NCBI GenBank assembly: GCA_938015805.1
Contig: CALLXF010000006.1
Coordinates: forward strand, 1 to 64,000
Reading direction: 5' to 3'
Origin: an uncultured Saprospiraceae bacterium
Lineage (GTDB): Bacteria > Bacteroidota > Bacteroidia > Chitinophagales > Saprospiraceae
Length of the DNA: 64,000 nucleotides
The position numbers were made by a program, and so were the translations under genes. Below the pieces are notes generated by a model that ran no database searches, was not told the origin of the DNA, and saw only the letters and a list, made by a program, of their open reading frames with translations. Positions 1-64,000 of this stretch are shown here, one piece after another. Position 1 is the stretch's first letter; every line of letters begins with the position of its first letter.

Positions 1-1183
1 TTGTAAATGGAAACTGTATTCCTTGTTGTACAAAGTCGCATGCTACTCCACGTTCGTTTGGTTTATTGATCACATGTACAGACTGCGTACTCGATCCTGA
101 TCTGATGTATATTCTGCAATCCGGAGCTAGAGCTGCAAGAAAAAAATTAGTAGCAAAGGGATCTTCTATCCCGTTCCACTCTTCTATAAATACTTTTCCG
201 TCTGAGAGATCGTCATAGGTCAGATCTACCTGCCATAAACTATCCTGTGTCATGTAGTATAGCAATTCCGAATCAGGGCTAAATTCTAGGGAGCTAAAAA
301 TAGAAAACTCTGGTGGTGCTGTGTATAATGATCTAGGATTAGAAAGCAATCCATTATTTCGATCAAAATTATAAACATGCAAACCATCGTCTTTATTATA
401 ATATGCGTAAAGTTTACCGTCTGGAGAAAAATGTGCACTTCCTGAAGCAGAACTATGATCAATATCAAATGGTCGAGCAATTTCTTGTGTATCTATTTGC
501 TCAAATCCATTTTCTGTTAATAAAACAGTGAGGAATTCATTTTCTCGACTTAATGGCTGCAGTATCCACCAGTCTTTTTGATTCTCATGTTTTATCGCTG
601 ATAAGTACGAGGATAATATTCCATCTGTAAAAGAATCATAAAACACAACATTTTTTTCCTCCACCGCACCTTTACCACTATCACCAGATATATCTACATA
701 GGTATATTTTAAATGCCTTAAAGTTAAAGACGGATCAGCGAATGCATCATATTCTATGGTTTTATGGATAATGTAATAACCATCTGTATTTGCAGGATCA
801 TCTAAAATCGTAATATCCTGTCTACCAGGATAGCCGTTTATACAGTCCCCTAGCCATAATTCATCAAAAAAAGGACCTGCATTTATACTATCTCCATTCA
901 TTAATATCTCATGATCCGCACCTGCCACTGCACATCCATTAGTATAAAATAAAAGATTTCCTTCTCGGTCCGCAACTGAGGCATTATTACTATCAAATGT
1001 TAGTCCTGCATCTCGGGTTCCGACCTCAAAGGGTACTGTATTAAAATCAATCTTCAAAGAAATAAAATTTTCGGATCCATCTTGATCATTTCCAAATATC
1101 CAATGATAGTCTTGCTTGTTTTGGGCACAAAGGATAGTGGGAAATAAAACTGAAAAAAGAATAATAGTGATAATTTTATTCAT
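1..1183 (-). CDS. Secreted beta-propeller-like T9SS-type protein, C-terminal part cut by the left window edge
   Basis: Not in ORF track (no stop inside window). Reverse strand from ATG at 1181-1183 reads MNKIITIILFSVLFPTILCAQNKQDYHWIFGNDQDGSENFISLKIDFNTVP..., signal peptide then repeats such as FSPDGKLYAYYNKDDGLHVYNFD; frame open to base 1. Confidence 0.8.
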   Translation of the reverse strand, partial: MNKIITIILFSVLFPTILCAQNKQDYHWIFGNDQDGSENFISLKIDFNTVPFEVGTRDAGLTFDSNNASVADREGNLLFYTNGCAVAGADHEILMNGDSINAGPFFDELWLGDCINGYPGRQDITILDDPANTDGYYIIHKTIEYDAFADPSLTLRHLKYTYVDISGDSGKGAVEEKNVVFYDSFTDGILSSYLSAIKHENQKDWWILQPLSRENEFLTVLLTENGFEQIDTQEIARPFDIDHSSASGSAHFSPDGKLYAYYNKDDGLHVYNFDRNNGLLSNPRSLYTAPPEFSIFSSLEFSPDSELLYYMTQDSLWQVDLTYDDLSDGKVFIEEWNGIEDPFATNFFLAALAPDCRIYIRSGSSTQSVHVINKPNERGVACDFVQQGIQFPFT

Positions 1184-1291
1184 GCCCTTAAGGTAACACA
1201 AGACGTTCAGCTTTTAATTATTATTCATGTTAATAATCAAGACAGTTACACTTTTCTAAAGTATCTCGTTTCTACATTATCACATTTAAAA

Positions 1292-3790
1292 TTATCCATT
1301 TCCACCACCGATACCTCCGCCACCTTGCTGGCCACCACCTTGCTGTCCTTCTCCAGCCTTAGCATCTGTATTTTTTACTTTGCTCTTACGTTTTTTGAAA
1401 TCTACTTTCCCAAATTTATATCTCACGTTTATACCCACTGATCTAAACGGTATCGTAAACCTGGTAATCTGTGTAAAGTTTTCTCCTTCGATATCAGAGT
1501 TAAAAGCTTTGTTTGCATTAAAAGGATCTATACAATTTATCCCTAAACTCCACGCCTTAAACTCTTTCCTGATTCCCGCTCCATAAATCCAGAAAGATGG
1601 ATTTTCTCCTTGCAGTGTTCTACGAGGAGAAGAAAAATATCCAAAGTAATCCGCTTTTAGCGAACCAGTAAATGCATAATCTCCACCGAAGAAAAAATTA
1701 TATAAAAAATCTTTGGCTTCTAGATCCACACCGTTTACTGTTCCGCTCCCATCATAAGTATAAAAATTACCTCCTCCACGGATTGTAAATTTATTGATGG
1801 TCTTGGTGGTAAATAAATTTAATCCTAGGGAATTGTTTTCCCCTACGTTTGCAAAGGAATTAATAGAAATTCCATCATCTACTGCAAGGGTCTGCTCTAT
1901 CACATCAGAAGTGATTTTATAATAAGCCGTTGCAAAAACCGTAGCTCCCAAAATAGAAGTGTTATACCCCAGTTCGATCTGATCGACTAGTTCAGGCTCC
2001 AGTGATGGGTTACCTAAAGTCCTGTTAAACACATCCGCATTATTATTAAACGGATTAATATAAAATAAAGTCGGTCTCTGTATCCTACGCGTATAACTTA
2101 ACTTGAGTGTTCTAAACTTAGGCAAACTTCTACTGATCGTAATATTAGGCAACCAGTTAGAATAGGTATTCTCAAATGGAGATAACCCTAGTGCTGCAGG
2201 ATTCTCTGAGGTCTCATCCCAGCTGCCATCGATCGCCGTATGTTCATATCTTACCCCAGTGATAAAAGAATATTTCTTTGCCAGCACAAAACTCAGTGAT
2301 GCATATCCAGACATGACATCCTGACCATAATTAAACACATTAGTAAAAAGTGGGTCGTCTGCTCTATTAGTCGTAATGTAATCACTTTTTATATCACGCA
2401 ATACCATCTTTGCACCTGTCTCTAGTTTTAGAGATTTAGGCAACGGCTGAGTATAATCGATTTGGAAGGTCGTTTCTAAATTATCACCATCATTAAAAAC
2501 TTTTGCATTTTGTCTATTTAGAAAAGATAATGCGTCTAACTGATGCGTCTCTGATACCGTAAAATCCTGATCGTTATCTCCTTTGGATATTTGTGTAGCG
2601 ATCACTAACTCCTGATCTTTTTTATCTTCAAAAGTCTTAGTGTAATCAAAGGTCCAGTCAAACCCACCAAAATAATTATCACCTTTATTAGTACGACTAA
2701 AACTATCCACCATCATCGATAGCGGCTCTACAAAAAATCCTTCTCCCGATCCATCTACATCAAATCCAAAACCTCTTAAAGTAAACGCAGTATTAAATGC
2801 ATTAAAGGCATTTATATCATAAAACGCACTGATCGTTCCATTACTTCCGAGACGAGAAGTCTCTTGCATACCAGCGTTAAAAGATTGCACTACCCCATTA
2901 TCTCTCCTCTCAAAAAGCGTAGTTCCTGTCGCTGGATTAGAGTAAAAAACAGACGCATTAGAACTGATTCCCAGTCTCCCTCGTCCACCATTTAAACTAG
3001 CAAATAAACTATTTTGCCTGATCCCTACAGAAGCATTTACAGAGCCAGCGATCCCTTCTATATTATCTCTCTTAGTGATAATATTTATAATCCCTGCACT
3101 TCCCTCTCCGTCATATTTTGCGGAAGGAGAAGTAATGACTTCTACCTTTTTTATCTGATCCGCAGGAAACATCTTTAAGGCATCTGCTACATTATTTGCA
3201 AACATACCAGATGGTTTACCATTGACTAAGATCCTGACATTACTCGAACCTCTCAAGGAAACATTTCCTTGTACATCTACTGTCAGCATCGGAACCTTCC
3301 TAAGTACATCAGTCGCATCTCCACCGGCAACGGTAGCATCCTGCTCTACATTATAAACGATTTTATCTGGTCTATTTTCTATTAATGATCGTTTATCAGT
3401 CACTTCTACGGCTTCTAAAATATAGTTAGACGGCACCATTAATACTTTACCGAGATCGTTATCCGGTTTTTTTAACGTCAGAGCAACACTATCTAATTGC
3501 TTATCCTCATACCCCAAAAAAGAAATATAAATATCATAATCCCCTGTTTTAGAATCAAAGCTAAATTTTCCATCATCATCCGTGAGTACACCATCTTTCT
3601 CTCTGGATGCCCCGTGATTTTTAAGTACTAAGGTGGCATAAGCAACAGGTAAGTTAGTAAGGGAATCTATCAATTGTCCCGAGATTTTCCCCTTGATACT
3701 TTTTCCGCCACCGCCTCCCATTCCAGGCCACTGGGCATAACTCATTTGGACTAATAAAAGCAATGCTGCAGATACGATCAGTTTTTTCAT
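1292..3790 (-). CDS. TonB-dependent receptor / outer membrane beta-barrel protein with carboxypeptidase regulatory-like N-terminal domain
   Basis: Signal peptide, KGKISGQLIDSLTNLPVAYATLVLKN CarbopepD_reg-like domain, plug segment DATDVLRKVPMLTVDVQGNVSLRGSSNVRILVNGKPSG, long beta-barrel. Confidence 0.93.
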   Translation of the reverse strand: MKKLIVSAALLLLVQMSYAQWPGMGGGGGKSIKGKISGQLIDSLTNLPVAYATLVLKNHGASREKDGVLTDDDGKFSFDSKTGDYDIYISFLGYEDKQLDSVALTLKKPDNDLGKVLMVPSNYILEAVEVTDKRSLIENRPDKIVYNVEQDATVAGGDATDVLRKVPMLTVDVQGNVSLRGSSNVRILVNGKPSGMFANNVADALKMFPADQIKKVEVITSPSAKYDGEGSAGIINIITKRDNIEGIAGSVNASVGIRQNSLFASLNGGRGRLGISSNASVFYSNPATGTTLFERRDNGVVQSFNAGMQETSRLGSNGTISAFYDINAFNAFNTAFTLRGFGFDVDGSGEGFFVEPLSMMVDSFSRTNKGDNYFGGFDWTFDYTKTFEDKKDQELVIATQISKGDNDQDFTVSETHQLDALSFLNRQNAKVFNDGDNLETTFQIDYTQPLPKSLKLETGAKMVLRDIKSDYITTNRADDPLFTNVFNYGQDVMSGYASLSFVLAKKYSFITGVRYEHTAIDGSWDETSENPAALGLSPFENTYSNWLPNITISRSLPKFRTLKLSYTRRIQRPTLFYINPFNNNADVFNRTLGNPSLEPELVDQIELGYNTSILGATVFATAYYKITSDVIEQTLAVDDGISINSFANVGENNSLGLNLFTTKTINKFTIRGGGNFYTYDGSGTVNGVDLEAKDFLYNFFFGGDYAFTGSLKADYFGYFSSPRRTLQGENPSFWIYGAGIRKEFKAWSLGINCIDPFNANKAFNSDIEGENFTQITRFTIPFRSVGINVRYKFGKVDFKKRKSKVKNTDAKAGEGQQGGGQQGGGGIGGGNG

Positions 3791-3883
3791 ACTATTAATT
3801 CTTATGTACTAAACTACACTTCTTTAGAAGTAGTAGATAGATTTTTTCGATTAAAGACTTGCAATTTTATATTAATCACTATG

Positions 3884-4315
3884 CTATAAATTTATAGTGT
3901 AAGAATAGCCAGAGGATACGGGTTGATCTTTTTCTTTATTTTTCTTTACGGTTGTCACCGAATAAGATATCGTCTGTTTTTTCTTTTTAGGAAGCTTAAA
4001 ATGAATTCTTATATTTTTATGGAACACCACTCTAAGCTTACGAGGAATATCTGGAATCTCAAATTGGAATAATTTAACGACTCTAACCGCTTCCTCATCA
4101 CAACCAAAACCTAGAGAGGATATTATTTTAGTTTCCTTTACGCTCCCTTTATAATCAATACCATACCTCAAATAAACGGAACCCTCAATCTTCTCTTTTA
4201 AAGCCGCTTTAGGGTATTTAAGCATTTTTTTAATAAAAGTATTCATGGCTTTTTGGCCGCCGATATAAACTGGTTGTTTTAAAAAGTGCTTGTCCTTAGT
4301 GGAGCGTTTCGACAT
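3884..4315 (-). CDS. TonB C-terminal domain protein without an obvious N-terminal membrane anchor
   Basis: YPKAALKEKIEGSVYLRYGIDYKGSVKETKIISSLGFGCDEEAVRVVKLFQF resembles TonB_C. Confidence 0.75.
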   Translation of the reverse strand: MSKRSTKDKHFLKQPVYIGGQKAMNTFIKKMLKYPKAALKEKIEGSVYLRYGIDYKGSVKETKIISSLGFGCDEEAVRVVKLFQFEIPDIPRKLRVVFHKNIRIHFKLPKKKKQTISYSVTTVKKNKEKDQPVSSGYSYTINL

Positions 4316-4424
4316 ATCTATAAAAATACTTATATCTCCGAGATTAAGCGATTACCTTTGTATAGTTTTGTGTCATTTAGATTTAATCTAAAGGTTAAAA
4401 TATCATCGGAATCGATATATAAGT

Positions 4425-5327
4425 ATGCGTGCATTAGTCATTTCAGGAGGAGGATCAAAAGGAGCATTTGCGGGTGGTGTGGCACAGTATCTTATCCAGG
4501 AAGAAAAAAGAGATTATAAAATATTTATAGGCTGCTCCACAGGTAGCCTTCTTGTCCCGCATTTATCCATTGGAGAAATCGATAAAATTAAAAAAGCCTA
4601 CACCTCTGTAGGTATGAAAGATATTTATAACATCTCCCCATTTAATATCAAAAAGCAAAAGGATGGAAATATAAAAACTTCCATTAACCACCTCAATATT
4701 CTTAGGATGTTTGGAAGAGGGAAAAAGACTTTTGGCGAACATAAAAATCTCAGAAAGACAATAGGCAGCTTTTTTAGCCAAGAGGATTTTGATCTTATAA
4801 AATCCAGAGAAAATAAAGTCTTACTTACAGTCTCTAATTTTACGACTAGACAGGTCGAATATAAATATGCAAGAGATTGTACTTACAAAGACTACTGTGA
4901 CTGGATGTGGGCCTCATGTAGTTTTGTCCCATTTATGAGTATCGTAGAAAAGAATGGTTACGAATATGCAGATGGAGGTTTTGGTAATTACATTCCGGTA
5001 CAGGAAGCTATCAATAACGGAGCTACAGAAATAGACGTCATCGTACTCACACCTAGGAATAGACAAAGAGCAGAAATAAAATCTCGTAATGCTTTTGATC
5101 TGATGTTACATACCATCCAATTTATGAACGACCAGATCTCACATGACGATATCCTCATCGGTCATCTGTTTAGTATCTATGATCCTAACATTAAGGTCAA
5201 TTTCTTCTTTACTCCTCGTGTGCTTACGGAACATTCTTTTTACTTCGATAGAACGCAAATGACGGAGTGGTGGGACGAGGGGTTAGAATTTGCAGCTGCA
5301 AGGTGTAAAGATTTGTTTAGATATTGA
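4425..5327 (+). CDS. Patatin-like phospholipase family protein
   Basis: SGGGSKGAFAGG oxyanion motif, GCSTGS (GxSxG), ADGG catalytic Asp motif. Confidence 0.93.
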   Translation: MRALVISGGGSKGAFAGGVAQYLIQEEKRDYKIFIGCSTGSLLVPHLSIGEIDKIKKAYTSVGMKDIYNISPFNIKKQKDGNIKTSINHLNILRMFGRGKKTFGEHKNLRKTIGSFFSQEDFDLIKSRENKVLLTVSNFTTRQVEYKYARDCTYKDYCDWMWASCSFVPFMSIVEKNGYEYADGGFGNYIPVQEAINNGATEIDVIVLTPRNRQRAEIKSRNAFDLMLHTIQFMNDQISHDDILIGHLFSIYDPNIKVNFFFTPRVLTEHSFYFDRTQMTEWWDEGLEFAAARCKDLFRY

Positions 5328-5604
5328 TTTTGTAAATATTCTGCATTTTTTAAAAATTACGATATTTTATTCTATTTCTTGTTTTTAAAATTCTCTGGTT
5401 TTTGGTCTTTTTATTGGTATAAAATCATAATAATCCTCAATATTATGACGCCTAATTATCACAATCAAGCAAATAACAGCTGTTTTTGCAAAATTTACTC
5501 AAGTTCCTAAGGGTTTTGTATATCCATCAATGTCTAGTATATAATTCTGTAAAACTTCCCAATGACTCAGAATTATAATTACTAACATCCAAAAAAGAAC
5601 AGCT

Positions 5605-5979
5605 ATGAAAAATGTACTACTAAGCCTTACTTTCTTTACACTTCTATCCACCCTTAATGTTAGTTATGCTCACAACAACCCTATTCTAGAAGCAGATGTT
5701 TTTACCATCGAAGCCATCAATTTTGAAATCAGTCATAATATGGTCAACGACTACGGAATGGAAATTACTTTTAATGAAGGAAGTGGAAATCTAGAAATTT
5801 CGCTAAATGAGGAAGTTTCATTTTTAAAAATCACAAATGCCAAGGAATCCTTAGAATTCCAATTGCCTATATTTTCTAAATCAGTTATTTTAGATCTGGA
5901 TGATTTTGATTTAGGTGATTATAAAATGCATATTTTACTAAAGAACGAGGCTGTTCTTCCCGCAAAATTTAGCAAATAA
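5605..5979 (+). CDS. Secreted hypothetical protein (124 aa)
   Basis: Intact ORF with signal peptide MKNVLLSLTFFTLLSTLNVSYA. Confidence 0.75.
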   Translation: MKNVLLSLTFFTLLSTLNVSYAHNNPILEADVFTIEAINFEISHNMVNDYGMEITFNEGSGNLEISLNEEVSFLKITNAKESLEFQLPIFSKSVILDLDDFDLGDYKMHILLKNEAVLPAKFSK

Positions 5980-6039
5980 GTTTTAAAAAAATCGTAATTA
6001 CCTTTTTTAATACTGGGTTTATTTAACCGTAGTATATAC

Positions 6040-6074
6040 AAAATCCCGAGATCAAATAGATGCTCGGGATTTTT
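6040..6074 (+). terminator. Rho-independent terminator-like hairpin downstream of 5605..5979
   Basis: aaaatcccgag...ctcgggattttt stem followed by T-rich tract. Confidence 0.75.
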
Positions 6075-6144
6075 ATTTTTGACAATTGAATAACTAACCA
6101 ACTGTGATATTATTCTAAGATAATTAAGTTAAACTAGTTAGGTC

Positions 6145-6231
6145 TAATTTAACTCGCCGTTTGATTCTGCATACCACACTCCTATTCCTACTATTATAAA
6201 AACTACTGGTATTATTGCTAATGTCGTCATG
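6145..6231 (-). CDS. Putative 28-aa single-pass membrane peptide
   Basis: Reverse strand ATG..TAG reads MTTLAIIPVVFIIVGIGVWYAESNGELN; below the ORF-track size cutoff. Confidence 0.4.
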
Positions 6232-6325
6232 ATTACTTTTTTATTTAGATTTAAAAACTCTAGTAAAGTCACAGGTTACACCAGAGTATTTTCGATAATT
6301 TAATTGTTTTCTAAGCTTATTCTTT

Positions 6326-9139
6326 TTAAAATTCAAATTCTATCGTATCACCAGGCTGAATTCCATCCTCACCTGGAGGTTTTTTTTTGCCTTTAGTTTT
6401 ACTTGATGTAGTTTTTTTAGTGGGAGATTTCTTAGCAGCCGGTTTCTTAGCAGTTGTTTTTTTTGCCGTTGGGCTCTTAGCAGGAGACTTAGTACTGGCT
6501 ACTTTACTCTTAGCGGTAGTCTTATCTTTTGCCACTGGTTTTTCTATATCTTGAGCCTTATCAGCTTCCCCTAAAGGTAATTCTCCAGAAGAAGTCGACT
6601 GAGCATCTTCTATAAGTGGAGTGACTTTGAGTATTTTAAACTCACCTAATTTATTACCGAGAGCTTTCCATCCTTTTACGTCTATAAAAGACTGGAATTC
6701 CATTTTCTTATCATACTTAGTTCCACCAGACTTATAAGAGTACATGACTTTAGGATCGGAGAGACTAGATGCATAATACAGTTTAGATCCTTTTGCATCA
6801 GTTATAAAACTAAATTTCTCATCTTGGGTTGAGGTTTCGATCTTAAATCGTTTGACCATCGTCCATCCCTTCTCTCCCTCGTAGTAGAGTGCTGATATAA
6901 CAGAGTCTTCTGATAATCTAGCTACCTCCATTATCTGAGCCGGATCATATTTTTTATTGAAGTCTAAATCATTTATCTCATACTCTCCATTTTTATAAAG
7001 CGCTATTAATTTATTTCCTGTATCAAACTCTCCTAAGAAAACACCTCTCTCCTCTTTATTTAGGCGACCGTTATCCATGTCGATCCATGCTTTTATAGCT
7101 CCTAATGATGAAGATCCAACTTCTAACTGAGTGATTTTTTTTATTGGATATTTAGTTACGATATTTCCTCCTGCTCCTCGTCCTTTAATATCTAAAAAGT
7201 CAAAATCAAATTCGAATACTTTTTTATGAGCTCCACATCCTGGTGTCAACTGTATCTGTACTTTTTCTGATTCTCCATTGGCATTAGCCGTAAAGTATAA
7301 AACTTTAGATCCTTTATTACCCTTAGTTAATGGATACTCTTTATCCCTAGTTATGGCTGTTACATTAAATCGTTTAGCCATAGCCCTACCGGTTTTGCCA
7401 TCTACATAAATCATATTATAGGTCGTCCGATCATCTCCCTTTTTCCAGACTGCTGCATGGATCATATTTTTACCTATAAATGTTTTATCCGAGATACGGA
7501 CTACTCTCATATTACCCTCCTTAGTAAATCCGATGACGTCACTGATATCAGAACACTCTTGGATAAATTCATCTTTCTTCATCCCAGTACCTACAAAGCC
7601 TTCTTTAAAATTGGCGTAAAGTTTTGCATTATTCTGGACTACAGCTTGCACTTTTATCGTCTCGAAATTAGTGAGTACCGTCTTTCTTTCTTTACCGTCG
7701 GAATATTTTTCTAATAACCGCTCATAAAAGGCTATCGTATATTCTGTAAGGTGATTTAGATCATACTGCACCTGTTTTAGTTCCTCTTCTATTTTTGCTA
7801 TAAGTTCGTCTGTTTTAAACTTATTATACTTAGAGATACGTTTAATTTTTATCTCTGTAAGTCTGATCAGATCGTCTTCTGTAATATCTCTCTGAAGGCG
7901 TATACGGGTATCATTTTTCTTTACCTTATCAGAAGGAGTAACCACATATTTTTTAAGACCGCCCTCGATAACTTTCAACACTTCCTCAAAAGACTCACAC
8001 TCTTCTATGTCCCGATATATTCTATTTTCAATAAATATTTTCTCTAGACTAGTGAGATGCCATTTTTCCTCCAGCTCTTTTTTCTTAATCTCTAGTTCCA
8101 TTCCGAGCAATGTTTTAGTGCGGAATGTGCAGTGCTCGAGGATATCATTTACTGCCATAAAATGAGGCTTATCCTCTATGATCACACAGGCGTTAGGAGA
8201 GACAGAAACCTCACAATTAGTAAATGCATAAAGTGCATCTATAGTTACTTGCGGACTGACTCCTGGAGCTAAGTCGATGAGAACTTCCACATCTTTGGCC
8301 GTGTTATCGACCATCTTTTTTATTTTGATCTGACCTTTATCATTAGCCTTTATGATACTATCGATTAGATTTCCGGTGGTTACCCCGAATGGTAATTCTC
8401 TTATGGCAAGAGTGTTTTTATCAACTTGTTCTATTTTTGCACGTATCTTAACTTTCCCACCTCTTTTTCCTTGGTTATATTCGGATACATCCGCCATTCC
8501 TCCAGTCTGAAAATCAGGGTAAATTTTTACTCTTTTACCTTGTAATATTTTTATCGATGCTTTTATCAGCTCTATAAAGTTATGTGGTAAAATCTTAGTG
8601 GACAGTCCGACCGCAATCCCTTCTACACCCTGTGCTAAGACGAGTGGAAATTTAACGGGTAGTGTTATGGGCTCTTTATTACGACCATCATAAGACAGTT
8701 GCCACTCAGTAGTCTGTGGATTAAAAACGACATCTTTTGCAAACTTTGTAAGACGTGCTTCTATATATCGAGCGGCTGCCGCCGAATCACCTGTGCGTAC
8801 ATCGCCCCAGTTTCCTTGTGGATCGATGAGAAAATCTTTTTGACCTAATTTTACTAAAGCCTGTCCGATGGCAGCATCTCCATGTGGATGATATTGCATC
8901 GCATGTCCTATAACGTTTGCCACTTTATGAAAACGTCCATCTTCTTTATCTTTTAAACTCTGGAGGATACGACGTTGCACTGGTTTGAGACCGTCATCTA
9001 TGGCAGGTATAGCTCTTTCTAAAATTACATAAGAGGCATAATCTAGAAAGTATTCTCTATACATACCATTAAGCGTCAGTAGAGCCTCTTCTCCCTGAAC
9101 CTCCGTATCTGCATCCGGCCTAAATCCCTTTTTTGCCAT
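6326..9139 (-). CDS. parC: DNA topoisomerase IV subunit A (gyrase/topo IV A family)
   Basis: EYFLDYASYVILERAIPAIDDGLKPVQRRIL, AAAARYIEARLTKFA active-site Tyr region, Lys/Ala/Pro-rich C-terminal tail. Confidence 0.95.
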   Translation of the reverse strand: MAKKGFRPDADTEVQGEEALLTLNGMYREYFLDYASYVILERAIPAIDDGLKPVQRRILQSLKDKEDGRFHKVANVIGHAMQYHPHGDAAIGQALVKLGQKDFLIDPQGNWGDVRTGDSAAAARYIEARLTKFAKDVVFNPQTTEWQLSYDGRNKEPITLPVKFPLVLAQGVEGIAVGLSTKILPHNFIELIKASIKILQGKRVKIYPDFQTGGMADVSEYNQGKRGGKVKIRAKIEQVDKNTLAIRELPFGVTTGNLIDSIIKANDKGQIKIKKMVDNTAKDVEVLIDLAPGVSPQVTIDALYAFTNCEVSVSPNACVIIEDKPHFMAVNDILEHCTFRTKTLLGMELEIKKKELEEKWHLTSLEKIFIENRIYRDIEECESFEEVLKVIEGGLKKYVVTPSDKVKKNDTRIRLQRDITEDDLIRLTEIKIKRISKYNKFKTDELIAKIEEELKQVQYDLNHLTEYTIAFYERLLEKYSDGKERKTVLTNFETIKVQAVVQNNAKLYANFKEGFVGTGMKKDEFIQECSDISDVIGFTKEGNMRVVRISDKTFIGKNMIHAAVWKKGDDRTTYNMIYVDGKTGRAMAKRFNVTAITRDKEYPLTKGNKGSKVLYFTANANGESEKVQIQLTPGCGAHKKVFEFDFDFLDIKGRGAGGNIVTKYPIKKITQLEVGSSSLGAIKAWIDMDNGRLNKEERGVFLGEFDTGNKLIALYKNGEYEINDLDFNKKYDPAQIMEVARLSEDSVISALYYEGEKGWTMVKRFKIETSTQDEKFSFITDAKGSKLYYASSLSDPKVMYSYKSGGTKYDKKMEFQSFIDVKGWKALGNKLGEFKILKVTPLIEDAQSTSSGELPLGEADKAQDIEKPVAKDKTTAKSKVASTKSPAKSPTAKKTTAKKPAAKKSPTKKTTSSKTKGKKKPPGEDGIQPGDTIEFEF

Positions 9140-9392
9140 GTATAAAATATCTTAATTGATCAATCAACAAAAATACATATTATTATTTATAATATATGAA
9201 TTAGTCCACTGGTAAAATAGTAATGAAAATATAATCGATATAGATACTTCCTTTTGCTATAACAACCTAGAACCAGCCATTTTTTATGCTTTTATAATCC
9301 TACCAAATAGAAATGCACAGACAATCAGGCCGCTTTATTATTAACTCTTAACCACAAACCGGTTTCCTTTCTTTATGTTTATTATCTAGAAC

Positions 9393-10472
9393 ATGAAAGA
9401 AAATAAAGAAATACAATCTGATATACTCATCATAGGAGCTGGACTCACAGGTCTAATGCTAGCCTATCTACTAAGAGACACCTCTTTAAACATAAATATC
9501 GTAGAAGCACGTGATCGATTAGGAGGAAGAATACATACGGTACATAGTGCAAATCAAACTCCTGTAGATATGGGAGCGACCTGGCTCGGTACAAAGCATC
9601 AATCCCTGATACAGTTATTGGAAGAATTGAAAATTCCAGTTACGCCTCAGTATTATGGAGGAGCTGCTATATACGAACCCATTTCTACCAGCCCATGGAA
9701 ACTAGTTAACTGGAGTGGAGAAATGGAGCCCACTTACAGGATGATAGATGGAAGTTCTACTTTAATACATAAACTTGCTGGTTTTTTAAATCCTAAAAAA
9801 GTCCACTTATCGCAAGTCATAAAAAATATCGAGGTGACCGACAACGGTATTATCGCTAGATCTGATGATACAATTTATAAGTCAAAAAAAATAGTGTCGA
9901 CACTTCCTCCTTATCTTTTTAGCAATTCAATCACTCTAAGCTTACCCTTACCCAATGCTTTAAAATCGAATTGCGATATGGCACATACATGGATGGGAGA
10001 ATCTATCAAAGTATGTCTTGTTTATAAAGAAGCATTTTGGAAAAAGGAAAATTCCAGTGGTACTATCGTAAGTAACGTAGGTCCGATCCCTGAAATGTAT
10101 GATCACTCTAGTGTAGATGGAAAACGATTTGCTCTTATGGGATTTATGGACGGATCGTACTACTCGTTGAAGAGAGAGGAACGGCTGGATAAAATAGTTG
10201 CTCAGCTTACTAAATACTATGGAGACCAGGTAAAAGAATACCTACGTTACGAGGAAACGGTATGGCGTAAGGAGCCGTTTACTTTTACAGATTATCACAC
10301 TCATATCCTCCCACACCAAAACAACGGACTGGCTATTTTTAGAGAGCCCATTTTTGAAAACAAACTCATCCTAGCCGGATCAGAGACTGCTGATCAGTTT
10401 CCTGGCTACATGGATGGTGCAGTTCGTAGCGCTAGATTTGTTTATCATTTACTAAGTCAAACACAAGTATAA
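9393..10472 (+). CDS. Flavin-containing amine oxidase / FAD-dependent oxidoreductase
   Basis: DILIIGAGLTGLMLAYLL Rossmann motif, EARDRLGGRIHT, GSETADQFPGYMDGAVRSA C-terminal FAD motif. Confidence 0.92.
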   Translation: MKENKEIQSDILIIGAGLTGLMLAYLLRDTSLNINIVEARDRLGGRIHTVHSANQTPVDMGATWLGTKHQSLIQLLEELKIPVTPQYYGGAAIYEPISTSPWKLVNWSGEMEPTYRMIDGSSTLIHKLAGFLNPKKVHLSQVIKNIEVTDNGIIARSDDTIYKSKKIVSTLPPYLFSNSITLSLPLPNALKSNCDMAHTWMGESIKVCLVYKEAFWKKENSSGTIVSNVGPIPEMYDHSSVDGKRFALMGFMDGSYYSLKREERLDKIVAQLTKYYGDQVKEYLRYEETVWRKEPFTFTDYHTHILPHQNNGLAIFREPIFENKLILAGSETADQFPGYMDGAVRSARFVYHLLSQTQV

Positions 10473-11095
10473 TGACTAATAGAAAAATAGATCATCTCGT
10501 ATACTGTGTTCCAGATTTAGATGAGGCTGTGACTCGATTTAATGATTTGCTCGGAGTAACTCCATCCATAGGTGGAAGGCATTTATTAAAAGGAACAAAA
10601 AATGCATTGATCAATTTAGGTAATCAATGCTATCTAGAATTACTGGCTATAGATCATTTAAACAAAAATATAACTAGTAATAGATGGATGGGAATCGATT
10701 ATATCAAAGAACCTAAAATTACTCGATGGGCAATACAATCAGAAGATCTAATCGCAGATCAAAAAATCCTAAAAAAATATAATTCAGAAATGGGTTCTAT
10801 AGAAGAAGGACAAAGAATAACAAAAGACAATAAAACTTTAAAATGGAAAATGACTATTCCCCTAAATAAACCCGCAGTAGAACTTATCCCATTTTTGCTA
10901 TCCTGGAAAAACAGTAGTCATCATCCTACAGATAAACTAGAAGCAAAATGTAGTTTGAAATCTATCTCTTTTTACGGCAACCAATCATTAAATGAATGCT
11001 TTAAAGACTTATCCATAGCTCATAAAATCATCCCTAGGGAACATTCTAAAATTACAGCCACGATTAGTGGACCTAAGGGTGCAATCAGCATTTAG
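10472..11095 (+). CDS. VOC/glyoxalase-like domain protein
   Basis: IDHLVYCVPDLDEAVTRFNDLLGVTPSIGGRH; start overlaps upstream stop (TAATG). Confidence 0.88.
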   Translation: MTNRKIDHLVYCVPDLDEAVTRFNDLLGVTPSIGGRHLLKGTKNALINLGNQCYLELLAIDHLNKNITSNRWMGIDYIKEPKITRWAIQSEDLIADQKILKKYNSEMGSIEEGQRITKDNKTLKWKMTIPLNKPAVELIPFLLSWKNSSHHPTDKLEAKCSLKSISFYGNQSLNECFKDLSIAHKIIPREHSKITATISGPKGAISI

Positions 11096-11282
11096 ATTAA
11101 GCTTCTAAAATTATTTTACATTAATCTAAGGAATAACATCATGAATGGATACAAAAACTTATTCAACACAAACGTTACTCACAAGACTTATCCTTACTTT
11201 ATAAAACAAAATCCGCTTCCAAAATTAAAATTACCACTACTATTGGAGTTCCTAATGGAATGATATATCCTAACACTCAGAT

Positions 11283-12053
11283 ATGAAAACCCAAATGATT
11301 TATTTTCTTTTTATCCTTTCTATAGTAATGATCATTATCGTGTCTTGTAAATCTACGAGTAAGATAAACCCTCATTTTTCCAAAGCGGATCTTTTAGTAC
11401 AACATGCAATATCTACTCATGGTGGTAAAAAATATGATACCGCTCATTACCAATTTATTTTTAGAGACAAAATCTACACATTTAAAAATAATCACGATCA
11501 ATATGAGTATACGGTGATCAGTAAAAAAGAGGGTCGTAATATCAAAACTGTACTAAACAACGACGGTCTTTATCAAACTGGAAAGCCCAATCCCTTAACA
11601 CCAAAACAAAAAAAAGGAACTGCCTCTACTCTTAACTCAGTGATATACTTCGCCACTTTACCACATAAGTTAAATGATCCTGCCGTTATCAAAAATTACA
11701 TTGGGTCCACCCAGATAAAAAATAAAACTTATGCGATCGTAGAAATTAGTTTTACTAAAGAAGGAGGAGGATCTGATCATGATGATATCTTTTACTACTG
11801 GATAAACAAAGAAACATTTACCATCGATTATCTTGCCTATAACTACCAGGTAAATAATGGCGGCGTAAGATTCCGTTCTGCTTATAATAGGAGAAATGTA
11901 GGAGGCATACTATTCCAAGACTATGTAAACTATAAAGCCGAGGTAGATACTCCCTTAAAAGATTTACCTCTGTTATGGGAACAAGACAAGCTCAAAGAAT
12001 TATCAAGAATCGAGACTCAGCAAGTAACACAAGTTAAGCATCAAAACAGATAG
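11283..12053 (+). CDS. Lipoprotein, DUF6503-like
   Basis: Lipobox IIVSC; LVQHAISTHGGKKYDTAHYQFIFRDKIY resembles DUF6503. Confidence 0.75.
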   Translation: MKTQMIYFLFILSIVMIIIVSCKSTSKINPHFSKADLLVQHAISTHGGKKYDTAHYQFIFRDKIYTFKNNHDQYEYTVISKKEGRNIKTVLNNDGLYQTGKPNPLTPKQKKGTASTLNSVIYFATLPHKLNDPAVIKNYIGSTQIKNKTYAIVEISFTKEGGGSDHDDIFYYWINKETFTIDYLAYNYQVNNGGVRFRSAYNRRNVGGILFQDYVNYKAEVDTPLKDLPLLWEQDKLKELSRIETQQVTQVKHQNR

Positions 12054-12081
12054 ATCAGGTAATAATTTTAAATCTAAATTA

Positions 12082-13317
12082 TCAATTAGGATAATACCTC
12101 AGTTCGTTACAATTAGTTTTGACTAAATATTTTTGAGCCATTTCTTGGATATCTTCTTTAGTTATGGCGTTGTAAATTTCTACTTGTTTATTGATGAGAT
12201 CTAAATGTCCGATGTGCTCGTAATAGGCAAGGTTCATCGCTTTGTTTAAAATATTTACATCCGCAAAAGCAATACTACTCTCGTTTTTATTTTTTAATTT
12301 CTGTAATTCCTCATCTGTAATTCCATTCTGCTTAACCTCTTCTAGTTCTTTCCACACTTCCTCTAAACCTTGTTCTAAAGTATAATCTGGCATCGGTTTT
12401 CCCTCAACTATGATTAAGCCCGGGTCGACAGTTCCTGTGATATATGCATCTATACTAGAAAAAATTTGCCGCTGTTTACAAAGCCTCTGATAAAACCGAG
12501 AAGATCTACCGTTAGAAAAAATATCCGATAATAAATCGCATGCTACATAGTCTTTATGATTACGACCACACATATGGAATCCCATGTAAAATGCATTTAC
12601 TGGAATATTTCCTGACACTTCTGATTTTCTAAAAGCTCGTTGCTCTTGTTCGGTCTTGATAGGTTGTCTTATTACTTGCCCTCTTTCTATATCTCCAAAC
12701 CATTTCTGAGTTAGTGATTTGGCTTTCGCCAATGATATATTTCCCGACAATACAAGGATGGCATTATTAGGTCTATAAAAGTTATAGAAAAAAGATTTTA
12801 CGTCTTCTAAATTTGCTTTCTCGACATGAGCCGGAACTTTACCTATCGTAGGCCATTGATAACTGTGATGCGTATATGCAAGTTTGCTCAAATGATGCCA
12901 TACATCTCCATAAGGTCGATTTAAACAGGTTTCTTTAAACTCCTCAACTACTACCTTTTTCTGTACGTCTAATGACTCTTGGGAAAAATTTAGCTTATTC
13001 ATCCGATCAGATTCTAACCAGAATATAGTTTCTATATTTTCTGCTGGAACGACATCGTAATAGTTAGTGATATCACTATTAGTAAATGCATTGTTTTCTC
13101 CGCCGGCCATCTGTATGGGATCATCAAAATCAGGTACATTCTCTGACCCTCCAAACATCAAATGCTCAAACAAATGAGCAAATCCCGTTTTATCAGGGTG
13201 CTCATCTTTACTCCCGACTTCATATAAAATATTAAGCGCTACTAGCGGCGAACTAACATCCTCATGAACAATCACCCTCAAACCGTTCTCTAACTCAAAT
13301 CGATCATACTTTATCAT
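12082..13317 (-). CDS. M16 family (insulinase-like) metallopeptidase
   Basis: HLFEH (HxxEH) zinc motif in GFAHLFEHLMFGGS. Confidence 0.95.
   Translation of the reverse strand: MIKYDRFELENGLRVIVHEDVSSPLVALNILYEVGSKDEHPDKTGFAHLFEHLMFGGSENVPDFDDPIQMAGGENNAFTNSDITNYYDVVPAENIETIFWLESDRMNKLNFSQESLDVQKKVVVEEFKETCLNRPYGDVWHHLSKLAYTHHSYQWPTIGKVPAHVEKANLEDVKSFFYNFYRPNNAILVLSGNISLAKAKSLTQKWFGDIERGQVIRQPIKTEQEQRAFRKSEVSGNIPVNAFYMGFHMCGRNHKDYVACDLLSDIFSNGRSSRFYQRLCKQRQIFSSIDAYITGTVDPGLIIVEGKPMPDYTLEQGLEEVWKELEEVKQNGITDEELQKLKNKNESSIAFADVNILNKAMNLAYYEHIGHLDLINKQVEIYNAITKEDIQEMAQKYLVKTNCNELRYYPN
12719..12732 (-). repeat. Intragenic dyad repeat copy (TTGGCGAAAGCCAA on the minus strand)
   Basis: Minus strand TCATTGGCGAAAGCCAAATC, 19/20 identical to the copy at 18155. 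Confidence 0.6.
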
Positions 13318-13395
13318 GCATTAAAGATATGAACATTGTAAATTGGGCTTTAATTATATTTACATTTTATAACATAACCTTTAAAATAAAAAACC

Positions 13396-13875
13396 TTGCC
13401 TAAAAAACATATTGAACTAACTGATGCTCAGTATAAAACACTAATAAAACTGGCTTTTTTAGGAGAGTGGGTTCTTAATGCTCATAATGTAGAATCTAAA
13501 TACCCAAAAGAGCAACAGGTCCTTAACCATCTCTTATCAAAATTTAAAACCTTCAACGCTGAGGAATTAGTACATGAAGTTGATGAAGACGAGGATTACG
13601 AAGTTGAAGATGAGGTAGTTATGGGTTACTTGGAACAGTTAATAGAATTTAGAGAAGATACTTTCTGGGAACTACTCGTCAATAAACTCGTAGGTCGAGA
13701 TCTCATAGAGATACTACTAGCCAAGGATCCAGAAGCTCTCAAAAACTTTAGTGAAGAAGAAAGAGAAGCAATGATTTACAAATTAGAGAAATTTTACAAA
13801 AAAGAATTTGACACTGCAGGGCTAGAAACTTTACGAGTGGTAAATGAGGATAATGTAGATCCAAGATTAAACTAA
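13396..13875 (+). CDS. Conserved hypothetical acidic protein, apparent TTG start
   Basis: 159-aa ORF; sequence at 13396 is ttg cct aaa aaa cat; next in-frame ATG is far downstream. Confidence 0.75.
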   Translation: MPKKHIELTDAQYKTLIKLAFLGEWVLNAHNVESKYPKEQQVLNHLLSKFKTFNAEELVHEVDEDEDYEVEDEVVMGYLEQLIEFREDTFWELLVNKLVGRDLIEILLAKDPEALKNFSEEEREAMIYKLEKFYKKEFDTAGLETLRVVNEDNVDPRLN

Positions 13876-14735
13876 TCTAGTACTCTAAATCTAAATTCCA
13901 TTCCTGGTCTTAATTGATTAAATCGATCTAGTTCTTTTTTGGGAATAAATCCTACCCTCGGATAACCACCCGTGGTCTGCCCGTCCTGTAAGACGACGAT
14001 GAGTTTTCCACTCGGTGTGCACTGTATCATACCTGGGAATAAAAACTTAGAGGAAAATGTTTCTTGCAATTGTGTTTCCAGAACCGGACCATTTAATATT
14101 GCTCCCATACGATCAGACCGTCTACTAATACTGTATGAGGAGGATAATAATTTTGGCTTTTTTAGAAGGGTAAACTCCGGACCTTTAGTAAGAGAGATCG
14201 TACCTATCGAAATATAGTCTGGAATCTGGGGCCAGAACACAACGGGTGTATTATGGACATTCCCTAAAGACTCTATCTGAATACGATCTGAAATTTTCAG
14301 AATTCTTCCAGCGACATTAGCATTTTGACCGATGCAAAGGGTGGACTTAGATCCATAAATTTTAGGAATCTTCCAAGTCCCTTTGACGGCCAAGTATGTC
14401 CTCATTCCATTTACGGCATTCTTAAATTTTAAAACGGTTCCTTTTGTAATTATCAGAGTCTGATATCTTTTACAAGGAATATCAGCAATAGAGGCTTGCA
14501 TGTCTGCACCCGTTATCGCAATAATACAATCCCGATCAAAACTAAAAGTCCCTCCTACAACATTCATTTCTATTAGCGCATTATCTTTTTTATTACCTAC
14601 TAATAAATTTGCTATATGAGCCGCTGACCTATCCATATAACCAGAGCTAGGAATTCCATAAAAGGCATAACCTTCCCTACCGCCATCTTGTACAGTTGTA
14701 AATAAACCTGATTTTATGAGCTCGACGTTAAGCAT
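13872..14735 (-). CDS. pxpC: 5-oxoprolinase subunit PxpC (KipA/biotin-dependent carboxyltransferase-like)
   Basis: LFTTVQDGGREGYAFYGIPSSGYMDRSAAHIANLLVGN; adjacent to pxpB and pxpA. Confidence 0.93.
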   Translation of the reverse strand: MLNVELIKSGLFTTVQDGGREGYAFYGIPSSGYMDRSAAHIANLLVGNKKDNALIEMNVVGGTFSFDRDCIIAITGADMQASIADIPCKRYQTLIITKGTVLKFKNAVNGMRTYLAVKGTWKIPKIYGSKSTLCIGQNANVAGRILKISDRIQIESLGNVHNTPVVFWPQIPDYISIGTISLTKGPEFTLLKKPKLLSSSYSISRRSDRMGAILNGPVLETQLQETFSSKFLFPGMIQCTPSGKLIVVLQDGQTTGGYPRVGFIPKKELDRFNQLRPGMEFRFRVLD

Positions 14736-15423
14736 TATAAGATCTGATATTTAATTTTTTAGCGGTGATTTTTTTAAATACTTTCTCACTAATAGGTTCT
14801 ATTTTTAATTTATCACTGATATTAAAAGGTAAGGGTTGCGAACCCTTTAGATTAAGTAATTCAATAGGAATCTGACCTAATATGTTCCATCCTGATGGAC
14901 TGGGTAAATTATAAATACCAAGATAAGGACCACCAGTTGCCAATACTCTAGCACGAGGATTATATACAGGATTAGATTTCCGCTCTACTTGCATCTCTGC
15001 AGGTAGCCCATCGAGATATACAAACCCAGGTAGAAAACCCATCATCCCTATCGTAAGCTTTCTTTTAGATATTTGAGCAATATAACGTTCTTTGGTATAC
15101 GACGATTTAGCTTCGATATTATTCCAGTCTGGGCTATCATAAAACCATACTGGAATTTTCCATTCTGATATTTCTGGTCGATCAAAATGCAATTTATCGA
15201 GTTCTTTGATCGCTTTTTTATATCGCTTAGTACTGATAAAAATTTCCTCAGAGGTAGCGATTACATCACGAACATGCTTTAGTGATTTACGTTGTAATTC
15301 ACGTTGTATCTGCTGAGCCATTTCAGCAGGATTTATAATCTTATCGATGGGCGTCAAAACAAATCCCTGCTCGACGAGAGGAGTAATCCAGAAATTTTGA
15401 CCATCTAAACTAAGTGATTTCAA
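14728..15423 (-). CDS. pxpB: 5-oxoprolinase subunit PxpB (KipI-like)
   Basis: MGFLPGFVYLDGLPAEMQVERKSNPVYNPRARVLATGGPYLGIYNLPSPSGWNILGQIP. Confidence 0.94.
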   Translation of the reverse strand: MKSLSLDGQNFWITPLVEQGFVLTPIDKIINPAEMAQQIQRELQRKSLKHVRDVIATSEEIFISTKRYKKAIKELDKLHFDRPEISEWKIPVWFYDSPDWNNIEAKSSYTKERYIAQISKRKLTIGMMGFLPGFVYLDGLPAEMQVERKSNPVYNPRARVLATGGPYLGIYNLPSPSGWNILGQIPIELLNLKGSQPLPFNISDKLKIEPISEKVFKKITAKKLNIRSYNA

Positions 15424-16150
15424 AGCCTTTGGTTTTTATAAAATCATGAATTTTAGGAATCCATTGTATTGCATAAGGCGTATCCGTATGTAAGCAAATG
15501 GTCTCATGAGATAAGTCATAAATATCTGACAACTCAGTACTTACTTTTTGCTGAAGCAATAACTCTAATTGTGATAATACTTGCTCAATTTTATTATAAA
15601 CCGCTCCAGAAATCTCTCTACTTGCAAGTGTCCCTTCTTTGGTATATCGTCTATCCATAAAAGACTCTGGAACTACTGTAAACATTTGATCACTTACCCT
15701 ATCCGTTACCTGACTATGAGCCAGAGAATAAATTTTGAGATTTTGATCTACCATCGCTATAGATTCTAAAAAAATATCTGCTACTTCTGATCGATGATAT
15801 AGATCATTATATAGAGCCCCATGAGGCTTTACATGATGTAATACCCCACCCTCGTTTTCTACAATTCTTTTTATATAAATCACCTGATCCGCAATAGTGC
15901 CTCTTAAATCCATAGGATCCATATCCATAGACTTACGTCCAAAATTAAGGCGATCAGGATAAGATGGATGAGCACCGATCTTTAGACCATGAGCTATGGC
16001 TGCTCTTACCGTTTTTAGAATTTTAGCAGGTTGTCCAGCGTGATCCCCGCAGCAGATATTACAAGATGAGATATAAGGCATAAAGGCAATATCATCCACA
16101 GCGTCTAACTCTGCCATGTCACAATTTATATCTATTGTTTTTCCAATCAC
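15410..16150 (-). CDS. pxpA: 5-oxoprolinase subunit PxpA (LamB/YcsF family)
   Basis: DINCDMAELDAVDDIAFMPYISSCNICCGDHAGQPAKILKTVRAAIAHGLKIGAHPSYPD. Confidence 0.95.
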   Translation of the reverse strand: MIGKTIDINCDMAELDAVDDIAFMPYISSCNICCGDHAGQPAKILKTVRAAIAHGLKIGAHPSYPDRLNFGRKSMDMDPMDLRGTIADQVIYIKRIVENEGGVLHHVKPHGALYNDLYHRSEVADIFLESIAMVDQNLKIYSLAHSQVTDRVSDQMFTVVPESFMDRRYTKEGTLASREISGAVYNKIEQVLSQLELLLQQKVSTELSDIYDLSHETICLHTDTPYAIQWIPKIHDFIKTKGFEIT

Positions 16151-16182
16151 CAGTTTAATCTTTTATCTCCTTAATTTATGAT

Positions 16183-17370
16183 TTAAAAAAAGCTAAGCAT
16201 TGTTTTACCCGAAAGTAGTAAGGTTACAATTACTACTAACGCTCCTAAAATATTCTGAATATTAGAATTTACATATCCGTATAACAGTTCTTTTTTATTG
16301 ACTAAGTATAATAAGTAAGTCGCAATGATCGGTAGTAATAATCCATTCATCACCTGAGCAAATTGGATGATTATTATCGGCTTAAAACCTAATAAGGAAA
16401 AAGCAACTCCGATTCCTAAAATGATCATCCATACTGATCTATATTTCCAACCCTTATCATTTTTATCCCAACCAAAAATCTCTCTCGCTACTAGCGCTGC
16501 TGCCAAAGGAGCTGTGATTGCAGAACTCAGACCTGCCGCCAGTAGTCCTAAGGCTATCCCATACTTTGCACTATCTCCTAATAGAGGTTGTAACTGTATC
16601 GCCAGATCAGCGGCAGAACTGACGTCTGACACCTCTCCACCCGAAGCAGCCGAAACCACTACGATGAGTATAGAAATAATTCCCCCTAATATAATAGCTA
16701 TTGCATTTTCTATTTTTACCTGATGTAGATCCTCCACCTTTTTATACTTTTTAGAAATCAATGAGGCTTGCAGAAATAAATTATAAGGTACGACCGTTGT
16801 TCCTATCAAAGCAATCACTCGCAACCAATCCGTCTCCGCAGAAAAACTAGGAATACAGCCCTTTAAAATCTCCGTTAACGATGGACTTACTAAAAAAGCA
16901 GTAACCAAAAAAGATAAACTTATGAGCAATACCAAGCCTACCAAAAATCGCTCAACCCATTTATACTTAGCAAAATAAAGTAGCAGAAAACTCAGTCCTC
17001 CTAAGATTACGGGCCATCCTGAAAATTCTCCCGCGATAAGATCCATACCCAAAACGCCTCCTCCTATATTCCCTGCCTCATAAGCGGCATTACCCACTAA
17101 CACCGCTCCTAATACAAGTATCATCATGACTAACCCTAATATAGATTTAGATCGTTCCTTACGTATCGCAGCTCCTAACCCATCTTGCGTAATAAGTCCT
17201 ATCCTAGCCGCCATCTCCTGCAGTATGATAGTTGCTATAATCGAAAATAACAATGGCCATATCAGATTGTATCCATATTCTACTCCTGCTATAGTGCAAA
17301 CAGTAACGGTACCCGGCCCTATAAAAGCTGCAGTTACTAGAGTAGAAGGTCCTAGATATTTCTTAAACAT
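16183..17370 (-). CDS. Nramp-family (SLC11-like) transporter with non-canonical substrate motifs
   Basis: Nramp-like TM1 AAFIGPGTVTVCTIAGVEYGYNLIWPLL and TM6 IGTTVVPYNLFLQASLISKK; many TM helices; next to pxpA as YcsG is in Bacillus. Confidence 0.9.
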   Translation of the reverse strand: MFKKYLGPSTLVTAAFIGPGTVTVCTIAGVEYGYNLIWPLLFSIIATIILQEMAARIGLITQDGLGAAIRKERSKSILGLVMMILVLGAVLVGNAAYEAGNIGGGVLGMDLIAGEFSGWPVILGGLSFLLLYFAKYKWVERFLVGLVLLISLSFLVTAFLVSPSLTEILKGCIPSFSAETDWLRVIALIGTTVVPYNLFLQASLISKKYKKVEDLHQVKIENAIAIILGGIISILIVVVSAASGGEVSDVSSAADLAIQLQPLLGDSAKYGIALGLLAAGLSSAITAPLAAALVAREIFGWDKNDKGWKYRSVWMIILGIGVAFSLLGFKPIIIIQFAQVMNGLLLPIIATYLLYLVNKKELLYGYVNSNIQNILGALVVIVTLLLSGKTMLSFF

Positions 17371-18587
17371 TATTTAGCCGATATGTTTGTAGAATTGCTT
17401 TTAGACTGCAGAGCATATAATGCAAAAGAAGCTAACCAATGCTCGCCCATATAATCTCCATCCACTATCTTATTGATGGAATAATTATAATGTTCGTCTG
17501 CAATTTTTACAATCTCTGGGTTCCCCTCACTTACAGAATATAAACACCATGCCCTTGAAAAATTAACACCATCTAGATGCACAAGATGTCCATCAGATCG
17601 ATCTTTTACATCTGCTGGAGTGATATCAATATCCCCTTTTTGTAAGCCTTGTAAAAATTCGTTTTTCCATATTGCAAATTCGTCTTTAGATAGTACACGT
17701 CTCATAATGTCTAACTCTTCCAAGCAAGGAGATAAGAAATCATAACCACTCGGTTCCCAGCTAATCGGGCAACCTTTATCCTCAAAATAAAAATCTCTTG
17801 CTCTGGATTCTATCATATTTTGCAAATCGGTATCTCCTACGGTTACCGCATAATCATGAGCAAATGTCAATCCAAAAGCAGTATTAGAATGCGTCCCGAC
17901 TCTGATAGGGAAAACCAACTTTGGGAGGTAGCTCTGGTATTTTTCTGACAGTACTCTATTTAGTGGCTCTAGCGTTTTATACCATTTTTTTGCATCAGGA
18001 TCATCCCACGTATATAGTTCTGCTGATAATTTTAAAAGCCATGCCCATCCGTATGTCCGTTCGTAATTTTTAGTGTAATCATTTAAGGAAAAATAAGCAA
18101 TCTCTTGATCTATATTTTCTTTAGTGAGGTTACTATCTATAGCTCTACGTATCTCATTGGCGGAAGCCAAATCAGGAAACTGTTTTAACAAATAAATCAA
18201 AGACCAATGCCCATGCACAGCAGAATGCCAGTCAAAACAACCGTAGAATGCCGGATGATGCTCTTGGGGCATCGCTAGATCTGATGAGTCTTGTATTACG
18301 ATTCCCGACTTATAAGGCAAAGGATTTTGGATACATTTTAAAGGTAGTGTAGCAAGATGAGCGGCCTGATTTTTAGTCAGCTCGACCTCTTGCCACATCT
18401 TAGAGTTCTTAGATCCATTAGTCATAGCCATGGACTCATTATCATTTTTGTCACCAGTACCCGTTTCAGTAGTATCTATTCCGACAGTGGATATCACCTC
18501 TTCAGATACGTTTAATAAAGCCTTACTTAATAAAAAAAGTATACAGAGGAAAAAGATGAGAATAACAATTTTGATTTTAGAATCCAT
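17370..18587 (-). CDS. DUF2891-like protein with N-terminal membrane anchor
   Basis: CIQNPLPYKSGIVIQDSSDLAMPQEHHPAFYGCFDWHSAVHGHWSLIYLLKQFPDL matches DUF2891 as remembered; TAATG overlap with the Nramp gene. Confidence 0.85.
   Translation of the reverse strand: MDSKIKIVILIFFLCILFLLSKALLNVSEEVISTVGIDTTETGTGDKNDNESMAMTNGSKNSKMWQEVELTKNQAAHLATLPLKCIQNPLPYKSGIVIQDSSDLAMPQEHHPAFYGCFDWHSAVHGHWSLIYLLKQFPDLASANEIRRAIDSNLTKENIDQEIAYFSLNDYTKNYERTYGWAWLLKLSAELYTWDDPDAKKWYKTLEPLNRVLSEKYQSYLPKLVFPIRVGTHSNTAFGLTFAHDYAVTVGDTDLQNMIESRARDFYFEDKGCPISWEPSGYDFLSPCLEELDIMRRVLSKDEFAIWKNEFLQGLQKGDIDITPADVKDRSDGHLVHLDGVNFSRAWCLYSVSEGNPEIVKIADEHYNYSINKIVDGDYMGEHWLASFALYALQSKSNSTNISAK
18155..18168 (+). repeat. Intragenic dyad repeat copy (CATTGGCGGAAGCC, followed by AAATC)
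   Basis: Exact 14-mer shared with 44545 and 62662. Confidence 0.7.
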
Positions 18588-18738
18588 ACTGGTAGTAGAT
18601 TTATTTATACAAAGTACAAAGACTTTTCTTGTTTTCTACTTTTAATAAATATCCAAAATCATCCTAAAGGGTGAAAATTCTATTTACCCACATGCGTAAT
18701 CTTGCTTCCATCATTAGCAACTTTAAAAACCTTTACCT

Positions 18739-20637
18739 ATGAAACTAATTTTACAATTATTCTTATTTAGTTTTTTAATCGCAACGACAGTATCCGCTCA
18801 GACGGATAACACGTGGACCGGAGATGGAGATGGTATCTCATGGAATGATGCAAACAACTGGGATCTAGATGCAGTTCCTGATGACACGCATCGGGCTATT
18901 ATAAACATTGCCTCTAATGTCGATATCAGTGGCACACAAGAAGTCGATCAATTGTTTATAAATCATGACAACGCAGAAGTGCAAATCCTGTCGTCAGCAA
19001 GCCTTAACATAGATGTAAATCCGAGCTCTGTATTAGAGCTAGATCGTGGCACCTTTAAAAACTATGGCCAACTCAATATCGTGCGATATATATCAGCGTT
19101 TAACCAAGTAAATTATTTTACCAATGAATCGTCAGGAACTATCACACTTTCTAATAACGGAAACAACGGAAATGATAATCGTATAGAAATACAAAGGCTA
19201 GGTGTATTTACAAATGATGGAATTATGAACCTCGAAGGAACGGATGAAGACTACGATGTAATTTTTAACGATGGTATCTTTACAAATAACGGAGAGCTAA
19301 ATATCTCAGGAACTTTTAAAAGAGGATTTGCAAATTATATTGTAGGAGAATTTACAAACGAATCAAGTGGTGAATTAAATGCTAGTCGAGATAATGACGG
19401 AGGACCTAACGCATCTATTGTATGGAATACCTTTGAAATGGAAAATCATGGAACAATGACAATAGAGCATCCTATTGGACAAGACATGGAAGGTATAGGT
19501 CTTTATTTAGAAATCGATGACCCTTTCGAAAATACAGGTATCATTACTATTTCAGGAATGTCTAACTATGGGATATGGTATAATACTAACTGGAATAATA
19601 CTGGAGAGATACACTTAGGAACAGACAACGGAAATATGATCGGCAACTCCGACAATTTTCCTCGAGAACTAAACAATACCAGTGGATTAATAACAGGCTC
19701 AGGAGCCATTAGATGTCATGATGGTCTTGTAGGAGGTACAATAGAAATAGGTAGTTCGCCAGGCCAGGTAACTTTCCGAGTTACCCAAGACCTAACCTCG
19801 GTTTACACCCCATTAGAGATCGCAGGAACAGATGGACCAGGAGAAGCAAACGGTCACGATGTGATTTACGGAGAAAGATTTAATTCATTTTTTGATCTAG
19901 TAGATATAGATATATCGGATGCTGATTTAGACATCGAATTACTAGGAGGATTTGAGCCAGTTTATGGAGACGAATTTTTGATTCTTTCTACCGATGGTGA
20001 GCTCACAGGACAATATGGTATTATAGGTTTTCCTTTTTTATCAGATCCTAATTTATACTGGGAATTAGAATATGACTATGTAGATGATGAGGTTACCCTG
20101 GTTGTTAATGCATTTGTAGTTCCAGTGAAACTTACGGACTTTACCGCTGTCGAGAGAGATCAGGAACACCTTTTAGAATGGTCTACAGCATCAGAAATAA
20201 ATAGCAGCCATTTTGAATTACAAAGTAGCCATGATCATACCCTCTGGAATACTATAGGAACAGTAAGTGCTATGGGCAACTCTAGTCAAACAAAAAAATA
20301 CTCATTTTCTCATATACCGATAGTAAGCCATACTCATCATTATTATAGACTAAAAATGATCGATCTGGATGGGACATACGAATATTCTGATATTGCATCG
20401 ATCAGATCGTCTATATCAAAAGAGAAGTTATCCGTGAGCCCTAATCCATTTACAAATCAGATAACACTAAATGAAGCATCGGCTTTTTCTGTGATAGATA
20501 GTTATGGAAAAATAGTTTACACCACGCAAAATAATCAATCCCAAATAGATCTATCATTTCTGCCAGCAGGACTATATTATCTTAAATTAAAAGAAAAATC
20601 AGGAGACTACGCAACTATAAAATTGATTAAAATCTAA
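18739..20637 (+). CDS. Secreted protein with T9SS type A C-terminal sorting domain
   Basis: Signal peptide; repeats of NNG/TNDG beta-helix style; C-terminus SVSPNPFTNQITLNEASAF...GLYYLKLKEKSGDYATIKLIKI. Confidence 0.9.
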   Translation: MKLILQLFLFSFLIATTVSAQTDNTWTGDGDGISWNDANNWDLDAVPDDTHRAIINIASNVDISGTQEVDQLFINHDNAEVQILSSASLNIDVNPSSVLELDRGTFKNYGQLNIVRYISAFNQVNYFTNESSGTITLSNNGNNGNDNRIEIQRLGVFTNDGIMNLEGTDEDYDVIFNDGIFTNNGELNISGTFKRGFANYIVGEFTNESSGELNASRDNDGGPNASIVWNTFEMENHGTMTIEHPIGQDMEGIGLYLEIDDPFENTGIITISGMSNYGIWYNTNWNNTGEIHLGTDNGNMIGNSDNFPRELNNTSGLITGSGAIRCHDGLVGGTIEIGSSPGQVTFRVTQDLTSVYTPLEIAGTDGPGEANGHDVIYGERFNSFFDLVDIDISDADLDIELLGGFEPVYGDEFLILSTDGELTGQYGIIGFPFLSDPNLYWELEYDYVDDEVTLVVNAFVVPVKLTDFTAVERDQEHLLEWSTASEINSSHFELQSSHDHTLWNTIGTVSAMGNSSQTKKYSFSHIPIVSHTHHYYRLKMIDLDGTYEYSDIASIRSSISKEKLSVSPNPFTNQITLNEASAFSVIDSYGKIVYTTQNNQSQIDLSFLPAGLYYLKLKEKSGDYATIKLIKI

Positions 20638-20668
20638 TTATAATTTATACCGTAAAGGTTTTTAATCG

Positions 20669-20702
20669 GAGTCAGTTAGGTTTTTCTAGCTGGCTCTATT
20701 TA
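20669..20702 (+). terminator. Rho-independent-like hairpin downstream of 18739..20637
   Basis: GAGTCAGTTAG-gttttt-CTAGCTGGCTC, 11-bp stem with two G-U wobbles only on the + transcript, then tattta. Confidence 0.65.
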
Positions 20703-20738
20703 TATAGGAGAGATTAGAATTACACTCGCAAAATGACA

Positions 20739-21698
20739 CTATCCATAAATGTGATTTATTATGGATTTGGCTTGATTCCTAGAGTTTTCTATAAAATACT
20801 TAGACGTGTGTAATCCACCTAAAACTGTTCCTGCTAGGTAAATATTTTTCTGATTACTCTCAAAGGTATCAAGATTAAAAACAGGTGTTTTCTTTTCGTC
20901 GCTTTGGATATCTATACCGATCTGGCTAAGTAAATCGTAATCAGGCTGATATCCTGTCATTGCTAGTACATAATCATTATCTATTGTTATGTTGCCTTCT
21001 GGCGAATGTATAATTACTTCCGATTCTGATATACTTTCTAACGTAGAAGAGAAATACGCTTTAATAGATCCTTCTTGGATGCGATTTTGGATATTGGGTA
21101 AGATCCAATATTTAACTTTTTCATATAACTGAGCTTGTCTTACGACCATCGTTACCTCTGCTCCTTTTTGCCAGGTTTCCAAAGCCACATCACATGCAGA
21201 ATTTGCACCTCCCACGACTACCACTTTTTGGTTTATATAATGATGAGCTTCGTCATAATAGTGTTTTACTTTTGATAAATCCTCTCCTGGAATATTCATC
21301 TTATTGGGTTTATCATAAAATCCTGTGCTGACGATTATATATTTACAAGTATACGTTTCCTTATCCGTTGTGATTTTAAATCCTTGGTTTATTTTCTCAA
21401 CAGACATTACCATTCGCCGAAAGGCAATCTGCAATTTATAATGATCATAAAGTCTGCGATAGTATTCTAATGCTTCCTTACGTGTCGGTTTATCGGTATG
21501 TGAGATAAACGGAATCTCTCCAATTTCTAAATTGACGGAAGTCGAAAAAAAAGTCATATTAGATGGAAAGTTAAATAATGAATTTACGAGCACTCCTTTC
21601 TCTAGGATCAAGTAATCCATTCCTTTTTTAGTGGCTTCTATAGCACAGTTTATCCCCGTAGACCCTCCACCTATAATAATTAGATCGCGATGTATCAT
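20739..21698 (-). CDS. ypdA: YpdA-like putative bacillithiol disulfide reductase (FAD/NADPH)
   Basis: DLIIIGGGSTGINCAIEATKKGMDYLILEKG; VVVVGGANSACDVALE; FFSTSVNLEIGEIPF characteristic of YpdA. Confidence 0.85.
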   Translation of the reverse strand: MIHRDLIIIGGGSTGINCAIEATKKGMDYLILEKGVLVNSLFNFPSNMTFFSTSVNLEIGEIPFISHTDKPTRKEALEYYRRLYDHYKLQIAFRRMVMSVEKINQGFKITTDKETYTCKYIIVSTGFYDKPNKMNIPGEDLSKVKHYYDEAHHYINQKVVVVGGANSACDVALETWQKGAEVTMVVRQAQLYEKVKYWILPNIQNRIQEGSIKAYFSSTLESISESEVIIHSPEGNITIDNDYVLAMTGYQPDYDLLSQIGIDIQSDEKKTPVFNLDTFESNQKNIYLAGTVLGGLHTSKYFIENSRNQAKSIINHIYG

Positions 21699-22423
21699 TA
21701 TCTCACAAAAATAAGAACTGCTCCTAAAGCAGTCATGACCAAAATAAATTTTCTAAATACCTTCTCATTAAACAAGTCTACAATTTTTAACCCAACCCAA
21801 AATCCGAGGCCAACCATTACGGCCAACATCGCGTTTATCTTTAGACTTTGCAGTGAAATGGTATCCCAGACAAAAATATGAAATGGGATTTTTACCATAT
21901 TAGAAATCAGATATAGATAAGCAGCTGTTCCTATAAATTCTACTTTGGGCAGACGGGTAGCTAAGAAAAATATATTAGAAAACGCTCCTGCTAAATTTCC
22001 GATCATCGTAGTAAATCCAGCAGACACACCCATCGTTCCGGCAAAAATCCAGGAGTTAGGAAAACTCATATCGGAGTAACGATCTCGCCACCACATGATC
22101 ACTACACTGATAAGTATTATGGCGGCCATCCATTTTTTAAAAATATCCTCTGATAAATCTTTTCCAAACCATACGGCGATAAAGACACCTAGTATCATAG
22201 CTGGCAAAAACTTTATTAGATACTTCCACCTACAGTTTTTTTTATAATAAATAACCGCCATTATATCCCCTAATAAAAGAAGGGGTACGACGATACCTGT
22301 CGATGCCTTTGCACCAAATGCCATAGCCATCAGTGTGACCATAAAGACACCCATGCCTTTAAGACCTGCCTTAGAAATACCAATAATAAATGATCCGCAA
22401 ATAGCGAGTATAATCGTAAGCAT
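21698..22423 (-). CDS. TauE/SafE family permease (sulfite/sulfonate exporter-like)
   Basis: Multi-TM; GISKAGLKGMGVFMVTLMAMAFGAKASTGIVVPLLLLGDI; GFTTMIGNLAGAFSNIFFL. Confidence 0.9.
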   Translation of the reverse strand: MLTIILAICGSFIIGISKAGLKGMGVFMVTLMAMAFGAKASTGIVVPLLLLGDIMAVIYYKKNCRWKYLIKFLPAMILGVFIAVWFGKDLSEDIFKKWMAAIILISVVIMWWRDRYSDMSFPNSWIFAGTMGVSAGFTTMIGNLAGAFSNIFFLATRLPKVEFIGTAAYLYLISNMVKIPFHIFVWDTISLQSLKINAMLAVMVGLGFWVGLKIVDLFNEKVFRKFILVMTALGAVLIFVR

Positions 22424-22451
22424 CTACAAAGCTACTCACTCAGATGATACA

Positions 22452-22676
22452 TTATGCTCTTAAAAGGTCACCATTATTTTTATCATAACGTGACTGGATT
22501 ATGGCATTTGTAACTATACCTTCTATAAATCTAAAATCTTGGATTTCCCAATTGATATTTTTCTCTTCTTGTAGAGACCAGGATGGGCACATACCTCCTT
22601 TGCAAGATCGAGCACAAGAGTTAAGAGTTAGTATAAAAATACCTGCAACAGCTAAAATCAGAATTACTTTTTTCAT
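22452..22676 (-). CDS. Small Cys-rich lipoprotein
   Basis: MKKVILILAVAGIFILTLNSCARSCKGGMCPSW; lipobox LNSC. Confidence 0.65.
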   Translation of the reverse strand: MKKVILILAVAGIFILTLNSCARSCKGGMCPSWSLQEEKNINWEIQDFRFIEGIVTNAIIQSRYDKNNGDLLRA

Positions 22677-22893
22677 GGTTTAAATTTTCGTCTTGAAAAG
22701 GTATGGCTGATCGCATAAAATAAAATTTTACTACTAACGTAAACAGGAGCCTGGTTTAGTACATAAGTAGAAAATAATTTAAATATATTTAGTAGAATAT
22801 TTCAGTACTGTCCATTAAAATATGGACGAAGTGTACTTAACTATGGATTAAATATTTATTGCTGTGTTTTACGACCAGATCTGAATTTAAAAC

Positions 22894-23850
22894 CTACTTA
22901 CGCTTCAAGACTCTCTCAGTAGCCGCGATTATATCCTTTATTCCTAGGCCGTATTTATCTAGTAACTGAGCTGGTGATCCAGATTCCCCAAAAGAATCAT
23001 TTACAGCTATATATTCCTGCGGAGTAGGATTATGCATACTCATCAGCTGAGCGACACTATCTCCTAGACCACCGTTACGCTGATGTTCCTCACATGTGAC
23101 TACACATTTAGTTTTGGTGAGCGATTTTAATATGGCCTCGTCATCTAAAGGTTTTATCGTATGAATATTTATCAGCTCGACTGAGATGCCTTTTGCTTCT
23201 AATGTTCTCGTGGCTTCCATGGCATAATAAACCATGTGGCCCGTTGCTAATATGGTTACATCGGAACCTTCTTTCATAGTGATGGCTTTACCGATTTTAA
23301 AACTTCCTTCTGGCATAAATATCGGCCATCCTGGTCTTCCAAATCTTAGATAAACTGGACCATGATGATCAGCTATTGCGATAGTCGCTTCTTTAGTCTG
23401 ATTATAATCACATGGGTTTATAACTGTCATGTGAGGAAGCATTTTCATCAGTCCGATATCCTCTAATATCTGATGAGTAGCTCCATCTTCTCCTAAAGTA
23501 AGACCGGCATGCGAAGCACAAATTTTTACATTCTTATCAGAATAAGCAATGGATTGTCTGATCTGGTCGTATACTCTACCCGTCGCAAAATTTGCAAATG
23601 TTGTCGCAAATGGAATTTTTCCTGCTGTTGCCAGACCCGCAGACATAGACATCATATTAGCCTCTGCTATTCCAGCTTGGAAAAATCGTTTAGGATTTTC
23701 CTCTATAAATTTCTGAATCTTTAATGAGCCGATTAGATCCGCACATAAAGCCACCACTTGATCATTTGATCTTCCTAGTTCGGCCATTCCCGCTCCAAAA
23801 CCATCTCTTGTTCCTTTCTTTCCTGTAACCTGATAATCGTCAAACATCAT
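22894..23850 (-). CDS. Transketolase, C-terminal (pyrimidine-binding/C-term) subunit
   Basis: TRDGFGAGMAELGRSNDQVVALCADL...FFQAGIAEANMMSMSAGLA. Confidence 0.95.
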   Translation of the reverse strand: MMFDDYQVTGKKGTRDGFGAGMAELGRSNDQVVALCADLIGSLKIQKFIEENPKRFFQAGIAEANMMSMSAGLATAGKIPFATTFANFATGRVYDQIRQSIAYSDKNVKICASHAGLTLGEDGATHQILEDIGLMKMLPHMTVINPCDYNQTKEATIAIADHHGPVYLRFGRPGWPIFMPEGSFKIGKAITMKEGSDVTILATGHMVYYAMEATRTLEAKGISVELINIHTIKPLDDEAILKSLTKTKCVVTCEEHQRNGGLGDSVAQLMSMHNPTPQEYIAVNDSFGESGSPAQLLDKYGLGIKDIIAATERVLKRK

Positions 23851-24702
23851 TTATATTTTATAGTCTCCTAAAGTTTCTTCTAATTGTCCTAATGCATTTT
23901 CTAGTTGCTCATCGTTAGGAGCTACGCCATGCCATTTATGAGTTCCCATCATAAAATCGATCGGAAATCCCATCTCAGTATTCATTATAATGATTACCGG
24001 TTTTCCATTTCCAGATTTCTGTTTAGCGGTTTGTAATCCAGCTACAACTTTTTCCATGTCATTACCTTCCATATGTAATACCTCCCATCCGAAAGAGGTC
24101 CACTTATCTTCTAGACTACCTAATGACATAACATCGTCTGTGTCTCCATCGATTTGTCGACCATTACTATCTACCGTGACGATGAGATTATCTACTTTGT
24201 TATGAGCTGCAAATAATGCGGCTTCCCATATTTGACCTTCCTGTAATTCTCCATCACCTGTTAAAACGTAAATCGTTTTATCATCATTATTGAGCTTTTT
24301 TCCTAAAGCCATCCCTATTCCTACAGATAAACCCTGCCCTAATGAACCTGTCGCTACTCTTACTCCTGGAAGCCCTTCGTGAGTGGTAGGGTGCCCTTGT
24401 AATCTAGAATTTATTTTACGGAACGTTGCTAACTCATCTACTGGAAAATATCCACTTCTTGCGAGAGCACTATAAAAGACGGGTGAGATGTGTCCATTGG
24501 ACAAGTAAAACACATCTTCGTTTTTACCGTCCATTTTAAAATCTTTATCGTGCTCCATTACATGGAAATACAAGGCGGTAAAAAAATCAGCACATCCTAA
24601 TGATCCTCCTGGATGACCACTGCTACAACTATGAACTTGTCTTAAAATATCTCGGCGTATCTGAGAAGCAATTTTCTCAAGCTCGGTTATCGATCGAGGC
24701 AT
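23851..24702 (-). CDS. Transketolase, N-terminal (TPP-binding) subunit
   Basis: GHPGGSLGCADFFTALYFHVM; LTGDGELQEGQIWEAALFAAHNKVDNLI TPP motif. Confidence 0.95.
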   Translation of the reverse strand: MPRSITELEKIASQIRRDILRQVHSCSSGHPGGSLGCADFFTALYFHVMEHDKDFKMDGKNEDVFYLSNGHISPVFYSALARSGYFPVDELATFRKINSRLQGHPTTHEGLPGVRVATGSLGQGLSVGIGMALGKKLNNDDKTIYVLTGDGELQEGQIWEAALFAAHNKVDNLIVTVDSNGRQIDGDTDDVMSLGSLEDKWTSFGWEVLHMEGNDMEKVVAGLQTAKQKSGNGKPVIIIMNTEMGFPIDFMMGTHKWHGVAPNDEQLENALGQLEETLGDYKI

Positions 24703-24723
24703 GCAATAAATGGGTTGGTTCTG

Positions 24724-24757
24724 AAATAAAAAGAGGCAATCGTCTATTGATTGCCTC
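24724..24757 (-). terminator. Rho-independent terminator of the HU gene
   Basis: GAGGCAATC-gtctatt-GATTGCCTC stem with T-tract on the minus strand. Confidence 0.8.
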
Positions 24758-24787
24758 GCTAAAATAATATCTTAAAGATAATAAATC

Positions 24788-25060
24788 TTAGTTCATAGCA
24801 TCTGTAAGAGCCTTACCTGCTTTGAACTTTACTAAGTTTTTAGCAGCTATTTTTATAGTCGCTCCTGTTGCAGGATTTCTTCCATCTCTAGCAGCTCTAT
24901 GTGATTTCTGGAATGTTCCAAATCCAACGAAAGCAGCTTTATCTCCGCTTTTCAATGTTTTTTCAATACCATTAAATACAGCATTTACTGCATCTGAAGC
25001 TTGGCTCTTAGTAATGCCAGCAGCATCTGCTACAACATCGATTAATTCTCCTTTATTCAT
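24788..25060 (-). CDS. HU family DNA-binding protein
   Basis: MNKGELIDVVADAAGITKSQASDAVNAVF...GFGTFQKSHRAARDGRNPATG; ATG at 25058-25060 preferred over track start 25081. Confidence 0.95.
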   Translation of the reverse strand: MNKGELIDVVADAAGITKSQASDAVNAVFNGIEKTLKSGDKAAFVGFGTFQKSHRAARDGRNPATGATIKIAAKNLVKFKAGKALTDAMN

Positions 25061-25238
25061 TTTAAAAGTTTTGATTAGCAAATTAAAATCTACACGAAAT
25101 TATATTAAGATTCATTTAAATACAAACAAAAACATATATTTATTAATTCTATACCTCAATAAAAATGGGGATTCCGAGGTGTTTTAAGGTCAAATCCTAG
25201 TACTTTCAAGAGAATAATTAAATGTTTACATTTGTACT

Positions 25239-25448
25239 ATGAAGTGGAAAAAGCATATTTTATTCTTTTTATTGGGCTTAAGCCTATCTCTTTCAACTGT
25301 TTCTTCTTGTAAAACGGGAGAAGGTTGTGCCGCAACGGAGCATTACAAAGCTAAAACGAATAAAGATGGCAACTTATCTAAGAAAAAAGGCAGGTCTAAT
25401 CTTTTTTCTAAAAAACAACGAAAAAGAATGAAAAAAAGGCAAGGCTAA
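25239..25448 (+). CDS. Small lipoprotein with basic C-terminus
   Basis: MKWKKHILFFLLGLSLSLSTVSSCKTGEGCAATEHYKAK...KKQRKRMKKRQG. Confidence 0.7.
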   Translation: MKWKKHILFFLLGLSLSLSTVSSCKTGEGCAATEHYKAKTNKDGNLSKKKGRSNLFSKKQRKRMKKRQG

Positions 25449-26663
25449 TTACTCCTGCAACCTTGGATTTAGCCTTTTTGTGGCATATTGCCCTATATTT
25501 CCTAAAGCGGCTATAATTGTAAAAAGTACTAATCCGGGAAATAATGCTAGCCACCAAGCCCCAAAATACTTACGTGCTTCGCTCAACATTCCTCCCCAAC
25601 TCACTTCCTCCACTGATAATCCAATACCAAAAAACGATAAAGTCGCTTCCATAAGTATAACAGAACCGACCAAAAATATTATGCTTACTAAGACAGGAGG
25701 AATAACAACAGGTAATAAATGACGCACTAATATATTCCAGTCAGAGTTACCCATGGCCTTTAATGATTTTATAAAGTCGGTCTCTTTTGTAGCAAGTGTC
25801 TCTGCTCTGATATATCTAGAAATTCTCACCCACGTAATCCCACCAATTATCAAAACAATAGACCATACTCCAGTTTTTACAAACACTCCTAAAAATAAAA
25901 ACAGAATAATAAGTGTAGGAATAGACTTAAAAATTTCTACCCATTTATTTAAGATAGAGTCTAAAGGTATACTTCTAGTTTTAGCATTGGGGTAGAACCT
26001 TGATTGTAGCCATTTTACGGACCAGAATAGCAAACTAAAAAGCAAAATCATTACCATTAAGTCTACCCGTCCATGTAAAAAATAAAAACTGTAATAAAGG
26101 CCTACTATCGCTAATAATACCACTGTAATTATCTCTAAATAAGATAAGGCCCAGTCCTTATTACCATAAAACCCACCTAATAAGCCTATAGGTATTCCTA
26201 TGGCTAAAGCCAATAAAACAGAAAACAAGGAGATGATCATAGCAATCCAAGAACCCCTTATCAGTCCCGCTAATACATCTCTACCTAAGCCATCTGTTCC
26301 TAACCAATGTCTATAATATAAATGCTTAACCTCTTGTTTTACAAACGGGGATACATACCCACTGTTTGCGTTATCCATGTATCTACTATTATAAGGAATG
26401 ATAGGCTTTACAGCAAAATCATATTTTTGATCGAGGTGATTGTAGCTGTATCTATTTTTCCAATTTATTATGCCTAGATCATTTGCGATATCCATCACTA
26501 CGGGAAAACATACGTGACCATCTTTCTTTCCAATAATAGGAACATCATTAGCTATAAACTTCCCAAATATCGCGATCAATAGAAATACCAGCAAGATCCT
26601 ACAAGACCACTTTATCTCAACAGGAAAAAAACCTTTACGATATGATTTAACAAAATCTCTCAT
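25449..26663 (-). CDS. ABC transporter permease (Opp/Dpp C type)
   Basis: HWLGTDGLGRDVLAGLIRGSW; IRAETLATKETDFIKSLKAMGNSDWNILVRHLLP EAA motif. Confidence 0.95.
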   Translation of the reverse strand: MRDFVKSYRKGFFPVEIKWSCRILLVFLLIAIFGKFIANDVPIIGKKDGHVCFPVVMDIANDLGIINWKNRYSYNHLDQKYDFAVKPIIPYNSRYMDNANSGYVSPFVKQEVKHLYYRHWLGTDGLGRDVLAGLIRGSWIAMIISLFSVLLALAIGIPIGLLGGFYGNKDWALSYLEIITVVLLAIVGLYYSFYFLHGRVDLMVMILLFSLLFWSVKWLQSRFYPNAKTRSIPLDSILNKWVEIFKSIPTLIILFLFLGVFVKTGVWSIVLIIGGITWVRISRYIRAETLATKETDFIKSLKAMGNSDWNILVRHLLPVVIPPVLVSIIFLVGSVILMEATLSFFGIGLSVEEVSWGGMLSEARKYFGAWWLALFPGLVLFTIIAALGNIGQYATKRLNPRLQE

Positions 26664-27808
26664 TTAGATTTCCATCTGATTTTAGGATTTACATAGGCGT
26701 ATAAAAGATCAGCTAGTAGATAACATAGCATCGTAATGAAAGCAATGATCATCACGATCGCCATTACAACATTCCAGTCGGACTGATAAATAGCAGCGAT
26801 AAGTAATCTACCCATACCTGGAATATTAAATATATTTTCTATGATAATACTGCCAGCCATTGCACCCGGAATAGAACCGATAATTAGAGTGATCATCGGG
26901 ATCATCGCATTTTTAAAAGCATGTGATCTAGCTCCCTGAGTTATAGATAATCCTTTTGCGTAAGCTGTAATAAGATAATCCATTGAAAGCTGATTCTGCA
27001 TACTAACTTTTAACTGCGTAGACATATATGCCATAGAGTGCAAGGTCCAACAAATAGCAGGTAAAATTAATTTATTACCATACCTACCTATACCTTCCCA
27101 AAACCCAACTCGCTGATAAGTAGGATCTAGACCAATAGACGGAAACCAGTTTGTCCATGAACCATACTGCTCGGTAGTTAAAAAAACCACCGCTAGTGTA
27201 CACAACCAAAATAATGGAACAGAAAAAAACAAAAAGCTCCATTTTTCTAAAATGGTTTTTAAAAAATTAGATTTTCCTTGTGACAACCAGAAACCAAATG
27301 GTATACTTATCATAATTGCAAAAAATAGAGAAAGCAGAAGTAGAAAAAACGTCCATTTTATAGCAACACTTACTTTTGAGGAAACTTGTTTCTGATCGAT
27401 AATAGATGCTCCCCAGTCTCCTTTTGTAAATGCACAGATCCATTTATGAAATTGATTATCAGTTCCATTCCATTCCCATCTGGGCCATTCTAATCGATGA
27501 CTATTATGGTAGTCATCGATCACCTTTTCTCTGCTAGATAATGGTATAATATCCCATCTATTACTTGGATAAGATCTAGGAACAATAGCAAAATAAAACG
27601 TAGGTTTATTTAATCCGAGTCTCTGCTGTACTTTTCTATATTCTGATATGTAAGTTATGGAAGCAATATCCAGTTCGCCATCAACCAACATCATTTTATC
27701 TACCGGATCACCTGGAAGTATAGTCTTTATAAAAAACAAGATTAGTGCAACCATAAACAAAGTAGGTACAAAAGAAAAAAATCGTTTTAGTACATACTCC
27801 AGCATCAT
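26660..27808 (-). CDS. ABC transporter permease (Opp/Dpp B type)
   Basis: MLEYVLKRFFSFVPTLFMVALILFFIKTILPGDPVD; IIENIFNIPGMGRLLIAAIYQSDWNVVMA. Confidence 0.94.
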   Translation of the reverse strand: MMLEYVLKRFFSFVPTLFMVALILFFIKTILPGDPVDKMMLVDGELDIASITYISEYRKVQQRLGLNKPTFYFAIVPRSYPSNRWDIIPLSSREKVIDDYHNSHRLEWPRWEWNGTDNQFHKWICAFTKGDWGASIIDQKQVSSKVSVAIKWTFFLLLLSLFFAIMISIPFGFWLSQGKSNFLKTILEKWSFLFFSVPLFWLCTLAVVFLTTEQYGSWTNWFPSIGLDPTYQRVGFWEGIGRYGNKLILPAICWTLHSMAYMSTQLKVSMQNQLSMDYLITAYAKGLSITQGARSHAFKNAMIPMITLIIGSIPGAMAGSIIIENIFNIPGMGRLLIAAIYQSDWNVVMAIVMIIAFITMLCYLLADLLYAYVNPKIRWKSK

Positions 27809-27821
27809 ATAAAAGCTTGCT

Positions 27822-29558
27822 CTATTGTTCTATAGCTACCTTTTTAGTAGCAAATGTATTTGCAAGATAACCAGGTCGCTTAGGAGTTACCGTTGCTGAT
27901 ATGTTTTTAGAGACTATAATCCGTTCTTTAGGACTATAAAGAAAAATACTAGGCACATCATCATACATCTCTTCTTGTATCTTTTTGTAAATAGCGTCTC
28001 TACTTTCTGGGCTCATCGTAATCCTAAGTTCATCGATTAGTGCATCTACAGTTTTGTTAGAATAATTAGCAAGATTACTTGACCCGTTACTATGCCATCT
28101 TGCAAAAGGATCATCAGCATTAGCATCTTGTCTTACTGCAGCAGTATTTAATTGATAATTTCCAGATTTTGTATCGTTACGTATTTCTCCATTTGACTTG
28201 GTGACCAATTCTATATTTACGCCTACCTTCTTAGCCTCTGACTGTAACATTAGAGAAACTTTTCTACCTAGCTCAGCTTTAGAAACTAGTATTTCTAACT
28301 CTAAGTCTGTTTTTTTGCCATCTATGATTTTATCTAAAACTCCATCGCTATCACTATCCATCCATCCCGAATTATTTAATAAGGTTTTAGCCTTATCAAG
28401 ATTATATCCTAACGGTTTTAATTTATCGTTATAATAGGATTTAGTGGAGTGAAAATGACCTACCTGAGGAGTAGCCATTCCATTCTCAAAATTAGAAATC
28501 ATTTGGTCTACATCTGACATGTAGGCTAAAGCTTTCCTTACATTGGCATCAGCCAAAATCTTATCTTCATTATTAGTGAGTAGGTAGTAATAAAATATCA
28601 ACTGTGGGGTATGGAAATTATATTTATTTTCTTCCTCCGATGTATCTTTTAATTTTTCAAAATTTGCACTAGAAACACCCGTGATAACATTTATATCCCC
28701 TGATTCTAAAAGCGTCAAAGCTGATAATTCTTCAGGAATAATTTTAAAAACGATCGTCTGCGGTAGCGCTTTTAAAAAGGGATTCTCGCTATTACTAGCC
28801 CAGTAATTTTCTTTTCTTTCAAGGGTCAAAAACTGATCTGTTTCCCAGCCAGACAACTTATATGGACCTGCTCCTTCTACTATTTCTCTGGAGTGAACTA
28901 CACCATTAAAATTCTTTACAAAAGTAGAGTCCAATGCATTACTCTTATCTTTTATTGTACCATCTATGTTCAAAACATCTGTAGCATTATTAGGGTCATA
29001 AATATGTTTTGGAAATAAATTTGCCGTTACTAGAGCCTCTACTGCTAGCATATAGGGCTTACTAAAAACGACCTCAAACTTTCTGTTATTATCCGGATCC
29101 ACTATGACATCGACAAGATCCTCAAAGTAAGGTCTCCAACCACGAGCATCTATCTGTTCATTTTTAATTGCTTTGATTGTAAATAAATAATCCTCTGCTG
29201 TTATCGATTTTCCATTATCCCATTTTGCTTCTGGTAGAAATTCTAACGTATACTTTTCTCCACCTTTATGTTGCCCCTCTGTAATGGGTTGTGCGACAGG
29301 AATCTCTTTTATGAGTATAGGTCGGAGCTGTAAACTCACTGGATCAAAATCTGCCAAAGGAACTATAATATACTGGTATACCTCTCTAGCTAGTGACGAT
29401 GGATAGGTCATCGGATTTAGCTTTGCAGGATCTCGCTTAAGTCGGATACTGAGCTCCGCACTACGATCGTCAGAACTACTCGTCTGGGGATCAGTACGAC
29501 AAGAGAAAAGCAATGATAGTACGACAAAAAAGAAAAAACTTTTACAAATTACCTTCAT
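27822..29558 (-). CDS. ABC transporter substrate-binding lipoprotein (SBP_bac_5, peptide type)
   Basis: Lipobox LFSC; EFLPEAKWDNGKSITAEDYLFTIKAIKN. Confidence 0.94.
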   Translation of the reverse strand: MKVICKSFFFFVVLSLLFSCRTDPQTSSSDDRSAELSIRLKRDPAKLNPMTYPSSLAREVYQYIIVPLADFDPVSLQLRPILIKEIPVAQPITEGQHKGGEKYTLEFLPEAKWDNGKSITAEDYLFTIKAIKNEQIDARGWRPYFEDLVDVIVDPDNNRKFEVVFSKPYMLAVEALVTANLFPKHIYDPNNATDVLNIDGTIKDKSNALDSTFVKNFNGVVHSREIVEGAGPYKLSGWETDQFLTLERKENYWASNSENPFLKALPQTIVFKIIPEELSALTLLESGDINVITGVSSANFEKLKDTSEEENKYNFHTPQLIFYYYLLTNNEDKILADANVRKALAYMSDVDQMISNFENGMATPQVGHFHSTKSYYNDKLKPLGYNLDKAKTLLNNSGWMDSDSDGVLDKIIDGKKTDLELEILVSKAELGRKVSLMLQSEAKKVGVNIELVTKSNGEIRNDTKSGNYQLNTAAVRQDANADDPFARWHSNGSSNLANYSNKTVDALIDELRITMSPESRDAIYKKIQEEMYDDVPSIFLYSPKERIIVSKNISATVTPKRPGYLANTFATKKVAIEQ

Positions 29559-29825
29559 CCTTTAACTAATATATAGTCCATTAAAAAATTGAATTTAAAA
29601 GCTGTGCCATTCAATATGTACTTTATACTTTTCATTATAAAGGGGTTATTTCATTGGGTTTAACCCAATGGATTTACGCCTCCAAAATGAGTAATTAAAA
29701 AAAACATAGTATAATCAGTCCTTTATAATATTAGATACTAAGACCCTCTACATGATTTTTTTAATACTTTGTATAAATCCAGTCCAAGATAAAAACAAAT
29801 CAGCATATTAAACTATTTAGATTGT

Positions 29826-30743
29826 ATGTCAAAAGAGAAAGTTCTAATTGCAGGCGGTTCTGGACTAGTAGGACAGTTCCTTGCCGATGATTTACATCAG
29901 AAAGGTTATGCCGTTTCTATACTTAGTCGGAGTGCTAAATCCCATCCCAAGTTTACATACTATAAATGGGACGTGGTGGCCGGAATTATCGATGATGAAG
30001 CTCTCAAAGTAGACCATATCATAAATCTTACTGGTGCAGGAATAGCAGACAAACGATGGACTGATAAACGTAAAAAGGAGATTATAGACAGCCGAGTCGA
30101 CAGCACGATGCTGATAAAAAAAGAATTACATAAAAACGGACTTCATCTTAAAACCTATACATCAGCCTCTGCTATAGGGATCTATGGAGATCGTGGAGAA
30201 GAAAAATTATCAGAATCTGCAGTTATTAATCAAGATTCTTTTATGGTCCAATGCTGTAAAAAATGGGAGGCGGCAGCCCAGACACTAAATATTCACTGTG
30301 ATCGTTTATCTATAATCCGTATAGGAATAGTTATCTCTTCCAATGGAGGTGCTCTGCAAAAATTTATATTACCGATAAAACTAGGACAAGCTAATTATTT
30401 TGGAGACGGGCAACACTATTATTCGTGGATACACATAGAGGATCTTAGCGAGTTATTTTACAAGTGTATCTGTGATATAAACTATAGCGGAATAATCAAT
30501 GGCGTGGCACCGAGTCCTCTTACAAACAAGGCATTTATGATCGAATGTAAAAAAGCAATCGCATCATACGCATTAGTATACCCTGTCCCCAAATGGGTTA
30601 TGAAAATCGCACTAGGAGAAATGTCAGCTGTGATTCTTAATAGCAATCGAGTAATGCCTGATCAATTAGAAAAGCTAAACTTTAGTTATAAACATCCGGA
30701 TTTAGAAAAAGCAGTAGATGATGTTATTAAAAGAGAGATATAG
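29826..30743 (+). CDS. TIGR01777-type NAD-dependent epimerase
   Basis: VLIAGGSGLVGQFLADDLHQKGYAVSILSRS; SASAIGIYGDRGEE. Confidence 0.93.
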   Translation: MSKEKVLIAGGSGLVGQFLADDLHQKGYAVSILSRSAKSHPKFTYYKWDVVAGIIDDEALKVDHIINLTGAGIADKRWTDKRKKEIIDSRVDSTMLIKKELHKNGLHLKTYTSASAIGIYGDRGEEKLSESAVINQDSFMVQCCKKWEAAAQTLNIHCDRLSIIRIGIVISSNGGALQKFILPIKLGQANYFGDGQHYYSWIHIEDLSELFYKCICDINYSGIINGVAPSPLTNKAFMIECKKAIASYALVYPVPKWVMKIALGEMSAVILNSNRVMPDQLEKLNFSYKHPDLEKAVDDVIKREI

Positions 30744-30748
30744 GTTAT

Positions 30749-31168
30749 TTATCTTTTAAATACTTCTATATTTTTTTTCTTAACGATCAGATCAGTAAAA
30801 TTACCATTAAACTTAGTTGCTCTTACCATATGGTTATCGATCCAATGATAATTGCCTCCTCTAGGTTTCCCCATGAGTAATCCATGATATTTAAAATTAT
30901 GTTTATTTAACCAGTTTTCCGTTACTTCTCTGTGCTCCTCTGTACGTGAAGTAAAAAAAGTAATTATATGACCCTGATCATACCATTTATTTAAAATTTC
31001 TAAGGCATCAGGGAATGGCTCACATGTGACCATACGCTCAGGTTCCTCATTAGGAACATCATCTGTAATAGTTCCATCTATATCGATTAGGTAATTCTTT
31101 ACATCCTCCGGTAATATGGGACTCGCTGTATTACCGTTTTGATCTCTGATTTCTTTAAGATTACTCAT
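30749..31168 (-). CDS. HAD-like phosphatase domain protein
   Basis: LIDIDGTITDD (DxDGT); TFFTSRTEEHREVTENWLNKHNF. Confidence 0.85.
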   Translation of the reverse strand: MSNLKEIRDQNGNTASPILPEDVKNYLIDIDGTITDDVPNEEPERMVTCEPFPDALEILNKWYDQGHIITFFTSRTEEHREVTENWLNKHNFKYHGLLMGKPRGGNYHWIDNHMVRATKFNGNFTDLIVKKKNIEVFKR

Positions 31169-31177
31169 CTGCTCTTA

Positions 31178-32014
31178 TTACTTAGAAAAATCTATAAAAT
31201 TACTAGGATCTACAGAATTACCATTATACCATAACTCAAAATGCAAGTGAGGCCCACTAGTTAGTCTTCCAGTATTTCCAATTATCGCAATAGATTCTCC
31301 TTGTTTTATTCGATCTCCAGTCTCCTTTAGCAATCGATCATTATGCTTATAAACAGAGATAATATTATCTGCATGCTGGACAGTAATAGAATGACCCGTT
31401 TCTATATTCCAGTCAGATGACACTACTATACCGTCTAATATACTGGTAATAGGAGATCCTTCTGGGGCTATGATATCTACACCTATGTGATCAGGTACGC
31501 TTAAATAACCCGAACTGATGGCCCCTTTTAAAGGTGCATTGAAATATACATGACTCAGGATATTACTCGATAAGTTAGTCATAGTGGATCCACCCGCTCC
31601 GTCTCTTCCTTCCGATATTGCAGTTTGCGTACCAGTCATATCTAAAGTATCAGGATGGATGTTTTTAGGAATCTCACCTCCACTGACCATTTCTTTTAAG
31701 CCATCGATGTATACATTTTGGGTTTCTATAATACCCTCCAGGTCTTCTACCTCATTTTTTAGATTGAGAAATTCCATACTATTATTGACATTACCGTATC
31801 CTGGCACCCACCTTTTAACTGGAGTAAAAATAATAAGAGAGGTAATAATGGCAGCAGTAAGTAAAAAAGCAGAACAAATAGTGATGTACACACTTAAGAG
31901 ACTAAGATTAAAAGAACGCACCTCACTGAGCGTTTCTTCATCTAAAACCACCATTCTGTACTGATCTTTTAGTTTATCCATAAAAGATCGGCTTTTTTTT
32001 ACCTCCTCAGACAT
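31178..32014 (-). CDS. M23 family metallopeptidase with N-terminal TM and coiled coil
   Basis: HIGVDIIAPEGSPITSILDGIVVSS...GPHLHFELW. Confidence 0.95.
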   Translation of the reverse strand: MSEEVKKSRSFMDKLKDQYRMVVLDEETLSEVRSFNLSLLSVYITICSAFLLTAAIITSLIIFTPVKRWVPGYGNVNNSMEFLNLKNEVEDLEGIIETQNVYIDGLKEMVSGGEIPKNIHPDTLDMTGTQTAISEGRDGAGGSTMTNLSSNILSHVYFNAPLKGAISSGYLSVPDHIGVDIIAPEGSPITSILDGIVVSSDWNIETGHSITVQHADNIISVYKHNDRLLKETGDRIKQGESIAIIGNTGRLTSGPHLHFELWYNGNSVDPSNFIDFSK

Positions 32015-32149
32015 TAGCTAAGTATGAAAAAATTAAAATAAATTTGCACTAAAATAGTTATATAAGTTGTTAGAAACCCCTTTTAATAACTAGATATCAG
32101 TTTTTATCCACAAAGCAGTTTCTCAATTTACTTACAGTAAAATAAATAA

Positions 32150-35100
32150 GTGAAGAACTTTAAAATATTATGCCTCTTCTTGCTATCATTTATAGTGATA
32201 ACTGGATGTGTTACTAAAAAGAAAAAAGGAGATCAAGAGGTCGGTGCCGTTAAGAAATTCTACCATAATGTAACCGCTAAATATAACGGTTACTGGAATG
32301 CTAACGAACTCATGAAAAAGAATGTCACCGTTCTTAATGAAATGCATCAGCCAGACTATTCAGAAATACTAGAAATATATCCATATACTGATGTAGAAAA
32401 TCCAGCGGCTGTTGCAGGAGATATGGAAATCGTAATGAAAAAAGTAGCTAAGGTAGCTAGGTTACATGAACCGAGTCACTGGGTAGATGACTGTTACGTA
32501 ATGCTGGGTCGAGCCCAATTTTTAAAACAAGATTTTGAAACAGCAGAAGAAACTTTTGAATACTTTAATGAAGAGTTTGATCCTAACGATCCTAAAAGTC
32601 GATTATACAATGCCAGTAAAAATCGAAAAAAATCAAGCGACGAGAAAAAAGCTGAAAGAGAAAAAGAGAAAAAGCTAAAGGCAGAAAACATAAAAAAGGC
32701 TAAAAGAGAAAGAGAAGAGACAAAAGAAGATCGAGCTGAAGCCAAAGAAGAAAAAAGAAAAAAAACGGAGAAGTACAAAAAAGAAATCAAAGATCTAAAA
32801 GAAGACCTACGTAACGCAACGAAAAAAAGAAAAGACAACGAAAAAAAGGCACGTGATAAGGCAAGAAAAAATAAAAAAAGAGTAAAAAAAGATCCTAAAG
32901 CTGATCCAAGAAGCAAAAAAGAAATCGAACTAGAAACTAAACTAGCTGCTGTAGAAGCTGAGTACACACGATTTAAAACTCCAAAAGAAGAAAAGACAGA
33001 GACTCCTAAAGAAGGAGAAGAAGACATAGCCGCTGAGGAGGAGGAGGATGTAGCGGAAGACAAACCAAAAGAAAAAAAGAAAATCAGCGATAGTGGTGGT
33101 TTATTTAAACATAAGCCCGCATTCCATGAAGGTGTATACTGGCTCGCAAGAACTTACATAGAACGAGATAATTATTTTTCTGCAAACTTTTTCTTAGACA
33201 AACTGATAAATGAATATCCGACCAGCGATGACATTAGAAAAGAAATTCCAGCAGCTAAAGCCCATTTATTCCTAAGACAAAAGGATTATAATCAAGCGAT
33301 TCCCCATCTACGTGATGCAATCGATGTCACTGGTGATAAAAAACTGAGAGCCCGATATGCTTACATTCTGGGTCAGGTTTATCAAAAACTGGGTCAGGAA
33401 GCTGAGGCAAAAGCAGCTTTTGCGGAGGTAAAAAAATATAAGCCAGATTACTCTATGGAGTTTAATTCTAGACTAAATTTGGCTAAAGCCGAATGGAAAT
33501 CAGGTCAGATAGGTAGGTCAGCAGTAATCTCTCGTTTAGAGAAAATGCTTAAAGACAAAAAGAATTTTGATTATAAAGATCAGGTGCATTACACTATAGG
33601 AGAAATTAAAGAAGCAGATAATGATATTCCTGGAGCAATAGCATCTTATCAGTCTTCTATAAGAGAAAATACTTTTAACAAAGCCCAAAAAGTAGAGTCC
33701 TATTACCGAATAGCAACTCTTTACTACGGCGATGAGAAATATCGACCTTCTAAAAATTATTATGACTCGACATTAACGGTCATGCCTAAAGAAGATTTAA
33801 GATATTTTGATGTAAAAAAATACGCCACGTCTCTTGTAGAAATTGCCTCGAACATAGAAATAATTGCTTTGCAGGACAGTCTACTCATGCTGAGCAATTT
33901 AAGTCCAGACCAACAAAGAAAAATACTAACTCCTATTGCAGAGAAACAGATCGCAGAATCTAAAGAAGAACCCGCTAAAAAAACTTCTTCTCCTAAGAGA
34001 CAATTAAACAAAGGTTTTGGATCATCCGAAAGTAACTTCTTTGCCTACAATCCTACGATCGTTCTTACAGGTAAAAAGCTATTTGAAAGAAAATGGGGAG
34101 AAAGAAATCTAACTGACCACTGGAGACGTTCTAATCGTCCTGGAGTTATAAATGATGGAGACTCGGAAGATGAAGATGAAAACGTTTCCGAAGATTTAAC
34201 AGAAGAAGCCATAAATGCTCTGCTACGTACGATCCCCATGACTCCAGATCAGAAAAGTAAAGTGCATAACAGAAGGGAAGAAGCATTATTTGCTTTAGGG
34301 AAAGCCTACCGTGATAAAATACAGAACTATCCTAAAACAGTAAGCACACTAGAAACACTATTGCAAGACTATCCAAAAACTTCCTATGAAGTGGATGCCA
34401 TGTTTTACATTTATCTAGCTTATGTCGAACTGGGAAATACCAGTTTAGCGAGTCAGTATAAAAAGAAACTTGGAATAAAATATCCAGATGCTAAATTTAC
34501 TAAGTCTATTACGGATCCTGATTATGTAGAAAACCTAAATAAAGAAGTTAATAAGAACGAAGTTTTTTACTCAGAAACGTATGATATTTTTAACCAAGGT
34601 AACCACTTGGAAGTACTTACTAGAGTCGACGAGGCATACAAAAAGTTGGAGAACACTCATCCGTTACTCCCTAAGTTTGCACTTTTACAAGCCATGTCTA
34701 TCGGAAGCGTAAATGGTAAAGACGAGTATATTAAATCACTCCAAGGAGTAATTTCTAGATATCCTAACACTAAAGAAGAGACCAGAGCTAAAGAAATACT
34801 TAGATTCTTGCGTGGCGACAGCAAAGCTTTTAATAAAAGTCTATATGATGAGGAAGATGATCTATTTACTTTAGATGATGAAAAACTACACTATGTCCTG
34901 ATCGTTTTATACGATGGCTCAGATGATGTTTTAAAAAATGCAGAAGGTAAAATCAGCCAATACAATAAAAAATATCACAAAAACGAAAAACTCCGTATTT
35001 CTGATATTCCACTAAATCAGGATATCGGAACACAGCTGATGCTAGTAAGGAAGTTTAAAAACAAATCCAAAGCCATGGCTTATTATAATGGAGTCCTCGC

Positions 35101-35257
35101 TAACAGTAAAGACTTTATCGATCCTGATGAGATAGGGTTTGATATTTTTGCAGCTACTCAGAAAAATTATAGAGAAATTGCTAAACGTAAAGAGGTACTG
35201 CAGTATCGAGCATTTTTTGAGAAGCATTATCTCATAGAAGGTAAAAAAGGGAAATAA
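32150..35257 (+). CDS. Tetratricopeptide lipoprotein, SprE/PorW-like type IX secretion component
   Basis: Lipobox VITGC; KKFYHNVTAKYNGYWNANELMKKN resembles SprE/PorW; TPR segments; GTG start. Confidence 0.8.
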   Translation: MKNFKILCLFLLSFIVITGCVTKKKKGDQEVGAVKKFYHNVTAKYNGYWNANELMKKNVTVLNEMHQPDYSEILEIYPYTDVENPAAVAGDMEIVMKKVAKVARLHEPSHWVDDCYVMLGRAQFLKQDFETAEETFEYFNEEFDPNDPKSRLYNASKNRKKSSDEKKAEREKEKKLKAENIKKAKREREETKEDRAEAKEEKRKKTEKYKKEIKDLKEDLRNATKKRKDNEKKARDKARKNKKRVKKDPKADPRSKKEIELETKLAAVEAEYTRFKTPKEEKTETPKEGEEDIAAEEEEDVAEDKPKEKKKISDSGGLFKHKPAFHEGVYWLARTYIERDNYFSANFFLDKLINEYPTSDDIRKEIPAAKAHLFLRQKDYNQAIPHLRDAIDVTGDKKLRARYAYILGQVYQKLGQEAEAKAAFAEVKKYKPDYSMEFNSRLNLAKAEWKSGQIGRSAVISRLEKMLKDKKNFDYKDQVHYTIGEIKEADNDIPGAIASYQSSIRENTFNKAQKVESYYRIATLYYGDEKYRPSKNYYDSTLTVMPKEDLRYFDVKKYATSLVEIASNIEIIALQDSLLMLSNLSPDQQRKILTPIAEKQIAESKEEPAKKTSSPKRQLNKGFGSSESNFFAYNPTIVLTGKKLFERKWGERNLTDHWRRSNRPGVINDGDSEDEDENVSEDLTEEAINALLRTIPMTPDQKSKVHNRREEALFALGKAYRDKIQNYPKTVSTLETLLQDYPKTSYEVDAMFYIYLAYVELGNTSLASQYKKKLGIKYPDAKFTKSITDPDYVENLNKEVNKNEVFYSETYDIFNQGNHLEVLTRVDEAYKKLENTHPLLPKFALLQAMSIGSVNGKDEYIKSLQGVISRYPNTKEETRAKEILRFLRGDSKAFNKSLYDEEDDLFTLDDEKLHYVLIVLYDGSDDVLKNAEGKISQYNKKYHKNEKLRISDIPLNQDIGTQLMLVRKFKNKSKAMAYYNGVLANSKDFIDPDEIGFDIFAATQKNYREIAKRKEVLQYRAFFEKHYLIEGKKGK

Positions 35258-35303
35258 TAAATTATCACGATATCCCATCAATAAAAGTGATGGAATAGAA
35301 ATA

Positions 35304-35339
35304 AAAAAAGCATCTATCCGAAAGTTGATGCTTTTTTTT
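35304..35339 (+). terminator. Rho-independent terminator downstream of the SprE/PorW-like gene
   Basis: aaaaaaagcatc-tatccgaaagtt-gatgctttttttt. Confidence 0.85.
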
Positions 35340-35379
35340 GTACCCACTATCAAAGTTGCAGAATCCTAATTCTAAAAAA

Positions 35380-35754
35380 CTACTTACTCTGTTGTACCAT
35401 AAAGTAAGTCTCAAAAATGGTATAAGCTAAGTAAGAAACAAGAAAAAGTAGAATAAAAAAATTATCAGATGGTGAAGCATAATTAAAATATAATCCTACT
35501 ACGAGGAAACTGATAAAAATCTTTAGTATCGTATTAAATATAATCAACCTGATATACTGATATTTATCCGCGGAGGCTGCTGCCCTACTACCTAAGAAAT
35601 ACATGAATACCGAAATAGCAATGAAAGTCACTATGCCTATTAGTGAGATGTTCCAGTCCGCCTTATCACCAAGTAGTAAGTTTATGAGGATAAGTAAACC
35701 CGCAGTAGCAAAAGTGGTTATAGATAGTCCAATTAAAAATTTAGCTCTGGTCAT
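35380..35754 (-). CDS. Four-TM hypothetical membrane protein (ATP synthase-locus-associated type)
   Basis: Hydrophobic ORF overlapping the AtpZ-like gene. Confidence 0.7.
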   Translation of the reverse strand: MTRAKFLIGLSITTFATAGLLILINLLLGDKADWNISLIGIVTFIAISVFMYFLGSRAAASADKYQYIRLIIFNTILKIFISFLVVGLYFNYASPSDNFFILLFLVSYLAYTIFETYFMVQQSK

Positions 35755-35971
35755 GTCGATCTTTTTCCAGCTCTAAAAATAATTTATAAAAAAAAGTGAT
35801 GAGTGCAAATAGCAGAATGCCTACCGTATAGTATTGCTGCCCATTCCCCCATTTACTATCTAGTTTCTGACCGATCCATACACTTAGGAAAAGGAGCACC
35901 ATAAGTTGCATTCCTAACCCTGAATATTTACCATACTTATTAGAGGGTTTTTGTTTTTTAGGTTTGGACAT
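35741..35971 (-). CDS. AtpZ/AtpI family protein
   Basis: KYSGLGMQLMVLLFLSVWIGQKLDSKWGNGQQYYTVGILLFALITFFYKLFLEL. Confidence 0.8.
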   Translation of the reverse strand: MSKPKKQKPSNKYGKYSGLGMQLMVLLFLSVWIGQKLDSKWGNGQQYYTVGILLFALITFFYKLFLELEKDRHDQS

Positions 35972-35985
35972 CTAAAGTGATAACC

Positions 35986-36411
35986 CTAATTGGCTAGTTT
36001 TATAGGTTCTTGCTTAGAATTAATAGACTTCACGGCTCCACCACTGCCCATTTTACAGTTTACATTAAAAACGGCTCCACCATCTACATTTAATTTATCC
36101 GTATCGACATCTCCAGTAATGCGAGCAGAGTCTTTTACAATAAGCATATCTTTAACTTTAAGTAACCCATCGAAAGTGCCTTCTATAAGTGCATTTTCAC
36201 AAATGATTTCTCCTTGTACATTACCCTCAGCACCGATAATTACTTTTCCTTTACAAACTAAATTCCCTGTTAGTTTCCCATCAATACGGATATCGTTATC
36301 AGCAGTTATGTTGCCATCTACACTCGTTCCATTTACTAAACTATTTATAGAATTAGGAGATCCAGAAGAATAAGAGTTAGAATTATCGGTGGTTTTCTTA
36401 GATCCAAACAT
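35986..36411 (-). CDS. Bactofilin (polymer-forming cytoskeletal protein)
   Basis: NSLVNGTSVDGNITADNDIRIDGKLTGNLVCKGKVIIGAEGNVQGEIICENALIEGTFDG. Confidence 0.93.
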   Translation of the reverse strand: MFGSKKTTDNSNSYSSGSPNSINSLVNGTSVDGNITADNDIRIDGKLTGNLVCKGKVIIGAEGNVQGEIICENALIEGTFDGLLKVKDMLIVKDSARITGDVDTDKLNVDGGAVFNVNCKMGSGGAVKSINSKQEPIKLAN

Positions 36412-36493
36412 GAATATTGAGTTTTAAAAGGTTCTGTATTATCTTCCTTCCAAATTACTAAAATTTCCTTTTCTCAAAGTAAATAAAAGACAT

Positions 36494-36527
36494 AAAAAAA
36501 GGGGATTAGAAAATCTAAACCCCTTTC
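36494..36527 (-). terminator. Rho-independent terminator of the PorP/SprF gene at 36545
   Basis: aaaaaaaggggattaga-aaa-tctaaacccctttc; T-tract on the minus strand. Confidence 0.8.
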
Positions 36528-36544
36528 AAATATTTTATTTTTAG

Positions 36545-37624
36545 TTAGAACCTCGGACAATAGACATTACGTCTTTCCGGACCACATATATCATAACTTA
36601 GAGAGAACTCAAAAGCACCGTTAAATGCCGCTGCTTCTCTAAATTTACTCACTGTAGAATCGTAAGAAAACCCAATTCCTAACTGTCCAGAGTTAAATCT
36701 AGTAGATAGAATAAGAGCATCAGAATGGATACCTCCAGTATCTTTTGTTCCTAATCTATACCACAACCCTACTTGCCATGATTGATTTTGTGTTCTAGAT
36801 GTACCTAATGCAAATCTTAAACTGGTACCAAGGTTAACTTGTCTTTGCTGACCCTGGAAAAAAGCTACTACTCCAGGAAGAATACTTGTTTTTCTATTAA
36901 GCTCAAACTGTCCACCCGCATGCACAGTAAGTTTAGAATATAAGGAAACCACATCATCGTAAAAAGAAATATTAGCTTGGTTAAGATGAGCCATGGCTAA
37001 TCCTACATAATAATTGTTCCTTTTATCCATTACATTAAAAAACAATATACCTGCTCCTAAATCTGCAAATAGGAAATCTAAGTTATTATTATCTAAAAAA
37101 GGTTCATTTGGATCTGCATTTGCATTAAACCCTCCGTTTCCATCATGCTGAGTCGGCCATCTTAGATCACCGTCACGAACTCTTCTCTGAGTTACACCGG
37201 CATCCATACCGACAACTAGATATTTTGCACTTTGACGATATCCACCCATCCGTTTAGAATAAGAGAGTGATAACCTTCCCTGTGTCGTACCAAAATTAGA
37301 ATCACCTGCATTATCTCCCCATAGAGATCCACCGATTCCAAAATAATCAGTACGTCCCACAGCTACTTTCTGATCATAAGATGCAGAATAAGTATTATAT
37401 GCCGCTCCACCTAAAGCTGGAGACCACTGGTTACGGTAGTTAACTACCATCCTAGTCTTACAATTTAAAACACCCGTCAGGGCAGGATTTAAATTTAAAG
37501 GGGACATATAAAATTGAGAAAAATGTATATCCTGTGCGTTAGCATTACCGCCTAAGGCCAGTAAAACAACAAAAAACAACAAACGAAATCCTTTCTTCAT
37601 ATCTTTTCTTTTTCTAGAATACAA
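36545..37624 (-). CDS. PorP/SprF family type IX secretion system membrane protein
   Basis: DIHFSQFYMSPLNLNPALTGVLNCKTRMVVNYRNQWSPALG. Confidence 0.95.
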   Translation of the reverse strand: MYSRKRKDMKKGFRLLFFVVLLALGGNANAQDIHFSQFYMSPLNLNPALTGVLNCKTRMVVNYRNQWSPALGGAAYNTYSASYDQKVAVGRTDYFGIGGSLWGDNAGDSNFGTTQGRLSLSYSKRMGGYRQSAKYLVVGMDAGVTQRRVRDGDLRWPTQHDGNGGFNANADPNEPFLDNNNLDFLFADLGAGILFFNVMDKRNNYYVGLAMAHLNQANISFYDDVVSLYSKLTVHAGGQFELNRKTSILPGVVAFFQGQQRQVNLGTSLRFALGTSRTQNQSWQVGLWYRLGTKDTGGIHSDALILSTRFNSGQLGIGFSYDSTVSKFREAAAFNGAFEFSLSYDICGPERRNVYCPRF

Positions 37625-37760
37625 CAGTTAATAAATAGAAATTTATAAACGTATTTTATTCGATAGAATATTACCTGTCTAAAAATAGCAATATTCGGTT
37701 AAATCTAAACAAATGATAAGCCAAAAGCAATTAATTAACGTAAGTATGTTAGTAATTACA

Positions 37761-38858
37761 TTATGACTTTTTATTATTTGATTTCCATTCTGCCCCAAAT
37801 TCTTCCACTAACAATACATCATACTTATCAGCAGTTTCAAAGAGCTGTTTAAACAACTCTTTTGCTGTATTAATTTTAAAATATTGGTCGTAAATAAGTA
37901 GCGATAAAATAATAGCTTGGTCCTTTACACTAAAGGTAAGACCCTCTAAGTTAAAATTTTGTTGCAATAAAAATGTATAAATAGGTTTAATATCTTTTTT
38001 TGGTAATTTACAAAGGAATGCATCTCCTACGATCAGACCTGTTTTCTCATAGTACGATACCTGTATATCTGCACTTCCGTGAATGATCTGCCAGTTACTA
38101 GGTCCTTTACGGCTTAGGTTAATATCATAGCCTAGATCCACTAGTAAACTTTCTATACTCTTATTAATACCTACAGGCTCGTAAGTTTCTAAGTCAGCGA
38201 TCATAGTTATCTCTGAACCACAGATGTTACAGTAACCAGAATCTACAGTATTTTCAAAAACAACATTAGAACAAGAGTTACATCTTACCCCTGCTACTCC
38301 TTTACCTTCCTTAAAATCTAAAATTGCCTCGTGCAATGTTTTTACGGGTAAAGAAAACCCAATATTATTTCCGTTGCGGATGATAAACGTATTTACTCCT
38401 ATAATATCTCCATGGAAATCGATCAGCGGTCCACCACTATTCCCAGGATTTAAAGCAGCGTCATGCTGTAAATACGTTATGTTTTTTTGGACATGTTCTA
38501 AACTGGATAGTATTCCCTGAGTAGCCGTAAATTTTAACCCAAATGGGTGACCTACTGCCACCACAGTATCCCCTTCTTGAAAGATCTTTTTTGAACTTAA
38601 TTTTAGATCACTCATTTTATGAGTAGAGGGTGAAGACAGAAAAGCTAAATCATATTTAGGATCTACGTATAATACAGATACCATCTGCTTTTCCATCGAT
38701 TTTCCATTAATGACTACATTTTTATTATCACGGACTACATGTTCGTTAGTAATAATTATATCATACTCATATAGATAAAAACCCGTACCCGTGCTATATG
38801 GCGTGGCTATCTGGATAACTGCATTTCTATACTGGTCTATAATTTTCTGAATATCCAT
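37761..38858 (-). CDS. Trypsin-like serine protease - zinc ribbon - YbjN-like C-terminal domain
   Basis: Triad ITNEHVV / YDLAFLS / NPGNSGGPL; VRCNSCSN...YCNICGS zinc ribbon; C-terminal chaperone-like domain (inferred). Confidence 0.85.
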   Translation of the reverse strand: MDIQKIIDQYRNAVIQIATPYSTGTGFYLYEYDIIITNEHVVRDNKNVVINGKSMEKQMVSVLYVDPKYDLAFLSSPSTHKMSDLKLSSKKIFQEGDTVVAVGHPFGLKFTATQGILSSLEHVQKNITYLQHDAALNPGNSGGPLIDFHGDIIGVNTFIIRNGNNIGFSLPVKTLHEAILDFKEGKGVAGVRCNSCSNVVFENTVDSGYCNICGSEITMIADLETYEPVGINKSIESLLVDLGYDINLSRKGPSNWQIIHGSADIQVSYYEKTGLIVGDAFLCKLPKKDIKPIYTFLLQQNFNLEGLTFSVKDQAIILSLLIYDQYFKINTAKELFKQLFETADKYDVLLVEEFGAEWKSNNKKS

Positions 38859-40198
38859 TAATCTTTGATCTTATTACTTTTTACGGACGGAATATTCTGA
38901 ATCATTAATAGGTAAGACAAAGAAAAATCTAAAACTGTACTAAATTCTAGTAAGCCAGTATTTAATTGGAGTTTACCATATTCGCTTTTAAACGAATTTA
39001 CAATAGTATTTATCTCAGAAACTATTTTTGATTTACTAGGCTTATCATTTTTCACAAAAATCTTAGTGTATCCTAACTCTTGAAAAAAGTCTTGTTCCAC
39101 TACTCTATAATACAGATGCAATAGTGTTTTTATAGGAACCGGAAGAGAATAATTAAACAGGCTATACCCTACTATATAACCCGGAATAGCCTGAGCAATT
39201 TTTAAATGCTCATTATTTATGTACCAGTTTATATTAGATATCTCATTTTTACAGAATTCTACAAATTGTTCGTGTCCTGATGGCATCGTAATCCCAAAAG
39301 TAGAAACCACCTCATATAGTTCTTCATAAAATAATTCTGACGATCGTGCTTTTACTTTTTTTAGTTTTTTACGTAGTCGATTATTCTTTTTAGCTGGAAC
39401 TTCGCCATTATTCTGAAAATATTTTCTGTGCATTTTTTCAAAAGCCTCCATCGTAAACCCCTCCGGTTTTAATAGATAATCCATTTTATAAACCGCATCT
39501 AATAAGATGTACGATTCCGCTCCAGGATATCTGATCAGATCTAGATGTGATGAATCTATCTGATTAAAAACATCATTTATGGTCGTCTGTAGATAATTAT
39601 ATTTTACCTCTTTTTCTGATAGTTCGATGGTCCGAACGTGACTTTTATTTACAGCAATCAGATTTTCAAATTCTCCTTCTAGAATATCATCTTGTTTATC
39701 CGCATTAATAGCTAATTCTTTAAGAGCATAATATAATTTGTATGGGGATGCGTCCAGTGTTTTAGAGTGGAACAACATCGTAATACTATTTTCCTTATCT
39801 AAAGCATATCTGCAGTACTTAAGGGTATAATTTAGCTCAAGTAATCGACGCAGTACTCCTATATTTAATGTCTGTGTTCTAGCTATTTTAGCCTCGGCTC
39901 TTATAGATTTTAAATCTGCACGACCTTGGATTAATTTTGATCCTTGGTATATGCTAAATCGGATATGGTCAGATGATCTTGTATAATCTAGGTTCTTTAG
40001 ATCATCGTCCTTTAAATAAAAGAAAAACTGCTCATAGCAATCTAGAAAATTTTCTTTCTCAAAAGATTGCATTGCATCATCCCATGAAGTATATTTTTCT
40101 TTTTCCTTGTATGCATCAGTATATCTTCCGAATATTACATTCGGCTCGACCGCATTTTTATCCTTGGAAAAATTAAATATCTTGTTTAGAATATCCAT
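38858..40198 (-). CDS. Uncharacterised protein, translationally coupled partner of the protease
   Basis: 446-aa ORF, TAATG overlap with the protease start. Confidence 0.85.
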   Translation of the reverse strand: MDILNKIFNFSKDKNAVEPNVIFGRYTDAYKEKEKYTSWDDAMQSFEKENFLDCYEQFFFYLKDDDLKNLDYTRSSDHIRFSIYQGSKLIQGRADLKSIRAEAKIARTQTLNIGVLRRLLELNYTLKYCRYALDKENSITMLFHSKTLDASPYKLYYALKELAINADKQDDILEGEFENLIAVNKSHVRTIELSEKEVKYNYLQTTINDVFNQIDSSHLDLIRYPGAESYILLDAVYKMDYLLKPEGFTMEAFEKMHRKYFQNNGEVPAKKNNRLRKKLKKVKARSSELFYEELYEVVSTFGITMPSGHEQFVEFCKNEISNINWYINNEHLKIAQAIPGYIVGYSLFNYSLPVPIKTLLHLYYRVVEQDFFQELGYTKIFVKNDKPSKSKIVSEINTIVNSFKSEYGKLQLNTGLLEFSTVLDFSLSYLLMIQNIPSVKSNKIKD

Positions 40199-40268
40199 CG
40201 AGGTTCCTATGAGGGGTGAAAAATACTATAAAAAAGAATAATCAGCTTTTATAAGCATAAATTATATT

Positions 40269-41219
40269 ATGAAATTCCGAACCATCCTAAAACAAGCATC
40301 CTCTCCGATAGATATTAACTATCAGTCTAAAGTCTTATTTATGGGTAGTTGCTTTGCCCAGAATATCGGTAAAGCAATGGGCGATCGTAAATTTATGACC
40401 TCCATAAATCCACTCGGGATCAGTTATAACCCTATATCACTGGCAAAAAATATTGCGACCATAACAGAATGTAAATCCCCAGATCCAGAAGAGGTCTATT
40501 CTAATGAGAGCATCCATTTCCATTATGATTTCCATGGAATTAATAACGCTTTATCTCGTACATCTTTTGTAGAAAAAATCGATGATAAAATAAAAGCTGG
40601 TTATGAATTTGTAAAAACAACAGACATCTTATTTATTAGTCTCGGAACAGCACATGTTTTTAGTCATAAGGATCATGGTGTGGTGAATAACTGCCATAAA
40701 ATGCCTAATGACTTATTTACTAGAAGGCTTTTAAAAGTAGAAGAAATAGTTTCCGCTTTACAGCGAATAATAACCCAGCTAACTACTGTAAATTATGGCG
40801 TAAAAATAGTGTTTACGGTAAGTCCTATACGACATATACGAGATGGTTTAGTAGCAGATCGTAGAAGTAAGTCTATGCTCATAGCTGCATTGACGCAAGT
40901 CATAAATGACCAAGACGTTTTTTACTTCCCTTCTTACGAATTGCTTATAGATGATCTAAGGGATTATCGTTTTTACAAAGCTGATATGATCCATCCTAAT
41001 GATCAAGCAATAGGCTACATCTGGGAATATTTTTCTGAGAGTTATTTTTCTACTGATACCATAGAACTCATCCGCAAAGTGGACAAAATAAATAGCATGC
41101 TATCTCATAGGCAGATATCTCATTCTACTGATCAGGCGAGAATATTAAAAGAAAAAATTAAAACAGCTGTTTCACAACTGACTAACCATATCCCAGAGGA
41201 AAAATGGCAATTGGAATAA
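40269..41219 (+). CDS. GSCFA domain-containing protein
   Basis: VLFMGSCFAQNIGKAMGDRKF; TVSPIRHIRDG. Confidence 0.95.
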   Translation: MKFRTILKQASSPIDINYQSKVLFMGSCFAQNIGKAMGDRKFMTSINPLGISYNPISLAKNIATITECKSPDPEEVYSNESIHFHYDFHGINNALSRTSFVEKIDDKIKAGYEFVKTTDILFISLGTAHVFSHKDHGVVNNCHKMPNDLFTRRLLKVEEIVSALQRIITQLTTVNYGVKIVFTVSPIRHIRDGLVADRRSKSMLIAALTQVINDQDVFYFPSYELLIDDLRDYRFYKADMIHPNDQAIGYIWEYFSESYFSTDTIELIRKVDKINSMLSHRQISHSTDQARILKEKIKTAVSQLTNHIPEEKWQLE

Positions 41220-41250
41220 AAAAAGCCTCGGATAATTCCAAGGCTTTTAA
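41219..41250. terminator. Bidirectional terminator-like hairpin
   Basis: aaaaaaagcctcgg-ataatt-ccaaggctttt between convergent genes. Confidence 0.7.
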
Positions 41251-41269
41251 ATAATAGAGATCACTATAA

Positions 41270-42783
41270 TCAATCCTTATCCCTCTCAGTAAACTCATTT
41301 TTTCTGATCGTCCATCTCATATTTTTATCTACTTCTACATTTTTATTTTTGGGGATAAAGATTTTAAATCTTACCTCTTGCCCTCTATACTTATCTCCCT
41401 TATCGATTCTATAAAACTCAGGGATATATATGTTGTTCCCTTCTATTCTCTCATCAATGTTTACCTTAGAGGCATACTTGCGAGCATTGGATCTTGTTCT
41501 TCCTTGAGAACTGATCTCTTTTTCTATAGTAACGTGAGCACTATCAGATTTATATATAGATGCTCTGATATTATCTCCATATAAGGCATACTTATTTATA
41601 TATGTCTCTCCTAGTGAGATCATAAACTCATCGTCAGTTTCAAAATCTTCAAAGCTGATTTTGATTAAATCATCATCGATCTTTAGCTGTCGCCTCTCTG
41701 TAATCTGAGAATCATTTGCATAACTCGGTAGCTGGAAAGCAAAACAAAAAATAAATAATATTACAGATGCAATCCATGTTCCGATCATGGTATTCTTTAT
41801 CTTCTTTTTTACTCTATAATCAGAAAATATTCTAACCAGCAAAAAGATTAAAAAGACAATCGGGACAACGACTAATACTAATCCTGTAAACCATGTTATC
41901 CCGGTTACTAAAATGTTACTACTAGAAAAATAACCAAGGTGCGGAAGCCCCGTAAAAAAGGCAAATAAAACACCTAATAAAGTAATCCCTATTGTAATAA
42001 CTAAGATCGCAGCTACAAGATAAATTATGGGCTTAACTATAAACTTTATTAAGTTTAGAATACCCAGTATTATCCCGCCTAAAAAAGAAATCCCTTTGGA
42101 TAAACCTGAGCGAATCCAAGATGATCCTTCATTGGTTTTTTTTTTGAGTTAAAAGTAGAATTGAGTGTTTCTGATCCTCTATCTACTAAGTCCTCTACCT
42201 CGTCTTTTACTGTTTTTGCTATAGTGTCTATATTGATAGGCTCACCTTTCATGGCTAGCTTATCTGCAGAGCTCGTCGCTTCTGGTACGATGATCATAAG
42301 GATGATATATGGTATAACAGCGATCCCTCCAGTAAAAATTAAAATCAATGCAAAAATTCTAAGCCATAATGGATCAGATATTCCAAAATAAGCACTCAGC
42401 CCAGAACAAACACCTCCGATTACTTTATCATCTGGATCTCTAAATAATCTTCTACCTGTTTTAGATCTTCTGGCTTTCTTAGCCTTTGTTTTTGCACTAC
42501 TTAAAGGAACTTCCTCATCTATCGCTGCTCCAAAATCGGCAGGTGTTCCCATTATGCTTATAGCGTCATTAAGATTTTTCAAGTTGATTATATCTTGGCC
42601 ACCTTTATTTTCTGTAAACAACTCTGCCAGTCTTACCTCTATATCATACATGATCTCATCAGCTCCTTCCGAGGTCTGAAAATGAGTATGCAGTGTGTTT
42701 AAATAATTTCTGAGATTTGCATAAGCATCCTCGTCGATTGTAAATGGGTAACCGCCTAAATTTATATTTACTATTTTATTCAT
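41270..42783 (-). pseudogene. PspC domain membrane protein, interrupted by a frameshift at an A9 tract (ORFs 42079..42783 and 41270..41842 are its two parts)
   Basis: N-part has PspC domain RRLFRDPDDKVIGGVCSGLSAYFGISDPLWLRI; -1 shift at 42137-42145 opens KKKTNEGSSWIRSGLSKGISFLGGIILGILNLIKFIVKPIIYLVAAILVI...FLLVRIFSDYRVKKK through to the downstream ORF. Confidence 0.85.
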
Positions 42784-43118
42784 TGGACCTTAATTTTGTC
42801 AGTTGATTCGCCTACAGCGTGATTTAATTCTTTCCATGTGAGCAATAAGCTCTGTAAAAATTCTGAGCCTTGCTCTGTGAGCTGATAATATTTCCTGGGG
42901 GGACCTGCATTTGATTCCTGCCAGTTATATTTTAAGAGTTCTGCATTTTTTAATCTATTTAAAAGAGGATATAAAGTCCCTTCGACTACTATTAATTTTG
43001 ATTCTTTTAGTTTTTTAATAATATCACTTGGATACATTTCCTCTTTAGATATTAATGACAAAACACAGAGTTCCAAAATTCCTTTCCTCATTTGTGCTTT
43101 TGTGTTTTCAAGTTTCAT
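42780..43118 (-). CDS. PadR family transcriptional regulator
   Basis: MRKGILELCVLSLISKEEMYPSDIIKKLKESKLIVVEGTLYPLLNRL. Confidence 0.95.
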   Translation of the reverse strand: MKLENTKAQMRKGILELCVLSLISKEEMYPSDIIKKLKESKLIVVEGTLYPLLNRLKNAELLKYNWQESNAGPPRKYYQLTEQGSEFLQSLLLTWKELNHAVGESTDKIKVQ

Positions 43119-43142
43119 ATAATGTCTTTTAAGCCTGAATTA

Positions 43143-43164
43143 TACAGTAGTATATTCTACCGTA
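43143..43164. promoter_or_regulatory. Inverted repeat just upstream of padR, candidate auto-operator
   Basis: TACAGTAG-tatatt-CTACCGTA (7/8 arm match). Confidence 0.4.
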
Positions 43165-43285
43165 CAACTGATAATTGATTTTCAAGAAGTTGTGTCTTAA
43201 ACATCTTAATAGTAATCATCAATATCAGAATCTACTTTACGAATCAGTCTTATCTCCAACGTTGATAACACAAATATATATAATT

Positions 43286-43318
43286 TATATAGTACTATGC
43301 AATGCAAAGTACTATATA
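43286..43318. promoter_or_regulatory. Perfect 11-bp inverted repeat, candidate operator
   Basis: TATATAGTACT-atgcaatgcaa-AGTACTATATA. Confidence 0.45.
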
Positions 43319-43576
43319 TTTTGAGATTCTATATAAACCATCATTTTCTATCGACTAAAATGACTTATAGGTAAATTATATCGTTTATAGTTTATAATAA
43401 ACTAAACTAGAGGTGATTGTTAGTTATATATTGACTGCATTGCAAAAAATCATCTCCTACTTAATATTTATAAATTAAATTTTAAACCTTCCATATACAG
43501 TTAAAGCCATTTACCGTTATATCACAATATAAATTTCAATACCTTGCAATCATAAAACAGCTAGCTCACTAAAAAA

Positions 43577-44383
43577 ATGAGACCTCTATTATTAAAGTCA
43601 AAATATATACTCTCGTTACTCTTAGTTTTAATGATTGGTTCTGATGCTACAGCTCAGGATATCATCCTTTTAAAAAACGGTGAAAAATTAAAAGTATCGA
43701 TTAAACAGATCGGTAATGAGGTAGTCAATTACTATGAGTATCAAGACTCCTCTATCACTTATACACTTAATAAATCAGCAATCGAATCGATAGAAAAAAA
43801 TGCAGTAATCCGAGATAACCATGGAAAAGAAAAATTTCTAAATACCCAAATTCATCAAATCAAATTTGATTTCCTCTCATTTTTTAATTTGTCATTAGGT
43901 CTAAGTTATGAGCGTATGATGACACCGTACAGCTCTCTACAACCTAATATTGCCTATTATAATAATAATGATAATCATGGTTTTGAGATAGGAACAGATT
44001 ATCGAATTTACTCTACAAGGAATAGATTTAAAAACAGTGACGGTCTAAATCTTATGGATGGCGGATATACTTTTTTACGATTGCATTATGGTTACCAAAA
44101 AAGTAGTTTCTATAATTTTAGACAAGGAAGTTTTACTACGGAGTTTGGAACGAGAAATAGTCATGCACTTATCGGTGGAGTGGGTATAGGAAAGCAATGG
44201 CAATATGATAAAGTTACTTTAGATGTAAACATAAGCTATCTCTATTTTATCGGATGGTCAAAAGAAGAATTAGATACCGGAGAGCCTTCTAATGTGCGAC
44301 TAGTAGAATACAATAAAGGAATATTTAAAGGCCGCAATAATCGAGGTGTAAATATAAATTTCTCTATCGGGTATCAATTTTGA
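43577..44383 (+). CDS. Secreted / outer-membrane beta-barrel-like hypothetical protein
   Basis: Signal peptide ending ATAQ; alternating beta-strand pattern ending INFSIGYQF. Confidence 0.75.
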   Translation: MRPLLLKSKYILSLLLVLMIGSDATAQDIILLKNGEKLKVSIKQIGNEVVNYYEYQDSSITYTLNKSAIESIEKNAVIRDNHGKEKFLNTQIHQIKFDFLSFFNLSLGLSYERMMTPYSSLQPNIAYYNNNDNHGFEIGTDYRIYSTRNRFKNSDGLNLMDGGYTFLRLHYGYQKSSFYNFRQGSFTTEFGTRNSHALIGGVGIGKQWQYDKVTLDVNISYLYFIGWSKEELDTGEPSNVRLVEYNKGIFKGRNNRGVNINFSIGYQF

Positions 44384-44401
44384 AAACCGATTACATTAAG
44401 A

Positions 44402-45730
44402 TCAGAATGATACATTTAGTCCTATCCTCGACGAACTATAATTTACTTTATCAGCATTTATAACTCCTAAGATATTATCAGTTGTTGCGATTAATTGCAC
44501 CGGACCTACATTTACTATAGCACCTAGTCCAGCTACTGGATTTCCATTGGCGGAAGCCAAAGTTAAATTTACCATGTGTTTACTAAAACGATAACTTCCA
44601 TTTAAACCAAAAGAAGATACTCCTGAAACATTATATTGATTAAGATGAAAGAATCCACCAATATTTATTTTATCAGAGAAATCATAGTCCACTCCTATTA
44701 AAAACTTTTTAAATAACTGGGTGCTGTACTCTTTTTGCTCCTTAGTAAAAGTAAGTACCTGATACAAAGAATCCTCTACTACTATATCCTGGTCATCTTC
44801 AAAAAATTCTAATAAATCTATACCTTCAAAATTGGTCTGCTCAGCAGAACTATACATAAAAGTGCTATCAGCATTCCATGTTATACTTCCGATATCTAAT
44901 GCCGCGATCTGATAAGAAAACTTATCGCCGAGTGTTCCACTAATCCCAAGGTCAAACGCGAATCCCATATTTTTTCCTACCTGGAATAATTTTACTGGAT
45001 TATAATCCAAAGAAAAATCTCCTAATCCATTGTACTCAAAAGTTCCAGCTGTTAAAATATCTATATCTGTATCTACTGTAAGTTGGTAAATATCAGGATC
45101 CGTAAATAAATCTAGTTTACCGTTTTGTATACTTAGATCTTCGATACCTGATAGAAGTTTTACCCTCGCACCGATATTAATATTGCCTAACTGGCGAGCA
45201 TAACCCAGAGATAGTTCAGTATATGATCGAGTGGCTATATCTAATCCAAGGTTCATCGTTTCGCCGATATACGCAGCATTTCCTATATGATAGAGCTCTA
45301 TTAAGTCTTTACTATATTGTACGTCACTGATCACTCTCATTCCGTAACCTACACTGAACATTCCTTTTCCTGTCTTCCAATCTACTCCTAATAAAGGAAC
45401 AGAAAACTCGACTCCTATCCCGTTTTCTTCTCCAAAATCATCTATCACATTTGTAAAATCTAATCTACTTACGCCATTAGATGTTTTTCTAAAATAGTCT
45501 CCGATTACTGGTCCGTCTTGAATAAATGTTCCTGCAATACCAGGTAATACTACTGTAAGTCCGGTATCTTGTTTTATGTACGATGGATCTATAGGATTAG
45601 ACTGTCTTAGGTTTTCCATACCGATCCACTGTAGATCCTGAGCAGATAAGTGGGTAGAAAAAATACTAATCGTAATGAGTATTAAAAATAACGCGTTACT
45701 TAATACATACGTCAAAGCACTTTTAATCAT
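44402..45730 (-). CDS. DUF5723-like outer membrane protein
   Basis: Signal peptide; GIGVEFSVPLLGVDWKTGKGMFSVGYGMR; C-terminal aromatic beta strand. Confidence 0.75.
   Translation of the reverse strand: MIKSALTYVLSNALFLILITISIFSTHLSAQDLQWIGMENLRQSNPIDPSYIKQDTGLTVVLPGIAGTFIQDGPVIGDYFRKTSNGVSRLDFTNVIDDFGEENGIGVEFSVPLLGVDWKTGKGMFSVGYGMRVISDVQYSKDLIELYHIGNAAYIGETMNLGLDIATRSYTELSLGYARQLGNINIGARVKLLSGIEDLSIQNGKLDLFTDPDIYQLTVDTDIDILTAGTFEYNGLGDFSLDYNPVKLFQVGKNMGFAFDLGISGTLGDKFSYQIAALDIGSITWNADSTFMYSSAEQTNFEGIDLLEFFEDDQDIVVEDSLYQVLTFTKEQKEYSTQLFKKFLIGVDYDFSDKINIGGFFHLNQYNVSGVSSFGLNGSYRFSKHMVNLTLASANGNPVAGLGAIVNVGPVQLIATTDNILGVINADKVNYSSSRIGLNVSF
44545..44558 (+). repeat. Intragenic dyad repeat copy (CATTGGCGGAAGCC, followed by AAAG)
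   Basis: 17-mer CATTGGCGGAAGCCAAA identical to 18155 copy. Confidence 0.7.
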
Positions 45731-47261
45731 TGAGTTTTATTTTTGCTCCCATTCTTAATTCCAATGCGTAGTCTTCATAAATCCACAACGATTCTTCTCC
45801 ATTATTTAGGCTTTCGAGATCGATAAGAAATACTACTTTACTAGCATCGATTACATTATTAATCTTAGTCTCGTCAAAAGGAATAAAAACCGTTTCTTCT
45901 CCAGCAGAAGTGGCTATTCCTGTCATCTCATCTATATCAGCGGCAGGAAGAAAATAACGTTGGTCTCTAAATAAAGAATCTGTTATATTTTGATTTTCGT
46001 CTAATAGAAAGCCCTGAACTCTTACATCAAAAGGGAAATCGTTTTCCATAATCAATTTAAATTCCGCACTTTCTAAAGAAGCATACCCTTCAAAATCGAT
46101 ATCAAAAGTATCCGTTAGTTTTAGTTCGTTTGCATATCCAAATAATGGCAACTCGACATTAGTTACGACTTTATAATAACTATCCGAGGTCATAAATCCC
46201 GTTATATCTGGATCATCTTCCGGATTAGCGACAGCATCGATATCAAATGCTACACGGCTGACTTTCTCATTAAATATCTCCTGAATATTAGAGTTCTCGT
46301 TATTAAAAAAGAAAGTATCTAGTTTTACCTCACCCACCTCTGCGAGTGTAGGATGTTTAAATAGCACTCCATTATCAATAAGATCTCCTGTCATTAAAAA
46401 GGTACTACCCGTAATCGTTGTAAACTCTACCGAATTAAATTTAGCTTCTACCGGAAAACCAAAAGCATTTTCCCCATCGATTCTTACTTTAGGATTTTCA
46501 AACCAAAGTCCTCCGGACAACCAGTTACTATAGACTCCGACTGTAATCACCTCTCCATCTACTTGCTGTATTTCTTTTCCAAAGAAACCTTCTATATATC
46601 CAAAATCTAATCGATCAAAAGTCAGGACAATACGATCTAATTCTATTCTTTCACCAGCTTCATTACGAGCATCATAGTTTACAAAAACCTGATTATTATT
46701 TCCTGTAACGTCCCAAGAGTCCACAGACTCTGTCTCTGTGATCAGATTTGTTTCTTCTCCTCCTTCATAATTTAAAACATAATCCCTTGTATAAATAACG
46801 CCATCTTTACTCAACTCTGGTATGGTTACTTTTACTGTAACGGTCTCTTGCAGTTTAGTCTGGAAAGACCATCTTATTCCTACATTAGCAAAAATAGCTC
46901 TGTCTAATTGGAAATTAGTAGGAAACACTTCTACTGGAAATGGAACAGGAGCTACGGTATCTTGTAAGAACAGTGGAACTGGAAAATCTACAGGAGCAAA
47001 AATTTCTCTTGCAAATCTTTGTACAGGTGGAGCTGTATAAAACACAGTAAGTCTCCCTTCTGGATCTACTTTTACTACAGCGTTACCAGAAGTGCTTTCT
47101 GCAATCTCTACGATTCTTGCTTTAGTATTTATTAACGGAATGGCATATTCTCCATTTAAAGAAGCATCTACTTCTTTTACCGAGGTTAGATCAGTACAAC
47201 TGAGTATTGTTAAAACCAGGCATAGATTTATTAAGATGTATGATAAGGATCCGTATTTCAT
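45723..47261 (-). CDS. Secreted lipoprotein of unknown function, operonic with the DUF5723-like gene
   Basis: Lipobox LTILSC; 8-nt overlap with downstream gene. Confidence 0.8.
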   Translation of the reverse strand: MKYGSLSYILINLCLVLTILSCTDLTSVKEVDASLNGEYAIPLINTKARIVEIAESTSGNAVVKVDPEGRLTVFYTAPPVQRFAREIFAPVDFPVPLFLQDTVAPVPFPVEVFPTNFQLDRAIFANVGIRWSFQTKLQETVTVKVTIPELSKDGVIYTRDYVLNYEGGEETNLITETESVDSWDVTGNNNQVFVNYDARNEAGERIELDRIVLTFDRLDFGYIEGFFGKEIQQVDGEVITVGVYSNWLSGGLWFENPKVRIDGENAFGFPVEAKFNSVEFTTITGSTFLMTGDLIDNGVLFKHPTLAEVGEVKLDTFFFNNENSNIQEIFNEKVSRVAFDIDAVANPEDDPDITGFMTSDSYYKVVTNVELPLFGYANELKLTDTFDIDFEGYASLESAEFKLIMENDFPFDVRVQGFLLDENQNITDSLFRDQRYFLPAADIDEMTGIATSAGEETVFIPFDETKINNVIDASKVVFLIDLESLNNGEESLWIYEDYALELRMGAKIKLND

Positions 47262-47316
47262 AAATATGCTTATAAGTTCTGTCTAATATGTGACATTTTA
47301 AAAATCTAAAACCCCA

Positions 47317-48729
47317 TCAGTTGATCTCTATTTCTTGACCTAAGTCTGGTATTTTAACGTTTGAGAACCCCTTTGTGCCTAGATATTTTTTAAATTTCTT
47401 TTGAACATCATATTCTCCATGAACCAGATACATTTCTTTGATCCCCTTTTTAATCGGATTTAGGAAATCGACTATCTCCTTCCGATCAGCATGAGCAGAG
47501 AAAGAATGCATCGTTTTTATCTGAGCCTTGATTTTTTTCCACTCTCCAAAAAGCTTAATCTCTTCTGCCCCAGATCTAATTATTCCGCCAGCTGTATTAG
47601 GAGCACAGTAGCCCACAATAAGAACAGTCGCTTTAGGATTTTCTAAATTATTAAACAAATGATGTCTTATCCTTCCTGCATTCATCATACCAGACGAGCT
47701 GATAATAATACACGGTTTTTTAGTTTGATTTAGAGCTTTGGATTCTTCCACGCTACGAACATAATGCAAGTCATTAAACCCAAAAGGATTATCATCGATA
47801 AGTAAATACTCATGTAATGCATCATCAAAACATTCTGGATGAGCTCCGAATACTTGAGTTGCATTTACAGAGAGTGGACTATCTACGTATACTGGAATTT
47901 TGGGCAACAGACCCTTAGTCTCTAACTTATCTAGAAGGTATACAATCTCCTGTGTACGACCTACGCTAAAAGCAGGGATCAGCAATTTACCTTGATTTTC
48001 GACGCAAGTCTCTTTAATAATTTCTAAAAATTTATCCGTCTGTTCTGGATTAGACTCATGCTCTTTATCTCCATAAGTAGACTCACAGATGAGGTAATCC
48101 GTTTTTTCCATAAGCTGCGGATCCTTTAAGATCGGACGATCAGGTCTTCCGATATCTCCAGAAAATCCGACACGGAGTGTCTTTCCGTTTTCTTTTATTT
48201 TAAGATTTACACTGGAAGATCCTAAGAGATGTCCCGCATCATTAAATCGTACAGATACTCTATCATTTATATCATGCCATTTATTATAGGAGTAGGTCTG
48301 AAAAAGCACCATTGTAGGCACTACATGCTTGCTCCCGTATATCGGTTGTCTAAACGGTTTACGTTTTTTCTTTTTACGTTTTGCTTGCTTTTTATTAAAC
48401 CACTCTGCTTCTCTCTCTTGGATTTTTGCACTATCTAATAACATAATTGCACATAAACTACGCGTAGCATGTGTAGAGTGTATACATCCATTAAAACCAT
48501 CTTTTACGAGCTGAGGCACTCGACCAGTATGATCGATATGTGCATGAGATAAAATCAGACAGTCGATCTCCTTAGGATCATAATACCATTTGTTATTACT
48601 AATCCAGTCCGCTTTTCCACCACCCTGATATAAGCCACAATCTAATAATATTTTATATCCATCATCTAAGGTTATCAAATGCGAACTACCTGTTACATTC
48701 TTTGCTGCTCCACAAAATTTAATCTTCAT
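47317..48729 (-). CDS. MBL-fold / beta-CASP ribonuclease-like metallo-hydrolase
   Basis: SHAHIDHTG zinc motif; SSSGMMNAGRIRHHL; TMHSFSAHADRKEI. Confidence 0.94.
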   Translation of the reverse strand: MKIKFCGAAKNVTGSSHLITLDDGYKILLDCGLYQGGGKADWISNNKWYYDPKEIDCLILSHAHIDHTGRVPQLVKDGFNGCIHSTHATRSLCAIMLLDSAKIQEREAEWFNKKQAKRKKKKRKPFRQPIYGSKHVVPTMVLFQTYSYNKWHDINDRVSVRFNDAGHLLGSSSVNLKIKENGKTLRVGFSGDIGRPDRPILKDPQLMEKTDYLICESTYGDKEHESNPEQTDKFLEIIKETCVENQGKLLIPAFSVGRTQEIVYLLDKLETKGLLPKIPVYVDSPLSVNATQVFGAHPECFDDALHEYLLIDDNPFGFNDLHYVRSVEESKALNQTKKPCIIISSSGMMNAGRIRHHLFNNLENPKATVLIVGYCAPNTAGGIIRSGAEEIKLFGEWKKIKAQIKTMHSFSAHADRKEIVDFLNPIKKGIKEMYLVHGEYDVQKKFKKYLGTKGFSNVKIPDLGQEIEIN

Positions 48730-48864
48730 AAACTTCTACACTATTTATGGGCTAAGATAACGATTAAAAAGAGATCTAAATGATGCTTTACAAATGTAAA
48801 TTGCCCAAGTCAAAAGACTCGGGCAACACCTATTTTTAAAACTAAACAATTAAGAAGTTGTATA

Positions 48865-49617
48865 TTATTCTAGAATCACTTGCTTAGCAATCCTGTTTTT
48901 ACCATCCAGCTTTATTGATACCGTATATACACCTGGTTTATAATCTTGTATATCTAACTGCATTGCACCACTTTCTATTGTATCGATAACCTTAGTCATC
49001 ACTCTCTTGCCCTGCATTGTAAATACATCTATCATTGCCGACTGACCTGCATATTCTTTTAAATCTAAATTTACAATCCCTCTGGACGGGTTAGGATATA
49101 CCTGTACCGTGGCTGCATCTACATCAAAATCAGATCTCTTTTCTACTATTTCTTTTTCTAATACTGCTCTTTTTGCTAGCTCCTCTTTACTAAGTCTGTG
49201 GACTACACCTTTAATGGTCAGGTAGGTGTTCTTAGGTTCTGTATTTGCAGTGATGGTTACTCTTTTTGATTGGTTAGCACCTCCTTCTTTACCCTTGCCT
49301 TTAGAGTTAAATTGTACAAGTATCTCTGCAGATTCGCCTGGTAGGATAGGTTCTTTTGGCCATCTCGGTACTGTACATCCGCATGATCCTTTTGCATTAG
49401 ATATGAGTAATGGCTCTACTCCGTTGTTAGTAAAAGTAAAAACGTTTTGCACGACCTCTCCTTCTTCTAATTCACCCCAGTTAAAAGTCTCAGATTGGAA
49501 CTCCATAATCGTGTTCGGTGTCTCAGGTTTTACTTTTTCTAATACGGGTTTCTGAGCAAGTGTTATGGTGGTTACAAAGAGAAAAATAAACGATAACAAG
49601 TAATGGCTTCTATTCAT
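48865..49617 (-). CDS. DUF1573 protein with T9SS type A sorting domain
   Basis: EGEVVQNVFTFTNNGVEPLLISNAKGSCGCTVPRWPKEPILPGESAEI; C-term VYPNPSRGIVNLDLKEY. Confidence 0.9.
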   Translation of the reverse strand: MNRSHYLLSFIFLFVTTITLAQKPVLEKVKPETPNTIMEFQSETFNWGELEEGEVVQNVFTFTNNGVEPLLISNAKGSCGCTVPRWPKEPILPGESAEILVQFNSKGKGKEGGANQSKRVTITANTEPKNTYLTIKGVVHRLSKEELAKRAVLEKEIVEKRSDFDVDAATVQVYPNPSRGIVNLDLKEYAGQSAMIDVFTMQGKRVMTKVIDTIESGAMQLDIQDYKPGVYTVSIKLDGKNRIAKQVILE

Positions 49618-49921
49618 TTTCTAAGTTTTTATGGTTTTATAAACTGTGTTCTAATTTTCCTTTGACTTACGTCGAATGGATCAGAGATCCTATAAAGAAG
49701 TATATCTAATTATAACGTAGAAAGCCAAAATTAATTTCACTATCATAAAGATGAAATTGAATAGCAAAGAGGTGGGTAATGATATAAATAAAAATTATTG
49801 AAAGTGAGATGCTCTTTGAAATTAGTAGTTGGATAGCATTTTTAAATCAGAAGAAGGTTACTCAAAATTCTTAATCTACTAATGGTAAGAAACAATATCA
49901 CTGGAGCTATATCAACTACTA

Positions 49922-51601
49922 CTAGTTTTCTAAAATCTTCACTTCTGTACGACGATTAAACTGGTGATCTAGATCAGTACAAGTCACTCCGTTATAGCAG
50001 TGATTACGGATCTGAGTTTCTCCTAGTCCCTGAGTCATGATGCGATCACTGGAGATTCCTTTTACCATAAGATATGATTTCGCAGATTTTGCTCTTTGTT
50101 TAGATAGTTTTAGATTGTAATTATCTTCTCCTCTACTATCGGTATGAGCGATCAGTTCTACCTTAAGACTTGGCATAGTAAGCATCGTATTATATAAAGC
50201 ATCTAACTCCTCTGCTGCACCGCTTTGGATAACCGCACTATTATACTCATAAAAAATATTATCAAAAACGATTTTTGACCCCTTGGTAGTAGGTATGATT
50301 ATCGACGGCTCTACTTTAGTCTGCTCTTTTATGGTTTGTGGTCTAGTAGAAACCACCGGTTTAGATTTCTTTAGAGGCTCTAAGCCTATAGTCCACTCCT
50401 GATCGTTCTCTAGAGGATCATAAAAAAACCTGCTTTCTTTATATTCTGGATCATCCACTACTAATACATACTTAGTATCTGTCTGCACAAAAAACCGTTG
50501 AGCACCTTTCTGATCTGTTTTAATACTAAAAGCAGTCGCATTTACATCTCTACAATTTTGGAGTATTACCTCCTGATTATACTCGGCAAGGTCATAGTCC
50601 TCTAGGTCTATGGGTATGAGTTTTAGTTCTTTTCCCACCAGGGCTTGTTGGGTAAAATTATCGATAAGCGTTACAGAAAAGGTTAAATTTTCAGGAACAG
50701 ATATTTTATTTATCGACTGATTAAATTTCATTTCATAAATATCATCCTTACCCTTTCCCGGACGTGAAGAAGAAAACAATAAATGCTGTCCTTCTTTGTC
50801 TATGGATAATCCAAAGTCGTCAAAATCTGAATTTATAGGTGTGTCAAGCTTTTTAAGATTTACAAACAACTCTCCTCTAAGCTCGGCCTCATAGATATCT
50901 AGATCATCCGATGCTTTTCTACCATCCGTCGCAAAGTATAAAAACTGATCATTATGGAAATATGGAAACCAGTCATTTTTATCTGTATTTATCTCTGGAC
51001 CTAAATTCTCAGGGCGAGTCCATGAGTCACCAGATTTATACATTACATACAGATCCATTTTACCATATCCTCCTGGCATATCTGAGGCAAAAATCATGAC
51101 TTTACCATCTTGGCTTACTGCAGGGTGACAAAAATTATGATCACCCGCGGGGAAATCTAATCGCTCTGGAATGGACCATAAACCATCTACATATTTACTA
51201 GTAAATATTTTTAGTTTTAGCGAATTATCCTGACTGTACTTTCTTTTGTTATTGGACATATTAGATTTAGTCAGGAACATGGTATTCGCTGCAAAGCAAA
51301 AAGGGCCTTCTATATAGTCGGAATTTATAGTCTCAGAAAACAAGATAGGATCACCTCCTTCCTCTATATATAAAACATCAAATTTTTGTTCCCCACGAGT
51401 AGGGTTATCTTTTTTACTACTTTTCTCAAACATCACATACGCAATACCGTCATTATATCTTACAGGAGAAAACTCATAATTTTTACTATTAAATGGTAAT
51501 CGGGAGATTCCATTATTAGCAAGTAGCGCATCCGTGATCTGACTATAAGAAACAAATGACGATCCTAGTAAAAATATAAATATGTAGTAAAACTTATACA
51601 T
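49922..51601 (-). CDS. OmpA family protein with PD40-like repeats
   Basis: AVSQDGKVMIFASDMPGGYGKMDLYVMYKSG; C-terminal VELIAHTDSRGEDNYNLKLSKQRAKSAKSYL. Confidence 0.93.
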   Translation of the reverse strand: MYKFYYIFIFLLGSSFVSYSQITDALLANNGISRLPFNSKNYEFSPVRYNDGIAYVMFEKSSKKDNPTRGEQKFDVLYIEEGGDPILFSETINSDYIEGPFCFAANTMFLTKSNMSNNKRKYSQDNSLKLKIFTSKYVDGLWSIPERLDFPAGDHNFCHPAVSQDGKVMIFASDMPGGYGKMDLYVMYKSGDSWTRPENLGPEINTDKNDWFPYFHNDQFLYFATDGRKASDDLDIYEAELRGELFVNLKKLDTPINSDFDDFGLSIDKEGQHLLFSSSRPGKGKDDIYEMKFNQSINKISVPENLTFSVTLIDNFTQQALVGKELKLIPIDLEDYDLAEYNQEVILQNCRDVNATAFSIKTDQKGAQRFFVQTDTKYVLVVDDPEYKESRFFYDPLENDQEWTIGLEPLKKSKPVVSTRPQTIKEQTKVEPSIIIPTTKGSKIVFDNIFYEYNSAVIQSGAAEELDALYNTMLTMPSLKVELIAHTDSRGEDNYNLKLSKQRAKSAKSYLMVKGISSDRIMTQGLGETQIRNHCYNGVTCTDLDHQFNRRTEVKILEN

Positions 51602-52551
51602 TAAAAATATCTCGGGTTTATAATTTCTTCTTTATTTATTCGGGTCGTAAACATATAGTTAGCCATTACTTCTATACTTCCATTAGAATAGTCTCTTATA
51701 TCAGATAACGTATAATCATATGCAAAACCAAACATAAGCTGAGGACTAAACTGATAGGCTAAGATGAGATCTATAGATTCTAATAAACTCCCCTCATTTC
51801 CCCCACTTCTAAAAGTCACGGCTCCAGTATATTTTTCATCATAAGTTACACCCAGATTTAAATCCACGTCATAAGGTGTTGCGATGGCGTATTTATAAAA
51901 CACCTGCGGTCTAAAGGTCCACTTAGGGCTCAGAACAAAAGCTCCTCCTGTCATAATAAAGGCATGCCTCACCTCTTCAGAAAATCCTACTTGATCATCA
52001 AAACTCAAATTTGCCTCTCCTAGTCTCGGTATCGCCGCACCCACATAAAACAGATTAGAGCTATAGTAAACCCCAAAACCAAAATTAAAAATACTCTTAG
52101 AAAAATTATCAAAAGATATAGTCGGATCTAAGTCTATACTCTGGGTAGATACAAGACGAGGATCAGTAAAATCTAAATCATAACGTCTGATGGAACCCTG
52201 TAGCCCTAAGCTTAATGTGCCAGAACCCAGTTTTATACGATAAGAATAGAGACCCTCTAGTGTAAGTCGCTCATTAAATCCGATTGAATGATTGATCACA
52301 TTAAAACCAAGACCTAGTCTATCATTCCACATCGGCATGGCAAAACTAATCACTTGTGTTTTAGGAGCTCCACTAAATCCATTCCACTGATCTCTATAAA
52401 TTACACTTGCGCTAGCCACCTCCTCATTACCTACATAAGCTGGGTTAAAGAGCTGCTTATTAAACATAAACTGCGTGTACAATTGCTCTTGCTGTCCCGA
52501 GAGCGAGAGAGCATAAAAATATATTCCTATGAATAATACTATTTTTCTCAT
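51601..52551 (-). CDS. PorP/SprF family type IX secretion system membrane protein
   Basis: LYTQFMFNKQLFNPAYVGNEEVASASVIYRDQWNGFSGAPKTQ. Confidence 0.95.
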   Translation of the reverse strand: MRKIVLFIGIYFYALSLSGQQEQLYTQFMFNKQLFNPAYVGNEEVASASVIYRDQWNGFSGAPKTQVISFAMPMWNDRLGLGFNVINHSIGFNERLTLEGLYSYRIKLGSGTLSLGLQGSIRRYDLDFTDPRLVSTQSIDLDPTISFDNFSKSIFNFGFGVYYSSNLFYVGAAIPRLGEANLSFDDQVGFSEEVRHAFIMTGGAFVLSPKWTFRPQVFYKYAIATPYDVDLNLGVTYDEKYTGAVTFRSGGNEGSLLESIDLILAYQFSPQLMFGFAYDYTLSDIRDYSNGSIEVMANYMFTTRINKEEIINPRYF

Positions 52552-55500
52552 CGCTCTAAATGTATAAATCCATTAATCGGTTCCGAGCCATCTCCTTTAT
52601 CTACAATTACAAAATAAGTACCTACGGGTAAATTACTGCCCTTGTATATTCCGTTCCAACTATTATCATACGGACTTGCGTAATACACCTCATCTCCCCA
52701 TTGGTTAAAAATCCTAACGTCGTTATTTAAAAAATCACCTCCAGAAAAACATGGGATAATATAAAAGTCATTTATTCCATCCTGATTAGGCGTAAAAATA
52801 GTAGGCAATATACATTCCTCCGTCTGTTCTATATTTATAATCAGCTCTGCGACATCACATATCTCCGGACAGTCATCATAACAAATCTCATATACAATTC
52901 TTTGCTCACCCGCACTATTCGGATCTGGATTATAAGTTAAAAAACCATTTACTAAATCATAAGACCCTTGCTCTGGATCTTCTATTATTTCTACATTTAT
53001 AGACCCATCATAAAGATCATTATCTAAAAGATTTATAGCTTCAGCCATATCGATACTTACGTTGATAGAATCGTTAAGAGCATCTATATCTATGTAATTA
53101 GTAATCCGTATCGTATCTGTCGTGTAGTCTAGACAAGATCCACTAGAATAAGAAAGTACAATGATGGTTTGGCCACTTTGTATATTCTCTATCATTGCTA
53201 TTTGCTGGTCAGCATCTGTAATAATCACATCATCTGTCAAACTCATCCAGCTAGGTTCTACGTCTGGCATCCCAAAAACACTGGTCAATGCTAACTGACT
53301 CTCATCACAGAGTATATAATTATTTTGCGTGGCTTCTGCCAATATGTTTCCTAACCCATCTACAGATATCATACTTACCTCGGATGGTATAGAAGAACAT
53401 CCCTCTAATGAGGTAATAATAAAAACCTCGTTAGCCTCTCCCGAATTTAACTGCATAGGATCGAGCACAATACATGGATCACTAGAATCTATAATTAGCG
53501 AGTTATTAATATAAAAAGTATATAATGCCCCTTCTACCATGGTCTCTGTAGTCACACATACTTCAATACCTGCACCTTCTTCGCAGATAGAATATTGGTT
53601 TTGATCTAATGCGGGTTGTACCGGACTTTCTAATAAAACAATCTCTAGAGATGCTTCCTCCAGTACACACCCATTAGCCGTAACGGTAAGAGTATACATC
53701 CCTTGGTCAGATAATTGTGACGCAGGAATTATAGGATTTTGTTCATTAGAATTAAAATTGGGACCAGCCCAAGCATAACTTGCATTAGCAATAAAATCAG
53801 CAGTAAATTTTATACTATCTCCTAAACAGATCGGGCTGTTAGACGTAATATTAGGTGGAGTGGGAACCTCAGATACTATTATTGTAAACACTTCTGATAA
53901 AACAGACTCACATCCGTTTATAGTGATACTGACTGTGTAATTTCCATTTAAATTTCCTGCTGATTCATCTAATACTAATTGTGGTCCAGCTGTTTCTATA
54001 TTTCCTACTGGTGTATTCCAGCTGTATATTGCACCTGAGACTTCGCCAACATTTAATATGACATCCTGATTATCACAGTAAACAGATTGGCCTTCGATTA
54101 TGGGTTGCATAGGAGTATCAGTGATACTTACAGTAGTTACTACAGGATCAGAAACACACTGTCCATTCCTGACAATTAGTGTATATACTCCATTATGTAT
54201 CGAACTTGCATTATCGATAATTGGACTGGCTTCATCCGGATCAAAATTTCCAGGCCCAGTCCACTCATAATCATAATTACCAGCGGGAACGATCGTAGGG
54301 AAAAACTGTATCGGCTCTGTTCCATCCATACAATCTTGCGAACTATTACTCAGTGCGGTGATTACAGGTAACTCGTCTATGCTTACAAAAGTGGTTTCTT
54401 CTATCTCACATCCTGAGTTAGTCATCACGCTTACGGTATAGTTTCCTTCTATAGCTAAGACTGTTGGATTTTGACCGGGAATGAGATCTCCATTAGGAGC
54501 TTGCCATAGATATTCTGCTCCAGGAATAAATGCCACACTTAAAGAAATAGAATCCCCCTGACACACAGGACCAGAGTTAGTTGCACCGATCTGAAATTCC
54601 TCTTCGATAAAAACATTTTGCACTTCTGATGTATCGGAAAAACATATACCTTCTTTTACAACCACCGTCCATTCTCCAGATAAATTAGATTGCACCGGCG
54701 ATATAAAAAGATTATTTGTCATTTCAGTAATGTAAAAATTACCATCTAGATACCATACATATTGATCGGCATCTGTTATATTATTTACGGATAAAGCCAG
54801 CGAAGTACCTTCGCAATAAATCTCCTCTCCTGTAATGACGGGTGTCTCCGGTTGGTCAAAAACGACCACTTGAGAAACAGCAGTGTTAGATAAACAGACT
54901 CCGTTATCTATGACTAGATTATACTGCCCTTGATTAACTATGGAAACACCTGATATCGATGGAGGGAACTGTCCTGTCTCATCATAATCATCAGGTCCTG
55001 TCCACGTATACGTATAACTGGGATCAAAAACATCAGTACCCAGACTCAGCACATCTCCCTCACAAATAGTAACAAAAGGATTAACAACAGTAGCGATCGG
55101 AGCCTCTACAATATTTATAGTAATAAATGTAGATGGTGAGGTAGAACAATCTGTACTCTCTACTTCCACATAATAAAAATGTTCACCACTAGAGGGTGAT
55201 ATAACTAGGCTAGCACTAGAGGTAGTCTCTAATAAGACTCCATTAGGAGCTATTCCCTCATACCATAAATAATCCACTGCACCAGTATAGACTGTAGCGT
55301 TTAATACAATGCTCTCACCCGTACATGCCTCTATATCAGAAGTTGTAATCACTGGTGTAGTTAACTGTTGTACAAATACTTCTAACGTACCCGTACTAGT
55401 ACATCCATTAAATCCGGTGACCTCTAATATGTATGTTCCATTATCATCAGCTGTAGGATTAGGAACAATCGGGTTTTCTTGATTAGAAAAGAAATTACCC

Positions 55501-58500
55501 ATCGGATCAGTCCAAGAAAAAGTATATGCATTTGCTACAGAAGCATCTGGAACATTTGCAAATAATTGCAAGGTATCTCCCTGACATATTCCTACTGTAA
55601 AACTGGGTTCTAGTATTGCTGTTTCTATTCTCACCTGCGACATACAGGTAGCTGTATTACCCTGAAGATCATAAGCAGTAACAGTTACATCTGCTACCGT
55701 TCCTATCTGCGTACAATCAAAGGTATCTATAGATAACTCGAAGGAATCAATCGCACAATTATCTGCTGCATCCATAACGATTTCTGCTGGATCCAAAATA
55801 TATTCTTGTAATCCATCTGGATGAATAAATATTACCAGATCTGTACAACTGACTGTTGGCGGTTCCGTATCATTAAGTAATATATCGTAAGCACAAGTAC
55901 CTGTATTTCCAGCTGCATCCGTAGCGATGTAAGTTATCGTATTTACGCCACTATTTAGTAATACCATCGCGATGGTATCATTAGTCACTAATTCTGTACT
56001 GGCTATAGTAGTCGCTCCTGACACCTCATAAAAAACGCAAGCATCAGTTAGAGATATAATCGCAGTAATCGAACTGATATTATCATTGGAGCTTCCATTA
56101 TCTACAGGACCGCAGTTATTTATTCCTCCTCCAGAAATCTGATCATTATTAGGAGCGACGGCAGTAATCTGTATCTGTCCATCAGAAGCCCAGTCATTAT
56201 AAATATCTACATCTATCTTAAACTGTGTAACTGAGGAGCCACATGACGCGGAAGGATCTAAATCTGTAAATCCTAAAGCTATTCCATTTTCTCCAAAGAT
56301 CTCATACCTCTCTCCTATTTCATCTATATCTCCTGTTACCTCAATATTTAGTAATACCGGAGCAGTAGAGTAAACAATACTATCGACTTCCTCAAAACTA
56401 AAAAATACGTTACTCGCCAGAAAAGTATCCAAGGCCATAGAGTACCCAAATTCTATAAAAGCATCATTCGGATTTTCTGGTACAGTAAGCATTGACTTTT
56501 GTGGCAAAGCACAATTTTCGACTATAGTCACCTGATCACTCAATTGTACTTCTAAACTACAACTATCAGGTAACAAGTCTATTGTAATATCACCTGGACA
56601 GGTCAACACTGGACCTTGATTATCGATAATCGCTACTTGCTGTACACATGAAGTCATATTTCCCGTACAATCAAAAAATAGATATTCGACCTCATGGATT
56701 CCAGTATCTAAAATCGTATCTATAGGGAAAGATAACGGTGTCACATATACGGTGTCTCCTTGATCTATACTATAAGCGGGAATAATTGCAGTATTAACAT
56801 CAATATCAAAAAGTATTTCTGAAGTAACTGATGATCCATTACATACATCATTTATCGCAAAAACTCCAGATGCATTAGGTATATTAGGAACTAAAGAAAA
56901 ATTTATTATTCCATCTAACGCCCATGTGTTTATCTGAGCTGGGGTAATCGTATTAATGGTCATCGTAACATCACCGCACTGGTTAGGGGTATTATTAGTA
57001 GAGTCTATGATGATTCCATCTTCGTCTTTTAGATAAAAGAACTCTGTGGCGTCATCCATATCCACATTACTAAAAGAAAACTGCAATGTTACATTTCCAT
57101 TTGCAGGAGTAGATAATAAATTAAAGGCTCCAAAAGAAACAATCAGAGAATCCACAGGAATATTATCACTACCTGGAATTGTAGAACTGATACTCTGAGA
57201 AACAGATTGCTGGATTGGAGAATCTATATCTCCACAATTATCAGTTACTTCTAAATATTCCAAAGTATGCAGAGCAGAACAGTTATTATCTGTAATCAGT
57301 ATTTCTATATCATCTGGACATAAGATTATTTTCGGTGCGATGGTATCGATCACCCCAAATGTAGCAGAGCTCAAAATCGCATTTCCACAATCATCATAAA
57401 AAACAAAATCTGCAGTAACACTACTTGTAAAATTATTACTGGAAGGACAGCCTTCTGGGAATAAAGAATTTACAGGATCACCAGGATAAGATGTGGGATC
57501 AGCGATATCATATGATCCAGGTAATGCAACAAAACTGTTTAGACTAGTACATGATTCCGTTACCTGAGAATAACCTCTGGTATCTAGCCAGTGATTTAAT
57601 TCGGAAATAACATTCCCAAAATCGCTACAGTCTACATTTACATCTTGTGGAGCTACCATAATCTCAGGATCAGATGTATCACTTACTAATAAGTGCTGCA
57701 CCTTAGTCGTTACATTTCCACAAATATCTACTGCAGTCCACTCTCTGAGAATCTCATAATCACATGTTCCTAAGATGAGACTATCCTCAAAATCTAAAGA
57801 TATAGGAGAACAGTTATCTGTTAGCTCGGTAGGAGCAAAGTTAAATTCTGTACTATCCACCTGAGTACAGTCTAGAATCAATGTGTCGATGATATTAAAC
57901 TGTGGACCTTCGTTATCTTCTACTACTAAAAGCTGGATCGTCTCGATGCTATTTCCACATGGATCGCTTACAGACCACGTTCTTATTATTTCATAATTAT
58001 AAAAATCACAAGATCCAGGATTACTAGACTGTGTACTCTGATCAGAAGTCGTAGCGATAATATCTCCTGCACATGCATCTACCCCAAAAATAGTGGCTAA
58101 CGGTGGAGCTACGTCATCACAAGAAATCACCTGGTTAGTGATCGGCACGGACCACACTGGCGGTTCGTTATCATCGATCATAAACTGAGCGGACTCTATC
58201 TTTTGGTTTCCACACTCATCTCGTACCCAAAAAGATACATTGATAAAAGTGTAACATAAATTATTATTTAGCGGAATATTTACTGGTTCGTTATAATCTC
58301 CGGTTATCGTATTCCCAAAGTTATCAGTAGCAATGTATCTAAAAAATTCTAAAGAGTCCGGATCACTACAAGCATCTGAGACTACCGAGCCCGCTTTATT
58401 TTCTACCCAGCTATTTAAGGAATCCTGAGTCATCTCATTACATTCCATAGAAACAGACATCGGAGAAACGATAAATACTGGAGCTGTTGCATCATTAGTC

Positions 58501-58877
58501 GCAAAGGTAGCCGAGGTACTCGTCTCACTCTGATTATCACAGTCATCTATTGCAGTCCATGTTACAGTCACAAATGATTCTCCTCCGCAAGTATAACCTA
58601 TATGAGCCTCCAACGAATCTAATGCTTGTAAAAGAGTAATATCCGGAACTAAAGTAACCGAACCATTATCGGTAGCTTCCGCTCCTCCAAAATCATTGTA
58701 CCAATTTTGGAATTGATTAATATTTGCGTTTCCTAAATTATTACATGAAACTGTAAGATCACTCGCTTCCACAGTGATGGTAGGTTTGATCGTATCGGAT
58801 ACAGTAACATAGTGATCCATCCCGTAAGCCGAACAGACGATACATAAAAACAACAGACTAATACCTAGGTGCTTCAT
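52548..58877 (-). CDS. Giant T9SS type B / gliding-motility C-terminal domain adhesin with HYR/Ig-like repeats
   Basis: 2109 aa; repeated Cys-rich HYR-like and Ig/PKD-like modules; C-term FTPNQDGINDFYIIPCF...VRIFNQWGDEVYYASPYDNSWNGIYKGSNLPVGTYFVIVDKGDG. Confidence 0.94.
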   Translation of the reverse strand: MKHLGISLLFLCIVCSAYGMDHYVTVSDTIKPTITVEASDLTVSCNNLGNANINQFQNWYNDFGGAEATDNGSVTLVPDITLLQALDSLEAHIGYTCGGESFVTVTWTAIDDCDNQSETSTSATFATNDATAPVFIVSPMSVSMECNEMTQDSLNSWVENKAGSVVSDACSDPDSLEFFRYIATDNFGNTITGDYNEPVNIPLNNNLCYTFINVSFWVRDECGNQKIESAQFMIDDNEPPVWSVPITNQVISCDDVAPPLATIFGVDACAGDIIATTSDQSTQSSNPGSCDFYNYEIIRTWSVSDPCGNSIETIQLLVVEDNEGPQFNIIDTLILDCTQVDSTEFNFAPTELTDNCSPISLDFEDSLILGTCDYEILREWTAVDICGNVTTKVQHLLVSDTSDPEIMVAPQDVNVDCSDFGNVISELNHWLDTRGYSQVTESCTSLNSFVALPGSYDIADPTSYPGDPVNSLFPEGCPSSNNFTSSVTADFVFYDDCGNAILSSATFGVIDTIAPKIILCPDDIEILITDNNCSALHTLEYLEVTDNCGDIDSPIQQSVSQSISSTIPGSDNIPVDSLIVSFGAFNLLSTPANGNVTLQFSFSNVDMDDATEFFYLKDEDGIIIDSTNNTPNQCGDVTMTINTITPAQINTWALDGIINFSLVPNIPNASGVFAINDVCNGSSVTSEILFDIDVNTAIIPAYSIDQGDTVYVTPLSFPIDTILDTGIHEVEYLFFDCTGNMTSCVQQVAIIDNQGPVLTCPGDITIDLLPDSCSLEVQLSDQVTIVENCALPQKSMLTVPENPNDAFIEFGYSMALDTFLASNVFFSFEEVDSIVYSTAPVLLNIEVTGDIDEIGERYEIFGENGIALGFTDLDPSASCGSSVTQFKIDVDIYNDWASDGQIQITAVAPNNDQISGGGINNCGPVDNGSSNDNISSITAIISLTDACVFYEVSGATTIASTELVTNDTIAMVLLNSGVNTITYIATDAAGNTGTCAYDILLNDTEPPTVSCTDLVIFIHPDGLQEYILDPAEIVMDAADNCAIDSFELSIDTFDCTQIGTVADVTVTAYDLQGNTATCMSQVRIETAILEPSFTVGICQGDTLQLFANVPDASVANAYTFSWTDPMGNFFSNQENPIVPNPTADDNGTYILEVTGFNGCTSTGTLEVFVQQLTTPVITTSDIEACTGESIVLNATVYTGAVDYLWYEGIAPNGVLLETTSSASLVISPSSGEHFYYVEVESTDCSTSPSTFITINIVEAPIATVVNPFVTICEGDVLSLGTDVFDPSYTYTWTGPDDYDETGQFPPSISGVSIVNQGQYNLVIDNGVCLSNTAVSQVVVFDQPETPVITGEEIYCEGTSLALSVNNITDADQYVWYLDGNFYITEMTNNLFISPVQSNLSGEWTVVVKEGICFSDTSEVQNVFIEEEFQIGATNSGPVCQGDSISLSVAFIPGAEYLWQAPNGDLIPGQNPTVLAIEGNYTVSVMTNSGCEIEETTFVSIDELPVITALSNSSQDCMDGTEPIQFFPTIVPAGNYDYEWTGPGNFDPDEASPIIDNASSIHNGVYTLIVRNGQCVSDPVVTTVSITDTPMQPIIEGQSVYCDNQDVILNVGEVSGAIYSWNTPVGNIETAGPQLVLDESAGNLNGNYTVSITINGCESVLSEVFTIIVSEVPTPPNITSNSPICLGDSIKFTADFIANASYAWAGPNFNSNEQNPIIPASQLSDQGMYTLTVTANGCVLEEASLEIVLLESPVQPALDQNQYSICEEGAGIEVCVTTETMVEGALYTFYINNSLIIDSSDPCIVLDPMQLNSGEANEVFIITSLEGCSSIPSEVSMISVDGLGNILAEATQNNYILCDESQLALTSVFGMPDVEPSWMSLTDDVIITDADQQIAMIENIQSGQTIIVLSYSSGSCLDYTTDTIRITNYIDIDALNDSINVSIDMAEAINLLDNDLYDGSINVEIIEDPEQGSYDLVNGFLTYNPDPNSAGEQRIVYEICYDDCPEICDVAELIINIEQTEECILPTIFTPNQDGINDFYIIPCFSGGDFLNNDVRIFNQWGDEVYYASPYDNSWNGIYKGSNLPVGTYFVIVDKGDGSEPINGFIHLER

Positions 58878-58977
58878 TCTCCAATTGTAAAAACAAAAGT
58901 ATGTAAATTAAACGTTCGGGAGAAGACTATGTGCAGCGGGAATCTAATCCCTTTTCGATACCTCTAAATTATTTAAA

Positions 58978-59157
58978 TTACTCTTCTTGCGATAATCCTT
59001 GGAGCTTTTTATCTTCTACATTATCGTTAAGAAAGTCGTTTAGTCTGTCAATAGGCAAATTAGAAGACATTTCTCCAAATTCGTCTATCGAGATATCGAA
59101 TCCTTGGAGGTTTTCGTGGACATTGGCAGTTCCGGACTTTTTTAATTTTTTAGGCAT
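58978..59157 (-). CDS. Small 59-aa hypothetical protein missed by the ORF track
   Basis: Reverse strand MPKKLKKSGTANVHENLQGFDISIDEFGEMSSNLPIDRLNDFLNDNVEDKKLQGLSQEE*, directly downstream of gltX. Confidence 0.7.
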   Translation of the reverse strand: MPKKLKKSGTANVHENLQGFDISIDEFGEMSSNLPIDRLNDFLNDNVEDKKLQGLSQEE

Positions 59158-59177
59158 ATAAAGTTTCTATCGAGGAT

Positions 59178-60719
59178 TTATGATTCTGAAGTTTTAGATG
59201 CAAATGTTACGAGAGCATCCTTCAATCTAACTAACGTTTCCGGTTTACCCAATAGTTCCATCGTACCAAAAATATCAGGCCCTTTCATCGTACCCGTAAG
59301 AGCTACTCGCAATATGGGTAAGATCGCACCAAAGCTTAATTCCTTTTCTGCAATGTATCCTTTTATGATATTTTGAATGTTCTCTGTTGTAAAGTCATCT
59401 ATAGCTTCTAACTTATCGGCCATTGATAAGAAGTGCACATCATTTTCTAGTTTGTATTTTTTTCGTATTGTTTTTTCGTCGAAAGACTGAGGTTTGTCAA
59501 AAAAGAAATATCCATTCTTTTTAAACTCGTTTAAATTTTCTACCCTCTCCTTCATCATTCCACAGAAGAGCTTTAGGTTTTCTGGACTTACGTCCGAAAA
59601 TTGTTCTTGGATCATAGAGGCAAGCTTATCATCAGAACTAGCCATTATATACTGTTGATTATACCACTTTGCTTTTTCTATATCAAAACGGGCTCCTGAC
59701 TTAACTACTTTTTCCAAATTAAAACTTTCTATCAACTGATCTAAAGTAAAAATTTCTTGTTCAGTCCCAGGGTTCCATCCTAGAAAAGCTAGGAAATTAA
59801 TCAAGGCATCAGGTAAAAAACCATACTCTTTAAACCCTTCAAACTGTAAGTCTCCCGTCTCTGGATCATTCCAGTCCAATGGAAACACTGGAAACCCAAA
59901 TGTAGCACTATCTCGTTTACTCAGTTTTCCTTTTCCTACTGGTTTTAAAATCAAAGACAAATGAGCAAAATGAGGTGGCTCCCATCCAAAACAGCGATAC
60001 ATAAATATATGATGAGCGGTACTAGATAACCATTCTTCTCCTCTGATGACGTGAGATATTTCCATCAAATGATCATCTACGATATTAGCTAAATGGTATG
60101 TAGGCATTCCGTCTGCTTTAAGCATGACTTTATCATCCAGTAATCCTGTTTGAAAAGAAACCTCTTCTCTTACGATATCAGTAAATGTAATCGTCTCATC
60201 AGATGGCATTTTTAAACGGATGACAACATTGGCTCCAGCCAAAATCTTTTCCTCTACTTCTTCTGGACTTAAGGTCAAGCTATTTTTCATCTGACCTCTA
60301 GTTACATGATTATACTTAGCAGAATGGTTTCCTTTTTCCTCTTCCGACTTACGCATTGCATCGATATCCTCACTGGAATCAAAGGCATAGTATGCATGAC
60401 CTTGCTTTACAAGTTGTTCCGCATATTTTTTATATAATGGTTTACGATCCGACTGACGATAAGGACCATATTTTTCTTCTTTTTCTCCACCTACACCTGG
60501 ATACTCATCTGGTTCGATACCTACCCATTTTAAAGCATCCATAATGTATTGCTCCGTTCCCGGCACTTCTCTATTTTTATCTGTATCCTCTATTCTCAAA
60601 ATAAAGTCTCCCCCATTTTTACGAGCAAATAAATAATCATATAAAGCGGTACGCAGACCACCGATATTTAATGGTCCGGTCGGGCTAGGTGCAAATCTTA
60701 CTCTTACTCTTTTATCCAT
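59178..60719 (-). CDS. gltX: Glutamate--tRNA ligase
   Basis: RVRFAPSPTGPLNIGGLRTALYDYLFARKNGG; GKLSKRDSATFGFPVFPLDW. Confidence 0.96.
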   Translation of the reverse strand: MDKRVRVRFAPSPTGPLNIGGLRTALYDYLFARKNGGDFILRIEDTDKNREVPGTEQYIMDALKWVGIEPDEYPGVGGEKEEKYGPYRQSDRKPLYKKYAEQLVKQGHAYYAFDSSEDIDAMRKSEEEKGNHSAKYNHVTRGQMKNSLTLSPEEVEEKILAGANVVIRLKMPSDETITFTDIVREEVSFQTGLLDDKVMLKADGMPTYHLANIVDDHLMEISHVIRGEEWLSSTAHHIFMYRCFGWEPPHFAHLSLILKPVGKGKLSKRDSATFGFPVFPLDWNDPETGDLQFEGFKEYGFLPDALINFLAFLGWNPGTEQEIFTLDQLIESFNLEKVVKSGARFDIEKAKWYNQQYIMASSDDKLASMIQEQFSDVSPENLKLFCGMMKERVENLNEFKKNGYFFFDKPQSFDEKTIRKKYKLENDVHFLSMADKLEAIDDFTTENIQNIIKGYIAEKELSFGAILPILRVALTGTMKGPDIFGTMELLGKPETLVRLKDALVTFASKTSES

Positions 60720-60875
60720 ATATTGTTATTTATAGCTTTTATGATGTCTAAACTGCGACTTATAGTCACAAAGTCAGTCTTAAAAGCAACTAATATTTTT
60801 AGTGTATCGTTTTATCTTTAAAGTAAATAAGGTGCAAAGATATAATCCATATACTTATCACAGTGAATCTGTAAA

Positions 60876-61499
60876 ATGTATCTGACAAAAACTCCAGACT
60901 TCGTGCAAAATATGTTTCCAAATCTCATTTGGAAAATGGAAAATCGGGGACATAAAAATCTCTATCTCACCTTTGATGATGGACCTATTCCTGAGATTAC
61001 ACCTTGGGTTCTGGATGAATTAGAAAAATATAATGCCAAGGCGACTTTCTTTTGTGTCGGAGAAAATGTAAAAAAACATCGAGCCATTTATGACAGGATC
61101 TCTAGCATGGGTCATGTAGTCGGTAATCATACCTATAATCATCTTTCTGGATGGAGTACATCTAATATGGATTACTTTAGAAATGTGAGATACTGCGATG
61201 ATCTAATAGATAGTAAACTGTTCCGTCCACCATACGGAAGGCTTAAAAATAAACAAGCAATTTATCTCAGTCGTAAATATAAAGTCGTGATGTGGGATGT
61301 GCTGAGCGGAGATTTTGACCCTAAACTAAGCAGAGAAGATTGCCTGCGAAATGTGATTTCTAAATCCACCTCTGGATCTATTATCGTTTTCCATGATAGC
61401 CTTAAAGCAAAAGATAAACTGGAATATGTGTTGCCTAAAGTGCTTAAGCATTTTTCTAAGCAAGGATATACTTTTAAAAATTTAGAAGCATTAGTTTAA
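60876..61499 (+). CDS. Polysaccharide deacetylase family protein
   Basis: LTFDDGPIPEITPWVLDELEKYNAKATFFCVGEN; GNHTYNHLSGW; FRPPYGR. Confidence 0.94.
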   Translation: MYLTKTPDFVQNMFPNLIWKMENRGHKNLYLTFDDGPIPEITPWVLDELEKYNAKATFFCVGENVKKHRAIYDRISSMGHVVGNHTYNHLSGWSTSNMDYFRNVRYCDDLIDSKLFRPPYGRLKNKQAIYLSRKYKVVMWDVLSGDFDPKLSREDCLRNVISKSTSGSIIVFHDSLKAKDKLEYVLPKVLKHFSKQGYTFKNLEALV

Positions 61500-61591
61500 C
61501 CCCGAAATGTAATGATGTGGACTGTAAAGAAGTGGAAATTAAGATTTAATGATTCTATTTAGTTCTCTATTTTTGATAAATGGTCTCTCGC

Positions 61592-62809
61592 TTAAAGAAA
61601 ATCTCGCTTAATATCATAAGCTGAACCCCTGATCTCTTCTAGTATTTCTTTATCTTTTTTAAACACCATCGGCCATATAATTACACTCAGTAAATACGCT
61701 ACTCCAAAAAGATATAAAGTCGTTATCCATGAAAACGGTCCTTTCCATAAATGAGCCAAAGCATAAAATAAAAATGGAGAAAATATCATATAATGAATCT
61801 GAGTATAATTTACTCTACTACGGTTAAGATCTATACCCGCATCTACGTAATCTATTTTAGTAAAAAGTTCTTGTTTTGCTTTTTGAGACTTGGTCTGTAA
61901 TGTTGCTTTAAGTTTATATACTTCTTCTGCCAGACCTCTTACTGATGATCTGTAAATAAGGAAAAATATAATCAGTGGAATAGCTACTAGTAAATTATTA
62001 GAGTATCCATCTCGGATAAATAACCAAACTAATAAAAGGATCAGTGGGAAAGTCAAGGCATACATCAATATTCCAAAATCACGAGCATAGTTTAAATTTC
62101 TGAGTTGGTCGATCATGGTGATCACTTGTGTATTAGCCTCTGCTATCCCTTCTATATTTTCCTCTACTTCTATATCATCTGCTAATATCGCTTCTGGTCG
62201 GATGACCTGTGGGACATCGTCATTTAAAATATCCGCATTGCTATTGTTCTGAAACTTATCATTTATGGTAGGTGGGACAATCCGCTCTTCTACTTCTAAG
62301 TCCTCGTTAGTAGTATATGGATCTGGATCATCTTTTTCCTCTTCTTCTGTTGGATGATATTCTATATGTTCGAGTGTATCATCTTCTATTTCCGTCGGAT
62401 TATTCTCCTCTAATGCTTCAGTAATTTCTTGAACAGATTCGCTATGAACTAGAGCATCTGGATTTATTTCTGATTTTAGATCATCCGATCTCTCTGATAT
62501 TTTTTCTGCTGAACTCTCATTTGGATTCTCTAAGTGACTTTCTGGATTCTTCTCTTTTGATGATTTGTTTATAACTTCATTTGCTTCATCAGAGGATACG
62601 GTGTCTTTTAACTTATCACCGAGATTTTCTTCTTGTTGACTAAATAGATCACGTACTTTTTCATTGGCGGAAGCCGATACCTCCTCTGACTCTTCCTTTA
62701 GTGATTCTCTATATTCTTTAGATTTAAGACGTAGTTCCTCGGTTGTTTTTTTTAACAACGCTTCCATTTTTTCTGTGTGCTCTAGAGGATTTTTAAATCT
62801 TTCGTCCAT
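61592..62809 (-). CDS. Membrane protein with long acidic disordered N-terminal region and C-terminal TM helices
   Basis: Glu/Ser-rich N-terminal half; hydrophobic segments in C-terminal half. Confidence 0.75.
   Translation of the reverse strand: MDERFKNPLEHTEKMEALLKKTTEELRLKSKEYRESLKEESEEVSASANEKVRDLFSQQEENLGDKLKDTVSSDEANEVINKSSKEKNPESHLENPNESSAEKISERSDDLKSEINPDALVHSESVQEITEALEENNPTEIEDDTLEHIEYHPTEEEEKDDPDPYTTNEDLEVEERIVPPTINDKFQNNSNADILNDDVPQVIRPEAILADDIEVEENIEGIAEANTQVITMIDQLRNLNYARDFGILMYALTFPLILLLVWLFIRDGYSNNLLVAIPLIIFFLIYRSSVRGLAEEVYKLKATLQTKSQKAKQELFTKIDYVDAGIDLNRSRVNYTQIHYMIFSPFLFYALAHLWKGPFSWITTLYLFGVAYLLSVIIWPMVFKKDKEILEEIRGSAYDIKRDFL
62662..62675 (+). repeat. Intragenic dyad repeat copy (CATTGGCGGAAGCC, followed by GATAC)
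   Basis: Exact 14-mer shared with 18155 and 44545. Confidence 0.7.
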
Positions 62810-62953
62810 TATTATCTATATGAGTAAGGTATAATTAACAAGAAATACATTACAAAAATAACTAATATATATTAGCGATAGAACCTAAACCTAAAAAATC
62901 CCTATTCGCTGTTTTACGCAATCCAGCTTTACCTCAAATTGTAGGATTCGGTT

Positions 62954-64000
62954 TTATTCTTTTATAAAAATAGAGCTGGCATTACATGAATTACTAGTAA
63001 TAGAAATCATATATGTTCCCGCCTCTAAATCTGCCGTAGACAAAGAATGATTATGAGACTCATTTACACCGTCTATCTCCTCACTGAAAACTTTTTTACC
63101 AGAGATATTATAAACAGTTAATAATATTTTTTGCTCAGTCATACAATCAAAACTTATGATCAACTCATCAATAACAGGATTAGGTGATAATGAGATTTTT
63201 TTATTAACTAATACCTGATCAATAGAGGAAATCATCAGTTCGCCATTACGTCTTCTATAATGTTCACACCCATCCACATCGGTTGCTCTAACCAAATAAA
63301 ACCCACTTTCTAAAGGAGTATAAGATGGCTCGATAGCGTTTTCTATGATCCTATAATCACCATAATTAAAGGAAAAAGTATCAGAAATAAACCATTGATA
63401 AGATTCATAATTATCCTCTACCATAAGTACTCCATTTGTAAGAGAGACTGGAAAAAAATCTTGATCAAAAGGAATATAAAAATCAAAGGTATCCATACAA
63501 GCGGGAGAAGAATTATCCATAATCATATTATAATATCCAGGTAGCAAATTACTATATGAAATAGGATCTATCAAATCTCCACCATCCGATTCTATATAAT
63601 ACCCAAAATCATCTGATACAGCTTGCGAAATACAAATATCGACATTACCGTCTTCTACTATACTACAGGATGCACGTATTATATCTATCCTCGGCTCAAA
63701 TACCTCGACCTCAAAAGTGGTTTGCATAGAACATTGCGAATCCATATTTACTGTTTCTAAAATGTAGATACCCGGCGTTAAATTACAGTACTCTGATTCT
63801 GGAATTATAATATCATTTCCATCCTTTAGAGTAGTGGATAATATACCCCCATTACTAGGCGTTATGATCTCTACGCAGCCGTCCTCCGACAATGAACAAC
63901 TAGCTACTTTTACTTCTATATCGGGTAATCTACAATCAAGGTGTATTTTATAAATCGTCCCTTTTACAATGTCTGCAACTAATAATTGGCCAAGGTTGTT
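62954..64000 (-). CDS. C-terminal part of a large secreted protein with T9SS sorting domain; visible upstream residues resemble a PQQ-type sugar dehydrogenase end; truncated by window edge
   Basis: Frame open to base 64000, adding NNLGQLLVADIVKGTIYKIHLDCRLPDIEVKVASCS upstream of the track ORF (whose M is a TTG); C-term LSPNPVIDELIISFD...GTYMISITSNSCNASSIFIKE. Confidence 0.8.
   Translation of the reverse strand, partial: NNLGQLLVADIVKGTIYKIHLDCRLPDIEVKVASCSLSEDGCVEIITPSNGGILSTTLKDGNDIIIPESEYCNLTPGIYILETVNMDSQCSMQTTFEVEVFEPRIDIIRASCSIVEDGNVDICISQAVSDDFGYYIESDGGDLIDPISYSNLLPGYYNMIMDNSSPACMDTFDFYIPFDQDFFPVSLTNGVLMVEDNYESYQWFISDTFSFNYGDYRIIENAIEPSYTPLESGFYLVRATDVDGCEHYRRRNGELMISSIDQVLVNKKISLSPNPVIDELIISFDCMTEQKILLTVYNISGKKVFSEEIDGVNESHNHSLSTADLEAGTYMISITSNSCNASSIFIKE

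Follow-up and report, generated by a model that had tools for sequence, protein, structure and literature searches.

The window analysed here is a stretch of 64,000 nucleotides (positions 1 to 64,000, plus strand, of contig CALLXF010000006.1 in assembly GCA_938015805.1, a MAG of an uncultured Saprospiraceae bacterium). It carries short hairpin motifs in the genes of, among others, an M16 peptidase, a DUF2891 protein and gltX, and also between genes (Table 1). A preliminary description of this DNA had placed CATTGGCGGAAGCC at 18155, 44545 and 62662, all on the plus strand, together with a fourth copy on the minus strand. These coordinates are correct, the fourth copy being CATTGGCGAAAGCC at 12721-12734 (-) with one mismatch. 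Two looser relatives had also been listed: TTGGCTAAAGCCGA at 33479 is present in the window, and so is GCGGAAGCC at 41941, but the latter has no 3-bp stem and is not a member of the family. The list was incomplete: TTGGCN4GCCAA occurs in the window in five exact copies, and the wider family is represented there by 15 GNAA hairpins.

Table 1. Hairpins, dyads and related palindromes in the window.
Position	Strand	Motif	Exact TTGGC-N4-GCCAA dyad	Location and remarks
12721..12733	-	hairpin ATT-GGC-GAAA-GCC	12719-12732	M16 peptidase gene
15930..15942	-	hairpin TTTTG-GAC-GTAA-GTC		
18156..18168	+	hairpin ATT-GGC-GGAA-GCC	18157-18170	antisense in DUF2891 gene
21413..21425	+	hairpin ATTC-GCC-GAAA-GGC		
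21531..21543	+	hairpin ATT-GAC-GGAA-GTC		
26405..26417	-	weaker family member, stem GCT/AGC, loop GTAA		
28543..28556	no strand	symmetric dyad TTGGC-ATCA-GCCAA	28543-28556	SBP_bac_5 gene
29654..29668	no strand	related palindrome TTGGGTTTAACCCAA		intergenic
38072..38084	-	hairpin ATT-CAC-GGAA-GTG		
40755..40767	-	weaker family member ATTC-GCT-GTAA-AGC-G		
40889..40901	+	hairpin ATT-GAC-GCAA-GTC		
44546..44558	+	hairpin ATT-GGC-GGAA-GCC	44547-44560	antisense in DUF5723 gene
47998..48010	+	hairpin TTTTC-GAC-GCAA-GTC		
49664..49676	-	hairpin ATTC-GAC-GTAA-GTC		intergenic
51285..51297	+	weaker family member ATTC-GCT-GCAA-AGC		
59475..59487	+	hairpin TTTC-GTC-GAAA-GAC		antisense in gltX
60229..60242	no strand	symmetric dyad TTGGC-TCCA-GCCAA	60229-60242	gltX; no indel versus relatives
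62663..62675	+	hairpin ATT-GGC-GGAA-GCC-GA		antisense in 61592-62809 gene (no Pfam match)

The recurrence of the motif is genuine and was understated. As had been supposed, chance would produce it very rarely: five matches to CATTGGCGGAAGCC at no more than two mismatches occur in the window, compared with 0.05 in dinucleotide shuffles. In the window's own genome (G000; other genomes are likewise labelled G with a number) exact TTGGCN4GCCAA is found 208 times and WTTGGCGNAAGCC 295 times, against 1 and 0 for the respective reversed controls. No other 5-mer dyad with a gap of 0-15 is as strongly over-represented as TTGGC-4-GCCAA (43 versus 0.1). The codon-shuffled null that had been proposed was run, with synonymous codons, on 797 kb of coding sequence, where 50 palindromes were observed versus 1.4 in the shuffle, and 131 hairpins versus 3.9. 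Order-3 Markov sequence contained 0-3 hairpins, and the four genomes used for this comparison contained 147, 117, 145 and 142, so that the family is in excess over every null. The peptides encoded at the copies vary (LAKAK, LASAN, LAGAN, IGFSQ and HWRKP are examples), and of 43 exact palindromes 9 lie between genes; together with the codon shuffles this bears out the earlier suggestion of a genome-wide signal at the DNA level beyond peptide conservation.

The dyad TTGGC-N4-GCCAA is not a fixed palindrome but belongs to a family of hairpins, among which it is the most frequent. The family consensus is 5'-WTT(S)-NNC-GNAA-GNN-3', with a 3-bp Watson-Crick stem and a loop of strictly four nucleotides; the GRAA loop variants had rightly been noted, GNAA being the feature of the family. 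Stems are 3-4 bp long and co-vary (GGC, GCC, GAC, CGC, TGC), several unrelated ones occurring within one genome, and the pattern agrees across four genera. For stems having at least two G/C, preceded by [AT]T[TC] and closing a GNAA loop, Watson-Crick pairing was observed 159 times in G000 (13.6 expected), 121 times in G070 (10.4), 85 times in G087 (9.4) and 143 times in G081 (21.2). After dropping GGC, 74 such stems are left in G000, 50 in G070, 45 in G087 (6.4 expected) and 105 in G081 (17.4 expected). In the same test stems with one G-T or A-C mismatch were not enriched; nor were 3-nt loops or GNGA loops, the strong excess being confined to the 4-nt GNAA loop. The 5' T is conserved at 99-100% although it is not required to pair, and the GNAA class is asymmetric with a free right outer arm. 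Since the stem letters co-vary while only the loop and the 5' flank keep their sequence, this is the signature of a hairpin, and the fixed palindromic protein site considered in the preliminary description does not agree with it.

The hairpins are neutral with respect to strand, both for genes and for replication. In relation to genes 223 are sense and 256 antisense, and 271 of 551 lie on the G-rich strand. As neither a coding-strand nor a leading-strand bias was found, the signal acts on DNA and not on transcripts. A replication-oriented signal was rejected for lack of skew, and with it the Chi-like or KOPS-like role suggested earlier, for which a strand bias was predicted. The density of hairpins is about one per 2-5 kb, in both orientations.

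No gap was found in 82 of 88 comparisons with homologs, and a gap in the core in the remaining 6. Sites thus arise through substitution in place and are not inserted elements; block substitutions without indel are seen in variable protein segments, and the hairpin in the DUF2891 gene arose in this way. At sites in conserved proteins the homologs mostly use other codons, yet in FtsH both G070 and G151 have the hairpin. The M16 peptidase site reads TTGGC-AAGA-GCCAA in G150 and TTGGC-TCGA-GCCAA in G151, and is lost in G052. Some sites persist across genera, and exact 14-bp sites are nearly all-or-none. Lineages have their own dialects, and gain and loss between sister species is rapid: counts are 295/57/20/5 within genus g1, 617/35 within g65 and 486/339/35 within g70. 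Sister genomes that differ in this way, tagged against untagged, are G000/G052, G550/G065, G613/G555, G087/G568, and G026 and G131/G640. Beyond Saprospiraceae, hairpins were seen in only one Flavobacteriaceae-like genus, in which G217, G487 and G291 are carriers and other members are poor in tags. G057 has 80 palindromes but no GNAA hairpins and random loops, and was rejected as a carrier; palindrome counts alone therefore overstate the distribution in GC-richer genomes. Phage carriage was rejected as well, as the nine viral contigs matched by the 17-mer CATTGGCGAAAGCCAAA are not enriched in hairpins beyond that match.

We tentatively favour, with less than even confidence, a DNA mini-hairpin that serves as a tag of self-recognition or processing and is read in single-stranded DNA by a putative, perhaps horizontally acquired, factor. 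The factor would read the WTT flank and the GNAA loop as sequence and the stem through its pairing; as a free 3-bp stem is weak, the protein would have to stabilise the hairpin. The tag might mark self DNA in uptake, recombination, repair or defence. If tag-bearing DNA were preferred or spared, tags would accumulate in the manner of uptake sequences or Chi, hundreds of copies being built and kept in place through natural selection or a self-reinforcing drive. Against this reading, the symmetric TTGGCTNNAGCCAA class, which is dominant in G151, would fit a dimer site in double-stranded DNA just as well.

It is rather unlikely that the hairpins reflect a functionless, lineage-specific bias of mutation or repair, in which nascent strands fold back where a C(GNAA)G mini-hairpin is very stable and the stem is then perfected through template switching. 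The strict pairing, the strand neutrality, the indel-free block substitutions and the patchiness among sister species are what such a process would leave, but it accounts neither for the conserved 5' T nor for one dominant stem per lineage (GGC in G000, GCC in the G081 dialect), nor for the sites kept across genera. Other stable loops, 3-nt loops included, show no enrichment, and for this reason mini-hairpin stability alone was rejected.

Sites for a protein binding double-stranded DNA, of the nucleoid, segregation or orphan methyltransferase type (cf. Noc, matS, HIP1), are unlikely. The palindromic core with its fixed 4-bp spacing, the all-or-none behaviour of the 14-bp sites and the symmetric dialect of G151 would suit them, but the half-sites do not vary independently as in dimer sites of the Noc, matS or FNR type: mixed half-sites differing within the 3-bp stem, such as TTGGC/GTCAA, were found 0 times, versus 8 TTGAC/GTCAA pairs (0.18 expected). 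The asymmetry of the GNAA class and the coexistence of unrelated stems also speak against such sites.

It is very improbable that the motif works in mRNA as an RNA hairpin with a GNRA tetraloop, through stability, pausing or protein binding. In RNA, C(GAAA)G and C(GGAA)G do count among the classic stable tetraloops, but half of the copies are antisense and would present a TTNC loop in mRNA, G-U pairs are not tolerated, GNGA loops are lacking, and there is no Rfam match. Mobile mini-elements that insert like REP/RAYT (a tetranucleotide plus hairpin moved by a single-strand transposase) can practically be dismissed; they share with our family a short 5' tag and a hairpin in high copy number, but REPs are longer, extragenic and dependent on a Y1 transposase, and the hairpins differ on all three points. 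They lie within genes without insertions, Y1_Tnp is absent from the host genome, from G151 and from G138 (655 sites, the richest genome scanned), and several tag-poor genomes do carry it, which refutes a RAYT/Y1 transposase. Chance, codon use or peptide conservation has next to no probability: the exact dyad has 34 copies in coding sequence, of which 29 share one frame, L-A-x-A-(N/K), but the synonymous-codon and codon-order shuffles, the Markov null and the intergenic copies refute it.

No description of this motif was found in the literature, and none of the known signals of this kind matches. DNA uptake sequences (DUS of Neisseriaceae, USS of Pasteurellaceae) likewise reach at least hundreds of copies per genome, many of them intragenic, fall into dialects and have no general orientation bias (PMC3630211, PMC2346458), but they are fixed asymmetric words, whereas the stem word of the hairpins is free. 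DUS are bound by the pilin ComP as their receptor, and the hairpin genomes encode no type IV pilus ATPase; no convincing PF00437 match (type IV pilus/T2SS ATPase) was found in 26 genomes, which excludes a receptor of the pilus type. To our knowledge no other kind of receptor has been described for uptake signals. ComEC is present in 25 of the 26 genomes whatever the number of tags, so competence genes do not predict them. Chi is a linear octamer-like word, intragenic, lineage-specific and biased to the leading strand; its density is similar to that of the hairpins, which show neither the linear word nor the bias. HIP1 and the alternate HIPs of cyanobacteria are also highly iterated and palindromic, and rare or replaced in exceptional related genomes (PMC4390886), but they are short words of fixed sequence and linked to methyltransferases, whereas the hairpin stems vary around an asymmetric GNAA centre. 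In the DGR hairpin/cruciform downstream of variable repeats the pairing of the stem matters and not its sequence, and the loop keeps both its size of 4 nt and its sequence, GRNA, which in BPP-1 is GAAA (PMC3240598). The Saprospiraceae hairpins have both properties, but DGR stems are 7-10 bp long and lie beside a variable repeat, while ours are short and occur by the hundreds in unrelated genes.

Uptake sequences, Chi and HIP1 are words, whereas the Saprospiraceae signal is conserved as a shape, kept at a cost to the proteins it crosses. It may possibly, though we consider this doubtful, represent a chromosomal signal of a new class, a code that spans the genome in the form of single-stranded DNA structure with fixed loop and free stem. 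Such a code would belong to a putative system of self-recognition that spreads horizontally and rewrites the coding sequences of its host in place. A reader, if found, would reveal either a new DNA system in Bacteroidota that tells self from non-self or a lineage-specific process by which hundreds of sites in coding sequence are reshaped. Contrasts within genera (295 versus 5, 617 versus 35, 486 versus 35) make a search for the factor directly feasible.

Even spacing of the hairpins, at about 2 standard deviations in G000 and G070 and not seen in G087 or G081, was dropped. The WTT(S) prefix resembles the RuvC consensus, WTT|S.

The motif coordinates and sequences of the preliminary description were correct on re-checking, and the recurrence in the window is not due to chance (5 matches with at most 2 mismatches versus 0.05 in shuffles). 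In the window's genome (G000, in which the window is C6:1-64000; 3.59 Mb, 118 contigs; closest GltX relatives in Saprospiraceae MAGs), TTGGCN4GCCAA is found 208 times versus 1 for the reversed control, and TTGGC-4-GCCAA is the most extreme of all 5-mer dyads with gaps of 0-15. Sites are almost all-or-none: 464 kb held 43 exact and 25 one-mismatch sites, with two-mismatch sites at control level. The MAGs are incomplete, each genome was read in part, and the gene set consists of our own ORF calls.

Synonymous codons were shuffled with protein and codon use kept (645 ORFs, 797 kb). Against this null, proposed in the preliminary description, 50 palindromes were observed versus 1.4 +/- 1.1, 69 copies of WTTGGCGNAAGCC versus 0.3 and 131 hairpins versus 3.9 +/- 1.8. 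The shuffles reject a codon or protein origin, as does the use of both strands, all three frames and intergenic DNA; the preferred peptide is L-A-x-A-N/K.

The element is a hairpin family; the earlier reading as a fixed palindrome is broken by the absence of mixed half-sites (none differing within the stem was seen; TTGGC/GTCAA, 0) and by an oriented commonest class. This class, GGC-GNAA-GCC, occurs 87 times versus 0.8 expected, with T at -2 in every copy and the two bases 3' of the hairpin mostly free. Other perfect dyads are also enriched (TTGAC/GTCAA 8 versus 0.18 expected; TTGGG/CCCAA 5 versus 0.21). When all stems that follow [AT]T[TC] and enclose a GNAA loop are scanned, counts reach 85 for GGC (expected 2.9), 19 for GAC (0.57), 13 for GCC (0.23) and 8 for CGC (0.18). 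G/C-rich stems number 159 versus 13.6 expected when Watson-Crick paired, and those with one mismatch are at expectation (G-T 23 versus 21.3; A-C 26 versus 24.2). The prefix is WTT, abutting the stem or with one additional C/G between. Loops of 2, 3 and 6-8 nt were not clearly enriched; a few loops of 5 nt (e.g. TTAAA) are, and the loop survey contained no GNGA.

G000 and G070, a genome from another genus of the same family with the same hairpins (121 versus 10.4 expected; stems GGC, CGC, GAC, GCC), served to refine the definition, which was then tested on G087 and G081 (47-49% GC), genomes of further genera fetched once the rule was fixed. Both confirm it (85 versus 9.4 and 143 versus 21.2). 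Because genomes were picked by GGC-stem counts, the non-GGC stems are an independent test. Dominant stems and flanks differ (in G081, GCC, 85 copies, preceded by TTT), and thus form dialects around a constant GNAA loop. A third-order Markov null gives 0-3 hairpins versus 117-147 observed; pooled loci of other Bacteroidota are at Markov background (4 versus 3-4). In the congener G151 (L149-L168) the dialect is symmetric, TTTGGCTNNAGCCAAA, and GNAA loops are few; its contigs also contain a repeat of AAGGTTTAAGG. Another candidate iterated palindrome, AAATGGTTTAAACC, has 10 copies across 358 kb of G070 (L129-L148).

Counts of WTTGGCGNAAGCC per genome, summed over both strands, are high in G138 (655), G550 (617), G081 (549), G618 (546), G132 (496), G613 (486), G087 (461) and G000 (295), and can approach zero in sister species (G052 5, G065 35, G555 35, G640 6). 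Outside Saprospiraceae, G217 alone stands out among 395 genomes of the class (59 versus 2). Its distant genus g127, probably Flavobacterium and including G487 and G291, also has high palindrome counts, and the GNAA hairpin is elevated in G217 and G487 (in the latter 14 in 200 kb, in stretches partly chosen around known sites). The patchiness fits a factor gained and lost, possibly via horizontal transfer. Genome G057 (L169-L172) carries 80 TTGGCN4GCCAA, 0 GNAA hairpins and GC-rich repeats around CAGGGCCGAGCAGACCTGCGAG.

At the window sites in GltX, DUF2891 and SBP5, variable residues are replaced without indel. Among 88 homolog comparisons (72 sites), 6 had a gap at the site core, where identity was 38% versus 52% overall. 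Homologs with a conserved peptide mostly use other codons, but the protein with peptide GPPGTGKTLLAKAVAGEA, presumably FtsH (a name based on that peptide), carries TTGGCGAAAGCC in G070 and G151 alike. One shared position reads TTGGC-GGAA-GCCAA (G070), TTGGC-TGAA-GCCAA (G000) and TTGGC-TACA-GCCAA (G151); at the M16 site the arms are retained in three congeners, each with its own loop. Copies are therefore created and retained through substitution.

Of the coding copies pooled from four genera, 223 lie in sense and 256 in antisense orientation; the G-rich strand carries 271 of 551 copies. Strand bias would be expected of an mRNA element, and equally of the replication-oriented signals (Chi, KOPS) suggested earlier. 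Watson-Crick-only pairing without G-U speaks against RNA. With neither strand bias nor G-U, the remaining option is DNA, recognised strand-independently. We tentatively favour a strand-neutral self tag: a putative factor would recognise the hairpin in ssDNA during uptake, recombination, repair or defence. The main rival, in which template switching at stable mini-hairpins generates the sites by mutation, accounts for stem pairing but leaves the invariant 5' T, stem dialects and conserved sites unexplained, and we consider it unlikely. Still more doubtful is a duplex-binding protein: the GNAA class fits it less well than does the symmetric TNNA class, which predominates in G151.

Uptake sequences, the closest behavioural precedent for the Saprospiraceae hairpins, lack a general orientation bias (PMC2346458) and occur as dialects (PMC3630211). 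ComEC is present in 25 of 26 genomes; a pilin-type uptake receptor fails, no convincing T4P/T2SS ATPase being found in these 26. In structure, the nearest precedent is the hairpin beside DGR variable repeats, where pairing matters, stem sequence does not, and a 4-nt loop is essential (consensus GRNA; GAAA in BPP-1) (PMC3240598). Unlike these, the Saprospiraceae hairpins have 3-4 bp stems and are carried by hundreds of unrelated genes, and so are not classed as DGR. HIP with a fixed word and methyltransferase fails on the variable stem, and RAYT/REP is ruled out.

Other features of the window
Position	Feature	Remarks
18739-20637	Protein with type IX secretion C-terminal sorting domain	Por_Secre_tail
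29654-29668	Second palindrome, TTGGGTTTAACCCAA	At least 4 identical copies in 464 kb
32001-36000	Sole stretch with positive GC skew (+0.05); strong AT skew (0.22)	Coincides with 1035-aa TPR protein, + strand

The second palindrome also occurs on contigs C6 and C8 of G000 (loci L006, L008), and in L006 it adjoins a TTGCCTTTCGGCGA hairpin.
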